Part shown: in pieces, positions 1 to 64,000 of the stretch | Position numbering within the stretch: the first letter of the stretch is position 1 | Layout of the letters: the number at the start of each line of letters is the position of its first letter | From: Alistipes sp. | Lineage (GTDB): Bacteria > Bacillota > Clostridia > Oscillospirales > Ruminococcaceae | NCBI GenBank assembly: GCA_023667265.1 | Contig: JAMPAJ010000004.1 | Coordinates: 43,243-107,242, forward strand | Direction of reading: 5' to 3' | DNA length: 64,000 nucleotides | The notes under the pieces: model-generated | The model's database searches: none | Seen by the model: the letters and a program-made list of their open reading frames with translations, nothing else | Told to the model about the DNA's origin: nothing | Program-made: the position numbers and the translations under genes

Positions 1-216
1 GACGAGCCCACCGGCGCGTTGGACTACAACACCGGAAAGGCAGTGCTGAAGCTGCTACAGGACACCTGCCGGAGCACCGGAAAAACCGTCGTCGTCATAA
101 CCCATAACCAGGCTCTGGCGGCTATGGCTGACCGTATAATAACCGTCAAAAGCGGAAAAGTGTCGGATATGCGTCTCAACGACAAAATAGCCGATGTTTC
201 GGAGATCGAGTGGTGA
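1..216 (+). CDS. ABC transporter ATP-binding protein, C-terminal fragment
   Basis: Only the last 71 codons are in the window; the gene begins upstream. The fragment opens in the Walker B/D-loop (DEPTGALD) and continues to the H-loop histidine (VVVITHN), followed by the usual ADRIITVKSGKV ending. This is the LolD/MacB-like class of ATPase that partners with FtsX-type permeases. The stop at 214-216 lies 4 nt before the permease ATG at 221, so the two are translated as a unit. Substrate is unknown; peptide, antibiotic or lipoprotein export are the usual roles of this class. Confidence 0.93.
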   Translation, partial: DEPTGALDYNTGKAVLKLLQDTCRSTGKTVVVITHNQALAAMADRIITVKSGKVSDMRLNDKIADVSEIEW

Positions 217-220
217 CGTC

Positions 221-2686
221 ATGAAAAAGAGTATGCTAAGACGGAGCTCCTTCCGTGACATAAGGCAGACCTTCGGGCGATTTATGGCGATTTTAGCCAT
301 TATGGCGCTGGGCGTGGGATTTTTCTCCGGCGTACGGGAGACGACGCCCTCAATGGTCAACACAATTAATCAATTCCTCGAGGAACAGCAGCTTTACGAC
401 TACAGGCTGATCTCCTCCATGGGCTGGGATAAATCGGCGGTGGAGGAGTTCCGGAGCGAGCCGGAGGTGCGGTTCGCCGAGGGCAGCTCGACCCTGGACG
501 TACTGTGGAACAGAGGCGGCGCGGATTTCGTGCTGAAAACCCACATGATGCCGGAAAATATCAACGGCATACGGCTCACTGAGGGCAGACTTCCCCAGAC
601 CGGCAGCGAGTGCGTCATCGACGCCGACGAAAATCTGAAAATCGGCGATAAGCTGCGTATTTCTGCGGAAAATCCGGATTCCGCCGCCGATACGTTCAAT
701 ACAAAGGAATTTACGATCGTCGGAAAGGCATATTCCTCACAGTATATTAATTTTGAGCGCGGCACCACCTCCCTGGGCAGCGGAGATGTGCGCGGATTTG
801 TGTATATTCCAGAATCCGCCTACGCTTTGGACTACTACACGGAAATATTCATCCGCTTCGACCATTCCCATGAAATATACTCTCAGGAATATAAAGATAT
901 GATGGATTCCCTGGAGGACAAGTGGCAGGAAGCTGCTCAGGCTCAGGCGGACGCACGGTACGACAGGCTCTTCGGCGAGCTTGCTGCCGCTGCGGAGGCA
1001 GGACTGACGGAGGCTGAAATTCCCGAAAAACCGACGGTTTACCTGATGAACCGGAACACCAACATCGGCTACGCCTGCTTCGAGAGCGACTCCCAGATCG
1101 TCGGGCAGGTGGCGAAGGTTTTCCCGGTTTTCTTCATTCTCGTGGCAGCCCTCGTCTGTATGACCACCATGAGCCGTATGGTCGAGGAGCAGCGGACTCA
1201 GATCGGTATGCTGAAGGCTCTGGGCTATTCCCGTGGAAAAATTATGGGCAAGTTTATGTTCTACTCCGGTTCAGCCTCGATCCTTGGCTGTTTACTGGGC
1301 TTTTTCGCAGGCACATATGCCCTGCCCCGGATAATCTGGATAACCTATCGGCTCATGTATATCGAGCTGGAAATGAGCTATCACTTCGACCCGGTATTGT
1401 GTGCGTCAACAGCGGCGGCTGCGCTTCTCTGCTCGCTGGGAACGACCTGGATATCGTGCAGAGTCGAGCTTTCCGAAACTGCCGCTTCACTCATGCGCCC
1501 GAAAGCTCCGAAAGCCGGAAAGCGCGTATTTCTGGAGCATATCGGCTTTATCTGGAACAGAATGAAGTTCCTGCACAAGGTCTCCGTCCGCAACATTTTC
1601 CGCTATAAGGGCAGATTCTTCATGATGATAATCGGCATCGGCGGCTGTACTGCGCTGCTGCTGACCGGCTTCGGGCTGAAGGACTCCGTGGCAGGCTTTG
1701 CGCCCTCCCAGTACGAGGAGGTGGAAATTGCCGACGGACAGGCGTATTTCGACTCCGGAAACGCTGAAAATGCGGAAAAGCTTCTGGCGGAAAAGACCGA
1801 AAAATCGGCAATTTTCCACACCTCGGCATGGGACGTCCTCTACAGCGACCATGTGAAGAGCATTTCCCTCAACGTTTCGGAGGATCTCGGGGCGTTTGAC
1901 GGGCTTGTGGACTACCACGGCGAGGACGGCGGAAAGCTGGCGGCTCCCGGAGTCGGCGAGGCGATAGTAAGCCAGAGCGTGTGCGAGCGATACGGCGCAG
2001 AACCGGGAAAAACCATCACTCTCCGCAACAGGGATATGGAGGAGCTTCACGTGAAGGTCGCCGGCGTTTTCGAGAATCATGTGTACAACTACGTCTGCAT
2101 CAGCGGCGAGACCTATCGTCAGCAGCTTGGCAGGTCGGCGGAGGCGAACACGGCTTACGTGAATCTGCGGCTGGACGGCAGGACTGCGGCTGAGGCGGCG
2201 GCGGAGCTGTCCAGAACGCCGGAGATCAGCGCATTTACCAGCTTTTCCGAGCTTAAGGAGCGGCTTTCAAATATGATGAAGAGTCTGAATTACATCGTAC
2301 TCGTCATTATCATCTGCGCTGCCGGACTGGCGTTCATCGTCATTTACAACCTGACGAACATCAATATAACCGAGCGCACCCGGGAGATCGCAACGATAAA
2401 GGTTCTCGGCTTCACGCGGCACGAATCCTCGGCGTATGTGCTTCGGGAGAATCTCGTTCTGACGGCGATAGGCGTAGCGGCAGGGTGTATCGCAGGAATT
2501 TTCCTGCACAGGTTTGTGATGCAGCAGATAGTTGTGGACATGGTGCAGTTCAGTGTGAAGATAGAGGCGATAAGCTTTGTGCTCAGTGTTGCGCTGACCT
2601 TCTTATTCAATATGGCAGTGAATCTGTTCATGAATGTGAAGCTGGAGCGGATAAACATGGCGGAGTCGCTGAAAGAAGTAGATTAG
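221..2686 (+). CDS. ABC transporter permease, large FtsX/MacB-like protein
   Basis: A membrane permease of 821 residues partnering the ATPase fragment just upstream. A first membrane segment lies near residues 17-37 (FMAILAIMALGVGFFSG), followed by a large extracytoplasmic region, then two FtsX-type blocks: one after about residue 305 (VFPVFFILVAALVCMTTM, followed by the coupling-helix-like QIGMLKALGYSRGKIM) and one near the C-terminus (ERTREIATIKVLGFTRHE). This duplicated architecture is typical of Firmicute bacitracin/peptide exporters and lipoprotein-type transporters. I chose ATG 221 (MKKSMLRRSSF) because the in-frame ATG at 194 overlaps the upstream gene deeply and has no ribosome site. 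The stop codon TAG overlaps the first base of a Q repeat module, so the repeat starts exactly at the gene end. Confidence 0.9.
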   Translation: MKKSMLRRSSFRDIRQTFGRFMAILAIMALGVGFFSGVRETTPSMVNTINQFLEEQQLYDYRLISSMGWDKSAVEEFRSEPEVRFAEGSSTLDVLWNRGGADFVLKTHMMPENINGIRLTEGRLPQTGSECVIDADENLKIGDKLRISAENPDSAADTFNTKEFTIVGKAYSSQYINFERGTTSLGSGDVRGFVYIPESAYALDYYTEIFIRFDHSHEIYSQEYKDMMDSLEDKWQEAAQAQADARYDRLFGELAAAAEAGLTEAEIPEKPTVYLMNRNTNIGYACFESDSQIVGQVAKVFPVFFILVAALVCMTTMSRMVEEQRTQIGMLKALGYSRGKIMGKFMFYSGSASILGCLLGFFAGTYALPRIIWITYRLMYIELEMSYHFDPVLCASTAAAALLCSLGTTWISCRVELSETAASLMRPKAPKAGKRVFLEHIGFIWNRMKFLHKVSVRNIFRYKGRFFMMIIGIGGCTALLLTGFGLKDSVAGFAPSQYEEVEIADGQAYFDSGNAENAEKLLAEKTEKSAIFHTSAWDVLYSDHVKSISLNVSEDLGAFDGLVDYHGEDGGKLAAPGVGEAIVSQSVCERYGAEPGKTITLRNRDMEELHVKVAGVFENHVYNYVCISGETYRQQLGRSAEANTAYVNLRLDGRTAAEAAAELSRTPEISAFTSFSELKERLSNMMKSLNYIVLVIIICAAGLAFIVIYNLTNINITERTREIATIKVLGFTRHESSAYVLRENLVLTAIGVAAGCIAGIFLHRFVMQQIVVDMVQFSVKIEAISFVLSVALTFLFNMAVNLFMNVKLERINMAESLKEVD

Positions 2687-2794
2687 CGGGGAGCCCCCGC
2701 GGGCGATTCACGTGACCGCGAGTACCTCGCTGATTTGTTTTTCAGACGTAGATATTCCGCGCGCGAAAATATTTCAATTACTGACACTCCAAGC

Positions 2795-2991
2795 GCGACA
2801 CCGGGTTTCAAAAGGGACGGTTGTCCCTTTTGCGAAGTCCAGAGGCAGCGCCTTTGGCGAGGCATGGAGCAGAGCTCCATATCGACCGCAGGTCGATGTT
2901 ATACTTTAGGCGCCCTGCAAGGGGTGAATTAAAAAACAGTCCGGTGGACTGTTTTTTAAGAGGGGACGCTCTGCAAGAGAGAGCGTCCCCT
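2795..2991 (+). repeat. Module P copy A, hairpin array
   Basis: Successive hairpins: P1 2810-2831 (AAAAGGGAC / GTCCCTTTT), P2 2839-2857 (CCAGAGGC / GCCTTTGG, one G-T pair), P3 2864-2880 (ATGGAGC / GCTCCAT), P4 2881-2897 (ATCGACC / GGTCGAT, abutting P3), then a less structured stretch, P6 2931-2957 (AAAAAACAGTCC / GGACTGTTTTTT) and P7 2961-2991 (AGGGGACGCTCT / AGAGCGTCCCCT). Loops are 3-4 nt, except 7 nt in P7. P6 has A- and T-runs on either side of a short stem and would terminate transcription in both directions. Confidence 0.88.
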
Positions 2992-3143
2992 AAAACTTTC
3001 ACAGGAAATTCAAAAAGGTAGAAAGAAATTCTCCCCGAATAAAAGAGGAAGGAAATCATATCGCTCGCGGAATATCTACACCTGCAAAATAAATTAGCGA
3101 GGTACTCGCGGCTACGTGAAACCGCCCGTGGGGGCTGCCCCAC

Positions 3144-3345
3144 AAGGGAACGCCCTCTCTTGCAGGGCGTTCCCTCTTTTGTAACAGTCCACTGGACTGT
3201 TACAAAATTCACCCTTTGCGGAGCGCCTAAAGGCATTATCGACGTTCCGTCGATATGGGACGCTGTCCCATGCCCTGCCAGAGGCGCTGCCTCTGGACTT
3301 CGCCAAAGGGACAACCGTCCCTTTGGAAACCCGGTGTTTTACGCT
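3144..3345 (-). repeat. Module P copy B, hairpin array
   Basis: Same array as copy A in the opposite orientation: P7 3145-3175 (AGGGAACGCCCT / AGGGCGTTCCCT), P6 3177-3207 (14-bp stem TTTTGTAACAGTCC), P4 3238-3254 (ATCGACG / CGTCGAT), P3 3255-3271 (ATGGGAC / GTCCCAT), P2 3278-3296 (CCAGAGGC / GCCTCTGG), P1 3303-3326 (CCAAAGGGAC / GTCCCTTTGG). Relative to copy A the changes in P1, P3, P4, P6 and P7 come in complementary pairs, so base pairing is kept while sequence changes. Confidence 0.88.
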
Positions 3346-3370
3346 TAGATTGTCTGCAATCATGATTTTC

Positions 3371-3457
3371 TCCGCACGCGGCAATATCTGCGCCAGTCGA
3401 TAAATCAGCGAGTTTACTCGCGGCTACGTGAATTGCCCGCGGGGGGCTGCCCCGCTG
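3371..3457 (-). repeat. Module Q copy B2
   Basis: GC-rich module with the GCGGGGCAGCCCC-type hairpin (3438-3455), a CACGTG-like core that has decayed to TACGTG, and the GCGAG...CTCGC-like stem with changed bases. Sister copies lie at 2686-2765, 3063-3142, 31110-31187 and 59690-59770. Confidence 0.7.
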
Positions 3458-3524
3458 GTGATATTTTATCTCAGGTGCGGTAACACAAAAGCACAATATA
3501 TCAGTTAATCAGTATTATTTATCA

Positions 3525-3553
3525 TTGAATTTTTTGTGAACATGATATATAAT
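3525..3553 (+). promoter_or_regulatory. Sigma-A promoter of the pectate lyase gene, with structured leader
   Basis: TTGAAT (3525-3530), a 17-nt spacer and TATAAT (3548-3553). The leader of about 105 nt contains two similar units, GGTCGGGAATGA and GGTCGGGAACGA, each inside a small hairpin (GGGTC/GACCC at 3563-3578; CGGG/CCCG at 3590-3604). These could be a regulator site or mRNA structures. Confidence 0.7.
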
Positions 3554-3663
3554 ATAATCACAGGGTCGGGAATGACCCAAGCGAACGGTCGGGAACGAGT
3601 CCCGGTCATATATCATTATATTTTACCACCGTCATCGTGACGGAAAAATCGGAGGGAAAGAAA

Positions 3664-6600
3664 ATGAAAAATTCTATCATGAAGAAAAGGATCATGGCGA
3701 TCGCCGCTTCTGCAGTTATGAGCGTTTCTGCTGTGACAGGTGCTGCCGGAACTGTTGCCGCTCCCCTGCTCGCAAATATGACAACTTCCATGGCTGCCGA
3801 GGCAAGCGTCAAGATCAACGCAACTGTAGGCTATGCCGAGGGTATGTACGCTACCTGGGGCGCTGTTTCGGGAGCTTCCGGCTACAACGTTTACGTTGAC
3901 GGCGTGCAGATCGACTCCATGCTCATCAGACAGTACAGCGGCTACATGAGAGCCGACGCTATCGGTCTTAAAGCCGGCAGCCACACAATGAAGATCGTCC
4001 CCGTTATCAGCGGCAAGGAGGACAGCTCGAAGGCTGCTTCCGGTACGGCAAGCGTTTACGCCCACGACAGAAGCGGCTACGCTTTCGCTGACGGTCATAT
4101 GCCCGGAGCTTACAAGGCTGACGGTACTCTGAAGGACAACGCTATCGTCGTTTACGTTACAGACGAAAATAAGGACACCGTTACCGCTTCTCTCAACGCC
4201 GAGGGCAAGGGCAACGTCGAGTGCAAGGGAATCCAGAACATCGTTACAGCCTACAAAAAAGGCAAGGAAACGCGTCCTATCTCTATCAGACTTATCGGAA
4301 ACATCTCCGACCCTGCAAATATGCCCAAGGGCGACCTTATGGTGGACACAGTTACCTCCGCAGGCATGACTATCGAGGGCATCGGCAGCGATACTACAGC
4401 TAACGGCTGGGGAATCGTGCTGAAAAACTGCGTTGACGTCGAGGTAAGAAACATCGGCACAATGAACTGCAACAGCGACGAGGGCGACAACATCGGTCTC
4501 CAGCAGGGCGACTCCTACTGCTGGGTGCACAACTGCGACTACTTCTACGGCGACGCAGGCTCTGACGCAGACCAGGTAAAGGGCGACGGCGCGCTTGACA
4601 CAAAGAAGTCCCACCATATCACCCACTCCTACAACCACTTCTACGACAACGGAAAGTGCAATCTCCAGGGCGCAAACAGCTCTGATACGTCGAATTACAT
4701 CACATACCACCACAACTGGTACGACCACTCCGACTCACGTCACCCCAGAGTAAGAGTTGCTACAGTTCACGTTTACAACAACTATTACGACGGCAACGCC
4801 AAGTACGGCATCGGTTCGACTACGGATTCCGATATTTTCGCTGAAAACAACTACTTCCGCAACTGCGCCAAGCCCATGATGATAGCAGGTCAGGGAACGG
4901 ACGCTGCCGGCGAGGGCACATTTTCCGGCGAGGGAGGCGGTATGATAAAGGCCTACGGCAACGTTTTCGTGGGCGGAACATACGTTCCCTACAGCGAAAA
5001 CAGCACGCAGTTCGACTTCTACGACGCTAAGTCCAGAACCGAAGCTGTCCCCTCCTCCGTCAAGGCGGCTAAGGGCGGCGCAGGCTACAACAACTTCGAC
5101 ACTGCAAGCGATTTCTACAGCTATAACCTGGATGCAGCCGAGGACGTTCCCTCTGTCGTTACGGCAAAGGCTGGACGTGTTGACGGCGGCGATTTCAAGT
5201 GGACCTTCGACGCCTCCGAGGACACAAACTACGCTGTAATTCCCGAGCTCAAGGCTGCTCTGGTGGCTTACGACGACGCTATCGTTTCCATCGGCAGCGG
5301 CTTCAAGGACGATGTCTCAAATCCTCCCACAACAACTCCCCAGCAGACAACGCCCCAGACCTCACAGCAGACTACGCCTCAGCAGACGACTCCTGCTTCA
5401 AACTCCAGCGTGACAGGCGGACAGGTACACAACTTCACAGAAAGCGAAATGTCCAGCAGCTTCTACACCATTTCCGGCAACATGAACAGCAAGCCCGCGG
5501 CTATCACCTACAACGGTCTGACTCTTTCCAAGTGCATGAAAATGGAGTCCGCAACAAGCATCACATTCACGGCAGGCTCTTCCGGACTTCTGACTCTTGT
5601 AACAGATTCGGCTTCCAAGAATATCAAAATTGACGGCGACAAGTATGCTACAGATTCAGACGGCACGCTGACTATCGACCTGGGCGCAGGCGCTCACACT
5701 ATCACCAAGGGCGACTCCATGAACCTCTACTATATGTCCTTCGGCGGCGAGGCTGGCACACCTGTTGTCACAAACGCTCCCACAAGCGGCAATACTCCCG
5801 TTGTGACAACTGTTACAGTCACAACTCCTGCCGCACAGGTTCCCTCCGGCGATATCAAGGTCGTTTACGCAGGCGGCTGGAACGAAATGGCTTACCTCGT
5901 ATGCTCCGGCATCAAGGACGCCAACGTAACGGGCGTCTCCTACGCCGGCACGACAAACGGCAAGCTTTCCGGCGAGGACTTTGAATACCTCGTAAGAGAC
6001 GTAAACGAGGGCGTTCGCGTTGATCTTCTCGGTCTGAAGCCCGGCACATACAGCATCACTCTCGAGACTACCGCAGGCAAGATCACTCAGCCCGGCATCG
6101 TAGTCGGCGAGCAGGATCGTTCCGGTTACGCCCACTTCAACTACACCGACGGCGTAGGCGCATACAACGACGACGGTACTCTTAAAGAGGGCGCAAGAAT
6201 TCTCTACATCACAAACGAAAACAAGGACACTGTTTCCATCACCTCCAAGGACGGCACAACGGTAACAGGTATCGGCAATATCCTTAACTCCGCAGGCATG
6301 GACTCCGGAAACGGCAAGACCTCCGGCGGCGGTACGGCTAATACAAACTCCGGCATCATCAAGAAGATAGCTCAGGACGACACTCCCCTGGTCATCAGAA
6401 TTATCGGCAACGTCGAGACTCCCAAGGGCGTTACAGAGTTCGACTCCGCAAACTACGGCGGAACTGTCGGCGACAACGGCGGCATGGCAAGAATGAAGTC
6501 CGGTAAGAACATCACTATCGAGGGCGTGGGCAACGACGCTGTAGTAAACGGCTGGGGCTTCCACTTCATGTGCGAATCCTCCGACCCCGACCTGGGCAAA

Positions 6601-7683
6601 TCCTTCGAGGTAAGAAATATCGCATTCAGAAACGTTCCCGAGGACTGCATCGGCATGGAGGGCGTTCAGGAGGGCTCCGGCGACAGCGCTAAGCTCACTG
6701 CTTCCGTTGAGAGATGCTGGATACACAACTGCGAATTTTACGTTCCCAAGATAGCAAATCCTGCCGAGTCCGACAAGGCTGAGGGCGACGGAGCCTGCGA
6801 CTTCAAGCGCGGTCAGTACTTCACAAACAGCTACTGCTACTACGAGGGCTACCACAAGACAAACCTGGTAGGCGCTTCGGATTCAAATATCCAGTACAAC
6901 ATCACCTTCCACCACAACTACTGGAAAAACTGCGAGTCAAGAGGTCCTCTCGCCCGTCAGGCTAACATTCATATGTACAACAACGTATTCGACGCACAGT
7001 CAAGCTACTGCCAGAACCCCAGAGCAAACGCTTACATCTTCTCCGAGTATAACGCATTTGTAAACGAGTGCAAGAACCCCGGCGTGCTTACCTCCGGCGG
7101 CGTAATCAAGAGCTACAACGACGCGTTCATCAGCCTGAAAAAGGGCGCAAAGGACGAGGCTACAAAGGTTTCCAGCAGAACCGAAAAGGTAAGCAGCTCC
7201 AACAAGTATGCCGGCTTTGAGATGGATTCCAAGCTCTCATACATCCCCTCCGGCGCATACGTTCTCTCCGAAAAGACAGGCGACGCGCTCTACACCGAGC
7301 TTAACTCCGTATTCGAGGAGCTGGGCGGCTGTATGGACAACAAGAAGCTGACGACCTCCGCGCCTGTAACAGAGCCTGCACCCACAACAACAGCTGCACC
7401 CCAGCCTGTCGTTACAACAACTGCCGCTCCCGATCCTGTCACAACCACAGCCGCTCCTGTTGCAAACGTAACACCCGGCGACGCAAACGACGACGGCATA
7501 GTTGATATCGCAGACGCTACACTTCTTCTCCAGTACATCGGAAACAGCGACAAGTACAAGCTTTCAGCAGCAGGACTTGCAAATTCAGACGTAGCAGAGC
7601 CAAAGGGCATCACAGCTCTCGACTCTCTCCAGATACAGATGTACGACGCAAAGATTGTTGACAAGCTTACGGTGATTTCATAA
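3664..7683 (+). CDS. Secreted tandem pectate lyase (PL1-PL1) with C-terminal type-I dockerin
   Basis: A predicted secreted pectin-degrading enzyme of 1339 residues that cleaves polygalacturonate by beta-elimination. Order: signal peptide (residues 1-35), a small beta domain, PL1 domain 1 with the catalytic RxPxxR motif at R359-R364, a Thr/Gln-rich linker (near 555), a beta-sandwich module, a second small beta domain, PL1 domain 2 with RxPxxR at R1093-R1098, a Thr/Pro linker, and a dockerin (1271-1339) starting GDANDDGIVDIADATLLLQ. The dockerin's second calcium loop is degenerate (NSDVAEPKGITALDSLQ). Both lyase domains keep the catalytic arginine, so both may be active. ATG 3664 is chosen because GGAGGG sits 7 nt upstream. 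It is transcribed alone, from its own promoter to a terminator near 7810. The dockerin implies attachment to a scaffoldin not encoded here. Confidence 0.95.
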   Translation: MKNSIMKKRIMAIAASAVMSVSAVTGAAGTVAAPLLANMTTSMAAEASVKINATVGYAEGMYATWGAVSGASGYNVYVDGVQIDSMLIRQYSGYMRADAIGLKAGSHTMKIVPVISGKEDSSKAASGTASVYAHDRSGYAFADGHMPGAYKADGTLKDNAIVVYVTDENKDTVTASLNAEGKGNVECKGIQNIVTAYKKGKETRPISIRLIGNISDPANMPKGDLMVDTVTSAGMTIEGIGSDTTANGWGIVLKNCVDVEVRNIGTMNCNSDEGDNIGLQQGDSYCWVHNCDYFYGDAGSDADQVKGDGALDTKKSHHITHSYNHFYDNGKCNLQGANSSDTSNYITYHHNWYDHSDSRHPRVRVATVHVYNNYYDGNAKYGIGSTTDSDIFAENNYFRNCAKPMMIAGQGTDAAGEGTFSGEGGGMIKAYGNVFVGGTYVPYSENSTQFDFYDAKSRTEAVPSSVKAAKGGAGYNNFDTASDFYSYNLDAAEDVPSVVTAKAGRVDGGDFKWTFDASEDTNYAVIPELKAALVAYDDAIVSIGSGFKDDVSNPPTTTPQQTTPQTSQQTTPQQTTPASNSSVTGGQVHNFTESEMSSSFYTISGNMNSKPAAITYNGLTLSKCMKMESATSITFTAGSSGLLTLVTDSASKNIKIDGDKYATDSDGTLTIDLGAGAHTITKGDSMNLYYMSFGGEAGTPVVTNAPTSGNTPVVTTVTVTTPAAQVPSGDIKVVYAGGWNEMAYLVCSGIKDANVTGVSYAGTTNGKLSGEDFEYLVRDVNEGVRVDLLGLKPGTYSITLETTAGKITQPGIVVGEQDRSGYAHFNYTDGVGAYNDDGTLKEGARILYITNENKDTVSITSKDGTTVTGIGNILNSAGMDSGNGKTSGGGTANTNSGIIKKIAQDDTPLVIRIIGNVETPKGVTEFDSANYGGTVGDNGGMARMKSGKNITIEGVGNDAVVNGWGFHFMCESSDPDLGKSFEVRNIAFRNVPEDCIGMEGVQEGSGDSAKLTASVERCWIHNCEFYVPKIANPAESDKAEGDGACDFKRGQYFTNSYCYYEGYHKTNLVGASDSNIQYNITFHHNYWKNCESRGPLARQANIHMYNNVFDAQSSYCQNPRANAYIFSEYNAFVNECKNPGVLTSGGVIKSYNDAFISLKKGAKDEATKVSSRTEKVSSSNKYAGFEMDSKLSYIPSGAYVLSEKTGDALYTELNSVFEELGGCMDNKKLTTSAPVTEPAPTTTAAPQPVVTTTAAPDPVTTTAAPVANVTPGDANDDGIVDIADATLLLQYIGNSDKYKLSAAGLANSDVAEPKGITALDSLQIQMYDAKIVDKLTVIS

Positions 7684-7790
7684 GACAGCTACAAGACCCT
7701 TTCATATAAGACAGATTCCCCGGCTTCACCGCCGGGAGGATCTATGTCCTGAAAAAGCTTGTTTCTCAAAATATAATGATATAAGAAGAG

Positions 7791-7816
7791 CGGCTCCCAT
7801 TTCGGGAGTCGTTTTT
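7791..7816 (+). terminator. Intrinsic terminator of the pectate lyase gene
   Basis: Stem CGGCTCCC / GGGAGTCG (one G-T pair) with a 5-nt loop, followed by five T. A second GC-rich hairpin (CCCGGC / GCCGGG, 7718-7736) lies upstream. Confidence 0.75.
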
Positions 7817-7840
7817 CTGCGGGGCGGAAAGACGCCCCAC

Positions 7841-9163
7841 TCAAGAAGATTTGCGGAAATTCTTATCGGTAATAATACGCGCCGCAATAAGACCCATAGG
7901 CAGGGCAATAATTATCATCAGCGCCTTTGCAAGCCATAAGCCGCCCTCCCCAAGCTGGTTCAGCGCCAGATAGTATACGCCCTTGTACAGGTACATTCCC
8001 GGAACCATAATAACGATCGCTGGAACAGTCACGGTTATCCGCGGAAATCCGGAGATCGGTTTCAGAGCCGAGGCGAGAAGCCCTGCCGTAAGCGTGCCCA
8101 GAAATGCCGCAACAGCCGGATGCAGCCCTGCAAGGTCGATAAGCTCCAGCCGGAGCAGATTCGCCGTCATGCCGATAAGTCCTGCCGTAAGAGCGTTTTT
8201 CGGCGTGCTGTTGAACATGAGCGAAAAACCGAAAACTCCCACAAATCCGGCGATAAGGCGGAATATCAGCGTAAGGGGCAGGTCAAGCTCCAGGTCTGCG
8301 AACTCTCCGGGAGCAAGGCTGAAAATGCTCGCCGTCACCCAACCGGTAACAGCGGCGGTGACAATGATGAGCAGAGCGTAGGTTATCCGTTCAAGCCCCG
8401 AACGCAGGTCAAGCTTCGCAAGGTCGAGACCGCCAGTGATAAGCGGAAATCCGGGAATTATGAACAGCATGGAGCATATGTACCCAGCCTGGTGCATGGC
8501 GGAAACTCCCAGTACCGCTTCGGCAAGCCTGATGAGCACGGCGTAGGTCACGCAGGCTGACGCGACTCCCACAAAGACGTTGGCGAGGAGGGTTATCCGC
8601 CGCTCAAGCAGCCCCTTCCGGACGAAATTTCCCACGCCTGCGCCGAAAAAGGCACATATCATCTCCACAGCTCCGCCTCCCAGCAGGAACGTAAACGCAC
8701 AGCAGGCAAAGGCTGCCGCAAGTCCCAGAACAAGGCGGCTGTAGTTGCCTTTCAGCTTGTCGATATTGTCCAGTATCTGGTGGAACTGGGCTGCGGAGTA
8801 CCTGTCTGCCCGCTCACCGAAGCTGTCGGCGAAATATTCGAGATAGCTCAGCTTGTGGGTGTTCACCCCGGTCGTCCGCAGAGACAGGGCGTTTGTGCAG
8901 AGCTGACCGTCGCCCTCGCAGGTATAGGCAATGGAAAGCAGCCCGATATCGGCGTTGCAGGTGATGCCCAGTCCTCGGGCAAGCTTGTTCATGGAGGCGC
9001 GTACTCTCCATGCCGCCGTACCCACGGACAGCATCATAAGCCCGAATCTGCCGACGAGAGCCGACTTTTCTTCCAGCGTCGCCCTCGAAACAGGCGTATC
9101 GTCGTCGCCGACAGTAAGCTCGTGCCAGTTTATCTGCATATGCTGGTCTCTGAATTTGCTCAT
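7841..9163 (-). CDS. Threonine/serine exporter family membrane protein (ThrE type)
   Basis: A polytopic inner-membrane protein of 440 residues. The N-terminal part (GRFGLMMLSVGTAAWRVRASMNKLARGLG) matches the DUF1212/ThrE N-terminal domain; hydrophobic segments then alternate to the C-terminus (about ten), including the GMTANLLRLELIDL and VPAIVIMVPGMYLYKGVYY stretches of the ThrE_2 domain. Both halves are in one chain, as in Corynebacterium ThrE, whereas many bacteria split them. ATG 9163 was preferred because AGGAGG (9170-9175) lies 6 nt upstream, and a longer reading would overlap the upstream gene. That site overlaps the stop of the preceding gene, so the two are probably co-transcribed. 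The amino-acid export role is family-based and the substrate is uncertain. Confidence 0.88.
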   Translation of the reverse strand: MSKFRDQHMQINWHELTVGDDDTPVSRATLEEKSALVGRFGLMMLSVGTAAWRVRASMNKLARGLGITCNADIGLLSIAYTCEGDGQLCTNALSLRTTGVNTHKLSYLEYFADSFGERADRYSAAQFHQILDNIDKLKGNYSRLVLGLAAAFACCAFTFLLGGGAVEMICAFFGAGVGNFVRKGLLERRITLLANVFVGVASACVTYAVLIRLAEAVLGVSAMHQAGYICSMLFIIPGFPLITGGLDLAKLDLRSGLERITYALLIIVTAAVTGWVTASIFSLAPGEFADLELDLPLTLIFRLIAGFVGVFGFSLMFNSTPKNALTAGLIGMTANLLRLELIDLAGLHPAVAAFLGTLTAGLLASALKPISGFPRITVTVPAIVIMVPGMYLYKGVYYLALNQLGEGGLWLAKALMIIIALPMGLIAARIITDKNFRKSS

Positions 9164-9173
9164 AGATATCCTC

Positions 9174-9872
9174 CTAAAAATTGTTGATAAGAAATTTGTA
9201 TTTTTCCGGGTCGAAGCCGTCGCTGAGTTTAGGCTTGGCAACGTTGTCCTGCTTCATCCACCTCGCCACAGTTCCCCAGAAATCGGCGATATGTGAAATG
9301 CCCTTAGCGGCCATCCAGTCCTGAACACGCTTCTGATAATCCAGAACATTTTCCCTGCCGTAATCGCTGATAAGCCTATCCTGAGCCGTTTTATCAGCCT
9401 CGGGAGAGGGAGAGCTTTTTTCAGCCTGCACTGGGGAGGCGGGCGCCCCCTTCTCATCCTTCTTGTAATTATTATTATTTATTATATTTATTTCATTGTT
9501 GTCATTCGCCTGTCGCTGCCCTGTCGTTTCCTTGTCATCATCCTGACATCTGTTTGTCGGCAAAATAAAATCATCATAGGAATTTACCGTAACTATGGTA
9601 AATTTTCCGCTTGATGACCTTGTCACGTCTCCGGTTTTCTCCAGGTGCTCGAACGCCGTTCTGATCTGCCGCACGGTGAGGTTCAGCTCGTCAGCCAGCT
9701 TGGTAAGAGAGGCTAACCGCTGCCCTCGGCGGACTGTGATGTCCTGGAACTCCCTCTCCTCAAAATTACAGCTCATAAGCAGGTGCAGGAACAGCCGCAC
9801 GGTATTTCCGTCGCTGTACCAACGCCAGTCCATAAAATTCCTGCCAAGCCGGATATAACCAAAATTCAACAT
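9174..9872 (-). CDS. Winged-helix protein resembling phage replisome organiser / DnaD-like proteins
   Basis: 232 residues. The first 90 or so (YIRLGRNFMDWRWYSDGNT, FLHLLMSCN, ITVRRGQRLASLTKLADEL, LTVRQIRTAFEHLEKTG) look like the winged-helix N-terminal domain common in Firmicute phage and integrative-element replication proteins. A low-complexity linker with Asn runs follows, then a C-terminal helical part (YQKRVQDWMAAKGISHIADFWGTVARWM) that may load helicase as in DnaD. GGAGG lies 7 nt before the ATG. It has no phage genes around it and sits directly upstream of the ThrE-type exporter, so it may be a domesticated or left-over phage gene. Function is inferred only from the N-terminal pattern. 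Confidence 0.8.
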   Translation of the reverse strand: MLNFGYIRLGRNFMDWRWYSDGNTVRLFLHLLMSCNFEEREFQDITVRRGQRLASLTKLADELNLTVRQIRTAFEHLEKTGDVTRSSSGKFTIVTVNSYDDFILPTNRCQDDDKETTGQRQANDNNEINIINNNNYKKDEKGAPASPVQAEKSSPSPEADKTAQDRLISDYGRENVLDYQKRVQDWMAAKGISHIADFWGTVARWMKQDNVAKPKLSDGFDPEKYKFLINNF

Positions 9873-9991
9873 AAATATACCTCCATAGAGAGGGCTGAAT
9901 TTAATGAAGCCCTTCTATAAGAGGCGTATTTTTGGGTGTTTTTCAATGGATACCCGTTGATTATTGAAAAAAGTTTACAAAAATTTTACAT

Positions 9992-11569
9992 TTAAAAAAG
10001 AGGCGATATGAACTTCATAAGTCCGCCAACAATTTTGTAGTACAGCTTTTCATGCCTTATGGTCTCAGGCGTCACCTTGCGGCAGAGCTTCAGCGTGTCG
10101 TGGAAATCGCCCTCTATCTCGCCGATACAGCTTGTTTTGTACATATACGTCGCGCACTCGAAGTGGTGGTAAAGGCTGCGGAAATCCAGATTTATCGAGC
10201 CGACGACCGCTTTTTTGTCGTCGCTGACGATGACCTTTCCGTGGACGAAGCCGGGAGTGTACTCGTAAATTTTCACACCAGCTTTCAGCAGGGACTTGTA
10301 ATGGGTCTTTGCCAGGGCGTAGGCGGTCTTTTTATCCGGGATGCCGGGTAGGATTATCTTCACGTCGATGCCGCGTTCCGCCGCAAATTTCAGCGCGTTT
10401 TCAAGCTCGCCGTCAAGAATGAGATAGGGCGTCATAATATGAACATAGGTGGTGGCACGGTTCAGCGTGTCCATGATAACGTTTTCGCCCACCTTGTCCT
10501 CGTCCAGCGGAGAGTCCGCAAAGGGCATAACGAAGCCCTTTCCGGGAGTTTCGGCAACGGGCTCAAGCCACCTGTCCCACTCCGGTTCTCTTTCATTGAT
10601 ATTCCACATTTGCAGGAACATCAGCGTAAAGCTGCGGACTGCATTGCCCCGTATCATAACGGCGGTGTCCTTCCAGTGCCCGAAACGCTCGATGCGGTTA
10701 ATGTACTCGTCGGCAAGATTTATCCCGCCGTTGAAGGCGACTTTGCCGTCTACTACGAGAATTTTCCGGTGGTCGCGGTAGTTGTAGTAGGTGGACAAAA
10801 ACGGCGTTATAGGCGAAAATGCGCGGCACTTGATGCCCAGCTTTTCCAGCCGCTGAGGGTAGTCGTGGGTAAGGGTGGACATCTCGCACATTCCGTCGTA
10901 CATCACGCGGACCTCCACGCCCTGAGCCGCCTTTTCCTTAAGAATTTTCAGCACCTCGCTCCACATATAGCCCTCGGCGAGGATAAAATACTCCATGAAA
11001 ATGAACTTCTCCGCCTTTCTCAGCTCCTCCAGAAGAGCGGTGAACTTGGACTCGCCGCTTGGGAAATAATCCACCTCGTCAGCGCGGAAGATCGGAAAAC
11101 AACCGGTTCGGTTCACGTATTTGCACAGGTCGTCCATACCGGAGCGCATCAGCTCAGGCTCTCCCATAACGCTCGGATCGTGAGGCAGCTTGTTTCGCGT
11201 CTCGCCGATGAGCTGGAACGTCCGCTTCGCCAGGGCGCGGTGTCCGAAATCGCTCATAGTCAGGAAGAACAGCATCGCTCCGGGCACCGGGAACAGGAAG
11301 AAAATTATCGCCCAGGTAAATTTCGCTATGTACACCATGTCGGTATTGCACAGCCACAGCAGCATACATATGGTAAAAATGCCGAAAATCATGTGAGAAT
11401 AGGGCAATATCTCCTCGAAACGAAGATACATTATGACAAGTATACCCACCTGTAGAGCCAGCAGACCAATGATTATTGCAAGTCGGCTGAACACAAGCCT
11501 GAAAATGCCTTTTTTTCTGACAGGGATCAGCCTTATGATCCCCTCTTCATCTTTAATTTTTTTACTCAT
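9992..11569 (-). CDS. cls: Cardiolipin synthase (phospholipase D superfamily)
   Basis: 525 residues. Two N-terminal membrane segments (about residues 28-48 and 60-75), with a third hydrophobic stretch near 85-104, precede two phosphatidyltransferase domains. The two HKD motifs are complete: H267-K269-D274 (DHRKILVVDG) and H443-K445-D450 (FVHGKVIVSD), each followed by the usual GGINLADEY and GSINLDFRS strands. The enzyme condenses two phosphatidylglycerol molecules to cardiolipin at the membrane. AAGGGG lies upstream of the ATG. It is transcribed toward the winged-helix gene with a 120-bp gap, and 72 bp separate it from galactokinase. Confidence 0.93.
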   Translation of the reverse strand: MSKKIKDEEGIIRLIPVRKKGIFRLVFSRLAIIIGLLALQVGILVIMYLRFEEILPYSHMIFGIFTICMLLWLCNTDMVYIAKFTWAIIFFLFPVPGAMLFFLTMSDFGHRALAKRTFQLIGETRNKLPHDPSVMGEPELMRSGMDDLCKYVNRTGCFPIFRADEVDYFPSGESKFTALLEELRKAEKFIFMEYFILAEGYMWSEVLKILKEKAAQGVEVRVMYDGMCEMSTLTHDYPQRLEKLGIKCRAFSPITPFLSTYYNYRDHRKILVVDGKVAFNGGINLADEYINRIERFGHWKDTAVMIRGNAVRSFTLMFLQMWNINEREPEWDRWLEPVAETPGKGFVMPFADSPLDEDKVGENVIMDTLNRATTYVHIMTPYLILDGELENALKFAAERGIDVKIILPGIPDKKTAYALAKTHYKSLLKAGVKIYEYTPGFVHGKVIVSDDKKAVVGSINLDFRSLYHHFECATYMYKTSCIGEIEGDFHDTLKLCRKVTPETIRHEKLYYKIVGGLMKFISPLF

Positions 11570-11641
11570 TTACAAATCCCCTTGCTGAATATTCTGGTAA
11601 AACGCAGAAATCCATAAACTTTTTATATTACATTTTATTTA

Positions 11642-12928
11642 TTATACAGAAATTTCAATGCCGCCTACGGGACGTATGCTCAGGACCCTGCAGCTTCCCT
11701 CGCCGAATATCCTGTCAAGCTCCGCAGCAAATCCCTTGGCAGCGTATGTGGGCACGAAAGCCTGGATAGTCCCTGCAAATCCGCCGCCGTGGACTCTCAC
11801 CGCGCCGCTTCCCCGGAGAAAACGCTTCGCCGCGAGAATACCGACCATAAGCTCCCGGTCGCTGTCCCGTTTAAGAGAGAACAGATTCTGGAGCAGAAAC
11901 GCCGAGGAGTCGCCGGACTGGTTCACAAGGCGGAAAAATTCCTCCGTGTCTCCCCTTTCCAGAGCCTCGCCCTCAAGCCTTGCGCGCTGGGTCTCCGCAA
12001 AGAAATGCGCAGCCCGGAGCGCTGCTCTGTCGCCGCATTTTTCCCGTATCTCCGGCAATTTCTCGTAGAAAGCGTCCTCGTCAGCGTCGCCGAGGACGTC
12101 AGCTCCGAGACATTCCGCACAGGCGCGCATATCCGCCGGGATCTGGGAATAGTCGTCGCTGAGGTCGCTGTGACTGCCATTTGTGTCCACGATGCAGAGG
12201 CTGTAGCCTGAGCCTGAAAAGTCGAAGTCGATGGGCTTAATCGTTGGAGAATCGGGATTTTTGAAGTCGATTCCCACAAATCCGCCCACTGCGCTGACTG
12301 TCTGATCCATAAGTCCGCTCGCCTTGCCGAAGTAATTATTTTCAGCATATTGTCCAAATTTTGCGATTTTCACAGCTCCCAGGTTGCCGTTATTGTAGAA
12401 TTTGTCAACTATAGTTCCCAGCAAAATCTCAAACGCCGCAGAGGAGGAAAGTCCGCTTCCACTCATGACATCAGAGGTGGTATAGGCGTCGAAGCCACCG
12501 ATATCAACCGATTTTTCGGCAAATTTCGACAGCACGCCGCGAATGATAGAGCCGCCGTGCCCCTTCTCGTCATCCTTGGGCGACAGGTCGGACAGGTCTA
12601 TTTCATCAGCCTTATGCCCCTCGGATTTCAGCCGCACAACGCCCTCGTCATGGAACGAAACTATGGCAATTGCGTCAAGGTTCACCGCCGCCGCAAGCAC
12701 GCAGCCGCGCTGGTGATCTGTGTGATTTCCGCCTATTTCAGTCCGTCCGGGAGCGGAAAAAACGTGGATCTCCTGCCGCTCCGGATAGAGCCGGGAAAAC
12801 TGCTCGGCGGCATTGAGAAAGCGCGCTCTCTGCCGGAGCAGCTCCATGTCGGAATTGCCATAGATACGGCGAAAATCGTCGTCGAGCCTGCCTGAGCTGA
12901 CGGCGGAAACAAAATCAAAAACAGTCAT
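11642..12928 (-). CDS. galK: Galactokinase
   Basis: GHMP-family kinase of 428 residues that phosphorylates galactose at C1, the entry step of the Leloir pathway. All three family motifs are visible: the substrate loop GRTEIGGNHTDHQRG (61-75), the ATP loop SGSGLSSSAAFE, and the C-terminal VRVHGGGFAGTIQAF. The longer in-frame start upstream is rejected: ATG 12928 has AAGGGGA at the right distance, and a consensus promoter lies 35-65 bp further up. No galT or galE is in the window. It is divergent from the GH130 gene, and a shared 330-bp control region could link hemicellulose sugar use. Confidence 0.92.
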   Translation of the reverse strand: MTVFDFVSAVSSGRLDDDFRRIYGNSDMELLRQRARFLNAAEQFSRLYPERQEIHVFSAPGRTEIGGNHTDHQRGCVLAAAVNLDAIAIVSFHDEGVVRLKSEGHKADEIDLSDLSPKDDEKGHGGSIIRGVLSKFAEKSVDIGGFDAYTTSDVMSGSGLSSSAAFEILLGTIVDKFYNNGNLGAVKIAKFGQYAENNYFGKASGLMDQTVSAVGGFVGIDFKNPDSPTIKPIDFDFSGSGYSLCIVDTNGSHSDLSDDYSQIPADMRACAECLGADVLGDADEDAFYEKLPEIREKCGDRAALRAAHFFAETQRARLEGEALERGDTEEFFRLVNQSGDSSAFLLQNLFSLKRDSDRELMVGILAAKRFLRGSGAVRVHGGGFAGTIQAFVPTYAAKGFAAELDRIFGEGSCRVLSIRPVGGIEISV

Positions 12929-12962
12929 CTTAAAATCCCCTTTTGCGTTATTATACATTTTA

Positions 12963-12991
12963 ATTATAGCATATAATCGGCAAAATTGCAA
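12963..12991 (-). promoter_or_regulatory. Sigma-A promoter of galK
   Basis: On the minus strand TTGCAA (12986-12991), a 17-nt spacer and TATAAT (12963-12968), about 35 nt before the galK start codon. Confidence 0.75.
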
Positions 12992-13016
12992 GTTATTTTA
13001 CGGAGCTATTTTTTAG

Positions 13017-13066
13017 AGCCATTAGCTTTCAGCTTTTTTTGCAGCTAAAATTTTTAGCTAATGGCT
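13017..13066. repeat. Inverted repeat in the galK/GH130 divergent control region
   Basis: Perfect 11-bp arms AGCCATTAGCT (13017-13027) and AGCTAATGGCT (13056-13066) flank a T-rich centre that itself holds further AGCT-containing half-sites. It lies between the two divergent promoters, so an operator is plausible. The rest of the 12929-13258 gap is AT-rich with no gene. Confidence 0.5.
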
Positions 13067-13177
13067 AACAGCTATTCATTACATACGAAACATTGTTTAA
13101 AATATACAATTCACAGCTGAAAAATTCTCTGTTTTCAACAAAACGTTCTCCGATATCACAAAATATCAGCATTGCCC

Positions 13178-13206
13178 TTGACTTTATTTATAATTTGGTG
13201 TATACT
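13178..13206 (+). promoter_or_regulatory. Sigma-A promoter of the GH130 gene
   Basis: TTGACT (13178-13183), 17-nt spacer, TATACT (13201-13206). Confidence 0.78.
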
Positions 13207-13258
13207 TAATTTATACCTTCTTTTAATCAGATTCAGCTTAATGAAACGGAGAAAAATA

Positions 13259-14278
13259 ATGTCAGAGATAAGATTAATTGCGCCTGCACTGCCGGATATG
13301 CCATGGGAGGATATGCCCAAGGGCTGCACTGCTCCAATGTGGCGACACAGCGGTAATCCCATAATAAAGCGGAATCCTATGCCAGATGTGGCGCGTATTT
13401 TCAACAGTGCTGTCTTGCCCTACGGCGACGGCTTCGTGGGAGTTTTCCGCGGCGAACAGCGTGACGGCATACCGCACATCTACCTCGGGCGGAGCAGCGA
13501 CGGCTTAAACTGGCGATTCGACGAGGAAAAAATTAAGTTTACAGATAAGCAGGGAAAGTCCTTTCAGCCTATTTACGCCTACGATCCGCGGCTGGTACAG
13601 GTCGGGGACGAATATTTCGCCATATGGTGCCAGGATATGTTCGGGCCGACTATCGGCATAGCGAAAACTACTGATTTCACCAGCTTTACGCGGCTTGAAA
13701 ATCCCCTGCTGCCTTATAACAGGAACGCGGTGCTTTTCCCCCGGAAAATAGGCGGAAATTACGTTATGCTCTCGCGCCCCTGCGACAACGGTCACACTGC
13801 CTTCGGCGACATCTTCATCAGCGAAAGCCCGGATATGGAATTCTGGGGCAGACACCGCCATGTTATGGGAAAAAACGGAAATTGGTGGGAGAATCTGAAA
13901 ATCGGCGGCGGCGCTGCTCCTATCGAGACGGATAAGGGCTGGCTGCTGTTCTATCACGGCGTCGTCAACACCTGCAACGGCTATGTTTACAGCGTGGGTG
14001 CGGCAATTCTGGACATCGACCAGCCTTCGAGGGTGCTGCACCGCTGCTCCCGTTACATCCTTACGCCGGAAGAAAGCTACGAAACTACGGGCTTTGTGCC
14101 CAACGTCACCTTCCCATGCGCCGCACTCTGCGACGGCGAAACAGGCAGGATAGCGCTGTATTACGGCTGCGCGGATACATATGTCGGCGTTGCATATACG
14201 ACTATCGACCGGATATACGACTATATTCTGAAATACGACAATGCAAGTGATGAGGACAAGGAGCCCGGCAGAAGATAA
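13259..14278 (+). CDS. GH130 glycoside phosphorylase, probably acting on beta-1,4-mannosides
   Basis: 339 residues of five-bladed beta-propeller type. The N-terminus (LPDMPWEDMPKGC), the SGNPII and FNSAV motifs, and YAYDPRLVQV with the likely proton-donor D109 mark family GH130. Family members phosphorolyse beta-mannosidic bonds to give mannose 1-phosphate. Length and N-terminus recall the mannooligosaccharide phosphorylases of ruminococci, but the exact substrate (mannobiose, mannooligosaccharide or mannosyl-glucose) cannot be decided here. No signal peptide, so it is cytoplasmic and would act on imported oligosaccharides. ATG 13259 has GGAG 7 nt upstream; upstream in-frame starts fall on the promoter. 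Mannose 1-phosphate could feed the phosphohexomutase encoded at 24176. The gene is monocistronic, with its own promoter and terminator. Confidence 0.9.
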   Translation: MSEIRLIAPALPDMPWEDMPKGCTAPMWRHSGNPIIKRNPMPDVARIFNSAVLPYGDGFVGVFRGEQRDGIPHIYLGRSSDGLNWRFDEEKIKFTDKQGKSFQPIYAYDPRLVQVGDEYFAIWCQDMFGPTIGIAKTTDFTSFTRLENPLLPYNRNAVLFPRKIGGNYVMLSRPCDNGHTAFGDIFISESPDMEFWGRHRHVMGKNGNWWENLKIGGGAAPIETDKGWLLFYHGVVNTCNGYVYSVGAAILDIDQPSRVLHRCSRYILTPEESYETTGFVPNVTFPCAALCDGETGRIALYYGCADTYVGVAYTTIDRIYDYILKYDNASDEDKEPGRR

Positions 14279-14299
14279 CGCTATACACATTTTAATATG

Positions 14300-14357
14300 A
14301 AGGTTCGGCACGGCTGTGTGATTTTTCACAACATACAGCTTTTGCCGAACCTTTTCT
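14300..14357 (+). terminator. Terminator of the GH130 gene
   Basis: Long stem AAGGTTCGGCA / TGCCGAACCTT (14300-14310 and 14343-14353) with an inner hairpin (GCTGTGTG...CACA) in the loop, followed by a T-rich tail. Confidence 0.7.
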
Positions 14358-14471
14358 TTGTTTGTATATTACAATGCAGTATAATTTCGTCATAATACAC
14401 AAATTATATTGTTGGTAATTGTATCTCATGCACTTCATTTGCTGGATTTTTAGATTTTTCGCGAAAAATAC

Positions 14472-14500
14472 TTGCAGTTTTTTGTATAATATGATACAAT
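14472..14500 (+). promoter_or_regulatory. Sigma-A promoter of the ddl-like operon
   Basis: TTGCAG (14472-14477), 17-nt spacer, TACAAT (14495-14500); a second TATAAT at 14485 is too close to a -35. Confidence 0.65.
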
Positions 14501-14555
14501 AGATATGATTGAAATACTATGGCGTGTTGACGCGCCTCGATTTAAGGAGTTAGCT

Positions 14556-15629
14556 ATGGCAAAAATCAAGGCTGCCGTTATTTTCGGCGGCACATCGCAG
14601 GAACACGACCTTTCGCTGGCGTCTGCCGCACAGGTCATCAGGAGCATCCCCAGGCATAAGTACGAGGTCATCGCCCTGGGCATCACCCGTAAGGGCAGAT
14701 GGCTGTATTTCCCCGGCGATTGGACTGAGATCGCCGACGGAAGCTGGGAGTCCAACCCGGACTGCACCTCCGCCTTCATCTCCCCCGACCCGCTCCACAG
14801 CGGCATCATCATCCTGGAGAACGGCGAGGCTTCAGTGCGGAAAATAGACGTGGTTTTCCCCTTATTACAGGGAAAAAAGGGCGGCGACGGCACTATTCAG
14901 GGACTGCTTGATATGTCCGGCATACCCTACGTCGGCTGCGGACTTCTGGCTTCCGCGTCCTGCATGGATAAATCCCACACCCACATGGTCCTCGACGACT
15001 ACGGCATCCCAACCGCGGACTGGCAGCTCATAACTCAGCGCGACATAAGCAGGATCGAGGAAAAATGCCGTGAAATAGCCTCGGATATCCCTTTCCCGCT
15101 TGTGGTGAAGCCGGCTAACAGCGGATGCAGCGCAGGCACAAGCACCGCCGAGGATATGGACGAGCTGGTGAGAGCGGTGAAGATCGCGTTCTCCAACGAT
15201 AATAAGGTGGTCGTGGAAAAATACGTCAGCGGACGAAAGCTTGAGGTGGCAGTTTTAGGCTATGATTCGCCGATTTCTTCCTCTGTAGGCGAAATTCTGC
15301 CCACTAACCGGGTCTATGATCCCACAGAGGTTCGCAAGACCTCCGGGGACGACCTGGTGATCCCTGCCGATCTGCCGGAGAAAACTGCGGAATTTGTCCG
15401 CGAAACAGCCGTAAAAGCCTTCAAGGCGCTGGGCTGCAAGGGACTTGCCCGCGTGGACTTCTTCCTCACCGAGGAGGGCGACCTGATGCTGAACAAGATC
15501 GGCACTGCGCCGGGATTACGGCTGAACAGCGTCTATCCCAAGCTCATGGCTCACATGGGAACGGACATGGAGGAGCTTACCGACGACCTGCTCGAACAGG
15601 CTCTCGAAAGCTCGGAAAAATGCTATTAA
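14556..15629 (+). CDS. D-alanine--D-alanine ligase homologue with altered metal site
   Basis: 357 residues with the ATP-grasp Ddl layout: FGGTSQEHDLSLASA near the N-terminus, GIPYVGCGLLASASCMDK, PLVVKPANSGCSAGTS, VEKYVSGRKLEVAVLG and GLARVDFF (D301). Normal Ddl joins two D-alanines for peptidoglycan. Here the last metal-binding motif, usually NExN before T.PG, reads LNKIGTAPG: Glu is replaced by K314 and Asn by G316, so two of three magnesium ligands are missing. The protein may be a paralogue with weak or different activity. AAGGAG lies 6 nt before ATG 14556; the earlier ATG at 14505 lies only 5 nt past the promoter -10 box and has no ribosome site. It is first in an operon with the DUF1934 gene (13-nt gap) and argS. 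Confidence 0.85.
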   Translation: MAKIKAAVIFGGTSQEHDLSLASAAQVIRSIPRHKYEVIALGITRKGRWLYFPGDWTEIADGSWESNPDCTSAFISPDPLHSGIIILENGEASVRKIDVVFPLLQGKKGGDGTIQGLLDMSGIPYVGCGLLASASCMDKSHTHMVLDDYGIPTADWQLITQRDISRIEEKCREIASDIPFPLVVKPANSGCSAGTSTAEDMDELVRAVKIAFSNDNKVVVEKYVSGRKLEVAVLGYDSPISSSVGEILPTNRVYDPTEVRKTSGDDLVIPADLPEKTAEFVRETAVKAFKALGCKGLARVDFFLTEEGDLMLNKIGTAPGLRLNSVYPKLMAHMGTDMEELTDDLLEQALESSEKCY

Positions 15630-15642
15630 AAGGAGAATCCTC

Positions 15643-16053
15643 TTGAATAAGAATATTATGCTGTCACTGACCAGCATCCAGCGGCAGGACGGCGATAAGA
15701 CCGAGACGGAGCTGACGACCAGGGCGATCCGGAAAAAATCCGGTAAATTCGACATTATTTCCTACGAGGACACCGCAGCCACCGGCTTTGAAGGCTCTGT
15801 CACTACCATAAAAACAGACGGCAGGATAGCCGTTATAACCCGGGAGGGAACGGCTAATTCCGTTCTGTCGCTGGAGGTGGGCAGGAAGCACTTCTGCCAG
15901 TACAGCACACCCTTCGGCGATATGCAGATAGGCGTTTACACCCACGCTATAGAGAACACGCTGGAGAAGGACGGCAGGCTTTACATGAAGTACACTCTCG
16001 ACCTTAACAACTCCTACCTGTCAGACAACGAGATAATTATGAAAATAAATTAA
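15643..16053 (+). CDS. DUF1934 (YwiB-like) beta-barrel protein
   Basis: 136 residues, predicted cytosolic, with a run of beta strands (MLSLTSIQRQDGDKTETEL ... SVLSLEVGRKHFCQYSTPFG ... MKYTLDLNN) matching the YwiB/DUF1934 lipocalin-like family. Biochemical role is unknown. In Bacillus ywiB also lies directly upstream of argS, and the same order is seen here, which supports the assignment. The start is TTG at 15643: AAGGAG (15630-15635) sits 7 nt upstream and no ATG is better placed. argS follows after 16 nt. Confidence 0.85.
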   Translation: MNKNIMLSLTSIQRQDGDKTETELTTRAIRKKSGKFDIISYEDTAATGFEGSVTTIKTDGRIAVITREGTANSVLSLEVGRKHFCQYSTPFGDMQIGVYTHAIENTLEKDGRLYMKYTLDLNNSYLSDNEIIMKIN

Positions 16054-16069
16054 CGAAAGGACGTTTGAA

Positions 16070-17836
16070 ATGTCAGACCTTATTAAATCAGCCTCGGAGC
16101 AGCTTCGTCAGCTCATTTTAGAGGCGCTGGGAAAGCTTGTTGCGGAGGGCAGCGCTCCCGCCGAGCTTCTTCCCGACTTTACTGTTGAAATTCCTGCGGA
16201 TAAGTCCCACGGAGATTTTGCCGCAAATACCGCCATGGTTTGCGCGAGGGCGTTTAAAATGGCGCCGAGAAAGATCGCGGAGCTGCTGCTCGAAAAAATC
16301 GACATGGAGGGCACTGTTTTCCAGCGCGCCGAGATCGCAGGACCGGGCTTCATGAACTTTTTCCTCAACAAAAGCTGGTTCGCAGACGTTGTGGAAAATG
16401 TGCTCGGCGAGGGCGATTCCTACGGCAGGACCGACTTCGGCGGCGGAAAACGTGTGCTTGTGGAGTTCGTCTCCGCTAACCCTACAGGACCTATGCACAT
16501 CGGAAACGCCCGCGGCGGCGCGATCGGAGACTGCCTTGCAAGCGTGCTGGACTGGGCAGGCTACAAGTCTGAACGTGAGTTCTACGTGAACGACGCCGGA
16601 AACCAGATCGAAAAATTCGGAAAATCCCTGGATCTGCGCTATATGCAGCTCTGCTCCGATAAGGGCAAGGCGGCTATGGCGGAAAACCCTGACCCCGAAA
16701 GCCTCTTCCGCTTTATCTATGAGGGCAGCGGCGAGGGAATGGATTTCGAGATGCCGGAGGACGTATACCTGGGCATGGACATCATCGAGCACGCCTATAA
16801 TTTCTACGGCATAAACGGCGACAGCCTCGCCTCCGCCGGCGAAAGCGACAGAAGAAAGGCTCTCGTTGACTACGCCCTTCCTATTAATGTAGCAGGGCTG
16901 GAGCGCGACCTGAAAAAATACCGCATCGTTTACGACAACTGGTTCAGAGAAAGTACTGTCCACGAGAAAAACGAGACTAAGGCTGTTGTGGACAAGCTTT
17001 TAGCCAGCGGCAACGCCTACGAGCAGGAGGGCGCGATCTGGTTCAAGGCAACGGACTACGGCATGGACAAGGATTTCGTTCTCCGCCGGAGCAACGGACT
17101 TTACACCTACATCGTCCCCGACATCGCCTACCACTATAACAAGCTCGTGACGCGTAATTTCGACAAGGCTATCAACGTCCTGGGCGCAGACCACCACGGC
17201 TATGTTCCCCGTCTCAAAGCGGCTCTGACAGCCCTGGGAGTCGACGCTTCAAAGCTGGACGTCGTACTTATGCAGATGGTTCGCCTCGTTCGAGGCGGCG
17301 AGACCGTGAAGCTGTCCAAGAGAAGCGGAAAGGCTATCACCCTCGTGACTCTGCTGGAGGAGATACCGATAGACGCCGCTCGTTTCTACTTCAACCTCCG
17401 GGAGGCAAATTCCCAGTTCGAGTTCGACCTGGATCTTGCCGTCGAGCAGTCCTCCCAGAATCCGGTTTTCTACGTTCAGTACGCCCATGCGAGAATTTGC
17501 AGTCTCCTTTCAAATCTGGCTGCGGAGGGCGTCGAAATTCCGGAAAACGCCGATTTCACGCTGCTTGACACCAGCCGCGAGATAGAGCTTATCCGCCACC
17601 TCGCTTCGCTTCCGGGAGAGATCGTCATGGCGGCAAAGCAGTACGACCCGGCAAAAATGACCAAGTATGCCCAGGATCTCGCGACCCTGTTCCACCGCTT
17701 CTACGACGGATGCAGCGTAAAAAATGCGGAGACGGAAGAGCTTCGGGGCGCAAGGATACTCCTTTGCGTCGCTGTGCGCCAGGCGCTCAGAAACGTGCTC
17801 GCTATGCTGAAGATCCAGCAGCCGGAGAAGATGTAA
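16070..17836 (+). CDS. argS: Arginyl-tRNA synthetase
   Basis: Class I synthetase of 588 residues that charges tRNA-Arg. An N-terminal Arg_tRNA_synt_N domain (about 1-100) is followed by the catalytic fold with the HIGH-type motif HIGN at 143-146 (SANPTGPMHIGNARGG) and the KMSKS counterpart KLSKRSGKA, then the C-terminal DALR anticodon-binding domain (YAHARICSLL ... LCVAVRQALRNVLAML). Length is normal. AAAGGA lies before the ATG. It is the last gene of the ddl-like/DUF1934 operon. The 236-bp gap that follows is AT-rich and contains no clear terminator. Confidence 0.96.
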   Translation: MSDLIKSASEQLRQLILEALGKLVAEGSAPAELLPDFTVEIPADKSHGDFAANTAMVCARAFKMAPRKIAELLLEKIDMEGTVFQRAEIAGPGFMNFFLNKSWFADVVENVLGEGDSYGRTDFGGGKRVLVEFVSANPTGPMHIGNARGGAIGDCLASVLDWAGYKSEREFYVNDAGNQIEKFGKSLDLRYMQLCSDKGKAAMAENPDPESLFRFIYEGSGEGMDFEMPEDVYLGMDIIEHAYNFYGINGDSLASAGESDRRKALVDYALPINVAGLERDLKKYRIVYDNWFRESTVHEKNETKAVVDKLLASGNAYEQEGAIWFKATDYGMDKDFVLRRSNGLYTYIVPDIAYHYNKLVTRNFDKAINVLGADHHGYVPRLKAALTALGVDASKLDVVLMQMVRLVRGGETVKLSKRSGKAITLVTLLEEIPIDAARFYFNLREANSQFEFDLDLAVEQSSQNPVFYVQYAHARICSLLSNLAAEGVEIPENADFTLLDTSREIELIRHLASLPGEIVMAAKQYDPAKMTKYAQDLATLFHRFYDGCSVKNAETEELRGARILLCVAVRQALRNVLAMLKIQQPEKM

Positions 17837-18004
17837 CTTTTCTGTAACCTTTTTGGCAGCTCAGACAGAAAAATGTTACCGATTTGTATTAAAAAACATT
17901 TTAGTTTGTGAGTTTATCACAATTCCAACACATAAAATTTGTCAAAAGCACAGGCATAAAATAAAAAGTTAACAGTTTGTTAATATTGCGTTCATTATTA
18001 TATG

Positions 18005-18017
18005 TTACAATTTGTAA
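18005..18017. promoter_or_regulatory. Palindrome upstream of the CdaR/PucR-type regulator
   Basis: TTACAATTTGTAA is a perfect odd-centred palindrome about 55 nt before the regulator start and overlaps a possible -10 (TACAAT 18006-18011). A self-regulation operator is conceivable but unproven. Confidence 0.35.
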
Positions 18018-18072
18018 TATGTAATGATGTTAATTTGGATTCTATAAATTTATTTCAGGAAGGATCATTATT

Positions 18073-19158
18073 ATGTCCAACAGATTATTTCAGGGTTTAG
18101 TTCACCAGATGAGAGACACCATTGATACCACTATGGGCGTTGTCGACGAGACGGCGACTATCATCGCCTGCAGCGACCTCACCAAGGTCGGCACTACAAA
18201 CGAGTTCGTCTCCCTCGACCTCAGCGACTCCCACGATATCTTCATCCGCGACGGCTATACGTACAAGCCCTTCGGCTCGCGCGTTAAGCCCGATTACGCC
18301 GTTTTCGTGGAGGGCGTGGACGAATCTGCCGCTAAGTACGCAAGCATCCTCGCTATCACTCTGTCCAATATCAAGCAGTACTACGACGAAAAGTACGATC
18401 GCAACAACTTCATCAAAAATGTCATCCTCGACAACGTTCTCCCCGGAGACATCGTTATCAAGGCACGGGAGCTCCATTTCAACGCCGAAATAAGCCGCGC
18501 CGTTTTCCTCATCCGCATCGTTTCTGCAAACGATATTTCCGCCTACGACGTTATCCAGAACCTCTTCCCTGATAAGAACAAGGACTTCGTTTTCAATATC
18601 ACCGAGTCCGATATCGTCCTTGTCAAGGAGCTGAAATCCACTGTTGACGCCCGCGACCTCGAAAAGCTCGCCCGTTCCATCGCAGATACCCTTTCCAGCG
18701 AGTTCTACACGAGGGTAAACGTCGGCATCGGTACTGCCGTTGTCGGCGTTAAAGACCTGGCACGCTCCTTCAAGGAGGCTCAGATGGCTCTGGAGGTCGG
18801 CAAGGTGTTCGACACGGACAAGGTCATCGTAAGCTACGACAACCTTGGCATCGCTCGCCTCATCTACCACCTGCCCACCACCCTCTGCGACACATTCCTC
18901 CACGAGGTGTTCAAGGTCGGAAGCATCGACTCTCTCGACCACGAGACCCTCTTCACTATCCAGAAATTCTTCGAGAACAATCTGAACGTTTCCGAGACCT
19001 CGAGAAAGCTCTTCGTTCACAGAAATACGCTGGTCTACAGACTTGAAAAGATCAAGAAGCTGACAGGTCTCGACCTCCGGGAGTTCGACCACGCGATCAT
19101 CTTCAAGATCGCCCTTATGGTCAAGAAATATCTCTCGGCTAATCCCGTCAAATTCTAA
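18073..19158 (+). CDS. CdaR/PucR-type transcriptional regulator
   Basis: 361 residues. The N-terminal part (LVHQMRDTIDTTMGVVDETATIIACSD) resembles the sugar-diacid/CdaR sensory region, the middle (RVNVGIGTAVVGVKDLARSFKEAQMALEVG) is the CdaR GGDEF-like domain, and the C-terminus (ETLFTIQKFFENNLNVSETSRKLFVHRNTLVYRLEKIKKLTGLDLR) is the PucR-type helix-turn-helix. A probable DNA-binding regulator. Ligand unknown. GGAAGGA precedes the ATG. It lies 27 nt before ftsE, so it may regulate, or simply be co-transcribed with, the cell-division ABC system; no purine or sugar-diacid genes are nearby. Confidence 0.88.
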   Translation: MSNRLFQGLVHQMRDTIDTTMGVVDETATIIACSDLTKVGTTNEFVSLDLSDSHDIFIRDGYTYKPFGSRVKPDYAVFVEGVDESAAKYASILAITLSNIKQYYDEKYDRNNFIKNVILDNVLPGDIVIKARELHFNAEISRAVFLIRIVSANDISAYDVIQNLFPDKNKDFVFNITESDIVLVKELKSTVDARDLEKLARSIADTLSSEFYTRVNVGIGTAVVGVKDLARSFKEAQMALEVGKVFDTDKVIVSYDNLGIARLIYHLPTTLCDTFLHEVFKVGSIDSLDHETLFTIQKFFENNLNVSETSRKLFVHRNTLVYRLEKIKKLTGLDLREFDHAIIFKIALMVKKYLSANPVKF

Positions 19159-19185
19159 AATATTTTTTAAAAGGAAGGTGACAGC

Positions 19186-20232
19186 ATGGTAGAGCTTCAG
19201 AACGTGTCGGTGACCTACTCCGGCGGCGTTGACGCACTGAATAATGTCAGCCTTAAAATAAACGACGGCGATTTCGCTTTCGTTGTAGGCTCTTCCGGTG
19301 CGGGAAAGAGTACCATGATAAAGCTGCTTCTGAAAGAAATAGACGCCACAAGCGGTGTCGTTACCGTAAACGGCTATAATCTGAGCAAGCTTAAAAGGCG
19401 CAAAATACCGGAATTTCGCCGCACTCTCGGCTTCGTGTTCCAGGATTTCCGCCTCATATCGTCAATGACGGTCTACGATAATATCGCTTTCGTGCTCCGT
19501 GTACTTGACGCTCCGTTAAAATATATAAGAAAAAGAGTTCCCTACGTTATCTCACTCGTCGGATTGCAGGCGAAAACCAATTCCTACCCCGACGAGCTTT
19601 CCGGCGGCGAAAAGCAGCGTGTGGCGATCGCTCGCGCGCTTGTCAACGACCCCCAGCTCATCATTGCCGACGAGCCTACCGGAAATATCGACCCCGAGCT
19701 GTCCTACGAGATAGTGGAACTGCTCAAGGGCATCAACGACCAGGGCACGACTATACTTATGGTTACCCACGAACACGACCTCGTCCGACACTTCGGAGGA
19801 AGAATAATCAACATAACAGGCGGAGAAATCGTTTATGACGAGGTAGTTACCGGCACAAATTCCGAGATACTTCCAGAGGTCGAGCTGGCGCAGGCAATGG
19901 AAAACGCCGCTTACGTCGATAATTCCGACTACGCCGTTTCTCAGGATTACGAAGAAAATGGCGACGACGCCGAAACGCCCTATGTGGACGACGTTATCGC
20001 CGCGATCATGGGTACTGCGGCCGCTGATTCCGAGACTGCCGAGGAGATCGCTCCACATCTGCCCGAGCCTGAGCCGGAAGAGCTTGTTGACGCAGAGGAA
20101 ACAGAACTGCCCGAGGAGCTTCCGGAGGCTTCGATTCCCGATGACTCCCCTGCCGGCTTCGACGTAGAGGTGGACATACCGATAGAAGATGCCGAGGAAG
20201 CATCTCCCGAGCTTATAGGAGGCGTGAAATGA
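19186..20232 (+). CDS. ftsE: Cell-division ATPase FtsE with long acidic C-terminal tail
   Basis: ABC ATPase that with FtsX controls septal murein hydrolases. Walker A GSSGAGKST (35-43), Q-loop FQDFR, signature LSGGEKQ (138-144), Walker B LIIADEPTGNID, H-loop MVTHEHD. The canonical protein ends near residue 222 (about 228 is usual), but this one has 348: roughly 125 extra residues rich in Glu, Asp, Pro and Ala (PEPEPEELVDAEETELPEEL). The tail is probably disordered and may bind cytosolic or division partners. GAAGGTGA lies 7 nt before the ATG. The stop overlaps the ftsX start by 4 nt. Confidence 0.95.
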   Translation: MVELQNVSVTYSGGVDALNNVSLKINDGDFAFVVGSSGAGKSTMIKLLLKEIDATSGVVTVNGYNLSKLKRRKIPEFRRTLGFVFQDFRLISSMTVYDNIAFVLRVLDAPLKYIRKRVPYVISLVGLQAKTNSYPDELSGGEKQRVAIARALVNDPQLIIADEPTGNIDPELSYEIVELLKGINDQGTTILMVTHEHDLVRHFGGRIINITGGEIVYDEVVTGTNSEILPEVELAQAMENAAYVDNSDYAVSQDYEENGDDAETPYVDDVIAAIMGTAAADSETAEEIAPHLPEPEPEELVDAEETELPEELPEASIPDDSPAGFDVEVDIPIEDAEEASPELIGGVK

Positions 20233-21134
20233 AGCTGAGCGGCGTAAAATACCTGGCAAATCAGGGTGTGGAGAACATCTGGAAAAATAAGATGATGGCG
20301 TTCGCGACCTTCTGCGTGCTGCTCATCTCCCTGCTTTTAGTGGGCTGCTCCGCACTTTTCTATATCAACACCAACTCCATGATACTCGGACTCGGCAACC
20401 AGAACGAGATAGCCGTCTACCTTGAGACCGACACCCCTGACGAGCGCGTCGAAGAAATAACCGCTCAGCTCAAGGGGCTCGACAACATCAAGACCGTGGA
20501 ATTCATCTCAAAAGAGGAAGCCTATGCGCGGATGAAAACTCAGGTCGTAAAGGGTCAGGAAATTTTCGATCTCATCGACGACGCTGAATTTATGCCCGAC
20601 GGCTTCAGCCTTACGGTTGCCAACGTCGAGACGATTGAGGACACGACTGCGGTAATTTCGCAGATCACCAACGTTCAGCTTGCACAGTGCTCGATACAGG
20701 TCGCGGAATTTCTCCGGGAGCTGAGAAGAGCCCTGACGATAATCGCGGTCGCTATAATCGTGGCGCTGGCTGCGGTTTCCATGATAATGATATCCAACAC
20801 TACCAAGGCAAGCGTTTTTGCACGGCGTGAGGAAATTCAGATCATGAAATATGTCGGAGCGACGGACGCATTTATAAGGACGCCCTTCTTTGTCGAGGGT
20901 CTCGTCACCGGATTTTTCTCCGGCGCAGGAGCCTTCTTCATCACCTGGGCAGTCTACCGCTCCATTTATAATATGTTTATGTCGCAAGGTATGCTCATCA
21001 ACGTTTTCGGCGCAGGAAGCCTTATTCCGTTCGCTAATATCCGGCTGTATGTAGCTCTCGCCTATCTTCTCGCCGGCGCCCTTGCCGGAGCTCTGGGAAG
21101 CGTCATAAGCACACGCAAGCACCTGAACGTATGA
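20229..21134 (+). CDS. ftsX: Cell-division protein FtsX
   Basis: 301-residue membrane partner of FtsE. One N-terminal membrane helix (MMAFATFCVLLISLLLVGCSALFY, split by the usual short cytoplasmic start), an extracellular loop (about 50-165, NQNEIAVYLETDTPDERVEEI) that contacts the hydrolase activator, then three more helices (LTIIAVAIIVALAAVSMIM, LVTGFFSGAGAFFITWAVY, YVALAYLLAGALAGALGSV). Four-base overlap with ftsE implies coupled translation. The M23 hydrolase 31 nt downstream is the probable target of FtsEX. Confidence 0.95.
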   Translation: MKLSGVKYLANQGVENIWKNKMMAFATFCVLLISLLLVGCSALFYINTNSMILGLGNQNEIAVYLETDTPDERVEEITAQLKGLDNIKTVEFISKEEAYARMKTQVVKGQEIFDLIDDAEFMPDGFSLTVANVETIEDTTAVISQITNVQLAQCSIQVAEFLRELRRALTIIAVAIIVALAAVSMIMISNTTKASVFARREEIQIMKYVGATDAFIRTPFFVEGLVTGFFSGAGAFFITWAVYRSIYNMFMSQGMLINVFGAGSLIPFANIRLYVALAYLLAGALAGALGSVISTRKHLNV

Positions 21135-21165
21135 TCGGTCACGGTAATCAAAGGAGACATACAAA

Positions 21166-22566
21166 ATGTACTTATTAAAAAAGACAAAAAAAGTCCTGGC
21201 GTTTATCACCTGCACAGCCCTTTCGCTCGGAGTCCTGACGGTTTTCCCCTGGGCGACGGACAACGCTGCCGAGACATATGCCGCCAGAACTATCGAGGAG
21301 ATCCAGGAGCAGCGCAAGGCTAATGCCGAAAAGATCGCCGCACTGGAAAGTCAGATATCAACTCTGGAGGGCGACAAGTCCGCCGAAGAGGCGCAGAAAG
21401 CCGCTCTCGAGGAACAGGTCGGACTTATCCAGGAAAATATCAACCTGCTCAACACCGAGCTTGAGGCGATATCCGCCGATATTACCGCCACAGAGACAAA
21501 TATTACCGCCCTGGACGCGGATATCGTGGCTCAGCAGGAGGAAATTGATACCAACATTGAAAAATTCAAGGAGCGGCTCTGCTCTATGTACATGACAGGC
21601 GGCGACACCTCGGCGTCGGTCATTCTGGGTTCAACAAGCTTCTATGACATGATGTCGAGAATCCAGATGATAAACAGCATCGCCGAGCACGACGACCAGC
21701 TCATCAACGAGATCCTGGCTGATATCGACGCTCTGGAGCAGTCCAAAAGCGATCTGGAGACCGAAAAGCTGAACCTGACAATGAAGCTTGCTGACCAGGA
21801 GGCTCGCAAGGAGGAGAAGCAGGCGGAGATCGAGAGCCTCAGCGAGAAAATGCAGAACACTCAGTACGAGATCGACAGAATTGCCATGGAGCAGCAGTCC
21901 CTCGAGCTGGACAAGGCTGACCTCGAGGCTCGGGACGCCGAGCTTGCGGCAGAGGAAGCTGCGATCGAGGCGGAGATACAGCGTCAGGCTGAAGAGGCTC
22001 AGCGTCGCCGGGAAGAGGAGGAGCGTCAGCGTCAGCAGGCTCTTCTCCAGCAGCAACAGCAGCAGGCAAATGCAGGCGGCGGAACGGTGTCAGTACCATC
22101 CGCACCGGCTGAACCGGTTTATACCGTTCCCAGCCCGGCAGAAAGCGGTTTCACCTGGCCTTGCCCAGGATACAGCTATATTTCCAGCTATTTCGGCTAT
22201 CGCTGGGGCAGAAGCCACAACGGCATCGACGTCGGCGACGGAAATATCATGGGCGGCTCGGCAGTTGCGGCACAGGCTGGAACAGTTATAATGGTCAGCA
22301 ACAGCTGCACCCACAACTACGCAAAATCCTCGTCCTGCGGCTGCGGCGGCGGATACGGAAATTACATAGTTATCTCTCACGACGGTACATATTCCACCCT
22401 TTACGGTCACCTTACTTCCGCATACGTTTCAGTCGGCGAGTATGTCAAGCAGGGACAGGTCATCGGCGCAATGGGTTCTACCGGCTTCTCCACCGGAGCT
22501 CACCTGCACTTTGAAGTCCGCGTAAACGGCTCACCGCAGGATCCTCTGGGATATGTGAGCCCGTGA
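21166..22566 (+). CDS. Secreted M23 murein hydrolase (EnvC-like coiled coil plus LytM)
   Basis: 466 residues. Signal peptide (about 1-38, ending near YAARTIEE), a long coiled coil (about 40-290) with a Gln/Arg/Glu-rich stretch and a QQQQQ run, a proline-rich linker, and a C-terminal LytM/M23 domain. Zinc ligands are H351-D355 (SHNGIDVG) and H448 (HLHFEV) with the preceding H446. An unusual Cys-rich insert, SCTHNYAKSSSCGCGGGYG, sits in the catalytic domain. The coiled coil is how such proteins dock onto FtsX, so ftsE-ftsX-this gene probably form one division module. Cleaves peptide bridges in peptidoglycan. Confidence 0.92.
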   Translation: MYLLKKTKKVLAFITCTALSLGVLTVFPWATDNAAETYAARTIEEIQEQRKANAEKIAALESQISTLEGDKSAEEAQKAALEEQVGLIQENINLLNTELEAISADITATETNITALDADIVAQQEEIDTNIEKFKERLCSMYMTGGDTSASVILGSTSFYDMMSRIQMINSIAEHDDQLINEILADIDALEQSKSDLETEKLNLTMKLADQEARKEEKQAEIESLSEKMQNTQYEIDRIAMEQQSLELDKADLEARDAELAAEEAAIEAEIQRQAEEAQRRREEEERQRQQALLQQQQQQANAGGGTVSVPSAPAEPVYTVPSPAESGFTWPCPGYSYISSYFGYRWGRSHNGIDVGDGNIMGGSAVAAQAGTVIMVSNSCTHNYAKSSSCGCGGGYGNYIVISHDGTYSTLYGHLTSAYVSVGEYVKQGQVIGAMGSTGFSTGAHLHFEVRVNGSPQDPLGYVSP

Positions 22567-22599
22567 CGGATATAATATATACGAAAGCATTGTGAGTTC

Positions 22600-22735
22600 A
22601 AGGGGACGCTCTCTCTTGCAGAGCGCCTGAAGGCATCATCGACGTTCCGTCGATATGGGACTCTGTCCCAAACCCTGCCAAAGGCGCTGCCTCTGGACTT
22701 CGCAAAAGGGTCATTGCCCCTTTTGAAACCCAATG
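22600..22735 (-). repeat. Module P copy C, internally deleted
   Basis: Contains the outer arm of P7 (22601-22625), then P4 (22638-22654), P3 (22655-22671), P2 (22678-22696) and P1 (22703-22725). P6 and the linker are missing: the P7 right arm (TTGCAGAGCG) fuses to the linker GAGCGCCTGAAGGC, as if recombined at the shared TTGC(A/G)GAGCG sequence. P1 keeps only its outer 8 bp. It lies 33 bp after the M23 gene. Confidence 0.82.
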
Positions 22736-22761
22736 TTTTTGTGCTACTTTTTATACATTAC

Positions 22762-22790
22762 AGGGCAGAAGCTATTCTGCCCTAATTTTA
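22762..22790 (+). terminator. Hairpin between the M23 and S41 genes
   Basis: Perfect stem AGGGCAGAA / TTCTGCCCT with loop GCTA (22762-22783), then an A/T-rich tail with TTTT. It would end ftsEX-M23 transcripts or attenuate the S41 gene. Confidence 0.55.
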
Positions 22791-22810
22791 ATAGAAAGCG
22801 AAGATCGTGT

Positions 22811-23974
22811 ATGAACAAAAAAATCACTCTCGGACTCGCCCTCAGCCTTATCGCCGTCTCCATTGCGGTGACCTTTATCCTGACCTCCTTTTTCTCCCTA
22901 CAGAGCTTCAACAAAAAGGTCGTGGACGTCAACGAAAAGGCGAAAAAATACTCCGCCCTCCAGACTCTGGACAACTTCGTCCGGGAAAATTACTACGGCG
23001 ACATCAACGAGGAAACCCTCGAGGACGGAATACTGAAAGGCTATGTCAACGGTATCAACGACAAATATTCCCGGTATCTGACGGAGGACGAGTATCTGAC
23101 CGAGCTGAACGACAACTCCGGTTCTCTTGTGGGTCTCGGACTGACTCTCACCGAGGACGAAAGCGGCTACGTGCGCATCTCCGAGATCCTGAACGGCTCT
23201 CCTGCCCAAGAATCCGGCGTCCAGGCGCAGGATATCATCATCCGCGTTGACGGCGTTGATGTGAAGGATATTGGCTTTGAGGAGTCGATGGACGCGCTGA
23301 AAGGCACTGAGGGCTCGTCGGTCACCCTGACTATCCGAAGAAACGGCAGCGACAAGGACTACAGCTTCACGCGGCGCGCTATCCAGGTGACGACCGTCGA
23401 GGCGGAAATGCTGGGAAATCTGGTGGGATATATCAAAATTTCCGGCTTCAAGGAGAATACCCCGGAGCAGTTCATTGACGCTTTGGAGAGAATGACGGTA
23501 AACGGCGCGCAATCGCTGATCTTCGACCTTCGCGACAACACAGGCGGACTCGTTTCCGCGCTTTCCGACTGCCTTGATCCGCTGCTTCCCGAGGGCGTTG
23601 TCGCCACTGCCGAGTACAGCGACGGTCATTCCGAGACTTTGATCTACTCCGACGAATCCGAGCTGAATATGCCCATGGCTGTCATCGTGAACAGCAGCAC
23701 TGCAAGTGCGGCGGAGCTTTTTGCGGCTTCTCTCCACGATTTCGGCAAGGCGGCGATCGTCGGCGAGCAAACCTACGGAAAGGGCGTTATGCAGGATATA
23801 ACCGAATTCGACGACGGAAGCGCAGTCGTTCTGACGGTCGCGCGGTATCAGACGGCGTACTCGCCCTGCTACGACGGCATCGGACTTATCCCCGACTACC
23901 CCGTTGAAAACGACGACCCGGCTGTTGACGCGCAGTTCAACAAGGCGGTTGAGCTTGTGACTTTCCAGAATTAA
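22811..23974 (+). CDS. S41 C-terminal processing protease (CtpA type)
   Basis: 387 residues. An N-terminal membrane anchor (ITLGLALSLIAVSIAVTFILT), then an N-terminal helical part (DNFVRENYYGDI ... DKYSRYLTEDEY), a PDZ domain (LVGLGLTLTEDESGYVRISEIL ... AQDIIIRVDG), and the protease core with nucleophile S299 (NSSTASAAEL) and general base K324 (QTYGKGVMQ); the spacing of 25 residues equals that of the family dyad. Acts outside the membrane, often on wall-associated proteins or murein hydrolases, which suits its place after the FtsEX-M23 block. ATG 22811 is preferred to longer readings that run into the hairpin and repeat; its ribosome site is weak. Confidence 0.92.
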   Translation: MNKKITLGLALSLIAVSIAVTFILTSFFSLQSFNKKVVDVNEKAKKYSALQTLDNFVRENYYGDINEETLEDGILKGYVNGINDKYSRYLTEDEYLTELNDNSGSLVGLGLTLTEDESGYVRISEILNGSPAQESGVQAQDIIIRVDGVDVKDIGFEESMDALKGTEGSSVTLTIRRNGSDKDYSFTRRAIQVTTVEAEMLGNLVGYIKISGFKENTPEQFIDALERMTVNGAQSLIFDLRDNTGGLVSALSDCLDPLLPEGVVATAEYSDGHSETLIYSDESELNMPMAVIVNSSTASAAELFAASLHDFGKAAIVGEQTYGKGVMQDITEFDDGSAVVLTVARYQTAYSPCYDGIGLIPDYPVENDDPAVDAQFNKAVELVTFQN

Positions 23975-23988
23975 CTTAACACTGAGCA

Positions 23989-24018
23989 AAGCCGTGCAGT
24001 TAGTCACGGCTTACTTTT
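23989..24018 (+). terminator. Terminator of the S41 protease gene
   Basis: Stem AAGCCGTG / CACGGCTT (23989-23996, 24005-24012) followed by ACTTTTGG. Confidence 0.6.
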
Positions 24019-24049
24019 GGTTAAAATAAAAAAATATATGCTCGGGATA

Positions 24050-24078
24050 TGTACAAATAAAGGAAAATATGTTATAAT
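24050..24078 (+). promoter_or_regulatory. Promoter of the phosphohexomutase gene
   Basis: Weak -35 TGTACA (24050-24055), 17-nt spacer, perfect TATAAT (24073-24078), then a leader of about 90 nt. Confidence 0.5.
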
Positions 24079-24175
24079 ATAGTATGTATTTGTATGGGTG
24101 TCTGATTTGATATTTGTTTTGGTTTTTGTGCCCATAGATATTGTATTTTCAAATTTATTTTTGGAGGTAATCACA

Positions 24176-25888
24176 ATGAACGAAAATGAGCTCTACAGCC
24201 TTTGGTGTGAAAATGCTGTTGCTGACCCTGACTTGCAGGCTGAGCTTGAAAGTATCAAGGACGACAGCGAGGCTATCAACGACCGCTTCTACAGAGACCT
24301 GGAATTTGGTACAGGCGGTCTCCGCGGCGTTATCGGCGCAGGCACCAACCGAATGAATATATATACCGTAAAGCGCGCTACACAGGGCTTCGCGGACTAT
24401 CTCAACCAGGAGTATACCAACCCCTCCGTAGCCGTTTCCTACGACAGCCGTATCAAAAGCGACGTATTTTCAAGGGCTGCTGCCGAGGTTCTTGCAGCTA
24501 ACGGCATCAAGGTCCACATCTACAGCGAACTTATGCCCACTCCCTGCCTCTCATTCGCTGTTCGCCAGCTTAACTGCCAGGGCGGAATCATGGTGACCGC
24601 AAGCCATAACCCTGCCAAGTACAACGGCTATAAGGTTTACGGCGACGACGGATGCCAGATAACTCTTCGCGGCGCGGAGATAATTCTCAATAAGATCAAC
24701 TCCCTTGACATTTTCAAGGACGTGAAGTCTGCTGATTTCGACGAGGAAATGGCAAAGGGCAACATTAAATATATCGAAAACGACGTAATAGAGGCGTTTT
24801 ACGAGAAGGTTCTCGCCGAGGGCATCAATACCGAGCTCTGCGCGGAAAGCGGACTGAAGGTGGTATACACTCCCCTCAACGGCACGGGAAACAAGCCCGT
24901 CCGGGAGATCCTGAAGCGCATCGGCATCAAGGACGTGACTGTCGTTAAGGAACAGGAGAACCCCGACGGTAATTTCACGACCTGCCCCTACCCGAATCCG
25001 GAGATCCGCGAGGCTCTGGAGGTCGGTCTCCGTTACTGCAATGAGGTCAAGCCCGATCTGCTCCTGGCTACAGACCCGGACTGCGACCGTGTAGGAATCG
25101 CCGTTCCAGACGGCGACGGCTACGCTCTGTTCAGCGGCAACGAGGTGGGCGCTATGCTTCTGGAATACATATGCGATCAGCGCATAAAGAAGGGCACTAT
25201 GCCGGAAAACCCCATTGCTGTCAAGACGATCGTAACTACTGACATCGTAAGCTCTATCGGCAAGGAATACGGCGTTGAGATAATCGACGTCCTCACAGGC
25301 TTCAAATTCATCGGCGAGCAGATCGGTATGCTGGAGAAAAACGGCGAGGAGAACCGCTATATCTTCGGCTACGAGGAGAGCTACGGCTACCTCTCCGGCA
25401 GCTACGTCCGGGACAAGGACGCCGTAAACGCGTCAATGCTCATCTGCGAAATGGCTGCATATTACCGCACACAGGGCATTTCCCTTATCCAGGCGCGTGA
25501 GAATATGTACAAGAAGTACGGTATGTTCTACCAGACTCTGTACAGCTTCACCTTCGAGGGCGAAAGCGGCATGAAGAAAATGGACGCTATCATGACAAGC
25601 CTCAGAAACGATCCGCCTGCCGCTATTGCAGGTATCCCGGTCGTAAAGTTCGACGACTACAAGGCAAGCACCTCCAAGAACACCGCTACAGGCGAGACAA
25701 CCGAGCTGACGCTGCCTAAGTCCAACGTGCTCGCATTCTTCCTGGAGGGCGGCTCGAAGGTCATCGTTCGTCCCTCGGGCACTGAGCCGAAGATCAAGAC
25801 ATACCTCACCGCTAAGCAGCCCACAAGAGCTGAGGCGGAGGCTCTGGAGCAGAAGCTTCACGAGGATTTTGCCAAGAACTTCCAGTAA
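24176..25888 (+). CDS. Phosphoglucomutase / phosphomannomutase (alpha-D-phosphohexomutase)
   Basis: 570 residues, close to the Bacillus PgcA length. The phosphoserine loop MVTASHNPAKYNGYK (S143), the metal loop TDPDCDRVGIA, the sugar loop GYEESYGYLSG, and the phosphate-binding RPSGTEPKIKTYL are all intact. It interconverts hexose 1- and 6-phosphates, linking glycogen synthesis (glgA at 58099), galactose and mannoside phosphorolysis to glycolysis. GGAGG lies 8 nt upstream of ATG 24176; the longer frame to 24098 adds a hydrophobic stretch encoded by leader DNA and was rejected. Glucose versus mannose preference cannot be told from sequence. Confidence 0.93.
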   Translation: MNENELYSLWCENAVADPDLQAELESIKDDSEAINDRFYRDLEFGTGGLRGVIGAGTNRMNIYTVKRATQGFADYLNQEYTNPSVAVSYDSRIKSDVFSRAAAEVLAANGIKVHIYSELMPTPCLSFAVRQLNCQGGIMVTASHNPAKYNGYKVYGDDGCQITLRGAEIILNKINSLDIFKDVKSADFDEEMAKGNIKYIENDVIEAFYEKVLAEGINTELCAESGLKVVYTPLNGTGNKPVREILKRIGIKDVTVVKEQENPDGNFTTCPYPNPEIREALEVGLRYCNEVKPDLLLATDPDCDRVGIAVPDGDGYALFSGNEVGAMLLEYICDQRIKKGTMPENPIAVKTIVTTDIVSSIGKEYGVEIIDVLTGFKFIGEQIGMLEKNGEENRYIFGYEESYGYLSGSYVRDKDAVNASMLICEMAAYYRTQGISLIQARENMYKKYGMFYQTLYSFTFEGESGMKKMDAIMTSLRNDPPAAIAGIPVVKFDDYKASTSKNTATGETTELTLPKSNVLAFFLEGGSKVIVRPSGTEPKIKTYLTAKQPTRAEAEALEQKLHEDFAKNFQ

Positions 25889-25917
25889 GTTAAAACAAAA
25901 AAATATATTAAACACCC

Positions 25918-25946
25918 TTGACAAGCTCATGGGGATATGGTATAAT
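25918..25946 (+). promoter_or_regulatory. Perfect consensus promoter of rpmE
   Basis: TTGACA (25918-25923), 17-nt spacer, TATAAT (25941-25946): full sigma-A consensus, suiting a highly expressed ribosomal protein gene. Confidence 0.85.
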
Positions 25947-25949
25947 ATA

Positions 25950-26065
25950 ATTCCAATGTATGCTTGCACTACTGTCTACTGGCGGCGCATGGGCTTAGAT
26001 GCGTTCATGTTTCTGCACGATGGGCTGCACGATTTACAAATTTATTTAAAAATGAGGTGAAAATC
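25950..26065 (+). ncRNA. Structured rpmE leader, possible L31 autoregulatory element
   Basis: The 110-nt leader contains two small hairpins, each presenting the same ATGGGCT sequence: CGCAT / ATGCG at 25986-26003 and TGCA / TGCA at 26014-26029, plus the tandem repeat CTGCACGAT (26013-26021 and 26025-26033). Ribosomal protein leaders that bind their own product are known for L31 in several phyla; whether this is one is inference. Confidence 0.4.
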
Positions 26066-26269
26066 GTGAGAGAGGGTATCCATCCTAATTTTGTAAAGAC
26101 CACTATTACCTGCCACTGCGGCAACGTGATTGAGACAATGTCCACAAAGGAGAATATCAAGGTTGAAATCTGCTCTAAGTGCCATCCTTTCTACACTGGT
26201 AAGCAGAAGCTTGTTGACACAGGCGGTCGTGTAGACAGATTCAAGAGACGTTTCAATATGGGTAAGTAA
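26066..26269 (+). CDS. rpmE: 50S ribosomal protein L31, zinc-binding form
   Basis: 67 residues. Ribosomal subunit protein with both zinc-ligand pairs, ITCHCGN and [11 protein letters not shown], so this is the C+ (zinc) form. The start is GTG at 26066, set by GAGGTG (26054-26059) and the conserved N-terminus (REGIHPNF). A normal length for the family. It is followed after about 10 nt by a strong terminator, so it is essentially monocistronic. Confidence 0.95.
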
Positions 26270-26280
26270 TGGACTTCAAT

Positions 26281-26305
26281 AAGCCGCTCTGATTTGAGCG
26301 GCTTT
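26281..26305 (+). terminator. Terminator of rpmE
   Basis: Perfect stem AGCCGCTC / GAGCGGCT with a 6-nt loop, followed by TTT. Confidence 0.85.
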
Positions 26306-26329
26306 TTGGTATATCTATAGGTTGATTAT

Positions 26330-26959
26330 ATGAATTATACTACTATCGAAAAACCGGCTCAGGATTCGTTTATCGAGAAAAAATCCGAGTTTATCGGCTA
26401 TATCGCTCCGGTCAGTACAAACGACGAGGCTGTCGCCTTCATAAACAAGGTCAAAGCCCTCCACAGAAAGGCGCGGCATAACGTTTATGCCTATATCCTG
26501 CGGCAGGACAATATTTCGCGCTACTCCGACGACGGCGAACCACAGGGTACAGGCGGAGTTCCGGTGCTGGACGTTCTCAGAAAACGCGGTCTCACCGACG
26601 TCTGCGTGGTCGTCACCCGGTATTTCGGCGGTATCCTCCTGGGCGGAGGCGGTCTTGTACGCGCCTACTCCCATGCCGCTTCCCTCGCCTGCGATGCCGC
26701 AAAGGTCATGGATATGCGCCGTTGTCACAGACTCTTCATTTCCTGCGACTACAATATGTACGGAAAAATCGGCTATATCCTGCCGGATTTCAAGGTCATC
26801 ACCGTCAACGAGGACTTCGGCGGCGACGTGACTATCGAACTGCTGGTGATGTCGGAAATGCTGGATGGACTGCGAAAAAAACTAACCGACATAACAAACG
26901 GCACGGCTGCTATAGAGGATATCGGCGAGCTGTTCGAGGACTTCTCAGCAGTTGTGTGA
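26330..26959 (+). CDS. yigZ: YigZ/IMPACT family protein
   Basis: 209 residues. The N-terminal UPF0029/IMPACT domain is clear: KKSEFIGYIAPVSTNDEAVAF, ARHNVYAYILRQ, SDDGEPQGTGGVPVLDVLR and VVVTRYFGGILLGGGGLVRAYS; the C-terminal third is the smaller DUF1949 ferredoxin-like domain. The molecular role in bacteria is not settled; homologues touch translation control in eukaryotes. The ribosome site is weak and it starts only 25 nt after the rpmE terminator with no visible promoter, so its expression probably relies on read-through. Confidence 0.9.
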   Translation: MNYTTIEKPAQDSFIEKKSEFIGYIAPVSTNDEAVAFINKVKALHRKARHNVYAYILRQDNISRYSDDGEPQGTGGVPVLDVLRKRGLTDVCVVVTRYFGGILLGGGGLVRAYSHAASLACDAAKVMDMRRCHRLFISCDYNMYGKIGYILPDFKVITVNEDFGGDVTIELLVMSEMLDGLRKKLTDITNGTAAIEDIGELFEDFSAVV

Positions 26960-27011
26960 TATGACGATTTTTTCATTCACTTTTTGTTTATAACGACGAA
27001 AGGAGGAAAAT

Positions 27012-28007
27012 ATGACTGCGCGAGAAAAATATGAAGCTGCGGAGGCAAAAATGCTCTCTCCCCAGGGCTGCCGGAGCACCGACCTAGCTATGACCGCAAG
27101 AGCCGTTCCGGAGGAAAAATGCCCGTACAGAACGGATTTCCAGCGCGACCGCGACAGAATACTCCACTGCAATTCCTTCCGCAGACTTAAACGTAAAACT
27201 CAGGTTTTCCTCTCACCGGTGGGCGACCACTACAGAACGCGGCTGACTCACACCCTGGAGGTCTCACAGATCGCAAGGACTATTTCCCGGTGTCTCGGGC
27301 TGAACGAGGATCTGGCGGAGGCTGTGGCTCTGGGTCACGACCTTGGGCACTCCCCTTTCGGTCACTGCGGCGAGGCTGTCCTCAACGAGATCTGTCCCCA
27401 CGGCTTCAAGCATTATCTGCAAAGCGTTCGTGTGGCTGAACGGCTCGAAAAGGACGGCAAGGGGCTTAATCTGACCGCTGCTGTGCTGGACGGGATACGC
27501 TGCCATACCAACATGACCGCCGCGACACGGGAGGGCTGCGTCGTGCGGCTTGCGGACACTATCGCCTACATAAACCACGACATCGAGGACTCTATCCGCG
27601 CAGGCGTACTGTCGGCTGAACAGCTTCCCCGGGACTGCGTGGAGACCCTGGGCGACACCAAAACAAAGCGGATCACCGCCCTTATCGCCTCGGTTGTCGC
27701 TCACGGAGCTGAAAACATCGACTTCGAGCCGGATATCAGGACTGCTCACGACAGCCTGCGCAGCTTCATGTTCCGGACAGTGTACACCAACCCTGCCGCA
27801 AAACAGGAGGAGGACAAGGCGGAGCTGCTTATCCGGAAGCTGTACGACTATTTCAGGGAAAATTCCCGGCTGCTTCCCCGGCTTTACCTCGAGATTGCCG
27901 GTGAAAGCGACATCGACCAGGGCGTATGCGACTATATTTCCGGCATGAGCGACGAGTACGCCGTTGATCTGTATACTGAGCTTTTCGTGCCGAAATTCTG
28001 GAAATGA
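27012..28007 (+). CDS. dGTP triphosphohydrolase-like HD protein
   Basis: 331 residues. The HD phosphohydrolase motifs are intact: FRRLKRKTQVF, HYRTRLTHTLEVSQIAR (His), ALGHDLGHSPFGHCGE (His-Asp), and RLADTIAYINHDIED. Enzymes of this class hydrolyse dGTP or other dNTPs to the nucleoside and triphosphate. AAAGGAGG is placed 5-7 nt before the ATG. It is 7 nt upstream of dnaG, the usual Firmicute order dgt-dnaG-rpoD, suggesting control of nucleotide pools alongside replication initiation. Confidence 0.92.
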   Translation: MTAREKYEAAEAKMLSPQGCRSTDLAMTARAVPEEKCPYRTDFQRDRDRILHCNSFRRLKRKTQVFLSPVGDHYRTRLTHTLEVSQIARTISRCLGLNEDLAEAVALGHDLGHSPFGHCGEAVLNEICPHGFKHYLQSVRVAERLEKDGKGLNLTAAVLDGIRCHTNMTAATREGCVVRLADTIAYINHDIEDSIRAGVLSAEQLPRDCVETLGDTKTKRITALIASVVAHGAENIDFEPDIRTAHDSLRSFMFRTVYTNPAAKQEEDKAELLIRKLYDYFRENSRLLPRLYLEIAGESDIDQGVCDYISGMSDEYAVDLYTELFVPKFWK

Positions 28008-28014
28008 GGGACAT

Positions 28015-29757
28015 ATGGCAATAAACGACGAATTTAAAACGGAAATACGAAACGCAAATCCCATCGACACCGTAATAAATTCCTATGTCCAGCTTAAAAA
28101 GCGAGGCAGGAATTACGTCTGCTGCTGTCCGTTCCACTCGGAGAAAACGCCGTCGTTTACGGTTTTTCCCGACACCCAGAGCTTCTACTGCTTCGGCTGC
28201 GGTTCGGGCGGAGACGTTATAACATTTATTATGCGCGCGGAAAATCTGGAGTTTATGGACGCTGTAAAGCTTCTGGCTGAACGCAGCGGACTTGAGCTGC
28301 CCTCCGACAACAGAAGAGCCACCGACAGCGGCAGGCGGAGGACGCGGATCTACGAGATGAACCGCATCGCAGCAAATTTCTACTACAAAAACCTTATAAG
28401 CGGCAAAAACCGCGCAGGGCTGAACTACCTCATAAGCCGCCGTCTCACTCCCCAGACCGTAAAAAAATACGGTCTCGGATTCGCGTCGGACTCCTGGGAC
28501 GAGCTGTGCAGGCTTCTCGCCTCCAAGGGCTACCGGGACGAGGAGATAATCGACGCCTGGCTTGGCGGACGCTCCCAGAAAACCGGACGGCTCTACGATA
28601 TGTTCCGCAACCGCGTTATGTTCCCCATTGTGGATATGCGCGGCAACGTTATCGGCTTCGGAGGACGCGTCATGGACGACTCGAAGCCCAAATACCTGAA
28701 CACTGGCGCAACTCCGGTATTCGACAAGGGAAATAACCTTTTTTCCATGAATTTCGCCAAAAATTCCGACAGCAAGCAGCTTATCCTCTGCGAGGGCTAC
28801 ATGGACGTTATCGCCGTCAATCAGGCGGGCTTCGAGAACGTGACCGCAACTCTCGGCACGGCTATCACCCCGGATCAGGCGCGGCTGCTCAGCCACTACG
28901 CCGAGGAAATAATCATCGCCTACGACAGCGACGGCGCAGGTCAGGCTGCCACAAGGCGCGCTATTTCGCACTTTTCCGACGTCGGTATGCGAACCCGTAT
29001 ACTCAGAATGGACGGCGCAAAAGACCCTGACGAGTACATCAAAAAATTCGGCGCACAGCGTTTCCGTATGCTCATCGAAAGATCCGGAGACGCGAACAAT
29101 TTCCTCCTCGACCGCTGCGAGCAAGGGCTCGACATTGAAACCGAGGCTGGAAAGGTCGAGCTGCTGAAGCGCGTTTCAAAGGTTCTGGCGGATATGCCGT
29201 CGCCCCTGGAGCGCGAGGTGTATATTTCCAGGACTGCCAACAAATACAGCTTTCCCGTGGACGTACTGAAAGACCATATCAACAGCATGGTGCGGAAAAA
29301 CAGCTATACTAAGCGAAAAAACGAGTGGCGGACTATCAAGTCACAGACCGCCGTAAAGCGCGACGACATAAATCCCGACGCGGCGAAATACCGGCGTGAG
29401 GCGAGGGCGGAGGAAATGATAATCTGCCAGCTCATCCGCCACCCCGAGGACTATGCAAGCATAAGCCGGACAGCTCCGCCGGAGAGCTTCGTCACGACAT
29501 TCAATAAAAGGGTCTATACAGCGATCCTGAAGGCTGCCGAGGAGAACGACAGCTTCAATCTCTCCATGCTATCCGACAGCTTTACGGCTGACGAGATGGG
29601 CAGAATAAGCGGAATTACCGCGAAAAACCGTGAGATCGCGCTTACCTCCGATTCTATGGAGGACTGCGGACGGATTCTCCGCGAGCACAAGGAAAGGTCT
29701 GCCCCGGAGGACTGCTCCGACGACGAATTGAGAGAAATGTTTAATAAGCGACACTAA
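28015..29757 (+). CDS. dnaG: DNA primase
   Basis: 580 residues. It makes RNA primers at the replication fork. The CHC2 zinc finger has ligands C38, H41, C59 and C62 ([11 protein letters not shown] ... FYCFGC), followed by the primase core ([15 protein letters not shown]), the TOPRIM domain ([28 protein letters not shown]) and a C-terminal DnaB-binding helical region. ATG 28015 lies 8 nt after the dgt-like stop; the earlier start at 27964 overlaps that gene heavily and was rejected. Confidence 0.95.
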
Positions 29758-29773
29758 CGCAGGAGGTTCAACT

Positions 29774-30856
29774 ATGGATTCTAAAAAGAACACAATTGAC
29801 GCACTTATCGAGCAGGGACAGGCTGCCGGAAAACTGACCACAAAAGCGATCACCGACGCTCTCGAGGAAATGGACTTTGATGTAGACCAGATCAACACGT
29901 TCTACGACCGCTGCGAAGCCCTGAATATCGAGATAGTTGAGGATATGGTGGTGGATACCGACCTTAACATAGGTCTGGACGCCGCCATGACCGACGACCT
30001 GGAGATCGCTCTCTCCACCGACGGTATCGCTATCGACGACCCGGTCAAGGTGTATCTGAAAGAGATCGGTCGTGTTCCCCTGCTCACTACCGAGGAGGAG
30101 ATCGAGCTTGCACAGCGTATGCTCAAGGACGATAAATACGCGAAAAAGCGTCTTTGCGAGGCGAACCTCCGTCTTGTAGTCAGCATCGCCAAGAAATACG
30201 TGGGACGCGGTATGCAGTTCCTCGACCTCATACAGGAGGGAAATCTCGGACTTATCAAGGCTGTCGACAAGTTCGACTACACCAAGGGCTTCAAGTTCTC
30301 TACCTACGCTACATGGTGGATAAGACAGGCTATCACAAGGGCTATTGCCGATCAGGCGAGAACTATCCGTATACCCGTACATATGGTGGAGACTATCACA
30401 AAGGTCAAAAAGGTGAGCAGTCAGCTTCTCCACGAAAACGGTCACGACCCGAGCCCCGAGGAGATCGCCGAAAAGCTGAGTATGCCTGTCGATAAGGTTC
30501 GCGAGATAATCCGTGTGGCTCAGGATCCTGTCTCGCTGGAGACTCCTATCGGCGAGGAGGAGGACAGCCATCTGGGCGACTTCATCCCCGACGACGACGC
30601 GCCTGCCCCGGCAGAAGCGGCTTCACATACGCTTCTGAAGGAGCAGCTCAACGAGGTGCTGTCTACTCTGACTCCTCGTGAGGCGAACGTTCTGCGGCTG
30701 AGATTCGGTCTTGAGGACGGAAAGGCACGGACTCTCGAAGAGGTTGGACAGCGTTTTGACGTTACGAGGGAACGTATCCGCCAGATTGAGGCAAAGGCGC
30801 TGAGAAAGCTCCGCCACCCCAGCAGAAGCAAGAAGGTCAAGGATTATCTTGAATAA
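29774..30856 (+). CDS. rpoD: Primary sigma factor (sigma 70 / SigA)
   Basis: 360 residues. Region 1.1 ([23 protein letters not shown]) at the N-terminus, region 1.2 ([17 protein letters not shown]), region 2 with the -10 recognition helix ([20 protein letters not shown]), region 3 ([13 protein letters not shown]), and region 4.2 helix-turn-helix ([20 protein letters not shown]). Length matches Firmicute SigA. AGGAGG is 7 nt before the ATG. Last gene of the dgt-dnaG-rpoD operon; a composite hairpin repeat begins about 12 nt after the stop and probably terminates the operon. Confidence 0.97.
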
Positions 30857-30918
30857 GGCGGCAGTGGGGAGCCCCAAACGCGCGAAAATATTCTGATTAC
30901 TGACAATCTCAACGCGAC

Positions 30919-31109
30919 ACCGGGTTTCAAAAGGGACGGTTGTCCCTTTTGCAGAGTCCAGAGGCAGAGCCTCTGGCAGGGCATGGGACAGAGTCCCATA
31001 TCGACGGAACGTCGATGCAGCCTTTAGGCGCCCTGCAAGGGGTGAATTAAAAAACAGTCCAGTGGACTGTTTTTTAAGAGGGGACGCTCTGCAAGAGAGA
31101 GCGTCCCCT
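30919..31109 (+). repeat. Module P copy D1, hairpin array
   Basis: P1 30928-30951 (CAAAAGGGAC / GTCCCTTTTG), P2 30958-30976 (CCAGAGGC / GCCTCTGG), P3 30983-30999 (ATGGGAC / GTCCCAT), P4 31000-31016 (ATCGACG / CGTCGAT, abutting P3), P6 31049-31075 (AAAAAACAGTCC / GGACTGTTTTTT), P7 31079-31109 (AGGGGACGCTCT / AGAGCGTCCCCT). All six stems are perfect. This is the best-preserved copy in the window. Confidence 0.9.
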
Positions 31110-31187
31110 GCGGGGCAGCCCCCGCTGGCGATTCACGTGACCGCGAGTACCTCGCTGATTTGTTTTTCAGACGTAGATATTCCGCGA
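31110..31187 (+). repeat. Module Q copy D1
   Basis: GCGGGG / CCCCGC hairpin (31110-31125), TCACGTGA palindrome (31133-31140), GCGAG / CTCGC hairpin with loop TAC (31143-31155), and the conserved end CGTAGATATTCCGCG. Confidence 0.8.
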
Positions 31188-31199
31188 GCGATATTTTTT

Positions 31200-31227
31200 C
31201 TCCCCGAATAAAAGGGGAGATTTTTTT
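31200..31227 (+). terminator. Terminator-like hairpin in spacer S
   Basis: CTCCCC / GGGGAG with a short A-rich loop, followed by seven T. The matching S copy at 2992-3062 has the same core but a broken stem (CTCCCC versus GAGG). Confidence 0.6.
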
Positions 31228-31257
31228 CTGCCTTTTTGAATCTGCTGTAAAAGTTTA

Positions 31258-31460
31258 AGGGAACGCCCTCTCTTGCAGGGCGTCCCCTCTTTTGTAACAG
31301 TCCACTGGACTGTTACAAAATTCACCCTTTGCGGAGCGCCTGAAGGCATCATTGACCTGCGGTCAATATGGAGCTCTGCTCCATACCTCGCCAAAGGCTC
31401 TGCCTCTGGACTCTGCCAAAGGGACAACCGTCCCTTTGGAAACCCAATGTCGCGTTAAAA
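31258..31460 (-). repeat. Module P copy D2, inverted hairpin array
   Basis: P7 31258-31288 (one mismatch), P6 31290-31320 (14-bp stem TTTTGTAACAGTCC), P4 31351-31367 (ATTGACC / GGTCAAT), P3 31368-31384 (ATGGAGC / GCTCCAT), P2 31391-31409, P1 31416-31439 (CCAAAGGGAC / GTCCCTTTGG). It differs from its partner D1 by paired changes in P1, P3, P4 and P6. Confidence 0.88.
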
Positions 31461-31526
31461 TCATTATTGATCGTAGTTTTCTCCACGTCGGTTTTCTCTG
31501 CGCTCCGATTTTTTGCTGAAAATCCG

Positions 31527-31555
31527 TTGACTTTTCCCGAAAAAAAGTGTATAAT
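31527..31555 (+). promoter_or_regulatory. Sigma-A promoter of the EAL/beta-solenoid gene
   Basis: TTGACT (31527-31532), 17-nt spacer, TATAAT (31550-31555); AAAGGAG lies 6 nt before the ATG at 31625. Confidence 0.8.
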
Positions 31556-31624
31556 AAATTTGTATGAACAATTGATTCCTGACGAATCATAACGATAGAA
31601 ATAACAGTTTTCAAAGGAGTTGCC

Positions 31625-34360
31625 ATGAGTATTTTCAACCTCTCAAAAAATCCTCCGGAATTGAGTCATGACTGGAACGTTTTTCAGCAGTTTATGGGAA
31701 ATATCGGCGCTTTTACCTACATTGCAAAGGAAAAGTCCGCTTACCTCGACGACGCCGCCTGCCGTATGCTCTCCTGCTCCGGCACTAAGCTCAATGAATT
31801 CGAGTTCTTCAACCTGCTGGAGAAGATCTCCAAAATGCCCGTGGAGGGTCAGAAGCACATCTACCGCTTCACCAATAACAACGTGACAAAATACATAAAA
31901 ATGAATATATACGAGAGCAGCGACGAGTGGCTGGGCTTCGTCCAGGACTACACCCGGCAGATCTCGGAAAATCAGGGGAAAAGCTTCGTTGAATACGAGC
32001 CCGTTACCCGTCTGCCCTCCTTCCCCTCCTTCTCCCAGCATATTAAAAAGCTTATCGCCGATGCACAGGAATGCTGCCTTGCCACCGTCTACATCAACGG
32101 CATCGAAAAGCTCGGCTCCTTCCTTACCGTGGATATGACCAACTGCTGTATGGCGTCTGCCGCCGAGGCGCTGAAGGGCTTCGCCTCTGATAACGTCTAT
32201 ATCGGCTGTAAATCGGGATATGAGCTGCTCGTTTTCTTCAAGGACTGCGACAGAATGTTCATTTACAACGTCCTCAACAGCATGGACGAGGCTGTCCAGA
32301 ACTGCACCCTTACCGACGATTTCGGCGAGATCATCGACATTTCCGACAAGAGCAAGCTGAGCCTTTCCATCGGCTGCGCTTCTCACCCTTACGAGGCGAC
32401 GGACTTCAATATGCTTGTCAATTACTCGGAATTTGCCCTCTATGAAGCCAGAACTGACCGACGTCATGTGATAAACTGGTTCTCGGAGGAAAATTACGTC
32501 CGGGAAAAGGACGCCTACAAAAACGCCCAGATATTCAACCGTATGATAATGGAAAATCAGCTTACCTACCATATCCAGCCTATCGTGGAGACGACTACCG
32601 GAAATATCGTCGCCTACGAGGCTCTTATGCGGAGCATCGGCGATGTGCGTATGGAGCCGAAGCAGATACTGGCTATAGCAGATTCCCAGGATTCCCTGTA
32701 CACCGTGGAAAAGCTGACCTACTTCAACACGCTGAAGCTCCTCAGCGAGAATCAGCAGGTTTTCGAGAATAAGAAGCTTTTCATAAATTCAATGGCGGAC
32801 TATCAGCTTACGGAGGAGGACTTCAACGAGCTGTACCTCACCTACGGCGAGCTGCTTGAAAAGGTCGTTATCGAGGTCGTGGAGGACAGTACCTCGACTC
32901 CTGAGGCTATCGAGATTATCAAGAAGCGGCTGAGCTTCACCCACTCCCAGCTTGCTATCGACGACTACGGCACAGGCTACTCCAACACCTCGAATCTGCT
33001 GAAATACCGCCCCGACTACGTAAAGATCGACCACTCCCTCATCACCGACATCCACAACGACCTGAAAAAGCAGCAGCTTGTGACCCAGATAATCGAGTTC
33101 TGCCGGGACAATCAGCTGCAATCCCTGGCGGAGGGCGTGGAGACCTCTCAGGAGCTGAAAACCGTTATACGTCTGGGCGTTGACCTGGTTCAGGGCTATT
33201 ATACGTCGAAGCCGAAGCCCCTGTTCCTGGACAGCATCTCCAAGGAGGTCAAGGACGAGATAATCCGCACCAATCTGGAGATACGACCCTCGGGCACGAA
33301 AAAGGTATATACGGCTCAGAGCGACGCGGAGCTCGACCTTGTAAAGCTTGCTCTGGAGCGCTATACGGACATTCACGTCTACCAGAGCAAGCTGACTATC
33401 GTAGGCGATCCGGATAAGCCGGTGAAAATGAACATCTCCATTATGGACAACCACAGCTGCGAGCTGACTCTGAAAAATGTGAACCTTGTAAGCGGCAACA
33501 GCAAGCCGACTATCACCGTCGGCGAGTACGCGCGGCTCGTGCTGAACGTCGTAAGATCAAACAAGCTGGGCTATGCCGGTATCTATGTGCCCATGGGCTC
33601 GCAGTTCGAGCTTCACGGAAAGGGCAGTCTTACTATCGACTGCTACGCTCCCGACGGCATCGGCATCGGCAACGACTATGACCACGGCTACGGCGATATC
33701 ACCGTGGACATGGAGGGCTCGCTGGAGATAATCTGCAACAGCATGGAGGCTGTCTGCATCGGCGGCGGCTACAACGACGACGATTCCGAGATCAAGCTGC
33801 TTTCTGGCAGGATCTGTATTTATATGTACAGCCACAACGGTCTTGCGGTAGGCAGCTTCAACGGCGACGCTAATATCGAAATAGACGAAAAATGCGACGT
33901 GGATATGGTCGTTTCCGGCATCAGGATAGTGGGTATCGGAAGCTGCAAGGGCATTTCGACCATTGCCAGCTCTGCCAATATAAAAATGTCCTGCACCGGC
34001 GCCCAGGCTGTCGGCATCGGCGTTCTTGAAGAGGGCGAGGGAAGCATCCTCATCCGCAAGGGCAAGATAGACATGAAAATGCGTTCGGCAAAGCAGTCCT
34101 GCATCGGCGCAATGGGCGGCGACGTGAACACCAAGATCATGAACTCCGAAATAACTATTGATTCAGAGGGTGATTTCGCCACAGGTATCGGCGACTCCAC
34201 AGGCGGCGGCAACGTTTTCATCATGGATTCCACGGTGAATATGAAAATGCTTTGCGCAAATCCCGTGGATATCGCCTCGGAAAGCGGAAATGTGCAGCTC
34301 CAGAACGCCACTGTAAATTCGCTGGTGAACAATAAACGCATCGAGCACAGCAGTGATTAA
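31625..34360 (+). CDS. EAL-domain c-di-GMP phosphodiesterase with degenerate GGDEF and C-terminal beta-solenoid-like repeats
   Basis: 911 residues with no signal peptide or membrane helix. Residues 1-110 look PAS-like; 140-290 are a GGDEF fold whose signature has decayed (CKSGYELLVFF). The EAL domain (about 300-560) keeps its key residues: YEALMR (E332), NSM, VIEVVED, IDDYGTGYS (D446-D447), DYVKIDHSL, SLAEGVET and VQGYY, so c-di-GMP hydrolysis is likely. Residues 675-905 hold about eight repeats of 28-30 residues (DGIGIGNDYDHGYGDITVDM, EAVCIGGGYNDDDSEIKL, AVGIGVLEEGEGSILIRKG, FATGIGDSTGGGNVFIMD) that suggest a beta-helix. Such repeats normally belong to extracellular carbohydrate-binding proteins; here they are attached to a cytosolic enzyme. 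The stop overlaps the next gene by 8 nt. Confidence 0.9.
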   Translation: MSIFNLSKNPPELSHDWNVFQQFMGNIGAFTYIAKEKSAYLDDAACRMLSCSGTKLNEFEFFNLLEKISKMPVEGQKHIYRFTNNNVTKYIKMNIYESSDEWLGFVQDYTRQISENQGKSFVEYEPVTRLPSFPSFSQHIKKLIADAQECCLATVYINGIEKLGSFLTVDMTNCCMASAAEALKGFASDNVYIGCKSGYELLVFFKDCDRMFIYNVLNSMDEAVQNCTLTDDFGEIIDISDKSKLSLSIGCASHPYEATDFNMLVNYSEFALYEARTDRRHVINWFSEENYVREKDAYKNAQIFNRMIMENQLTYHIQPIVETTTGNIVAYEALMRSIGDVRMEPKQILAIADSQDSLYTVEKLTYFNTLKLLSENQQVFENKKLFINSMADYQLTEEDFNELYLTYGELLEKVVIEVVEDSTSTPEAIEIIKKRLSFTHSQLAIDDYGTGYSNTSNLLKYRPDYVKIDHSLITDIHNDLKKQQLVTQIIEFCRDNQLQSLAEGVETSQELKTVIRLGVDLVQGYYTSKPKPLFLDSISKEVKDEIIRTNLEIRPSGTKKVYTAQSDAELDLVKLALERYTDIHVYQSKLTIVGDPDKPVKMNISIMDNHSCELTLKNVNLVSGNSKPTITVGEYARLVLNVVRSNKLGYAGIYVPMGSQFELHGKGSLTIDCYAPDGIGIGNDYDHGYGDITVDMEGSLEIICNSMEAVCIGGGYNDDDSEIKLLSGRICIYMYSHNGLAVGSFNGDANIEIDEKCDVDMVVSGIRIVGIGSCKGISTIASSANIKMSCTGAQAVGIGVLEEGEGSILIRKGKIDMKMRSAKQSCIGAMGGDVNTKIMNSEITIDSEGDFATGIGDSTGGGNVFIMDSTVNMKMLCANPVDIASESGNVQLQNATVNSLVNNKRIEHSSD

Positions 34361-35201
34361 GCTGCGGAAGGCGGCGGCAATGTGCTGCGTCCTCGCACTT
34401 TCGGCAGGCTGCGGAAGAGCTGAAAGCTCCGGCGTGACCGGGAATGTCCCGGAGCTTTGGACTGACCTGACGTATTTTTCGGCAGCCACGCCTGTTCAGC
34501 GGCAATTCTACAACGGTTGGAAAGCCCTGGCGAAGGACCCTGTACAGGAGCTTGTCATCTACGACGAGCCGGGAGCTTACAACTCGCTGCTGGTGGACGA
34601 CGCCATGGACGCGCAGCTTATGCTGATGCTCGACGAGCCGGAATATAGCCAGATCCTGCGGTATTACGCGATCTGCTGCACCGACGATTCCGGACGCTTC
34701 GCCATGACAGCCGTCTACGACAGCCGGGAATGCCCGCTGGAGGAAAATATTCGCCGCCGGGATCAGGCTATGGCGGTCATAGAGGAAAAAGCCCGGGAGC
34801 TCGGCACGCTTCCCACGGCTGAGGAAAAGTACCGGGCGGCATACGACTGGCTCGCCTGCACGGAGTACGACTTTTCGGAAAGTCCGCCCGTGTCCGCCCA
34901 CACCATTTACGGCGCGGCAGTCAAGGAGCTTTCCCAGTGCGACGGACTGGCGTACACGTACACCCTTGTCTGCCGGGAAATGGGACTCTCCTGCTATACC
35001 GCGGCAGGAGCTCTCGGGGACTCCGACCACATCTGGAATATAGCGCCCTTTGAGGGCGAATGGCGGCTTATCGACATAACGTCCGGGCAGGACGAGGCGA
35101 TGCGCGGCGATATAGAATATCTTCGCTTTCTCTGCCCCGACATTTACGCCGACGGACGAAAGCCGCTTGATAATATAAAAAACATAGGTTACAATTTTTA
35201 A
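34353..35201 (+). CDS. Transglutaminase-like lipoprotein
   Basis: 282 residues. GTG start at 34353 inside the end of the EAL gene (8-nt overlap). N-terminal signal with lipobox-like LSAGC (Cys20) predicts membrane anchoring outside the cell. The C-terminal half carries the transglutaminase-like Cys-His-Asp set: ELSQCDGLAYTYTLVCREMG (Cys), GDSDHIWNIAPF (His) and WRLIDITSG (Asp), close to bacterial proteins with peptidase or cross-linking activity. Coupling to a c-di-GMP protein suggests a surface-remodelling task, which is inference. ychF follows after 20 nt. Confidence 0.85.
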   Translation: MIKLRKAAAMCCVLALSAGCGRAESSGVTGNVPELWTDLTYFSAATPVQRQFYNGWKALAKDPVQELVIYDEPGAYNSLLVDDAMDAQLMLMLDEPEYSQILRYYAICCTDDSGRFAMTAVYDSRECPLEENIRRRDQAMAVIEEKARELGTLPTAEEKYRAAYDWLACTEYDFSESPPVSAHTIYGAAVKELSQCDGLAYTYTLVCREMGLSCYTAAGALGDSDHIWNIAPFEGEWRLIDITSGQDEAMRGDIEYLRFLCPDIYADGRKPLDNIKNIGYNF

Positions 35202-35221
35202 CAGAAAGCAAGGTAATAAAC

Positions 35222-36316
35222 ATGAAGCTTGGAATGGTAGGTTTACCTAACGTAGGAAAAAGCACTCTTTTTAACGCACTTACAAACGCAGGCGCAGAAT
35301 CGGCGAACTACCCTTTCTGCACTATCGAGAAAAATATCGGTATCGTTTCCGTTCCCGACGAGCGGCTGGACAAGCTGGCTGAAATGTACCAGCCCGACAA
35401 GTTTACCCCGGCAACTCTGGAATTCGTGGACATCGCCGGACTCGTCAAGGGCGCGTCAAAGGGCGAGGGACTGGGCAACAAGTTCCTTGCGGATATTCGT
35501 GAGGTGGACGCTATTGTCCATGTTGTCCGCTGCTTCGAGGACACTAACATCATCCACGTTGACGGCAGCATCAACCCTCTCCGCGACATCGAAACTATCA
35601 ACCTGGAGCTTATCTTCTCCGATATCGAGATAGTGGAGCGGCGCATCGACCGCGCTAAAAAGGCTTCTAAGGGCGATAAGAAATATCTTGCGGAGATCGA
35701 GTTCCTGGAGCGGCTGAAGGAGCATCTCGAAAGCGGAAAAAGCGCAAGAGGCTTCGACTTCACTGACGACGAGCGCGCGCTGATAAAGTCGACTCCCCTG
35801 CTCTCCCAGAAGCCCGTTATCTACGCAGCAAACCTCAGCGAGGCTGATTTTGCCGGAGATATCGAGACAAACGAAAATTACCTGAAGGTCAGGGCTCTTG
35901 CGGAGGAGGAGAACTCCGCCGTGCTGCCTATCTGCGCCCAGACCGAGGCTGAGATCGCCGAAATGGACGAGGAGGACAAGGCTATGTTCCTGGCTGAGCT
36001 GGGACTTGAGGTCTCCGGACTCAACCGTATCATCAAGGAAGGCTACGCTCTGCTCGGACTTATCTCCTACCTCACCGCCGGAAAGCCGGAGGTCCGTGCC
36101 TGGACTATCAAAAAGGGCACAAAAGCTCCCCAGGCTGCCGGAAAGATACATACCGACTTTGAAAAGGGCTTCATTCGTGCAGAGGTTGTCGCCTTCGACG
36201 ACCTTATGGCGTGCGGAACAATGGCTGCCGCTAAGGAAAAGGGGCTGGTTCGTCTCGAGGGCAAGGAGTACGTCATGAACGACGGCGATATCGTACTCTT
36301 CCGCTTCAACGTTTAA
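35222..36316 (+). CDS. ychF: YchF/OLA1 family ribosome-associated NTPase
   Basis: 364 residues, the normal length. GLPNVGKSTLFNAL (G1), DIAGLVKGASKGEGLGNKFL (G3), NLSE in place of NKxD (YAANLSEAD), the coiled-coil insert (DRAKKASKGDKKYLAEIEFL), and a C-terminal TGS domain (VRAWTIKKGTKAPQAAGKIH). YchF prefers ATP over GTP and binds ribosomes. AAGG precedes the ATG. The stop and the next start share one base (TAATG), so the MFS gene is coupled. Confidence 0.95.
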   Translation: MKLGMVGLPNVGKSTLFNALTNAGAESANYPFCTIEKNIGIVSVPDERLDKLAEMYQPDKFTPATLEFVDIAGLVKGASKGEGLGNKFLADIREVDAIVHVVRCFEDTNIIHVDGSINPLRDIETINLELIFSDIEIVERRIDRAKKASKGDKKYLAEIEFLERLKEHLESGKSARGFDFTDDERALIKSTPLLSQKPVIYAANLSEADFAGDIETNENYLKVRALAEEENSAVLPICAQTEAEIAEMDEEDKAMFLAELGLEVSGLNRIIKEGYALLGLISYLTAGKPEVRAWTIKKGTKAPQAAGKIHTDFEKGFIRAEVVAFDDLMACGTMAAAKEKGLVRLEGKEYVMNDGDIVLFRFNV

Positions 36317-37491
36317 TGGCGTCGCTTCTCATTGCACTTATATATCTGGCGTTCATAAGCCTTGGACTGCCGGATTCGCTGCTGGGCTCGGCTCTGCCCT
36401 CCATCCAGGATGAATTATCCATATCCACGTCGGTGATCGGGCTGATCTCCATGGTGATCTCAATGGGAACCATCGTGTCAAGTCTGATGTCGGAGCGGCT
36501 GATAAAACGCTTCGGAACTCCCGGCGTAACAGTCGCCAGCGTCTTTCTGACGGCGGCGGCTCTCTTCGGATTTTCAATTTCCGGAAGCTTTTTAAGCCTC
36601 TGTCTCTGGGCTGTCCCCTACGGTCTCGGCGCAGGCTCTATCGACGCGGCTCTGAACAATTACGTCTCGCTGCACTACAGCTCCCGGCACATGAACTGGC
36701 TGCACTGCTTCTGGGGCGTTGGAACAATAATCAGTCCCTATATAATGAGCGCCGCAATTTCCAGCTCCGGCTGGCACAGCGGTTACAGGTGGATAGCCCT
36801 TGTTCAGTCGGGAATTTTCGTAGTCCTGCTGGTCACACTTCCGGTCTGGCGAATACACAGTGCTCCGGAAAAGCAGGAGATCGGCAGCCGCGAGCCCCTG
36901 GGCATGATCGGCAGCCTGCGGATAAAGGGTGTTCCAAGTCTGCTTCTGGGCTTTTTCGCCTACTGCGCTGCGGAGGCTACGGCAATGCTCTGGTCGGGCA
37001 GCTATCTGCACAGAGTACACGGCTTCACGGAGGAAAGGTCGGCAGCTCTTGCGTCGCTGTTCTTCATCGGAATGACCGCCGGACGTTTTATTTCCGGACT
37101 TGTGTCGTCGAAACTGGGCGACAGAAACATGATACGCCTTGGCTGCGGAGTTGCATTTGCAGGGATCGTAATTCTGCTTATACCTGCAAATGCCGGAATA
37201 CTGCCGATTTCCGGTCTTATTATTGTCGGACTTGGCTGTGCGCCGGTCTATCCGTCCATTATCCACGCGACGCCGGAAAACTTCGGTGAACAGAACTCCC
37301 AGGGAATAATCGGCATCCAGATGGCGAGCGCATACACCGGAACAACGCTTATGCCCACGATTTTCGGAGCTATAGCCCAGCGCGTGAGCCTCAGGCTTAT
37401 GCCCGTATTTATGGCGGTTTTCCTGCTTATGATGATAATTCTCATAGAGAGGACGTTCAGCACGGCTAAGAATAATGTTACCGTGCACTAA
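36316..37491 (+). CDS. Major facilitator superfamily transporter
   Basis: 391 residues with about 12 hydrophobic segments and MFS signatures: a GSALPSIQDEL stretch after helix 1, MSERLIKRFGTPGVT in loop 2-3, GLGAGSIDAALNNY in helix 4, and the central charged loop (HSAPEKQEIGSREP). The fold resembles the fucose/glucose-permease-like clade of Firmicutes, but the substrate is not evident. Translation is coupled to ychF by TAATG. No clear terminator follows; a GTTCACGTGAAC palindrome lies at 37501-37512. Confidence 0.88.
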   Translation: MASLLIALIYLAFISLGLPDSLLGSALPSIQDELSISTSVIGLISMVISMGTIVSSLMSERLIKRFGTPGVTVASVFLTAAALFGFSISGSFLSLCLWAVPYGLGAGSIDAALNNYVSLHYSSRHMNWLHCFWGVGTIISPYIMSAAISSSGWHSGYRWIALVQSGIFVVLLVTLPVWRIHSAPEKQEIGSREPLGMIGSLRIKGVPSLLLGFFAYCAAEATAMLWSGSYLHRVHGFTEERSAALASLFFIGMTAGRFISGLVSSKLGDRNMIRLGCGVAFAGIVILLIPANAGILPISGLIIVGLGCAPVYPSIIHATPENFGEQNSQGIIGIQMASAYTGTTLMPTIFGAIAQRVSLRLMPVFMAVFLLMMIILIERTFSTAKNNVTVH

Positions 37492-37532
37492 CAAAAATAA
37501 GTTCACGTGAACCGATTTTTTATAAAAACCTA

Positions 37533-37561
37533 TTGCAAAATTCAAAAGAATGTGATAAAAT
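37533..37561 (+). promoter_or_regulatory. Sigma-A promoter of nfeD-SPFH
   Basis: TTGCAA (37533-37538), 17-nt spacer, TAAAAT (37556-37561). Confidence 0.6.
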
Positions 37562-37604
37562 ATACTTGTAGGGATACTACAATAAATTATAAGGGGGATT
37601 TTTT

Positions 37605-38039
37605 ATGGACGTTATTGTCTGGGCGGCTCTTGTTGTTATGTTCGTCATCGTCGAGGTCGCGACAGTTCAGTTGGTGTCGATATGGCTTGCGGCAGGCGCA
37701 ATGGTGACTATGTTCTTCTGCTGCTTCACCGACGTGGGACTGTTGGGTCAGCTGATAATTTTCGCCGTAACCTCGGTCATCGGTATCGCTGTCACTGTTC
37801 CTTTCCTCAGAAAAAGGCTAAACAGAGGCTATACCGCCACAAATTCCGAGCTCGAGCTCGGCAGGTCGGCTGTCGTTATCGAGACGATTGATCCCGACAG
37901 AAACAGCGGCAGAGTTACTCTTAATGGGGTCAATTGGGGAGCTCTTTCCGCTGACGGAAGCTTAATTCCGCAGGACAGCATTGTCACAGTCACAGAAGTA
38001 AAGGGCACTAAGCTCGTCGTTAAACCCAGGGCGTGTTGA
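37605..38039 (+). CDS. NfeD-like membrane protein
   Basis: 144 residues: two or three N-terminal membrane helices (VIVWAALVVMFVIVEVATVQL, LIIFAVTSVIGIAVTVPFL) and a C-terminal OB-fold (LGRSAVVIETIDPDRNSGRVTLNGVNW). This is the short NfeD type that works with SPFH proteins in membrane microdomains. A G-rich ribosome site (GGGGG) precedes the ATG. The SPFH gene follows after 36 nt. Confidence 0.92.
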   Translation: MDVIVWAALVVMFVIVEVATVQLVSIWLAAGAMVTMFFCCFTDVGLLGQLIIFAVTSVIGIAVTVPFLRKRLNRGYTATNSELELGRSAVVIETIDPDRNSGRVTLNGVNWGALSADGSLIPQDSIVTVTEVKGTKLVVKPRAC

Positions 38040-38075
38040 CACATTGCTCAGCACCCTGAATAATTGGAGGTAATT

Positions 38076-39053
38076 ATGACAAATTTCATCGGCATTGTAG
38101 TTTTATGCTTACTCATTTTTCTTATCATTCTTTTCATCAGATGCTTCAGGATCGTTCCACAGGCGCACGTTTTCGTAATCGAGCATCTCGGCTCGTTCAA
38201 GTGCGAATGGCAGACCGGAATCCACTTCCTCGTTCCCTTTATCCAGCGGATCGCCGGAAAGGTGTCGCTGAAGGAAAAGGTCGTGGACTTCAAGCCGCAG
38301 CCCGTTATCACCAAGGATAACGTAACTATGCAGATAGACACAGTCGTGTTCTACCAGGTAACTGACGCAAAGCAGTACATCTACGGCGTTGAGCGTCCTC
38401 TTGCCGCTATCGAGAACCTTTCCGCAACAACGCTCCGTAACATCATCGGCGAAATGGAGCTTGACGCTACCCTCACATCCCGCGATATCATCAACACAAA
38501 GATCACTTCTATCCTCGACCAGGCGACCGATCGCTGGGGTATCAAGGTGAATCGCGTTGAGCTGAAGAATATCCTGCCGCCCCGTGAGATACAGGACGCT
38601 ATGGAGAAGCAGATGAAGGCTGAGCGTGAGAGACGTGAGAAGATACTCCAGGCTGAGGGTGACAAGAAGTCGCAGATCCTCGTTGCCGAGGGTGAAAAGG
38701 AATCCCAGATACTCCGCGCAGAGGCTAAAAAGGAGGCGCAGATCCTGGAGGCTGAGGCTGAAAAGCAGGCTATGATACTCCGTGCCGACGCTGTAAGAGA
38801 GCAGAAAATCCTGGAGGCTACCGGTGAGGCGCAGGCTATCGAGCTTGTGCAGCAGGCTTACGCCGACAGCCTTGTAAAGCTGACCCAGGCTGACCCGTCG
38901 GAGAAGGTCATCAAGATCAAATCTCTGGAGGCATTCCAGAAAGCTGCTGACGGCAAGGCTACAAAAATCATCATTCCCAGCGAAATACAGGGACTTGCAG
39001 GTCTTGCAGGAAGTCTCAAGGGCATCGTTGAGAACGACAAGCCTGTGCAGTAA
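38076..39053 (+). CDS. SPFH/band-7 (stomatin/paraslipin-like) protein
   Basis: 325 residues. An N-terminal membrane anchor (IVVLCLLIFLIILFIRCF), the SPFH domain (QAHVFVIEHLGSFKCEWQTGIHF ... ENLSATTLRNIIGEMELDATL), then a long Glu/Ala/Lys coiled coil with repeated ILEAEAEKQA units, and a C-terminal flexible end. It forms oligomeric scaffolds in the membrane, and pairing with NfeD is the usual arrangement. ATG 38076 has GGAGG (38066-38070); the TTG at 38064 overlaps that site and was rejected. Confidence 0.94.
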   Translation: MTNFIGIVVLCLLIFLIILFIRCFRIVPQAHVFVIEHLGSFKCEWQTGIHFLVPFIQRIAGKVSLKEKVVDFKPQPVITKDNVTMQIDTVVFYQVTDAKQYIYGVERPLAAIENLSATTLRNIIGEMELDATLTSRDIINTKITSILDQATDRWGIKVNRVELKNILPPREIQDAMEKQMKAERERREKILQAEGDKKSQILVAEGEKESQILRAEAKKEAQILEAEAEKQAMILRADAVREQKILEATGEAQAIELVQQAYADSLVKLTQADPSEKVIKIKSLEAFQKAADGKATKIIIPSEIQGLAGLAGSLKGIVENDKPVQ

Positions 39054-39060
39054 AAAAATC

Positions 39061-39098
39061 AAAAATCCCACGGTTTCTTCGGATTCCGTGGGATTTTT
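39061..39098. terminator. Bidirectional terminator after the SPFH gene
   Basis: AAAAATCCCACGG and CCGTGGGATTTTT form a perfect 13-bp stem around a 12-nt loop, with A- and T-runs at either edge. Confidence 0.85.
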
Positions 39099-39123
39099 CT
39101 TAATTAAATTTTTATATTTCTTT

Positions 39124-39372
39124 CTGGGTTTTTGAATCTCCTGGAGTGGTTTCAAGGGGACGCTCTCTCTTGCAGAGCGTCCCCTCTCAAAAAACAGTCC
39201 ACTGGACTGTTTTTTGATTCACCCCTTGCAGGGCGCCTAAAGTATATCATCGACGTTCCGTCGATATGGGACTCTGTCCCATACCCTGCCAGAGGCTCTG
39301 CCTCTGGACTCTGCAAAAGGGACATTGTCCCTTTTGAAACCCAATGTTGCGTTAAGATTGTCAGTAATCGCA
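39124..39372 (-). repeat. Module P copy E with partial S
   Basis: Between convergent operons. P7 39155-39185, P6 39189-39215, P4 39249-39265, P3 39266-39282, P2 39289-39307 (perfect, loop TCT), P1 39314-39336 (CAAAAGGGAC / GTCCCTTTTG). Part of spacer S lies before P7 (39124-39150). The far edge on the minus strand (GATTACTGACAATCTTAACGC) is conserved with other copies and contains the GH105 stop codon TGA. Confidence 0.87.
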
Positions 39373-40479
39373 ATATTTCAGCAATTCAGATACCGCCATA
39401 ATATACGGCGCAATTCCCTTTGCGTCGTTCTCCACGACCTGCTCGCTGAGGTAATATTCCGCCGAACCGTCCCGGTTCTGACTTCCCCCGAGACCCGCCA
39501 TGAGACATATGTTTTTCATCACCGGCACGCCCTCCTCATAACGGATATAGTCCCGGCAGACAGACAAAACTGCCGATTTGCCGCCGTTTACCGCGGATTC
39601 TGAAACCACGTCGAGCCGTCCGCCCTTTATCACTCCATATGCGTACAAAAGCGTGCCGCTCGTCTCCGGATAATTTCCGGGCAGCTCGGGGCGCATTGGG
39701 AGCTGCAAAAGCATTCCCTCAGACGTAAGACAGGCAGTCAGCCCGTCGGTCAGGTCGCGCAGCATCCTGCCGCAGAGGCTGTCTCCGGTAAGCTCGTACA
39801 GATCCGCCAGCCCGGCACACAGCCAGCCATTGGAACGCAGCCAGATCTCCCGGGAAAGCCCTGTCCCGGCATCAGCCCAGCACATTTCCGACGTTTCGTC
39901 AAAGCCGTGAAAATACAGTCCGGAGCTGCCGTCCTCCATAAACCGCCGTATCTGCGAAACCTGATGCAAAGCGTCGGAAACTGCCTGTTTATCGCCTTTT
40001 TTTATACCATACGCCGCCAGAAAGGGCAGCGCCATGTACACGCCGTCCAGCCACGTCTGCCTCGGGTAGATTTTCTTGTGCCAGAAGCAGCCGCATTTCA
40101 GCCTCGGCTGATTTTCAAGCTGCCGGAAAAGCCGCTCAGCCGCCGAAATGTACCGCGCATTGCCGGTCATCTCATGAATCGTCAGCAGATTCATTCCGCC
40201 GCAGATGTTGTCAAGATTGAAGTCCGCCTCGTTATAGGTCGGAATACTCCCGTCCTCTTCCACGTAGCTTTTCAGGAATTTTTCGGCATATCCGCCGTAC
40301 CTTTCCCGGTCGAACATGAGTATTGCGCGAATGACGCAGCTGTCCATGTAATTCCACTTCGGCTGCTTCCGGAAGATGTGATTTTCCCTGTTCCAAAGCG
40401 GCATAAGCGGATCGGAGGGCACTATCATTTTGTTGATATAGTCAAGAGCGGTCTGCTCCATAAGTTTCAAGTCTGTCAT
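39361..40479 (-). CDS. GH105/GH88-type unsaturated glucuronyl/rhamnogalacturonyl hydrolase
   Basis: 372 residues, predicted cytosolic (no signal peptide). The (alpha/alpha)6 hydrolase features include FWHKKIYPRQTWLDGVYMALPFLA, with D145 in the position of the catalytic Asp of YteR, and SREIWLRSNGWLCAGLADL. Family members remove the unsaturated uronic acid left by pectate or rhamnogalacturonan lyases. Last gene of a five-gene pectin/arabinan operon; its ATG overlaps the permease stop by 4 nt. The final residues and stop lie in the conserved edge of repeat copy E, so the C-terminus may have been reshaped by repeat insertion. Confidence 0.88.
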   Translation of the reverse strand: MTDLKLMEQTALDYINKMIVPSDPLMPLWNRENHIFRKQPKWNYMDSCVIRAILMFDRERYGGYAEKFLKSYVEEDGSIPTYNEADFNLDNICGGMNLLTIHEMTGNARYISAAERLFRQLENQPRLKCGCFWHKKIYPRQTWLDGVYMALPFLAAYGIKKGDKQAVSDALHQVSQIRRFMEDGSSGLYFHGFDETSEMCWADAGTGLSREIWLRSNGWLCAGLADLYELTGDSLCGRMLRDLTDGLTACLTSEGMLLQLPMRPELPGNYPETSGTLLYAYGVIKGGRLDVVSESAVNGGKSAVLSVCRDYIRYEEGVPVMKNICLMAGLGGSQNRDGSAEYYLSEQVVENDAKGIAPYIMAVSELLKYCDY

Positions 40480-41303
40480 CCTGATAAACCTCCTGCGGTA
40501 ATTCCGCTTACAAATTTTTTCTGGGCAAGTGCAAATACGGCAATGGACGGGATCAAGCCGATAACCGACATTGCCAGCAGCTTACCCTGCTCATAGCCGT
40601 TGCCAGTGCTGTCCGCCGAAAGCCGCAGAATCAGCGACAGCGGATATTTTTCGACCGAGCTTATCATGATGAGCGGCGTAAGGAAATCGTTCATCGTCCA
40701 CAAAAAGGTGAAAACCGAAATCGACACGATCGCCGGGCGGATGCAGGGTACGAGAATATACACCAGCAGCCTCAGACTTCCGCAGCCGTCTATCCGCGCC
40801 GCCTCGTCAAATTCCCTGGGCACGCCCCGGAAAAACTGTATCAGCATAAACACAAGCGTACCCTCAGTTGCAAAAAGCGCCGGGACAGTGAGAGGGATAT
40901 AGGTGTCCAGCAGCCCGGTTTTGCTCCACATCAGATAGGCAGGCATAACGACAGCGATCGCCGGCATAAGCATCGCTCCCATAAATATGGTGTAAAAAAG
41001 CCTTTTAAATGGAAAATCGAACCTTGCGAAGCCGTAAGCCGTAAGCACTGACGACACAACGGTGAAAATCACCTTAGGGACGATTATGCAAAAGGTGTTG
41101 AAAAAATAGTGCGACATAGTGTGCCCGGTGACCGTCTGCCACGCCTTGGCGTAGACGGAAAAATCCAGATTTTCCGGCATAAACCAGACAGATGAGAAGA
41201 TCTCGCCGTTGGATTTGAAGCTTGCTCCCACCAGCCACAGCAGCGGATAGAGCATAACAATTCCGCCCAGGGTCAGCAGAACATAGGGAATAGCCTTTTT
41301 CAT
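40476..41303 (-). CDS. Carbohydrate ABC transporter permease (MalG type)
   Basis: 275 residues with six membrane segments and the EAA loop EFDEAARIDGCGSLRLLVYILVP that docks the ATPase. ATG 41303 has GGAGGA upstream; the longer frame overlaps the partner gene and was rejected. It overlaps the upstream permease by one base and the GH105 gene by four. Works with the 41303-42193 permease and the 42194-43504 binding protein; no ATPase is encoded in the operon, so a shared MsmX-like ATPase elsewhere is implied. Confidence 0.92.
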   Translation of the reverse strand: MKKAIPYVLLTLGGIVMLYPLLWLVGASFKSNGEIFSSVWFMPENLDFSVYAKAWQTVTGHTMSHYFFNTFCIIVPKVIFTVVSSVLTAYGFARFDFPFKRLFYTIFMGAMLMPAIAVVMPAYLMWSKTGLLDTYIPLTVPALFATEGTLVFMLIQFFRGVPREFDEAARIDGCGSLRLLVYILVPCIRPAIVSISVFTFLWTMNDFLTPLIMISSVEKYPLSLILRLSADSTGNGYEQGKLLAMSVIGLIPSIAVFALAQKKFVSGITAGGLSG

Positions 41304-42193
41304 CAGTTCTCCTCCCTGTGCCTGCCTGTGATCTTGAAAAGAACCGCCGTTACAACGGCTATCATGACGAAAAGCACCCACGAAACGGCGTTCGCATAGC
41401 CCACGTCGTGGAACTTGAACATTTCATCGTAGATCAGCATACCCACGGTGTAGGTACTCTTCATCGGGCCGCCTCCGGTTATCATATACGGCGCGTTAAA
41501 CTCCTGCATCGCCGCGATGATCTGCAATATCAGGTTCAGGAAGATAACGTTTTTCAGCAGCGGCAGGGTTATGGCGAAAAAGCTCCGCACACGTCCGCAG
41601 CCGTCCACCCTCGCCGCCTCGTAGTACTCCCGTGGTATGTCCCGGAGGGCGTTGAGGAAAATTATCATGGTCGAGCCGAACTCCCAGAGCCGCAGGAGAA
41701 CGATCATCCCCAGAGCCGCTCCGGAGCTGCTGTACCAGCCCACGGCAGGCAAGCCGGCAAGCTTCAGAAGCTGGTTCGCCAGTCCGTCCCCGGTGAAGAG
41801 AAACTGCCACATAATGACGATCGCCATATTCGAGCCTAAAATGGACGGTATGTAGAAAATCGTCCGGTAAACGCCTATCCAACGCAGCTCCATGTTCAGC
41901 AGCAGCGCCGTGAGCAGAGAGACGATCAATTTAAGCGGCACTAATATCGCCGTATATTTAAGGGTCACGCCCAGGGCTTTCAGAAATCCGCCGCTTTTCA
42001 GCATACGCGCATAGTTTCCGAAGCCGATAAATTCCGCCTGCCCGACGCCGTTATAATCCGTAAGTCCCAGTATAAACGACGAGACGAAGGGGTACAGCGT
42101 GAACAGCAGAAAGCCCAGAATAAAGGGCATTATCAGCAGCAGTCCGGTGTATTTTCCAACGCCTACCGGGTTGCGGCAGATCCGTTTTTTCAT
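41303..42193 (-). CDS. Carbohydrate ABC transporter permease (MalF type)
   Basis: 296 residues with six membrane segments (GLLLIMPFILGFLLFTLYPFV first) and the EAA loop EYYEAARVDGCGRVRSFFAITLP. The start codon follows the binding-protein stop with no gap, and its stop overlaps the MalG-type start (ATGA), so the three transporter genes are translated as a unit. It forms the membrane channel for an oligosaccharide, probably derived from arabinan or pectin given the GH43 and GH105 neighbours. Confidence 0.92.
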   Translation of the reverse strand: MKKRICRNPVGVGKYTGLLLIMPFILGFLLFTLYPFVSSFILGLTDYNGVGQAEFIGFGNYARMLKSGGFLKALGVTLKYTAILVPLKLIVSLLTALLLNMELRWIGVYRTIFYIPSILGSNMAIVIMWQFLFTGDGLANQLLKLAGLPAVGWYSSSGAALGMIVLLRLWEFGSTMIIFLNALRDIPREYYEAARVDGCGRVRSFFAITLPLLKNVIFLNLILQIIAAMQEFNAPYMITGGGPMKSTYTVGMLIYDEMFKFHDVGYANAVSWVLFVMIAVVTAVLFKITGRHREEN

Positions 42194-43504
42194 TTATCTT
42201 GTTATCCTCTCAAGGTATTCCGTTATCGAAGCGTACATCTCCGCCGCAGCCTCCTCCGCCGTCGCCTTGCCGTAGGACACCTGCTCGATCGCCATGTTGT
42301 AGAACTCCTTCATCTGGGTCAGCTCCATGTACGGACTTATAGTCACAGTGTCTATCTGCTCCAGCAGCTCGTCATTCTCCAGAGCAAGCCCGGACAGACT
42401 GCCGCTTTCCTCCAGCCGACCCTCAGCAGCCTTTGACGCCGGGATACCTCTCGTAGTTCCGAGAATTTCCGCCGCGTCGCCGTCGTTGAGGAGAAAGTCC
42501 ATAAACGCCGCCGCCTCGTCGGGATACTGAGTATTCCGCGAAACAGCGTACATCAGCGAGGGCTTTATCATCCAGCCTGAGCAGTTTCCGCTGTCGTCGG
42601 AGAGCATAGGTCCAGCCTCCAGAACGCCATCTGCAAGGCTCATTTCATACTTTCCAACAGAGCTTCCCCATTCCAGCACGCCTGCAACCCGTCCGTCTAT
42701 AAATTCCGGCGACTGATAGAGCGCAGCCGTGCCGTCCTCGTCTGTGCGCACGTCTATCCTGCGTATGACATGGCTGTCCTCCAGCAGCTTATAAAATTCC
42801 AGAGCCGCTGCAATATCCTCCTCGGTAAAGCCAAGCTTGCCGTCGAAGGTAAGAAAATCCCTGCCGGTCTGCTGCTGAACGTAAACGACCGCCAGATACC
42901 ATGCTGTTCCGCCGGACTGAATGTCCAGGTCGAGAGGATAGATATTCTCCTGGCTGAACCGCTCGCCCAGTGCGATAAGCTCCGTCCAGGTCTCGGGATA
43001 TTCCGCGCCGATACGCCTGTAGGTCTCGGAATTATAGAAAAGCCCTCTTCCGCTTACGGACACAGTCACGGCATTGAGCACGCCGCCGATCTCGCCGAAT
43101 TCCAGCACATCGCCGCTGAACTGGGTCAGATCGAGCTGCTCCGACAGCAAATTGAGATCATAGAAGCCCTTTCCGTCGGCAGAAAATGAGATGAGCCAGT
43201 CATAGTTTATCTGCATGATGTCAGGCTCCGTGCCGCCGCTTAGCTGGGCGCTGACTTTTTCCGTCCAGCCGTCCCAGCCGCCGTATTCCGGCACGATCTC
43301 GATTTCGGGATGCCGCTGATTCCAGAGCTCAATCGCCTCGAGGGTCGCCTCATGCCGGTCGTCTCCGCCCCACCAGGAAAAGCGCAGGGTACACCTGTCA
43401 AGACTGCCGTCAGGCATAACAGTTTTTCCGGAGCTGCTTCCTCCGCAGGCGGACAATCCGCCAATGCAGCCAAGCGCCGCAATTACAGAGATGATTTTTT
43501 TCAT
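42194..43504 (-). CDS. Extracellular sugar-binding lipoprotein of an ABC transporter
   Basis: 436 residues. Signal peptide with lipobox LSAC (after IAALGCIGG) anchors it outside the membrane. The rest is a family-1 solute-binding protein: LRFSWWGGDDRHEATLEAIELWNQRHPEIEI, GGTEPDIMQINYDW, PETWTELIALGERF and a MYAVSRNTQYPDEAAAFMDFLL hinge region. It captures the oligosaccharide for the two permeases. GAGGA lies upstream of ATG 43504; the TTG 15 nt earlier overlaps this site. The GH43 gene ends 55 nt upstream. Confidence 0.93.
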   Translation of the reverse strand: MKKIISVIAALGCIGGLSACGGSSSGKTVMPDGSLDRCTLRFSWWGGDDRHEATLEAIELWNQRHPEIEIVPEYGGWDGWTEKVSAQLSGGTEPDIMQINYDWLISFSADGKGFYDLNLLSEQLDLTQFSGDVLEFGEIGGVLNAVTVSVSGRGLFYNSETYRRIGAEYPETWTELIALGERFSQENIYPLDLDIQSGGTAWYLAVVYVQQQTGRDFLTFDGKLGFTEEDIAAALEFYKLLEDSHVIRRIDVRTDEDGTAALYQSPEFIDGRVAGVLEWGSSVGKYEMSLADGVLEAGPMLSDDSGNCSGWMIKPSLMYAVSRNTQYPDEAAAFMDFLLNDGDAAEILGTTRGIPASKAAEGRLEESGSLSGLALENDELLEQIDTVTISPYMELTQMKEFYNMAIEQVSYGKATAEEAAAEMYASITEYLERITR

Positions 43505-43559
43505 ACTCTTGTTCCTCAAAATATATTAGATACCGCACAGACTGCGAATCATTTCAACA

Positions 43560-45020
43560 TCAGCCGTTATATGCTGTTGAAAATCCGGTAAATTCCGCGC
43601 TTCCGCCGCCTGTACTGAAAAGTCCGAAGATAACTCCCGTGAATCCCAGCGCGACCTCCGACGAAACGTACCGCGTCTCCATAATTCCGAGGGATTCGCC
43701 GTTTATGCTGAAATTATAGCAGAAATTATTGAAGCTGATTTCAAGCTCAGCCTCGCCGCTGTTCAGGTGTACGAGCTTCTGCACGGACCTTGACGAGCCG
43801 AGCCGCACGTACAGCTCGCCGAAAAATTCGCCGTCAGCCTCCGCAATGCACAGGTCGTAATGGTGAGCCTCGTCCATGAACACGGAAACTCCTGAAACAC
43901 CGCCCTTTGCGGAGATCTTGCAGCTTAGCCTGCCCGCAAAATCGCGCTGCCTTATGCCGATAAACGTAGGCGAGCCCGGCTCGTCCAGGGAAATTTTGCT
44001 GCCCCGGAGAATGAATTTCTCGTCGGAGAGCTCATAGCTGTCCATGTCCGGATTCCGCAGATACACCCACTGCTCACGCTTTGAGAAGTCCCCGTCAAGG
44101 TCAGGCGTCTGAGCAAAATCGCCCTGTATTTCGTAAGCCTCCGCAGTTGTGCCGTCAGTGCCTGCGCAGAACCATCCATTCTCGCCGAAAGCGACCGGAG
44201 TAAGGAAAACCTCTCGTCCAAGGTGGTGGAAGGGCATCCACATATCTATCTGCCGGAAGCCCAGGCTGAGAATGAACCATTCGCCGGTGCTTTCCTTGCA
44301 TATCAGGTCGCCGTGACCGATGCCCTGAATCATGTTTCCGCCAAGATCACGGTTTGTGAGGACGGGATTTCCGGGATAGCCGACGTACTCGCCCCAGAGA
44401 CTTTCGCTCCGGGCGTAGGTTATCATATGACCGTATTCCGTGCCGCCCTCAGCCGCCGTGATGTAGTAATATTTGCCGATCCTGAAGAGGTGGGGCGACT
44501 CCAGATAGCGTCCGCCCGTACCGCCCCAGAGCCGTTTGCTTTCCGACAGCTTTTTTCCGGTGGCGATGTCGATCTCGCACTGGAAAATCGCGCCCTTGCC
44601 GTTTTCGTCAGTGCCGTTGCTCATAAAGTAGGCTCTGCCGTCCTCGAAGTAAAGCGACGGGTCGATGCCGTCCTGCTCGACATACAGCGGCTCAGACCAC
44701 TCGCCGTAGATATCGTCGGTGGCGACGTAGAAATTTCCGCCCGTAGTGGTATTTGTCGTGACCATATAGAAGCTGCCGTTGTTGAAACGGATAGTCGGGG
44801 CGAAAATACCTGCGGAGGAGGCAGCCTGCGCAAGCGGAAGCTGACTCTCCCGGGTCAGAACGTGACCTATCTGTTTCCAGTTGACAAGGTCGTCGCTCTC
44901 GAACAGCGGAACTCCCGGGAAATACTGGAAGGAGCTTGTGACCATGTAATATTTTTTTCCGTCAGTGCAGACGCTTGGATCGGGATAAAAGCCCTTAACT
45001 ATTGGATTGGTGTATTTCAT
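43560..45020 (-). CDS. GH43 beta-xylosidase / alpha-L-arabinofuranosidase-like enzyme
   Basis: 486 residues, no signal peptide. A five-bladed propeller (about 1-300) with the three GH43 acidic residues: D14 (GFYPDPSVC), D120 (DGIDPSLYFED) and E174 (RYLESPHLF). A C-terminal beta-sandwich (about 320-486) is the usual second domain of the XynB-like subgroup. It would release arabinose or xylose from imported oligosaccharides inside the cell. GAGG lies before the ATG. First gene of the operon GH43 - binding protein - permease - permease - GH105. Confidence 0.92.
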   Translation of the reverse strand: MKYTNPIVKGFYPDPSVCTDGKKYYMVTSSFQYFPGVPLFESDDLVNWKQIGHVLTRESQLPLAQAASSAGIFAPTIRFNNGSFYMVTTNTTTGGNFYVATDDIYGEWSEPLYVEQDGIDPSLYFEDGRAYFMSNGTDENGKGAIFQCEIDIATGKKLSESKRLWGGTGGRYLESPHLFRIGKYYYITAAEGGTEYGHMITYARSESLWGEYVGYPGNPVLTNRDLGGNMIQGIGHGDLICKESTGEWFILSLGFRQIDMWMPFHHLGREVFLTPVAFGENGWFCAGTDGTTAEAYEIQGDFAQTPDLDGDFSKREQWVYLRNPDMDSYELSDEKFILRGSKISLDEPGSPTFIGIRQRDFAGRLSCKISAKGGVSGVSVFMDEAHHYDLCIAEADGEFFGELYVRLGSSRSVQKLVHLNSGEAELEISFNNFCYNFSINGESLGIMETRYVSSEVALGFTGVIFGLFSTGGGSAEFTGFSTAYNG

Positions 45021-45055
45021 AAAAAACCTCGTTTCTGATATTTTTCCGTAATCAT

Positions 45056-45061
45056 ATTATA
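45056..45061 (-). promoter_or_regulatory. Possible -10 of the GH43 operon
   Basis: TATAAT on the minus strand, 36 nt before the GH43 start; no good -35 is present, so an activator may be needed. Confidence 0.35.
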
Positions 45062-45103
45062 AAAATATGACACCCTCCCCTGATTCTTGGCTGGGCGAGG
45101 GTG
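45061..45103 (-). terminator. Terminator of the AT-rich lipoprotein operon
   Basis: On the minus strand CACCCTC (45097-45103) pairs with GAGGGTG (45071-45077) around a CCAGCC-containing loop; a T-run (45061-45065) follows. Confidence 0.65.
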
Positions 45104-45117
45104 CCACTGAAAGCAAC

Positions 45118-46302
45118 CTACAATTCTGACAATTCAGATAAATTTGTAAGATATAACTTATCTGGCAGGGTTTCTCTTGTATCCGGGTCAAAATATTCCA
45201 TCATGATCAAAACATCATTTTTGCTGTTAAAACCGCTTCCAAAGATATAATATTTATCATTTATATCATAAAACTCAATATTATCTACCGAATTATCAGC
45301 CATGTCATACACATATATCGAGTTGGTGCCGTAATTATAAAACAACTTATGTCTCATATTATTGGTCAAGGAAGATGCAGCATTAAAAAAATCGTCGACA
45401 GGAATAAAAGGAGCAAAATCATTTTCTGAAATCTCGCCAAATAAACGAGTACAGCAGAAATTTTCATAATAAAGAACGTTTCCGTCAAAGAAAAGATCAG
45501 AACAACCCTGACGCATTTCACCTTCCGGGCAATCTGTTTCTGAAAACAAATCCGAAATTTCAAGATCTGATACAAAATTCAGCTCCGAATCATAAATGTC
45601 CAGAAACAAGGCAACATCATCGTCTTCACTATGACTCACTCTGAGAATCGTTACAGTTTCACCATCCGTAGAAATCTTTCGGACAGCATCGCCGCAGCCA
45701 ATATCGTTATCAAATTTATACCTGGCAATCGATTCAAAAGTATTGGTATCTGTATCATACATCTCGATAGATTGTTCACCGTTTTCGTCTTTCAAGATAA
45801 TCAAATCATCCCCGAATGATCCCATCAAAGCATATGGAAATCCGCCAGGCTGCGAGTAGATCTCAACGCACGAACCGGATTCCAGATCAAAATCATAAAG
45901 CCGAAGAACTCTGTTCTGAGAATCCGCCAATCCTCCTGTTGTGACAAAGGTATACAAATGTCCGTTGATCATCTTCCTATCGTAAGCCGCTTCATATGCA
46001 AAATTTTTTATCTCACCGACCTTGGAAGTTTCGCCGCTATCGAACTTATAGTAATAGTAATTCATAGTGTCTTCATCATAATAGGACGTATAGAATATAC
46101 CTTCATCCGTTAGGCTGACCTTTCCGTAGTGAGTAATATGTGTTATTTCTTCTCCGTTAATATTACATACGGGAACAGTTACATTTTCATGTGTATACGG
46201 TATCGCAAGTTTTTCATCATCAGGCGCAGACTCTGAGCCTTTACAGCCAGAAGCAATGCAAGTGTACAACAGCACCGCACAAGCAAGTAATATTTTCTTC
46301 AT
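45118..46302 (-). CDS. Hypothetical lipoprotein, probable beta-propeller
   Basis: 394 residues. Signal peptide with lipobox IASGC (Cys20). The mature part has repeated beta-strand blocks with Asp/Tyr-rich turns (SLTDEGIFYTSYYDED, GHLYTFVTTGGL, DDLIILKDENGEQSIEMYD, SIYVYDMADNS) of the type found in DUF5050-like or propeller surface proteins. The base composition is clearly more AT-rich than neighbouring genes. It starts 6 nt after the stop of the C39-like gene and shares its promoter. I do not recognise a specific function. Confidence 0.8.
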   Translation of the reverse strand: MKKILLACAVLLYTCIASGCKGSESAPDDEKLAIPYTHENVTVPVCNINGEEITHITHYGKVSLTDEGIFYTSYYDEDTMNYYYYKFDSGETSKVGEIKNFAYEAAYDRKMINGHLYTFVTTGGLADSQNRVLRLYDFDLESGSCVEIYSQPGGFPYALMGSFGDDLIILKDENGEQSIEMYDTDTNTFESIARYKFDNDIGCGDAVRKISTDGETVTILRVSHSEDDDVALFLDIYDSELNFVSDLEISDLFSETDCPEGEMRQGCSDLFFDGNVLYYENFCCTRLFGEISENDFAPFIPVDDFFNAASSLTNNMRHKLFYNYGTNSIYVYDMADNSVDNIEFYDINDKYYIFGSGFNSKNDVLIMMEYFDPDTRETLPDKLYLTNLSELSEL

Positions 46303-46308
46303 TTTGGC

Positions 46309-47055
46309 TCAATACAGTACGCAGGCAATGTATTTGCTGACAATACCCGCATCTTTCTCATAGAAATAATACCAATCATTATAACCGCCCAACGGATCGC
46401 CAAGCTGAATTTTAGACTTATCACTCCGTATAGCATTTACAACTAATGCGTGTCCATCCGTTGAATAATGCCAATTTTCTCCTGAAGGATTTGAAATTGC
46501 TATCATACAGGGGACTTTATCATTTGTAATTGTTTGATATATGACAGAAGTCATTAAACTTTTCGTGGGATAGTTCTCTTGTACATAAACACATTTACTC
46601 TGATGATTATTCAAATAAACTCTTGCATCATCCATGTAAAGGTAACAACCGCTCCACGCTATACTTTCCTGACTATCAGCAGAACCGTTAATGTAATTTA
46701 TAATACTCCGAACGCAAGCCGGCACGCAATAATCATCGTAAATCTGCTGATACATTGTAAAATTTCCCGGAACAGAAATCTTAGTAGCATTAGCCGCCCT
46801 GATGCTATAAGACTCGGACTGTTCTGCATCTTGAAGAACCCTGTTCCTCTTTTCTAATTCTTCCTCTGAAAGAGAATTAAGGTACTCTTCAAATCTTTCC
46901 TGTTCATCCTCATGAAACCTCACACCGGAATAAACGTAACCCGACTCGTTCTCCGATTCAGAAGAGGCGGTAGTGCTGACAACTGCTGCCGAAGCAAACA
47001 CAGCAGCACAAACAGTCAATGCAATTCTTTTGATCATCATAAATCTAACATCCAT
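46309..47055 (-). CDS. Secreted C39-like (papain-fold) cysteine peptidase
   Basis: 248 residues. N-terminal signal peptide (IALTVCAAVFASAAVVSTTA), a charged linker with EERFEEYLNSLSEEELEKR-like composition, then a peptidase C39-like domain: MYQQIYDDYCVPACVRSIINYI (oxyanion Gln and catalytic Cys), DGHALVVNAI (His) and IQLGDPLGG (Asp). Such secreted domains lack the ABC part of bacteriocin exporters and probably cut peptides outside the cell. AT-rich, unlike its neighbours. The start could also be ATG 47040; neither start has a clear ribosome site. Confidence 0.82.
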   Translation of the reverse strand: MDVRFMMIKRIALTVCAAVFASAAVVSTTASSESENESGYVYSGVRFHEDEQERFEEYLNSLSEEELEKRNRVLQDAEQSESYSIRAANATKISVPGNFTMYQQIYDDYCVPACVRSIINYINGSADSQESIAWSGCYLYMDDARVYLNNHQSKCVYVQENYPTKSLMTSVIYQTITNDKVPCMIAISNPSGENWHYSTDGHALVVNAIRSDKSKIQLGDPLGGYNDWYYFYEKDAGIVSKYIACVLY

Positions 47056-47085
47056 AACTTATATGATATATAATATAGTACGTTT

Positions 47086-47114
47086 ATTATACCATATATA
47101 ACAAATTCTGTCAA
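47086..47114 (-). promoter_or_regulatory. Perfect consensus promoter of the AT-rich operon
   Basis: Minus strand TTGACA (47109-47114), 17-nt spacer, TATAAT (47086-47091). Confidence 0.85.
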
Positions 47115-47157
47115 CAGCTTTCAACTATTTCAGAAAATAATTTCTGCAGCTCCCATT

Positions 47158-49674
47158 TCACACCAGCTCCGACGGCTTCGAGAACAAATAGCCCTGGGAA
47201 TAGCGTATACCGTTCTCGCAGATAATGCCCTGTATCTCCTCATCCTCGATAAACTCGGCAATTATCTCCTTATCGTGCTTGCCCGCCCAGCCGGCTATCA
47301 TCTCCAGAAACTCCCTTGCGTAGATATCCTTGCTGATATTCCGGACAATTTCGCCGTCTATCTTGATAAAGTCGGACTTTATCTTAAATATATTTACAAT
47401 ATTCGAGAAGCCGCTGCCGAAATCGTCAATCGCTATCCGTCCGCCTGTCTGGTGTATCTGCTCCACAAACTCCGCAATGAGCTGGTAATCCTCGATCTCC
47501 TCGGTCTCCGTCAGCTCAAAGACATAACGCTCCGGATGCGGCGCATTTTTCAGATATTTCAGGATAAACCTGACGATTTCGTAGTTGTAGATGTCGCTTA
47601 TATTCAGATTTATGGTCACGCTCTCGCTCCTGTCGCGGAACATAGCCATGACCTTCGATATCATCTGGTAGGAAATATCCGGATAGAAGCCGTACTCCTT
47701 TGCAATGTCCATAAACCGATCGGGCGTATAGATATAGCCCTGGTCGTCCTGGATGCGCATCAGCGACTCGTACATATCAATACATTCCCTGCCGTTGTCC
47801 CGGATTCCCTGGAAATAGGGAATAACACGGTCGTTCGCCACTGCGTCGTTGAGAATTTTCAGCATTTTCAGCTTCCGCGCATGGATCTGTTCAAGTCCGA
47901 GATCGGAGGTATAGTGAAGGAAGAACAGCTTCTTGCTCCTCATGCTCATAAGGGTCAGCTCAGCCTTGTTTATCATATCCTCCTCGTGCATGACCACGGA
48001 AAATTCGACTACCGGGAGATGCTCTCCGAACTTGTATTCCGAGACGTAATTCTGAACCGAGTGCATCATGTCGATAAACTCGCCGTCGCAGATCTGCTGA
48101 CTGCACGTGATGATAAGACAGGTCTTTTTGTAAACGTAGCAGCTGTAGCAGTCGTCGTTGATAAACTCCGTAATATCGGCGTAAAACCGATTCAGGCACA
48201 CGTTGAACTTGGACTTGCTCATAAAGGCGTTGAGCAGTCCCTCGTTCCGGAAGGTCAGCATACAGATCTTGTCGAATTTGCCCATGCTGAAATCGAAGGA
48301 ATATTTTGTGACATTGCCGATACCCGTGTCCTCGTCCCGGAAAAGAGTCTCCTCGATCTCGTGCTGACGCCGGGACATATCGTCGCCGGAGCTTGTTCCC
48401 CTGTTCAGATTCAGCAGATATTTGACGATATGCTCCTGATCGTTTATCAGAGCCCCGGCATTTTCACGAAGGCAGTCCACGTTTATTTTAGCGCACCGCG
48501 GGCTCTCGGAAAGCGCCGAAATGGCAAAGGAATAGTTGCAGTACCTGTTCATAGAGCCGGAATTGCCTATTTCTCCGGCAACCAGCGCGCCGCTGAGATT
48601 TGTCCTTGCAAAGGGCATAAGCTCCCACTGGGCACAATTGCTGAAAAGATCCTGCCGGGAGACGCAGCTATAGCCGAAAAGCACCTCAGCCGGAACATTT
48701 CCCATAACATTGCAGACCTCCTCGCACCGCTCAATGGTCTTTTGAATACTCGAATAGGAAATACGCACCCTTTCGCCGGTCTTTGCCTCGCTGGGCACGA
48801 ACATGACCGGATAGGGTTCGCCGGGGAAAATGCACATACTTTCATTCTGGGGCGAATAGGAAACCGCCCAGGGCATTTCACCGTAGTCCGAGCGGACGAG
48901 AGGGAACAGCACAGTGGTATCGTAATCGTGCTTATCAGTCAAATCTATTCCAAGCTGCTTCTGGTACCACTCCACCGCGTTTTCGCCGTCGATAGCGCGG
49001 ATTATCATGCCGTCAGCGTCGGTTATGGTATGGACGCTTCCAACCGGCTCGGTTACGAAAATGAGATCGCTGGTGACGTTCATATCAGGCGCGTCAATAA
49101 CGGCGATGGCGACAGAATCGTTTGAAGCGCTGCTTTCGTTGAAAACAAAGGCTTCCATAGCCACATCCACGTTCGGATGAGCCTGAGTATTGGCAATTCC
49201 GCCGATCATCTGCATATTATCTGCAAGCTGATTGAGCCGCTCAACGAAGCTGCTTATCTTGATGTACGGACGTGCAAAAAAAGCGAGCATAAAGCGGCTG
49301 TTTTCAGAAACCACCGAATCGAATGCCTTCTGTCCGGTAATCGTTCCGCGGATATCCTTGCCCTTGTCGTCGGAGAGAGGGAGAAGGCAGGTTTTGAGCC
49401 GGGCTAACTGAAACTGCGTAAAGGACAGCATACAGCAGTCCGTTCTGATCCTGCCGTCTATGATAACGCCGGACGTGGATGAGCCAATTATTTTTGATTT
49501 CGGGAAAAGAGCGGAAATTCTCTTTGCAAACGGCATAATGCTGCCGATATTATGAATACAGGTGTGTATTCTTATAAGGTATTCCATATCCGGATCCAGG
49601 TCGTCGGATCTTATCATACCTTCAAGCTCGCTGTCGGAAGTGTAAATTATATTCAGACTATCCGTAAGGCTCAC
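47158..49674 (-). CDS. FIST sensor - degenerate GGDEF - EAL c-di-GMP phosphodiesterase
   Basis: 838 residues, cytosolic. Residues 1-400 are the FIST_N and FIST_C sensory domains (IIGSSTSGVIIDG, QMIGGIANTQAHP, MFVPSEAKTGERVRISYSS, VLFGYSCVSRQDLF), thought to bind small ligands such as amino acids. A GGDEF fold without its motif follows (about 420-570). The EAL domain (about 590-838) keeps YESLMRI, NLNISDI, FELTETE, IDDFGSGFSNI, DFIKIDGEIV, IIAEFIED and SQGYLFSKP, so hydrolysis of c-di-GMP is likely. Start is GTG 49674, the only in-frame choice before residue 20; AAAGGA is unusually close. It has its own promoter (49737-49765). Confidence 0.9.
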   Translation of the reverse strand: MSLTDSLNIIYTSDSELEGMIRSDDLDPDMEYLIRIHTCIHNIGSIMPFAKRISALFPKSKIIGSSTSGVIIDGRIRTDCCMLSFTQFQLARLKTCLLPLSDDKGKDIRGTITGQKAFDSVVSENSRFMLAFFARPYIKISSFVERLNQLADNMQMIGGIANTQAHPNVDVAMEAFVFNESSASNDSVAIAVIDAPDMNVTSDLIFVTEPVGSVHTITDADGMIIRAIDGENAVEWYQKQLGIDLTDKHDYDTTVLFPLVRSDYGEMPWAVSYSPQNESMCIFPGEPYPVMFVPSEAKTGERVRISYSSIQKTIERCEEVCNVMGNVPAEVLFGYSCVSRQDLFSNCAQWELMPFARTNLSGALVAGEIGNSGSMNRYCNYSFAISALSESPRCAKINVDCLRENAGALINDQEHIVKYLLNLNRGTSSGDDMSRRQHEIEETLFRDEDTGIGNVTKYSFDFSMGKFDKICMLTFRNEGLLNAFMSKSKFNVCLNRFYADITEFINDDCYSCYVYKKTCLIITCSQQICDGEFIDMMHSVQNYVSEYKFGEHLPVVEFSVVMHEEDMINKAELTLMSMRSKKLFFLHYTSDLGLEQIHARKLKMLKILNDAVANDRVIPYFQGIRDNGRECIDMYESLMRIQDDQGYIYTPDRFMDIAKEYGFYPDISYQMISKVMAMFRDRSESVTINLNISDIYNYEIVRFILKYLKNAPHPERYVFELTETEEIEDYQLIAEFVEQIHQTGGRIAIDDFGSGFSNIVNIFKIKSDFIKIDGEIVRNISKDIYAREFLEMIAGWAGKHDKEIIAEFIEDEEIQGIICENGIRYSQGYLFSKPSELV

Positions 49675-49698
49675 ATCCTTTGCTAAGGGCGGTCAGTC

Positions 49699-49710
49699 GT
49701 GCCGCGGCAC
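49699..49710. repeat. Palindrome in the FIST-EAL leader
   Basis: GTGCCGCGGCAC, a perfect 12-bp palindrome 25 nt before the start codon and downstream of the promoter, so it could be an operator or mRNA hairpin. Confidence 0.4.
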
Positions 49711-49736
49711 TACGCCGTCCATTAATTATCACTTTA

Positions 49737-49765
49737 ATTATAGCACAATGCTATAAAATTTTCAA
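49737..49765 (-). promoter_or_regulatory. Sigma-A promoter of the FIST-EAL gene
   Basis: Minus strand TTGAAA (49760-49765), 17-nt spacer, TATAAT (49737-49742), downstream of the small-RNA terminator, so the gene has an independent start. Confidence 0.75.
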
Positions 49766-49837
49766 GAGTTTTTCCGGATATTTTATGCAAATGTAACATT
49801 GCACAATCAGTACGACTCAACTTTGGTGATTTCACAC

Positions 49838-49956
49838 AAAAAAAGTGCCGGGACAAACCCGGCGAAAAAAATCGGCATCTTCGACACATATTCTGTGTTG
49901 TGCTGCCATAAATAGAGATGTGCAGATACAATTCGGATTGTTGATGCTTAATCAAC
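49838..49956 (-). ncRNA. Probable small RNA gene with its own promoter and terminator
   Basis: A perfect promoter (TTGACA 49986-49991, 17 nt, TATAAT 49963-49968) predicts a start near 49956. The transcript would begin with hairpin GTTGAT / ATCAAC, contain a second weak hairpin ACACA / TGTGT, and end at GCCGGG / CCCGGC followed by ACTTTTTTT (49838-49867). The length is about 119 nt. No ribosome site or convincing reading frame is present; a 25-codon frame from an internal ATG lacks a Shine-Dalgarno. It does not match c-di-GMP riboswitch motifs I know. The rest of the 49675-50199 gap holds only the two flanking promoters. Confidence 0.6.
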
Positions 49957-49962
49957 AATATT

Positions 49963-49991
49963 ATTATATCACTCTGTAGATGGTTTGTCAA
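49963..49991 (-). promoter_or_regulatory. Perfect consensus promoter of the small RNA
   Basis: TTGACA and TATAAT with a 17-nt spacer on the minus strand. Confidence 0.75.
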
Positions 49992-50134
49992 CCAGAAATT
50001 TCAAAAAAAATTTGCAAAATTAAGATTTCGGCGTTTTCGACAAATTTCGCTATTAAATTCCCGCAATTTTCACATCAGAACATTTCAAAAAAAATTAAGT
50101 CATTAAAATAAAGCTAAAAAATTCAAAAACCCTG

Positions 50135-50163
50135 TTGACAATTCGTGGACAGTATGGTATAAT
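50135..50163 (+). promoter_or_regulatory. Perfect consensus promoter of the S24 repressor operon
   Basis: TTGACA (50135-50140), 17-nt spacer, TATAAT (50158-50163). Confidence 0.85.
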
Positions 50164-50199
50164 AGCTGTATAGAAAAAAATGAAACAGAGGTGCTTTTT

Positions 50200-50835
50200 A
50201 TGGCCGACATTGGTATCTTAATCAGAAACCGCCGGGAAGAACTCGGCATGACTCAGGATGAGCTGGCGAAAAGAACCGGATATAAGTCACGCTCGTCGAT
50301 CAATAAAATCGAAAAATGCGGAAACGACCTGCCAAGAGCCAAGATAAGGATTTTCGCCCAGGCGCTCGGACTTTCCCCCAGCGATTTCGTGGACGACCTC
50401 AACGACATCGACACGCTGAGAAGCGAACATCCGGAAATTCTCCCGGTAAAGCTGAAACAGTTTCCCCTGCTCGGCGAGATAGCCTGCGGAGAACCGATCT
50501 TCGCCGTGGAGAACAAGGAAAGCTTCGTCATGGCAGACTCCGATATTTCGGCTGATTTCTGCCTCCGTGCCAAGGGCGACAGCATGATCGACGCGCGCAT
50601 CTACGACGGCGACCTCGTGTTCATCAGAAAAATGCCGATGGTGGACAACGGCGAGATAGCAGCCGTTATCATCGACGACGAGGCTACCCTGAAAAAGGTC
50701 TACTACTACCCGGAAAAAGGCAGACTTGTGCTTTTCCCCTGCAATCCTGCCTACGAACCCTTCATCTACACCGGCAGCGAGCTGAACGAGATACGTATTC
50801 TCGGAAAGGCAGTCTGCTTCATGAGCAGTCTTTAA
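50200..50835 (+). CDS. XRE-type repressor with S24 (LexA/CI-like) self-cleavage domain
   Basis: 211 residues. Helix-turn-helix of XRE type (residues 6-60, REELGMTQDELAKRTGYKSRS) and a C-terminal S24 peptidase domain with nucleophile S128 (AKGDSMIDARIYDGDLVFI) and base K165 (DEATLKKVYYY). The expected cleavage dyad is C96-G97 (GEIACGEPI) instead of the common Ala-Gly; Cys-Gly is also used by UmuD, so cleavage remains plausible. ATG 50200 is chosen over GTG 50191 because GAGGTG (50188-50193) is the ribosome site. It heads an operon of peptidase genes (11-nt gap) and may regulate it, perhaps in response to DNA damage. No phage genes adjoin it. Confidence 0.9.
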   Translation: MADIGILIRNRREELGMTQDELAKRTGYKSRSSINKIEKCGNDLPRAKIRIFAQALGLSPSDFVDDLNDIDTLRSEHPEILPVKLKQFPLLGEIACGEPIFAVENKESFVMADSDISADFCLRAKGDSMIDARIYDGDLVFIRKMPMVDNGEIAAVIIDDEATLKKVYYYPEKGRLVLFPCNPAYEPFIYTGSELNEIRILGKAVCFMSSL

Positions 50836-50846
50836 GGAGCATATTT

Positions 50847-51863
50847 ATGAATTTAAAAAATACGATTTTTCAGCTTTGTTCAGCTCCCGGAGCTTCCGGA
50901 AGCGAGCTTGCAGCTGCTGAAACAGCTTTGGCGATGCTGCGGAAGTTCTGCCCGGACGCCGAAATTATCAGCGGAAATGTGATCGGCAGCTTCGGCGTTC
51001 ACGACCTCGCGAAGAAAAATCTCGTCCTCGACGCGCACATCGACCAGATCGGCATGATCGTCACCCACATAACCGACCAAGGCTTTATTAAGGTCGGAAA
51101 TTTAGGCGGCATCGACCGCAGACTTCTCCCGGCTCAGCAGGTCGCTGTTCACGGAAAGCGAACGATAAAGGGCGTTATCTGCTCCGTTCCGCCGCATCTT
51201 TCAAGGGGCGACAGCAAGGTGCTGTCCTTTGACGACGCGGCAATTGATACCGGAATGACAAAGGCGGAGCTGGAGGAGATAGTCTCCCTTGGCGACACCG
51301 TGACATTCGACGTTGACTGCCGCAGTCTCCTCGGTTCTCGGATAACAGGCGGAGCGCTGGACGACCGCTGCGGAATTGCGGCTATTCTGCGTGCTCTGGA
51401 GCTTATGGACGGCAAGGAGCCGGAATATAACGTAACTGTCGTTTTCTCCGCTCAGGAGGAGCTCGGCGAACGCGGTGCGAAAATCGGCGCATACAGCCTT
51501 GACCCGGATATTGCGATCGCCGTTGACGTCAGCTTCGCCTATGCTCAGGGCGAAAACGAGAGAAAATGCGGGTATCTCGGCAAGGGCGCGATGATCGGCA
51601 TTTCCCCGTGCCTTTCGCGGGAGATCTCGGACAAGCTCATCGCCGCTGCACGCTCAAAAAATATCCCGTTCCAGTACGAGGTCATGAACGATCTGACCTC
51701 CACCAATGCCGACCAGTACTCTGTGGCGCGGAACGGCGCAAAGGCGTGTACCGTGTCTGTTCCTCTGCGGAATATGCACACTCCCGTCGAGGTCATAGAC
51801 CTGGAGGACGTGGAAAATACTGCCGCGCTTCTGTGCGGATTTATGGGAGGTGACGCAGAATGA
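50847..51863 (+). CDS. M42 family metallo-aminopeptidase, copy 1
   Basis: 338 residues. Dinuclear zinc exopeptidase of the TET/YsdC/endoglucanase-M-named family. Metal and catalytic motifs: LDAHIDQIGMIV, GALDDRCG, SAQEELGERGA, and AVDVSFAY; a C-terminal HTPVEVIDLEDV replaces the usual end. It trims N-terminal residues from imported peptides. It overlaps the next M42 gene by 4 nt; the two may form hetero-oligomers or split substrates. Confidence 0.9.
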   Translation: MNLKNTIFQLCSAPGASGSELAAAETALAMLRKFCPDAEIISGNVIGSFGVHDLAKKNLVLDAHIDQIGMIVTHITDQGFIKVGNLGGIDRRLLPAQQVAVHGKRTIKGVICSVPPHLSRGDSKVLSFDDAAIDTGMTKAELEEIVSLGDTVTFDVDCRSLLGSRITGGALDDRCGIAAILRALELMDGKEPEYNVTVVFSAQEELGERGAKIGAYSLDPDIAIAVDVSFAYAQGENERKCGYLGKGAMIGISPCLSREISDKLIAAARSKNIPFQYEVMNDLTSTNADQYSVARNGAKACTVSVPLRNMHTPVEVIDLEDVENTAALLCGFMGGDAE

Positions 51864-52879
51864 AGGAGCTGCTTAAAGAGCTGTGTATGCTGAACGGCGT
51901 TTCCGGCGACGAATCCGGAGTTCGCAAGTACATAGCCGGAAAAATAAAGGACAAATGCGAAATATCCGTGGATGCCCTCGGCAATCTCATCTGCTTCTGC
52001 CCGGGCAAAAGACCTGCCTCAAAGAAGCTCATGATCTGCGCCCACATGGACGAGGTCGGCTTCATCGTCACCTATATCCGGGAGGACGGCACGCTCTGCT
52101 TCGGCGAAGTGGGCGGCATCGACCCGTCGGTCATCCTCGGCAGGCAGGTCAGCGTCGGAAAAAATCACATAAACGGCGTGGTCGGCTCGACCGCCATTCA
52201 TAACCTTTCAAAGGAACAGCGCGAGCAGCCGCCTAAAATCGACGATATGTACATCGACATCGGCGCGGATTCCCGTGAAGAAGCCGAAAAGTACGTTAGT
52301 CTGGGCGACCCGGTATATTTCAGCCCGGAGTTTACAGAGCTGGGAGAACGCTGCGTAAAATCGAAAGCTATCGACGACCGCGCCGGCTGCGCAATGATGA
52401 TAAAGCTTATCCTGGAAAAGCCTGAATACGACACATATTTCGTGTTCAACGTCCAGGAGGAGATCGGTCTGCGCGGCTCTCGGGTCAGCGCATTCAGCGT
52501 TTCTCCGGATTTTGCGATCGTTCTGGAGGCTACGACTGCCGCAGATATCGACGGTGTTTCAGGTCAGAAACGCGTCTGCGCTCTGGGTGACGGACCTGTC
52601 GTGGGCTTCATGGACAGGAGCACGGTCTACGACAAGGAGCTGTACCGCCTCGCCTTCGACACCGCAAAGGAGCTGGACATTCCCTGTCAGACAAAGACAA
52701 TGATAGCCGGCGGAAACGACAGCGGAGCAATACACCTCAGCGGCAAGGGCGTGCGCACCATAGCCGTTTCCGTACCGTGCCGATATCTGCACAGCCCCTC
52801 CTGCGTCATCGACAAGTCAGACCTTGAAAGCTCACTTGCACTTGTAAGAGTCCTTGCCCGGAAGGTGCATGAGCTATGA
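51860..52879 (+). CDS. M42 family metallo-aminopeptidase, copy 2
   Basis: 339 residues. Motifs ICAHMDEVGFIV, KAIDDRAGCAMM, NVQEEIGLRGS and a HSPSCVIDKSDLESS end. The match to canonical M42 is better than copy 1 (HMDE versus HIDQ). The two proteins differ too much to be a recent duplication. Start overlaps the upstream stop and its own stop overlaps the GNAT start, each by 4 nt. Confidence 0.92.
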   Translation: MKELLKELCMLNGVSGDESGVRKYIAGKIKDKCEISVDALGNLICFCPGKRPASKKLMICAHMDEVGFIVTYIREDGTLCFGEVGGIDPSVILGRQVSVGKNHINGVVGSTAIHNLSKEQREQPPKIDDMYIDIGADSREEAEKYVSLGDPVYFSPEFTELGERCVKSKAIDDRAGCAMMIKLILEKPEYDTYFVFNVQEEIGLRGSRVSAFSVSPDFAIVLEATTAADIDGVSGQKRVCALGDGPVVGFMDRSTVYDKELYRLAFDTAKELDIPCQTKTMIAGGNDSGAIHLSGKGVRTIAVSVPCRYLHSPSCVIDKSDLESSLALVRVLARKVHEL

Positions 52880-53679
52880 TAAAGCTGATAAAAAGCGAAG
52901 AAGAGCTGGACAGACAGCTTCTTATGAAAACTCTTTCGGGTAGAAAGCTCCTCGCCTATATGAAGGCATACGGTCCGGGCTACGATTTCTGCCGGTTCTA
53001 CAGGGTAACAGGCGCGGAAAAGGGCTGCGGATTCATGTTCATCATCAACTCCACCCTGATAATCTGCACCGACGGCTGCATCGAGGACACCGAGGAGATC
53101 GAAATTTTCATCAACATGAACCTGCCCTTCCGCGTGGAGGGCGACAGCAGCCTGCTGAAAAAAATCTCCGGGAAAATGGAGGACAGCGGACGTTATCAGG
53201 TGCTGAACAGAACCATTTTTGAGCTTGTTCCCGACGAAAGCAGCTATAAATTCGCGGAGGAGTTCGTGAATATGGATCCGTATCTGCCGGATGTGTACAA
53301 AATTTTAAGCGAGGGATTCCCGAATATTGCGGATTTTTCTCTGTGGTACACCGATACCTCCCACCGCTGCCGCCACGGAATAAGCCGGGTATTCACCTAT
53401 CGCGAAAGCACTACTGCATCCGTGATCTTCGACATCGGCGACCAGGTGCTCATCGGGCAGGTGGCAACAAAGCTCTCGGCACGAGGAAGCGGCTATGCGC
53501 GGGAGTTTCTGAAATGGCTGGCGCTGTTCCTCAACAACCTGGGAAAGCGCGCATTTCTGCTTGCCCTGGACGTTCGGGTCAGTTTTTACCGCGAGATCGG
53601 ATTCAAAGAAATTGAAAGGGAGATCGTCCTTGAACGCGTTGACGTTGAAAAGGAGAACGTCAGCAAGGGCGAACTTTAA
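52876..53679 (+). CDS. GNAT-family N-acetyltransferase with extra N-terminal domain
   Basis: 267 residues. The C-terminal half is GNAT-like: IGQVATKLSARGSGYAREFLKWLALFL holds the acetyl-CoA loop, ending in DVRVSFYREIGFKEIERE. The N-terminal half (RKLLAYMKAYGPGYDFCRFYRV) is a second, less clear fold, as in two-domain GNATs. Substrate unknown. Its position between aminopeptidase and PLP-enzyme genes suggests amino-acid or peptide modification. Confidence 0.8.
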   Translation: MIKLIKSEEELDRQLLMKTLSGRKLLAYMKAYGPGYDFCRFYRVTGAEKGCGFMFIINSTLIICTDGCIEDTEEIEIFINMNLPFRVEGDSSLLKKISGKMEDSGRYQVLNRTIFELVPDESSYKFAEEFVNMDPYLPDVYKILSEGFPNIADFSLWYTDTSHRCRHGISRVFTYRESTTASVIFDIGDQVLIGQVATKLSARGSGYAREFLKWLALFLNNLGKRAFLLALDVRVSFYREIGFKEIEREIVLERVDVEKENVSKGEL

Positions 53680-53691
53680 CAGGAGAAAATT

Positions 53692-54960
53692 ATGAATAAG
53701 GATATTTGCAAAATATACGATTTTCCGCCGGAGCTTATGGAAATGGCTGAGCAGGCGGAAAAAAACTGCGCCGAGGCGTTCGGCAGAATCGAAAAAACCG
53801 CGGAATACTGCGGTGCAAAGGTTCTCAAGGCATTTTCGGACAACCGCGTAAGCGAGCCCTGCTTCTACGGCTCGACCGGCTACGGCTACGGCGACGTGGG
53901 AAGAGAGGTCATCGACAGGGTTTTCGCCCAGGCGCTCGGTACGGAGGACGCTCTCGTCCGCTTCAATTTCGTCTCGGGAACTCACGCCCTGAGCACCGCC
54001 CTCTTCGGCGTTCTCCGGACAGGCGACAAGATGGTTTCGGTCACCGGAAAGCCCTACGACACCCTTGAAGAGGTCATCGGCATTGCCGGAGAAAAGGGAA
54101 ACGGCTCGTTGGCGGACTATGGTGTGGAATACGGTCAGGTGGATCTGCTCGAGGACGGTACGCCCGATCTCGACGGCATATGCGAGGCTGTCAAGGGCGC
54201 AAAGGTCGCCTATATCCAGCGTTCCCGCGGCTATTCCCTGAGACCTGCATTTACCGTTGCTGACATTGAAAAAATGGTTCAGGCAATTAAAAAAGGTGAA
54301 CCGGAGGCTGTCATCATCGTTGACAACTGCTACGGCGAATTTGTCGAGGAGCGCGAGCCCTCGGAGGTTGGAGCAGACCTTATCATCGGCTCGCTCATCA
54401 AAAACGGCGGCGGCGGAATCGCCCGTACAGGCGGATATATCGCCGGACGCGCAGACCTTGTAGAGCTGTGCTCCTACCGCCTCACCTGCGTGGGCATGGG
54501 CAAGGAGGTTGGCTGTACCCTTGGCATGAACCGCGAAATGCTGCTGGGACTTTTCTTTGCTCCGGACGTTGTGGCTGCGGCGATAAAAACATCCGCCTTT
54601 GCCAGCGAGCTTTTCACCATGATGGGCTACGCCTGCTCTCCGCGTAAGGACGACAGCCGCGGCGACATCATAACCGCGATACAGCTTGGAGACGAGGAGC
54701 GCCTCACCGCGTTCTGCCGCGGTATCCAGAAGGGCGCGCCTGTGGACTCCTTCCTGACACCCGAGCCATGGGATATGCCGGGCTATACAAGCAAGGTCAT
54801 CATGGCTGCCGGAGCATTTACAATGGGCGCTTCCATCGAGCTTTCCGCCGACGCTCCTATCCGCGAGCCCTATGCGGTATGGATGCAGGGCGGCATCACC
54901 TATACAAGCGGAAAATTAGGCGTTATGCTTGCCGCCTGCGAAATGCTGAAGCTGAAATAA
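53692..54960 (+). CDS. Methionine gamma-lyase-family (aluminium-resistance type) PLP enzyme
   Basis: 422 residues. Cys/Met-metabolism fold of the Met_gamma_lyase family found in Firmicutes: FVSGTHALSTALFGVLR, YIQRSRGYSLRP, VDNCYGEFVEEREP and the PLP-binding lysine K237 (IGSLIKNGGGGIA). Often annotated as an aluminium resistance protein; the real reaction is uncertain, probably breakdown of sulphur amino acids or a cystathionine-type lyase. AGGAG lies before the ATG; it follows the GNAT gene by 12 nt and is the last gene of the operon. An AT-rich inverted repeat at 54968-54986 follows. Confidence 0.9.
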   Translation: MNKDICKIYDFPPELMEMAEQAEKNCAEAFGRIEKTAEYCGAKVLKAFSDNRVSEPCFYGSTGYGYGDVGREVIDRVFAQALGTEDALVRFNFVSGTHALSTALFGVLRTGDKMVSVTGKPYDTLEEVIGIAGEKGNGSLADYGVEYGQVDLLEDGTPDLDGICEAVKGAKVAYIQRSRGYSLRPAFTVADIEKMVQAIKKGEPEAVIIVDNCYGEFVEEREPSEVGADLIIGSLIKNGGGGIARTGGYIAGRADLVELCSYRLTCVGMGKEVGCTLGMNREMLLGLFFAPDVVAAAIKTSAFASELFTMMGYACSPRKDDSRGDIITAIQLGDEERLTAFCRGIQKGAPVDSFLTPEPWDMPGYTSKVIMAAGAFTMGASIELSADAPIREPYAVWMQGGITYTSGKLGVMLAACEMLKLK

Positions 54961-55035
54961 GGTTACAAAATAATTACAAATTATTTCTATTTGAATACAA
55001 ATTCGACTTTATTTGTTTCATATTTGATTAAACGG

Positions 55036-55064
55036 TTGACTTTTTCTGTAAATACTGGTACAAT
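55036..55064 (+). promoter_or_regulatory. Sigma-A promoter of the pseudokinase gene
   Basis: TTGACT (55036-55041), 17-nt spacer, TACAAT (55059-55064). Confidence 0.75.
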
Positions 55065-55114
55065 TAAAGTGTAGCCGTGTGGCTGCTATATATTATTACA
55101 AAGGAGGAGCTGCT

Positions 55115-57091
55115 TTGGGAGAACGTAGATTCTGCTACAGATGTATGGAAAAATACGACATGGATCAGCACATCTGTCCCCACTGCGGGTTCGACGACAG
55201 AACACCCAGCAATCCAATGTATATCGCCCCCGGCGCTGTCCTGCGCGACAGATACCTCGTCGGCGAGCTTCTGGAGTACAACGGCGAAGGAGCTACTTAT
55301 ATCGGTCAGGATCTTTCAACAGACTGCAAAGTCCTGCTGAGAGAATATATGCCGATAAATTTCTGTACCCGTGTAAAAAACAAGGCGACTATCAGTGTAA
55401 ATTATAACAATCTGGCGAAATACAAGGCTTTTATGGCTGAGTATACCGAGCTTAACAAATCACTTGCAAGGCTGCGGAACAACTCAAACATAAATCCTAT
55501 TCTTGATATGTTTGCTGATAATAACACTACATATACGGTATTCGAGTATATCGAGGGCATTAAAATGCTCGATTTTCTCAAGGATAACGCCGGCGAGCTG
55601 AGCTGGGAACAGGTCTCAAAGCTGTTTCCCACGCTGTTTACAACTATCGGCATACTCCACAATGCCGGAATCATCCACCGGGCTATAAGTCCGGAAACCG
55701 TTTTCATCACGACCAAGGGCGAGCTGAAGCTTTCCTCTTTCTGCATTTCAGCCGTGAGAACTGCCGACGCAGGACTGGAATATGAGCTTTACAAGGGCTA
55801 TGCCGCTCCGGAGCAGTATTCCGCAAGCAGCAGCAGCCGTCAGGGCTCCTGGACAGACGTTTACGGCGTGTGCGCACTGCTCTACCGCTCGCTGACTGGC
55901 TGTATGCCGGTGGATTCCCTGAGCCGTATGAAGCACGACGATCTCTGCGAGCCTGCAATGCTCAATTCCGGTATTCCGGAGCACGTCTCAAAAACTATTA
56001 TGGACGGTATGCGTCTTAACGGCAGCGACAGAATACAGACTATCACCGAGCTCGTTACAAAGCTCTTCGAGCAGCCGGTGCAGGTGAAGCACGTAGTTCC
56101 GATCCGCGACCATTCCGCCGAGGAATACCGCGAGCCCGAGCATTATGAAGAACGCAGGACTGCTCCGCCTCCGGAGCCTGTAGAGTATCGGCAGCCGGAA
56201 TACCGACAGCCCGAACGTGAGATCAGACAGAGAGAGCGTCGGCGCGTTGAGGAGGAAGAACAGGTAAATACCGTGGACAGACTTAAGGTCCCTGTCATCA
56301 TCGGCATCCTTCTCCTGGCGATACTGCTTATCATAGGCGTTTTCATTATGAATGTACTGAGCCCCTCCACTGATGACGACGAGTCGTTTTCAAAGAGCAC
56401 CAGCGTTCACAGCGACGACGAGGCTGACCCCGACGCTACAGACAGCGACGGCGACACGGAAGTGCCCGACCTTATCGGAGATTTCCTGGAGCTCACGGAG
56501 AAAAATTACAGCGAATATTTCAGGTTCGAGATCACCGAGGTGTACAACGATGAAGCAGGTATGGACGTTATCATCGGACAGGAGCCTGAGCCGGGAACGT
56601 TTGTTCCTCAGGGCAGCACCATAAAAATTACTGTAAGCAAGGGCAAGGAAGGCGGCACTATCCCCGATTATTCGGGACTTACGCTGTCGCAGTACGAAAA
56701 TAAGCTGAAAGAAGCCGGTATCACCAACTACTCCAAGGTAGAATCCTCGAATATGAACGGCTCGCCCGACAGCATTTCGTCTCTCCAGGTCAACGGCATC
56801 GTTGTAAAGCCCGGTGACTATTTCAGCAATAAGGACGGCAAGAAGCTCATCATCTACTACATTCCGGAGGGTGCGGTGGTTCAGGCAACCGTCGGAGCTA
56901 CAGAGGCTTCAACAGAAGCAGCTACCCAGGCAGCTACAGAATCTCAGACGCAGCCCGTCACGGAAGCGCCTACAGAGCCCCCATATGTTGAGCCTACTGA
57001 GCCGCCATATGTTGAGCCAACCGAGCCTCCCTATGTAGACCCCAACCAGGGCGAATACGGCAGACCCGGCGAATTTGAAACATGGAACTGA
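55115..57091 (+). CDS. PASTA-domain serine/threonine pseudokinase
   Basis: 658 residues. TTG start at 55115, set by AAGGAGG (55101-55107). Zinc ribbon at the N-terminus (CYRCMEKY ... CPHCG), kinase-like domain (about 40-300), Glu/Arg-rich linker, one membrane helix (392-415, VPVIIGILLLAILLIIGVF), two PASTA-like extracellular domains and a Thr/Glu/Pro-rich tail with TEPPYVEP repeats. Catalytic positions are lost: the beta-3 Lys is R76 (VLLREY), the HRD Asp is A190 (IIHRAISPETVF), and DFG is S208-F209-C210. The kinase fold therefore probably serves as a wall-sensing scaffold. Monocistronic, with promoter and terminator. Confidence 0.9.
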   Translation: MGERRFCYRCMEKYDMDQHICPHCGFDDRTPSNPMYIAPGAVLRDRYLVGELLEYNGEGATYIGQDLSTDCKVLLREYMPINFCTRVKNKATISVNYNNLAKYKAFMAEYTELNKSLARLRNNSNINPILDMFADNNTTYTVFEYIEGIKMLDFLKDNAGELSWEQVSKLFPTLFTTIGILHNAGIIHRAISPETVFITTKGELKLSSFCISAVRTADAGLEYELYKGYAAPEQYSASSSSRQGSWTDVYGVCALLYRSLTGCMPVDSLSRMKHDDLCEPAMLNSGIPEHVSKTIMDGMRLNGSDRIQTITELVTKLFEQPVQVKHVVPIRDHSAEEYREPEHYEERRTAPPPEPVEYRQPEYRQPEREIRQRERRRVEEEEQVNTVDRLKVPVIIGILLLAILLIIGVFIMNVLSPSTDDDESFSKSTSVHSDDEADPDATDSDGDTEVPDLIGDFLELTEKNYSEYFRFEITEVYNDEAGMDVIIGQEPEPGTFVPQGSTIKITVSKGKEGGTIPDYSGLTLSQYENKLKEAGITNYSKVESSNMNGSPDSISSLQVNGIVVKPGDYFSNKDGKKLIIYYIPEGAVVQATVGATEASTEAATQAATESQTQPVTEAPTEPPYVEPTEPPYVEPTEPPYVDPNQGEYGRPGEFETWN

Positions 57092-57100
57092 TAAAAACCA

Positions 57101-57125
57101 AAGGACTGCTGCGGCAGTCCTTTTT
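57101..57125 (+). terminator. Terminator of the pseudokinase gene
   Basis: GGACTGC / GCAGTCC with loop TGCG and a run of T (57121-57125). Confidence 0.85.
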
Positions 57126-57131
57126 CATAAA

Positions 57132-57172
57132 AATAAAGGGATTCCGACTGTACAAGACCGGAATCCCTTTTA
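57132..57172 (-). terminator. Terminator of the glgA operon
   Basis: Stem AAAGGGATTCC / GGAATCCCTTT; on the minus strand a T-rich tail (ATTTTTATG) follows. Confidence 0.75.
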
Positions 57173-57175
57173 TCG

Positions 57176-57430
57176 TCATTCGATGTATTTTTCCTCCAGC
57201 CACTTTATCATGGCGTCGAAGCCCTCCTGTGTGCGGTCGAACTCCTGCTCGTTCTCAATAGAGGCCTTTTCCGAGCACAATTTACCGTGCCAGGTCAGGG
57301 CTTTCAGAGTCTCGGAGGTTTTCACCTTATAGGAAAACTCGCCTTTGCTGCCGGAGTAATCGTTTCCGCTGTCGAAATAATAGAACTTCGGAATATCAAA
57401 AACCGCGGAAACACTGGTTTTTTCGGACAC
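57176..57430 (-). CDS. Small hypothetical protein
   Basis: 84 residues, start GTG 57430, decided by AGGAGGAGG (57438-57446) 7 nt upstream; longer readings overlap the HAD gene. Predicted soluble with beta strands (FYYFDSG, GEFSYKVKTSETLKAL) and a C-terminal helix (EGFDAMIKWLEEKYIE). The GTG lies next to the HAD gene stop, so the two are coupled. No family recognised. Confidence 0.65.
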   Translation of the reverse strand: MSEKTSVSAVFDIPKFYYFDSGNDYSGSKGEFSYKVKTSETLKALTWHGKLCSEKASIENEQEFDRTQEGFDAMIKWLEEKYIE

Positions 57431-57431
57431 T

Positions 57432-58097
57432 CTACATCCTCCTCCTGAAAAAATCCTCCGCCTGCTCCAGATCGCGGTAAACACCGCTGAGCAGCGGCAG
57501 AAGCTCCTCCTCCGGCTCGGTCATATCCGGGATCATTACAGCCTTGCAGCCTGCGGAGCTTGCAGAAATTATGCCGTTGGGCGAATCTTCAAACGCAGCG
57601 CACTCCCCCGGTTCAAGCCCGAGAGCCTTTGCCGCAGTCAGGTATATATCAGGATCAGGCTTGCCGATCTTCACCATATCGCCGCAGATAACAGCGTCAA
57701 AGCAGTCTGCCGCACCGATTTTTTCCAGGTACAGCAGAGTCCTGCTCCGCTGGGTAGACGTTGCAACGGCAAGCTTTATCCCGTTTTCTTTCAGAAAATC
57801 CAGCAGGTGAAACATACCCTTTTTGACCTCGATGCCATGCTTCTCGATGTGAGCTGTGATGTACTCTGTCCGACGGCTGCGCACCTCCTCGGTAGGGAAG
57901 TCCTCGCCGAAAAAGCTTTTCAGCTTCGGTATGGAATATGTTCTGGAAAGGCTGCGGATGGCAAAAACGTGCTCATCCTGCATATCATAGCCGAAATCGG
58001 CTGCTGCCTTTTTCCAGTATTTCAGGTACAGCTTTTCCGTGTCGATGAGGAGACCGTCCATATCGAAAATAGCGCCTTTGATTTTATATACGCTCAT
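57432..58097 (-). CDS. HAD-superfamily phosphatase / beta-phosphoglucomutase-like protein
   Basis: 221 residues. HAD motifs: FDMDGLLIDTE (motif I), VATSTQRSR (II), KIGKPDPDIY (III) and FEDSPNGIISASSAG (IV). This is the subfamily of sugar-phosphate phosphatases and beta-phosphoglucomutases; the exact substrate is unclear. The start follows the glgA stop by one base, with GGTGA straddling it, so it is translationally coupled to glycogen synthase. Confidence 0.88.
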   Translation of the reverse strand: MSVYKIKGAIFDMDGLLIDTEKLYLKYWKKAAADFGYDMQDEHVFAIRSLSRTYSIPKLKSFFGEDFPTEEVRSRRTEYITAHIEKHGIEVKKGMFHLLDFLKENGIKLAVATSTQRSRTLLYLEKIGAADCFDAVICGDMVKIGKPDPDIYLTAAKALGLEPGECAAFEDSPNGIISASSAGCKAVMIPDMTEPEEELLPLLSGVYRDLEQAEDFFRRRM

Positions 58098-58098
58098 A

Positions 58099-59553
58099 TC
58101 ACCAGTTTATCATCCAGCTGTACATACCCTCGTATTGCAGAGCAGAGCTGTTCCATGAGAAATCAGCCTCCATGCCGCGCTTGACCATAGCGTCCCACTC
58201 CTCGCGGTGATCGTAGTAAACGCTCTTGGAGTAGTTTATCACGCCAAGCATTTCCTCGGCATTGTAATTTGCAAAGGAGAAGCCTGTTCCCGTACCGTCA
58301 AACTCGTTGTAGGGCATGACTGTGTCCTTCAGACCGCCTGTCTCACGAACTATCGGCACTGTGCCGTATCTCAGCGAGATAAGCTGCGTAAGACCACAGG
58401 GCTCGAACAGCGACGGCATGAGCATAGCATCCGCGGCGGCATAGAGCTTATGGGCAAGCTCGTCGGAATAGAGGATATTTGCCGAAACTCTCTCCGGGTA
58501 CTTCCACTGATAATGCTTGAACATATTCTCGTATCTGGGGTCGCCTGTTCCGATAACGACAAACTGCGTGTTTTCGTCGCAGATACGCTCGATGGCGTAA
58601 TTCACAAGGTCGAGACCCTTCTGGTCAGTAAGCCGGGAAATAATGGCTATCATATACTTGCTCTTATCTACCGGAAGACCGAGCTGCGCCTGAAGCTTTT
58701 CCTTGTTTTCAGCCTTTTTCTTCTTGAAATTCTTCGAGCTGAACTCGGCAAAGATCTGCTTATCGTTGGCAGGGTCGAACACCTTATAGTCGATTCCGTT
58801 CACGATTCCGCGGAGGGACGCGCTTCTTGCACGGAGAAGTCCGTCAAGCTGCTCGCCGTAGAAAGGATATTTAATCTCCTCGGCATATGTCTCGGAAACA
58901 GTGGTGATATAGTCTGCATAGACCAGACCGCCCTTGAGCATATTTGCGTCCTTGTTGAACTCCAGCTTATCCGGCGTGAACATATAGTCCGGAAGAGCGG
59001 TGTTGTACTTGAAGGACTCGATGTCCCATACGCCCTGGAATTTCAGGTTGTGGATAGTCATAATTGACTTTGTTGAGCTGTAGAAAGGATTTGTGGCAAA
59101 GGCTGAGTGCAGGAAAACCGGGATAAGCGAAGCCTGCCAGTCGTGACAGTGGATAATGTCCGGGCGGAATCCGACAACGGGCATAATTGCGAGAACAGCC
59201 TTGCAGAAGAAGGTGAACCGCTCGATATCCCATTTCAGGTCGGAGGAATAGGGCTGGTCGCACTTGAAGTAATACTCGTTATCAACGAAATAGAACTTGA
59301 TGCCGTTGTATTCGTACTCCATTATGCCGACGTGAACGCCGTTTGTACGCATACCGTAGTCCATGTAGAAGTGTGTGACGTACTTGAAGTTGTCGCGGAA
59401 CTTCGGGGGTATGCAGGTGTAATAGGGCATAATTACCCGAACATCGAACTCATCCTTGTTGATATACTGAGGCAGAGCGCCGCAGACATCGGCAAGACCG
59501 CCTGTTTTTATGAACGGAACACATTCCGAAGCAGCAAATAAAATGTTTTTCAT
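58099..59553 (-). CDS. glgA: Glycogen synthase (ADP-glucose type)
   Basis: 484 residues, GT5 family. N-terminal KTGGLADVCGALP (ADP-glucose binding), HCHDWQASLIPVFL, GIVNGIDYKVFDP, ISRLTDQKGLDL and the C-terminal PSLFEPCGLTQLISLRYGTVPIVRETGGL. It extends alpha-1,4-glucan from ADP-glucose. AAGGAG is upstream of the ATG and a 17-nt-spaced promoter lies at 59622-59650. glgC, glgD and glgB are not in the window. Confidence 0.95.
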   Translation of the reverse strand: MKNILFAASECVPFIKTGGLADVCGALPQYINKDEFDVRVIMPYYTCIPPKFRDNFKYVTHFYMDYGMRTNGVHVGIMEYEYNGIKFYFVDNEYYFKCDQPYSSDLKWDIERFTFFCKAVLAIMPVVGFRPDIIHCHDWQASLIPVFLHSAFATNPFYSSTKSIMTIHNLKFQGVWDIESFKYNTALPDYMFTPDKLEFNKDANMLKGGLVYADYITTVSETYAEEIKYPFYGEQLDGLLRARSASLRGIVNGIDYKVFDPANDKQIFAEFSSKNFKKKKAENKEKLQAQLGLPVDKSKYMIAIISRLTDQKGLDLVNYAIERICDENTQFVVIGTGDPRYENMFKHYQWKYPERVSANILYSDELAHKLYAAADAMLMPSLFEPCGLTQLISLRYGTVPIVRETGGLKDTVMPYNEFDGTGTGFSFANYNAEEMLGVINYSKSVYYDHREEWDAMVKRGMEADFSWNSSALQYEGMYSWMINW

Positions 59554-59621
59554 GCTGTCAACTCCTTGATAATTAATTCTGTTGTAAAAGCCGGAGAGCG
59601 TAACTCCAACTCCTCTATTAT

Positions 59622-59650
59622 ATTATACACCAAATATTCCGAATAGTCAA
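59622..59650 (-). promoter_or_regulatory. Sigma-A promoter of glgA
   Basis: Minus strand TTGACT (59645-59650), 17-nt spacer, TATAAT (59622-59627). Confidence 0.8.
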
Positions 59651-59689
59651 GAGAAAAATTATAAAAAATCACTAAGGCGGCGGCGGAGA

Positions 59690-59770
59690 GCCCCCGGCGG
59701 CGAGTCGCCGCTGACAGGTCACGTGACCGCGAGTACCTCGCTGATATTTTGTGCTGGCGTAGTTTTCTCC
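59690..59770 (+). repeat. Isolated module Q copy F
   Basis: GGAGAGCCCCCGG, then CGGCGAGTCGCCG (an extra hairpin), TCACGTGA (59718-59725), GCGAG / CTCGC and CGTAGTTTTCTCCGCG. No P module adjoins it. This shows Q exists independently of P. Confidence 0.72.
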
Positions 59771-59791
59771 GCGAATTGAAGAAATTAATTG

Positions 59792-59859
59792 TGTAGCGTG
59801 CCGTGTTCGTTCAAGATTTGGAGAAACACAAGGCAGACACGGCACGCCGTGTCCCTACA
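59792..59859. repeat. Small inverted-repeat element of MITE type
   Basis: TGTAGCGTGCCGTGT at one end and ACACGGCACGC, then CGTGTCCCTACA, at the other, enclosing about 30 nt. The palindrome ACACGGC / GCCGTGT next to a GGGAC-type end recalls small GTAGGG-ended repeats common in Firmicute genomes. No coding content. Confidence 0.5.
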
Positions 59860-59941
59860 TAATGGTATTTTTTATTGCATTTAGCATAAATTTTTCAAGT
59901 TTTTTTCATGCGGAAGCCCTGTGGCTCTATAAAAAAATAGC

Positions 59942-60000
59942 TTGCAATTCATCATACAATATGGTATAAGCGGAGAGCCTCCGCTGGCGATTTCGCGTTA
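59942..60000 (+). promoter_or_regulatory. Promoter-like sequence followed by a Q fragment
   Basis: TTGCAA (59942-59947), 17-nt spacer, TATAAG (59965-59970), then GCGGAG / CTCCGC (a Q1-like hairpin) and CTGGCGATTTCGCG, the start of Q. It resembles the pcrA promoter 94 bp downstream. The rest of 59554-60118 holds the items listed and no gene. Confidence 0.45.
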
Positions 60001-60035
60001 AATATACTTTTGTTTAAAATTTATCTCCGCGTGGG

Positions 60036-60064
60036 TTGCAATTTTCCAGATTATATGGTATAAT
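60036..60064 (+). promoter_or_regulatory. Sigma-A promoter of pcrA
   Basis: TTGCAA (60036-60041), 17-nt spacer, TATAAT (60059-60064). Confidence 0.75.
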
Positions 60065-60118
60065 TATTGTATCTGAGTATATTAAGTATTTTGTGATACA
60101 ATTGGAGAAGATCATTTT

Positions 60119-62473
60119 ATGGACAACAACTCTTTTATTGCAGCGAAACAGGCTGCGCTGAAAAAATATTTCAGCCGAATGAATGAAATGCAGCAGGAGG
60201 CAGTGTTCACTGTAAACGGTCCGGTTCTCGTTCTTGCAGGTGCAGGCAGCGGAAAAACCACCGTTATTGTTAACCGTATTGCTAATCTCATCAACTTTGG
60301 CAACGCTTATTTCGACACACAGCTTTCCGGCTCGGCTGAGGACATTCATTTTCTGGAGGATTTCGCCGCCGGAAAAACCGACGACTGGGAAACGCTCCGG
60401 GACATTACAGCCGTATGTCCCGTCAAGCCCTGGAACATCCTCGCCATCACCTTCACCAACAAGGCTGCCGGCGAGCTGAAAGAACGTCTTGCGGCTATGC
60501 TTGGCGAGGACGCAGGAAGCGTTCATGCCGCGACCTTCCATTCTGCCTGTATGCGTATCCTGCGCGCAGAGATCGACAGGCTCGGCTTCGGCAAGGATTT
60601 CACTATCTACGACTCCTCCGACACCCAGCGTCTTATGAAAAATGTCATGACTGAGCTGGATATTTCCGAGAAGCAGTTTTCCCCCAAGGCTGTCCTCAGC
60701 GAGATAAGCAGCGCAAAGGACAAAATGATAACCGCCGACGAAATGCTCCGGGACGCAGGTGCGGACTATCGGAAAAAGGTCTCAGCGCGTCTCTATAAGA
60801 CCTACATGGAGCGGCTCAGGGCGGCGAATGCCCTGGACTTCGACGACATTCTCTGTAAGACCGTCGAGCTTTTCGATATGTTCCCGGAGGTTCTGGAGAA
60901 GTACCGCAGCCGCTACAGATATATAATGGTAGACGAGTATCAGGACACCAACCATGTTCAGTTCAGACTCGTTTCCCAGCTCTCCGCAGGTCACCGCAAC
61001 CTCTGCGTCGTAGGCGACGACGACCAGAGCATCTACAAATTCCGCGGCGCTAATATTGAGAATATCCTAAATTTCGAGGAGTATTTCCCCGGCGCACAGG
61101 TTATACGGCTTGAGCAGAATTACCGCTCGACCCAGACTATCCTTGACGCCGCAAATTCCGTTATCGCCCACAACGCCGGAAGAAAGAAAAAGTCCCTGTG
61201 GACTGCCGGAGACAGGGGCGAAGCCATAACCTGGTACAAGGCTGCCGACGAAAACGACGAAGCGCAGTTTATTGCGGACACGATTATGGAGGATCATAAA
61301 AAAACCGGTACATATAGCCGGAATGCAGTTCTCTACAGAATGAACGCACAGTCGAATATCATCGAGCGCGCACTTGTAAGAGCGGACATTCCCTACAGGG
61401 TATACGGCGGACTCCGGTTCTACGACCGCAAGGAGATAAAGGATGTTACGTCCTATCTCGCATTCATAAATAATCCCCACGATATGCTGAGGTTCCGGCG
61501 TATCATCAACGAGCCCAAAAGAGGAATAGGCGACGCTACTGTGAATATTATCGACGATATCAGCCGAGACTTAAAGTTGTCGCCCTATGAGGTCATGGCG
61601 AATTGTCAGGATTTCGCTCCGCTGTCGAAAAAGGCATCTGCACTGAAAAATGCCGCCGCGATGTTCGGCGAGCTCATTTCCGCTGTTGATGAGCTGCCCC
61701 TTGACGAGCTGCTCGATCTGGTTCTGGAGAAAACCGGGTATATGGAGCACCTGAAAACCCTGGAAAATGCCGACTCCAAAATCGAAAACGTAAACGAGCT
61801 GCGCACCTCCGTCATTCAGTATATGGAACAGGCGGAAGAGCCCACGCTCAGCGGATTTCTGGAGGAGACCGCGCTGTACACCGATGCGGACAGCGACGAC
61901 GGAAGCGACGATAAGGTTCTGCTTATGACAGTCCATTCCGCCAAGGGACTGGAGTTCTGCAACGTATTCGTGACAGGAATGGAGGACGGCATCTTCCCCG
62001 GAAGCCGCTCAATGTACAGCGAGGACGACCTTGAAGAGGAACGCCGCCTCGCCTATGTCGCGATCACCCGTGCAAAACAGAGACTGTATGTCATGAGCGC
62101 AGCCAGACGAATGATCTTCGGTCAGACGCAGAAAAACGTTACATCACGCTTCATTCGTGAGATCGGCAAGGAAAATTTCATCAAGCTGGACAATTCCAAG
62201 AAATTCGCCCTGAACGTTGACGACGGCGTTACGGAGGTACAGTCCCTTTCCCTCCAGCAGCAGCTGGCAAGAGAAAAGAGAAATTCCAGCTCTGCAAACG
62301 CCGATGCCAACAGCTATCAGCCAGGAGAGCGCGTTTCGCACAGGATCTTCGGCGAGGGCACAGTCCTGACCGCAACCAGAATGGCGAACGACTCGATGCT
62401 GGAGATAGCGTTTGAAAAAGTCGGCACAAAGAAGATAATGGCTAATTTTGCAAAGCTGAAAAAGCTGAGTTAA
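60119..62473 (+). CDS. pcrA: ATP-dependent DNA helicase PcrA/UvrD type
   Basis: 784 residues, SF1A helicase. Motif I AGAGSGKTT (40-48), motif Ia ITFTNKAAGELKERL, motif II VDEYQDTNHVQ, motif III VVGDDDQSIYKFRGA, motif IV EQNYRSTQTIL, motif V TVHSAKGLEF, motif VI EERRLAYVAITRAKQRLYV, and a C-terminal Tudor-like end (GERVSHRIFGEGTVL). About 35 extra residues (NAYFDTQLSGSAEDIHFLED onward) are inserted between motifs I and Ia compared with common PcrA. It unwinds DNA in repair and clears replication obstacles. GGAG is a rather distant 11 nt from the ATG. Confidence 0.95.
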   Translation: MDNNSFIAAKQAALKKYFSRMNEMQQEAVFTVNGPVLVLAGAGSGKTTVIVNRIANLINFGNAYFDTQLSGSAEDIHFLEDFAAGKTDDWETLRDITAVCPVKPWNILAITFTNKAAGELKERLAAMLGEDAGSVHAATFHSACMRILRAEIDRLGFGKDFTIYDSSDTQRLMKNVMTELDISEKQFSPKAVLSEISSAKDKMITADEMLRDAGADYRKKVSARLYKTYMERLRAANALDFDDILCKTVELFDMFPEVLEKYRSRYRYIMVDEYQDTNHVQFRLVSQLSAGHRNLCVVGDDDQSIYKFRGANIENILNFEEYFPGAQVIRLEQNYRSTQTILDAANSVIAHNAGRKKKSLWTAGDRGEAITWYKAADENDEAQFIADTIMEDHKKTGTYSRNAVLYRMNAQSNIIERALVRADIPYRVYGGLRFYDRKEIKDVTSYLAFINNPHDMLRFRRIINEPKRGIGDATVNIIDDISRDLKLSPYEVMANCQDFAPLSKKASALKNAAAMFGELISAVDELPLDELLDLVLEKTGYMEHLKTLENADSKIENVNELRTSVIQYMEQAEEPTLSGFLEETALYTDADSDDGSDDKVLLMTVHSAKGLEFCNVFVTGMEDGIFPGSRSMYSEDDLEEERRLAYVAITRAKQRLYVMSAARRMIFGQTQKNVTSRFIREIGKENFIKLDNSKKFALNVDDGVTEVQSLSLQQQLAREKRNSSSANADANSYQPGERVSHRIFGEGTVLTATRMANDSMLEIAFEKVGTKKIMANFAKLKKLS

Positions 62474-62484
62474 GGAGAACTAAT

Positions 62485-63915
62485 ATGAGAAAAACTAAAA
62501 TTGTATGCACCATAGGTCCTGCAACTGACGACGAGAATATCATGCGCGAGCTGATGCTTGCCGGAATGAACGTTGCGCGTTTCAACTTCTCCCACGGCGA
62601 CTATGAGACCCACGAGAGGCGTTTCCGCCAGATCGAGCGGCTGAGAAAGGACCTCGACCTGCCTATCGCTACCCTGCTGGACACCAAGGGTCCGGAGATA
62701 CGCCTCGGCAAATTCGTTGACAACAAGCCCGTCGAGATACACGACGGCGATACCTACACACTGACTACCGAGGATGTTCCATGTACCGACAAGATCGGCA
62801 GCATAAGCTTCAAAAAACTGCCCAAGGACGTAAGCATGGGCACGAGAATACTCATAAACGACGGCGTGATCGAGCTCAGAGCAGACAAGGTCACAAAGAC
62901 GGACATCGTCTGCACCGTTATCCACGGCGGACTCCTCTCAAACAACAAGGGCATCAACGTGCCCGGAGTCAAGCTTTCTATGCCCTACCTCAGCGAGCAG
63001 GACATGGACGACTTGGAATTCGGCTCTAAAATGGGCTTTGATTTTATTGCCGCAAGCTTTGTACGCTCCGCAGCAGATATAAACTATCTGAGAAAATTCA
63101 CACAGAGCCTGGGCTGGTACGACGTTCGTATCATCGCCAAGATCGAGAACAGCGACGGAGTTGAAAATATCGACGAGATCCTTGAGGCCGCCGACGGAAT
63201 TATGGTCGCAAGAGGCGATATGGGCGTAGAAATTCCCTTCGAGCAGATTCCGGCGATTCAGAAAACGCTCATTAAAAAGGGATATAATGCCGGTAAACAG
63301 GTTGTCACTGCTACCCAGATGCTTGAGTCTATGATAACTAACCCTCGCCCCACGAGAGCCGAGATCACCGACGTTGCAAACGCTATCTACGACGGCACAA
63401 GCGCTATCATGCTGTCCGGAGAGACGGCTGCCGGAGCGTATCCCGTTGAGGCTGTCAAGACTATGGCTCTTATCGCTGAGAATACCGAGAACAACATAGA
63501 CTACAAGGGCAGATTTGCAGTCCGCCGCTCCAATCCCGAGGGCAGCATTGCGGAGGCTATCGCCCACGCCACAGTCACAACTGCCCACGACCTTGACGCC
63601 AGCGTTATAATCACAGTTTCACTGGGCGGACAGACTGCACGGCTTATCTCTAAATACCGCCCCTGCTGTCCTATCGTAAGCTGTACGATGAGCGAGGTGG
63701 TCTGCCGCCAGATGAATATGAGCTGGGGAGTTGTGCCCTTTATCATCGACGAAAAGAAGAGCACAGACGAGCTTTTTGCCGCGGCAGTCGAGGCTGCGGA
63801 GGAGCACCGCCTTGTTGAAGACGGCGACCTTGTCGCCATTACAGCCGGAGTTCCCCTTGGAGTTTCGGGAACTACAAACCTGATGAAGGTAGAGCGGATA
63901 GGACACGATAATTAA
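62485..63915 (+). CDS. pyk: Pyruvate kinase
   Basis: 476 residues. TKIVCTIGPATDDE, MNVARFNFSHG, LLDTKGPEIRLG, RIIAKIENSDGVENIDEIL, MVARGDMGVEIPFEQIP, and MLSGETAAGAYPVEAV with a complete C-terminal allosteric domain. It lacks the extra PEP-utilising domain seen in Bacillus. It converts PEP and ADP to pyruvate and ATP. AAGGAG precedes the ATG and the gene begins 11 nt after pcrA, so they may share a transcript. A weak hairpin (GCCG / CGGC, 63933-63948) follows. Confidence 0.95.
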   Translation: MRKTKIVCTIGPATDDENIMRELMLAGMNVARFNFSHGDYETHERRFRQIERLRKDLDLPIATLLDTKGPEIRLGKFVDNKPVEIHDGDTYTLTTEDVPCTDKIGSISFKKLPKDVSMGTRILINDGVIELRADKVTKTDIVCTVIHGGLLSNNKGINVPGVKLSMPYLSEQDMDDLEFGSKMGFDFIAASFVRSAADINYLRKFTQSLGWYDVRIIAKIENSDGVENIDEILEAADGIMVARGDMGVEIPFEQIPAIQKTLIKKGYNAGKQVVTATQMLESMITNPRPTRAEITDVANAIYDGTSAIMLSGETAAGAYPVEAVKTMALIAENTENNIDYKGRFAVRRSNPEGSIAEAIAHATVTTAHDLDASVIITVSLGGQTARLISKYRPCCPIVSCTMSEVVCRQMNMSWGVVPFIIDEKKSTDELFAAAVEAAEEHRLVEDGDLVAITAGVPLGVSGTTNLMKVERIGHDN

Positions 63916-64000
63916 ATAAAGCAAAAGGGAACGCCGTGAAAGAGCGGCGCTCATAAAGAAGTTTTTAATCTTTGAAGTAAAGGTTGCGTAACATAGGCGT

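What the first reader, a model, noticed from the sequence alone, without database searches (positions are those of the whole stretch)
2795..39372. Family of multi-hairpin elements whose stems covary between copies
Copies A (2795-2991), B (3144-3345), C (22600-22735), D1 (30919-31109), D2 (31258-31460) and E (39124-39372) each contain the same ordered hairpins P1, P2, P3, P4, (P6) and P7 with 3-4 nt loops (7 nt in P7). Differences are paired: P3 is ATGGAGC/GCTCCAT in A and D2 but ATGGGAC/GTCCCAT in B, D1 and E; P4 is ATCGACC/GGTCGAT, ATCGACG/CGTCGAT or ATTGACC/GGTCAAT; P7 is AGGGGACGCTCT or AGGGAACGCCCT with matching partner arms; P6 has 12- or 14-bp versions. Random drift would break stems. 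This points to a selected RNA or single-stranded DNA fold that I do not recognise.
Basis: seen in the sequence. Interest (0 to 1): 0.88.

Follow-up and report, generated by a model that had tools for sequence, protein, structure and literature searches.

The report
Hairpin repeats with proposed triple helix
Gut and rumen bacteria related to Ruminococcus carry many copies of a short non-coding DNA repeat that folds into a row of hairpins, and linked changes across species suggest that one part wraps around a hairpin as a triple helix, which laboratory work could now test.

Summary
The six copies belong to an interspersed repeat with about 51 places in this genome and matches in 75 of 125 genomes of the genus (Ruminococcus, inferred). 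No Rfam family reaches its gathering score in the window. Across species the stems covary strongly: 28 of 51 pairs show two-sided changes and 99.7% of cells pair. Inside this genome the variants are haplotypes reshuffled between copies, so the six-copy argument alone is weak.

New here is a three-way covariation. A segment, P5, matches the 5' arm of hairpin P7 base for base in antiparallel register and changes together with both arms: 120 of 136 cores agree at all four variable columns. A second genus shows it with exceptions. The simplest physical reading is an intramolecular triple helix with P5 as third strand. G-U outnumbers A-C among imperfect pairs, so one strand seems to fold alone. Orientation to genes is neutral (34 sense, 27 antisense), copies avoid divergent promoters, and sites differ between species, as for BOX, REP and PIT repeats.

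Best explanation: a non-autonomous interspersed repeat whose single-stranded form, probably DNA, folds into hairpins plus a small triplex. How it moves is unknown; RNA versus DNA is unresolved; the triplex is inferred, not shown.

The parts
2795..2991 (+). copy A, full length, TG subtype (P5 CCTGCAAGGGG, P7 AGGGGACGCTCT)
2809..2832 (+). P1 hairpin of copy A
2839..2857 (+). P2 hairpin of copy A
2864..2880 (+). P3 hairpin of copy A (GGAGC/GCTCC type)
2881..2897 (+). P4 hairpin of copy A (absent in many relatives)
2914..2924 (+). P5: proposed third strand, compact columns 11-21
2929..2959 (+). P6 hairpin between third strand and P7
2961..2991 (+). P7 hairpin; 5' arm 2961-2972, 3' arm 2980-2991; proposed duplex of the triple helix
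2992..3144 (.). spacer of inverted pair A/B, containing tail Z and hairpin-rich module X
3145..3340 (-). copy B, full length, CA subtype (P5 TCCGCAAAGGG at 3212-3222, P7 at 3145-3175)
22600..22735 (-). copy C, internally deleted between P5 and P7; absent at the syntenic site of relative G018
30914..31109 (+). copy D1, TG subtype (P5 31032-31042, P6 31047-31077, P7 31079-31109)
31110..31257 (.). spacer of pair D1/D2, in the opposite orientation to the A/B spacer relative to the two subtypes
31258..31453 (-). copy D2, P5 of CA type, P7 with chimeric 5' arm (P7 31258-31288)
39155..39350 (-). copy E, single, TG subtype (P7 39155-39185)

Best explanation
These are copies of a non-autonomous, intergenic interspersed repeat of Ruminococcus and relatives, comparable in lifestyle to BOX, REP/BIME and PIT repeats. 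The strand read 5' to 3' from P1 to P7 folds when single-stranded into a row of hairpins. In its most conserved part P5 lies in the groove of hairpin P7 as the third strand of a short intrastrand triplex, with P6 as a bulky hairpin in the connecting loop. Columns 17-21 read as purine-motif triads (G.G-C, A.A-T; third strand antiparallel to the purine arm) and columns 12-13 as pyrimidine-motif triads (C.G-C, T.A-T; third strand parallel to the purine arm). Columns 14-16 would be the strand-switch junction. Two copies of different subtype often form one tail-to-tail composite, about 545 bp in this genome. Shown: the repeat, its spread, the stem covariation, the three-way register, the G-U over A-C excess, orientation neutrality and presence/absence between species. 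Inferred: that three-way covariation means a triplex; that the folded molecule is DNA rather than RNA, because the purine motif is reported not to form in RNA; and that the fold serves the repeat's own spread by an enzyme or replication-linked route not identified here.
For: Stem covariation: 28 of 51 pairs with two-sided changes, 163 such cells against 35.2 in shuffles, 99.7% of cells paired. Three-way signal: among P5 x P7-5'-arm antidiagonals the register i+j=80 scores 1.64 and the next 0.18; direct registers reach 0.59 at most, through single cells. For five of six P5 columns tested (12, 13, 15, 18, 19) the in-register cell is the highest of its row; the register ranks 1 of 720 pairings, with 75 co-changes against a mean of 23.5. 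120 of 136 cores agree at columns 12, 13, 18 and 19 together, in nine haplotypes (recounted by hand). Outside this genome and G018 P5 equals the P7 5' arm in 80/80, 77/80, 76/80 and 79/80 sequences at those columns, each with two states. Another genus, g14, gives 32/35, 32/35 and 31/35 at columns 13, 18, 19. Single-strand asymmetry: G-U 37 to A-C 8, 23 to 0. Orientation in tandem contexts: 34 sense, 27 antisense, p 0.44; convergent 33 and divergent 3 against background 39 and 64. Presence/absence: copy C, a G018-only copy, five more cross-species sites (four viewed). [quoted passage not shown]
Against: Only four P5 columns (12, 13, 18, 19), and weakly column 15, carry the evidence; columns 17, 20 and 21 hardly vary. 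Column 15 follows P7 by complement (C with G-C, A with T-A), which is not a canonical triad. In my phylogeny-aware null (40 simulated alignments) 13-71 and 13-83 have E about 0, 18-65 and 18-88 about 0.2, but 12-72 0.9, 19-64 about 15 and 15-69 about 39 (uncompacted numbering); some true stem pairs fare no better there (72-82 0.5, 64-89 3.2). Column 11 varies without a partner, and column 16 stays A while P7 changes. In G018 alone (19 copies) the register leads only narrowly, 0.324 to 0.246. In g14 only 3 of 6 copies with A at P5 column 19 have A in P7, and up to 7 of the 35 copies were already in the set of 136. In family f24, judged by eye, some members fit and others break it. The triplex would be short, and C+.G-C needs protonation. 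Absence at a site could be loss. No mobilising enzyme, target duplication or inverted termini were found.
Confidence: 0.5

Rival explanations
1. Structured RNA acting in cis as a 3'-UTR element: terminator or mRNA 3'-end protector, with the P5-P7 triple in RNA.
For: 32 of 46 own copies have a same-strand gene ending upstream, 24 of these within 60 nt. G-U tolerance fits RNA. In window 2500-3650 a simple scan finds 8 terminator-like sites against 1.5 in shuffles, among them P7 of B, P4 of A and the P5 region of B, none at P6. In L200 a terminator-like hairpin stands where L187 has the element.
Against: In tandem contexts 34 sense and 27 antisense, so no orientation preference. The 32 of 46 is inflated, because between convergent genes either orientation counts as same-strand. 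The purine-motif half is reported not to form in RNA (PMC4666352).
Confidence: 0.22
2. Free-standing small RNA genes, or an RNA partner of a nuclease (omega/reRNA-like).
For: Multi-hairpin, conserved, intergenic.
Against: No Rfam family at gathering score in the window and none near its gathering score in 2500-3600; no PF07282 match in this genome or in G018, an 87% complete MAG; no gene family recurs beside copies in more than 5 genomes within the flanks held, and those were not family-searched; most 5' flanks are not alike, though a subset shares an upstream motif.
Confidence: 0.06
3. No selection on a fold: hairpins are kept perfect by mutation, through template switching or gene conversion within palindromes.
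For: Two copies have an inverted P7 loop, spacers flip between subtypes, and haplotypes reassort in the genome.
Against: Template switching should not favour G-U over A-C (37:8 and 23:0), and cannot make the mirror-image P5-P7 identity, which is neither direct nor inverted repetition; the direct register at offset 56 has signal only at column 12, where both registers coincide.
Confidence: 0.1
4. Non-autonomous derivative of a known insertion sequence (Y1/IS200-IS605, RAYT-REP or DDE MITE).
For: Copy number, intergenic location, presence/absence between species.
Against: No PF01797 match in this genome or in G018; 7 of 12 high-copy and 5 of 12 zero-match genomes have one. By eye no inverted termini or target duplication. 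Orientation neutral in tandem contexts. DDE families were not searched.
Confidence: 0.12

Closest known systems
PIT/BoxC intrastrand triplex motif (TM_ECO, ITxF; PMC4666352)
   Same: Repeated DNA whose one strand can fold a 5' third strand onto a following hairpin; many copies; inverted-repeat pairs occur; no correlation with gene orientation is reported there.
   Different: Other hosts and layout; here the first loop holds a whole hairpin (P6), whereas the ITxF search allows loops of 1-6 nt; here purine and pyrimidine motifs would be combined in one helix; here there is three-way covariation across species. The stem covaria- does not occur in that paper's main text. Sequences were not compared.
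BOX/RUP/SPRITE repeats of Streptococcus pneumoniae (PMC3049150)
   Same: Folding, intergenic, enriched between convergent genes, variable between genomes, BOX modular; considered parasitic by the authors.
   Different: Other hosts; sequences not compared here; no triplex mentioned in the abstract and the one section read.
REP/BIME with RAYT (PMC2817692, search listing only)
   Same: Palindromic units in alternating or inverted orientation.
   Different: Units here are about 195 nt with several hairpins; no Y1-type transposase match in this genome or in G018.

Membership tests
Intrastrand triplex motif (PIT/TM, ITxF definition) | third strand 5' of a hairpin duplex on the same strand (class I or IV order) | tested here: met
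   by sequence only: P5 precedes P7 and maps antiparallel to its 5' arm in register i+j=80
Intrastrand triplex motif (PIT/TM, ITxF definition) | stems of 6-15 nt with at most one mismatch and loops of 1-6 nt | tested here: not met
   5 + 2 canonical triads around 3 other positions; the first loop is about 36 nt and contains P6 (definition)
Intrastrand triplex motif (PIT/TM, ITxF definition) | forms a triplex in vitro | not testable with these tools
   needs CD, NMR or probing
REP/BIME with RAYT | encoded Y1 transposase (RAYT) in the genome | tested here: not met
   no PF01797 match in G000 (96.3% complete) or G018 (87%)
REP/BIME with RAYT | 20-40 nt palindromic units | tested here: not met
   about 195-nt multi-hairpin unit
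BOX elements | boxA-boxB-boxC modules (recalled) | not tested
   BOX sequences were not compared
MITE | terminal inverted repeats and target-site duplication (recalled) | tested here: inconclusive
   none seen by eye in flanks; empty sites only from diverged species
Rfam RNA families (4227 models) | match at gathering score | tested here: not met
   0 matches in the window
cis-acting 3'-UTR RNA | preferred sense orientation to the upstream gene | tested here: not met
   34 sense, 27 antisense among 61 single copies in tandem contexts, p 0.44
TnpB/IscB guide RNA | nuclease gene in the genome | tested here: not met
   no PF07282 match in G000 or G018; only this domain was searched

The most novel reading that the evidence does not exclude
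A dispersed bacterial repeat family in which evolution has preserved a strand-switching intrastrand triple helix in single-stranded DNA. Third strand and both hairpin arms co-evolve under the canonical Hoogsteen code, and composite copies are built from two different subtypes, perhaps so that each folds on itself rather than on its partner. It would be comparative evidence that a DNA triplex is selected in bacteria.
Probability: 0.35. Interest if true: 0.88.

Novelty: new variant of a known kind. Interest (0 to 1): 0.64.

Why it matters
Whether intrastrand DNA triplexes form and matter in bacterial cells is open: the PIT work showed the fold in vitro, but its in vivo footprinting did not support stable formation (PMC4666352). 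A family with many natural, co-varying versions of third strand and duplex provides a ready test set, because matched and mismatched combinations can be compared directly. It would also explain a repeat at which contigs of a Ruminococcus metagenome assembly end.

Tried and rejected
Rfam scans of the window and of 2500-3600 at E up to 5 (5 matches, all far below gathering scores) gave no usable family. Y1 transposase, TnpB zinc-ribbon domain (over the cut-off in 0 of 12 high-copy and 5 of 12 zero-match genomes) and reverse transcriptase (10 of 12 and 7 of 12) do not track the repeat. Zero-match means no match or, for G084, G077, G026, G025 and G079, which one search did not list, no match; G072 had one match. 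A search for recurrent neighbour genes, in flanks of mostly 1.5 kb, gave one large cluster (89 ORFs, 15 genomes) whose example shown runs over the element itself, and otherwise families in at most 5 genomes, not annotated. A local P5 hairpin from RNAalifold was set aside, because P5-P7 identity explains the changes better. A P5-P7 direct repeat was rejected. Literature searches showed no paper describing this repeat in the listings I saw; only open PMC papers are held. Of PMC4666352 I read two of ten parts of the text (abstract, introduction, part of the methods), the first of two parts of the discussion and term passages; of PMC3049150 the abstract and one results section; of PMC2267715 the abstract; all others as search listings. 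Target-site duplications were looked for by eye only.
Full report
OBSERVATION. A, B, D1, D2 and E are full-length (about 195 nt); C is deleted between P5 and P7 and lacks P6. Copy A folds far better than shuffles as RNA (z -7.7), and its reverse strand as DNA (z -10.5). One DNA query found 55 matching places, fragments included, in the window's own genome (2.57 Mb, 45 contigs); together I count about 51 separate copies by hand, some truncated.

SPREAD. The DNA of copy A matches 60 of 100 genomes of the genus. A covariance model of the conserved P5-P6-P7 core, R1, matches 75 of 125 genomes of the genus and 17 of 295 of the order, this genome and one congener included; the others are two further genera of the family (g14, g21), family f24 and four single weak matches in other families. 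Matches per genome are capped, so copy numbers are lower bounds. The genus Ruminococcus for the window is inferred from this. Four contig lengths identify relative G018 as MAG RGIG9104. One viral contig carries a copy at its end.

STEMS. On 33 sequences from 24 genomes (10 of them from this genome) RNAalifold finds P1, P2, P3, P6 and P7, plus a small local P5 hairpin that I set aside (P4 is absent from many relatives). Counting 51 pairs of these five helices: 99.7% of cells pair, 28 pairs have two-sided changes (shuffles 12.2 +- 2.0), 163 such cells (35.2 +- 7.0), covariation score 0.307 (0.113); sliding the partner by 1-3 columns gives at most 8 such pairs. Sequences are related, so shuffles are not probabilities. 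Imperfect pairs are 23 G-U, 0 A-C and 5 other, and 37, 8 and 24 in P6 and P7 of 136 cores. A double-stranded palindrome, or mutation alone, has no evident reason to prefer G-U of one strand, so I read this as selection on that strand as single-stranded RNA or DNA. The cells are not independent events.

WITHIN THE GENOME. In 41 own copies P1, P3, P4 and P7 types reassort, while P3 goes with its flanking AGGG or GAGG in 39 of 39 readable copies. I read this as gene conversion among copies.

THREE-WAY COVARIATION. I pooled 176 model hits, kept 162 of 84-90 nt and 136 unique ones. The strongest non-stem signals join P5 to P7. In compact numbering P5 columns 12, 13, 18 and 19 equal P7-5'-arm columns 68, 67, 62 and 61; sums are always 80, that is antiparallel and base-identical, hence parallel and complementary to the 3' arm. 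120 of 136 cores agree at all four columns, in nine haplotypes; 16 do not (recounted by hand). Among P5 x P7-5'-arm antidiagonals this register scores 1.64 and the next 0.18; direct registers reach 0.59 at most. The register ranks first of 720 pairings of six columns, and its cell is the highest of the row for five of the six (not column 11). On a tree built without P5 and P7 there are 75 in-register co-changes against a mean of 23.5 for all pairings (recombination inflates event counts, but for both alike). Outside this genome and G018 identity is 80/80, 77/80, 76/80 and 79/80, with two states at each column; in G018 alone (19) the register leads narrowly. In g14 identity is 32/35, 32/35 and 31/35 at columns 13, 18 and 19; one row there was misparsed (L302) and counts against at column 13, only 3 of 6 copies with A at column 19 match, and up to 7 copies were already among the 136. 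g21 (15 copies) hardly varies; 2 of 52 hits could not be parsed. Columns 14-16 are not identical in this way. Against: column 11 varies alone, column 16 does not follow, column 15 follows by complement, and several single pairs are not significant in my phylogenetic null. In f24 the mirror likeness is visible in some members and broken in others, by eye only.

READING. P5, P7-5' and P7-3' follow each other on one strand like the strands of a class I or class IV intrastrand triplex (classes as described in PMC4666352). With purines in the 5' arm (columns 59-63) the third strand carries the same purine, antiparallel: G.G-C and A.A-T. With purines in the 3' arm (columns 78-79) it carries the pyrimidine, parallel: C.G-C and T.A-T. 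Both are the canonical codes, and both need this one orientation. I know of no pairing or protein model that predicts mirror identity. [quoted passage not shown] isolated G.G-C or A.A-U triples do occur in RNA, for example in tRNA (recalled), so RNA is not excluded.

CONTEXT. Of 176 hits, 48 lacked a usable gene on one side (44 at an edge, 4 far) and were dropped; 31 belong to close pairs. Among the remaining 97 single copies, 33 lie between convergent genes, 3 between divergent and 61 between tandem genes; the background of 240 element-free gaps in loci of at least 7 kb, not matched by species, is 39, 64 and 137. In tandem contexts 34 are sense and 27 antisense, p 0.44. Genes were called crudely, and a few loci are probably the same place fetched twice. 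The pattern is that of tolerated parasitic repeats, as argued for BOX and RUP (PMC3049150).

COMPOSITES. Of 23 neighbouring core pairs closer than 400 nt, 22 are plus-then-minus, that is tail to tail; the other (L207) is a weak match of 39 bits beside a full one. The 22 include three that are probably one place fetched under two names, two with a weak second core, and one from the same MAG as G018. The 8 own pairs with both cores, the 5 G018 pairs (one partner cut short) and the 2 g14 pairs all join two different P7 sequences; for 8 of 8 own pairs chance is about 0.004 if subtypes pair at random, with type frequencies entered by hand. This was noticed after the fact. Relative to the subtypes the spacer lies one way in five own pairs (A/B, L010, L012, L016, L027) and the other way in D1/D2 and L013. 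L013 also has an inverted P7 loop and D2 a chimeric P7 arm, as expected for inversion by recombination inside P7.

MOVEMENT. Copy C is missing at the syntenic site of G018. A G018 copy is missing in this genome, as far as its one comparable flank shows. Five further cross-species sites show element against no element: L187/L200, L042/L010, L176/L247, L020/L174 and L145/L288, the first four viewed. From the same list I set aside the L109 site, because the other genome holds a remnant, and L023/L161, not examined. Intergenic DNA is too diverged to give exact ends. No enzyme could be tied to the repeat.

VERDICT. A real, widespread repeat family that I could not find named; ordinary in lifestyle, unusual in carrying comparative evidence for a triple helix. 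The triplex and its DNA nature are inferences that simple biophysics can test.

Noticed in passing
window 2686-2790, 3341-3460 and inside the spacers 2992-3144 and 31110-31257: Another hairpin-rich module (GCGGGG.GCCCCCGC..GCGAGTACCTCGC..) repeats around and between the elements, as in a mosaic of repeats.
   Followed up: partly
L109 (G018 C31) against own C11 about 128 kb and 419 kb: The two flanks of an element pair in G018 map to two distant own loci that both lie next to element remnants: a rearrangement through the repeat, or a chimeric MAG contig.
   Followed up: partly
L187 2090-2460 against L200 150-300: Where one genome has the element a related genome has a plain terminator-like hairpin after the same gene.
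   Followed up: no
own genus P1 against g14 P1 (L262, L292 and others): The string TTC-AAAAGGG is shared, but its pairing partner lies 3' of it in one genus and 5' of it in the other, as if the hairpin had been swapped.
   Followed up: no
window 2808-3314 (-) and many loci: Open frames run across the elements and could be annotated as small hypothetical proteins; a cluster of 89 ORFs whose example shown does so spans 15 genomes.
   Followed up: partly
G018 contigs C75, C86, C50, C1, C16 and others: Contigs of this metagenome assembly often end inside or next to the element.
   Followed up: no
L066, L068, L069, L281: P3 is replaced by a different long hairpin (TCG...CGA) at the same place in some species.
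   Followed up: no
L281: The only viral-collection hit has the element at the very end of a 23.8 kb contig.
   Followed up: no
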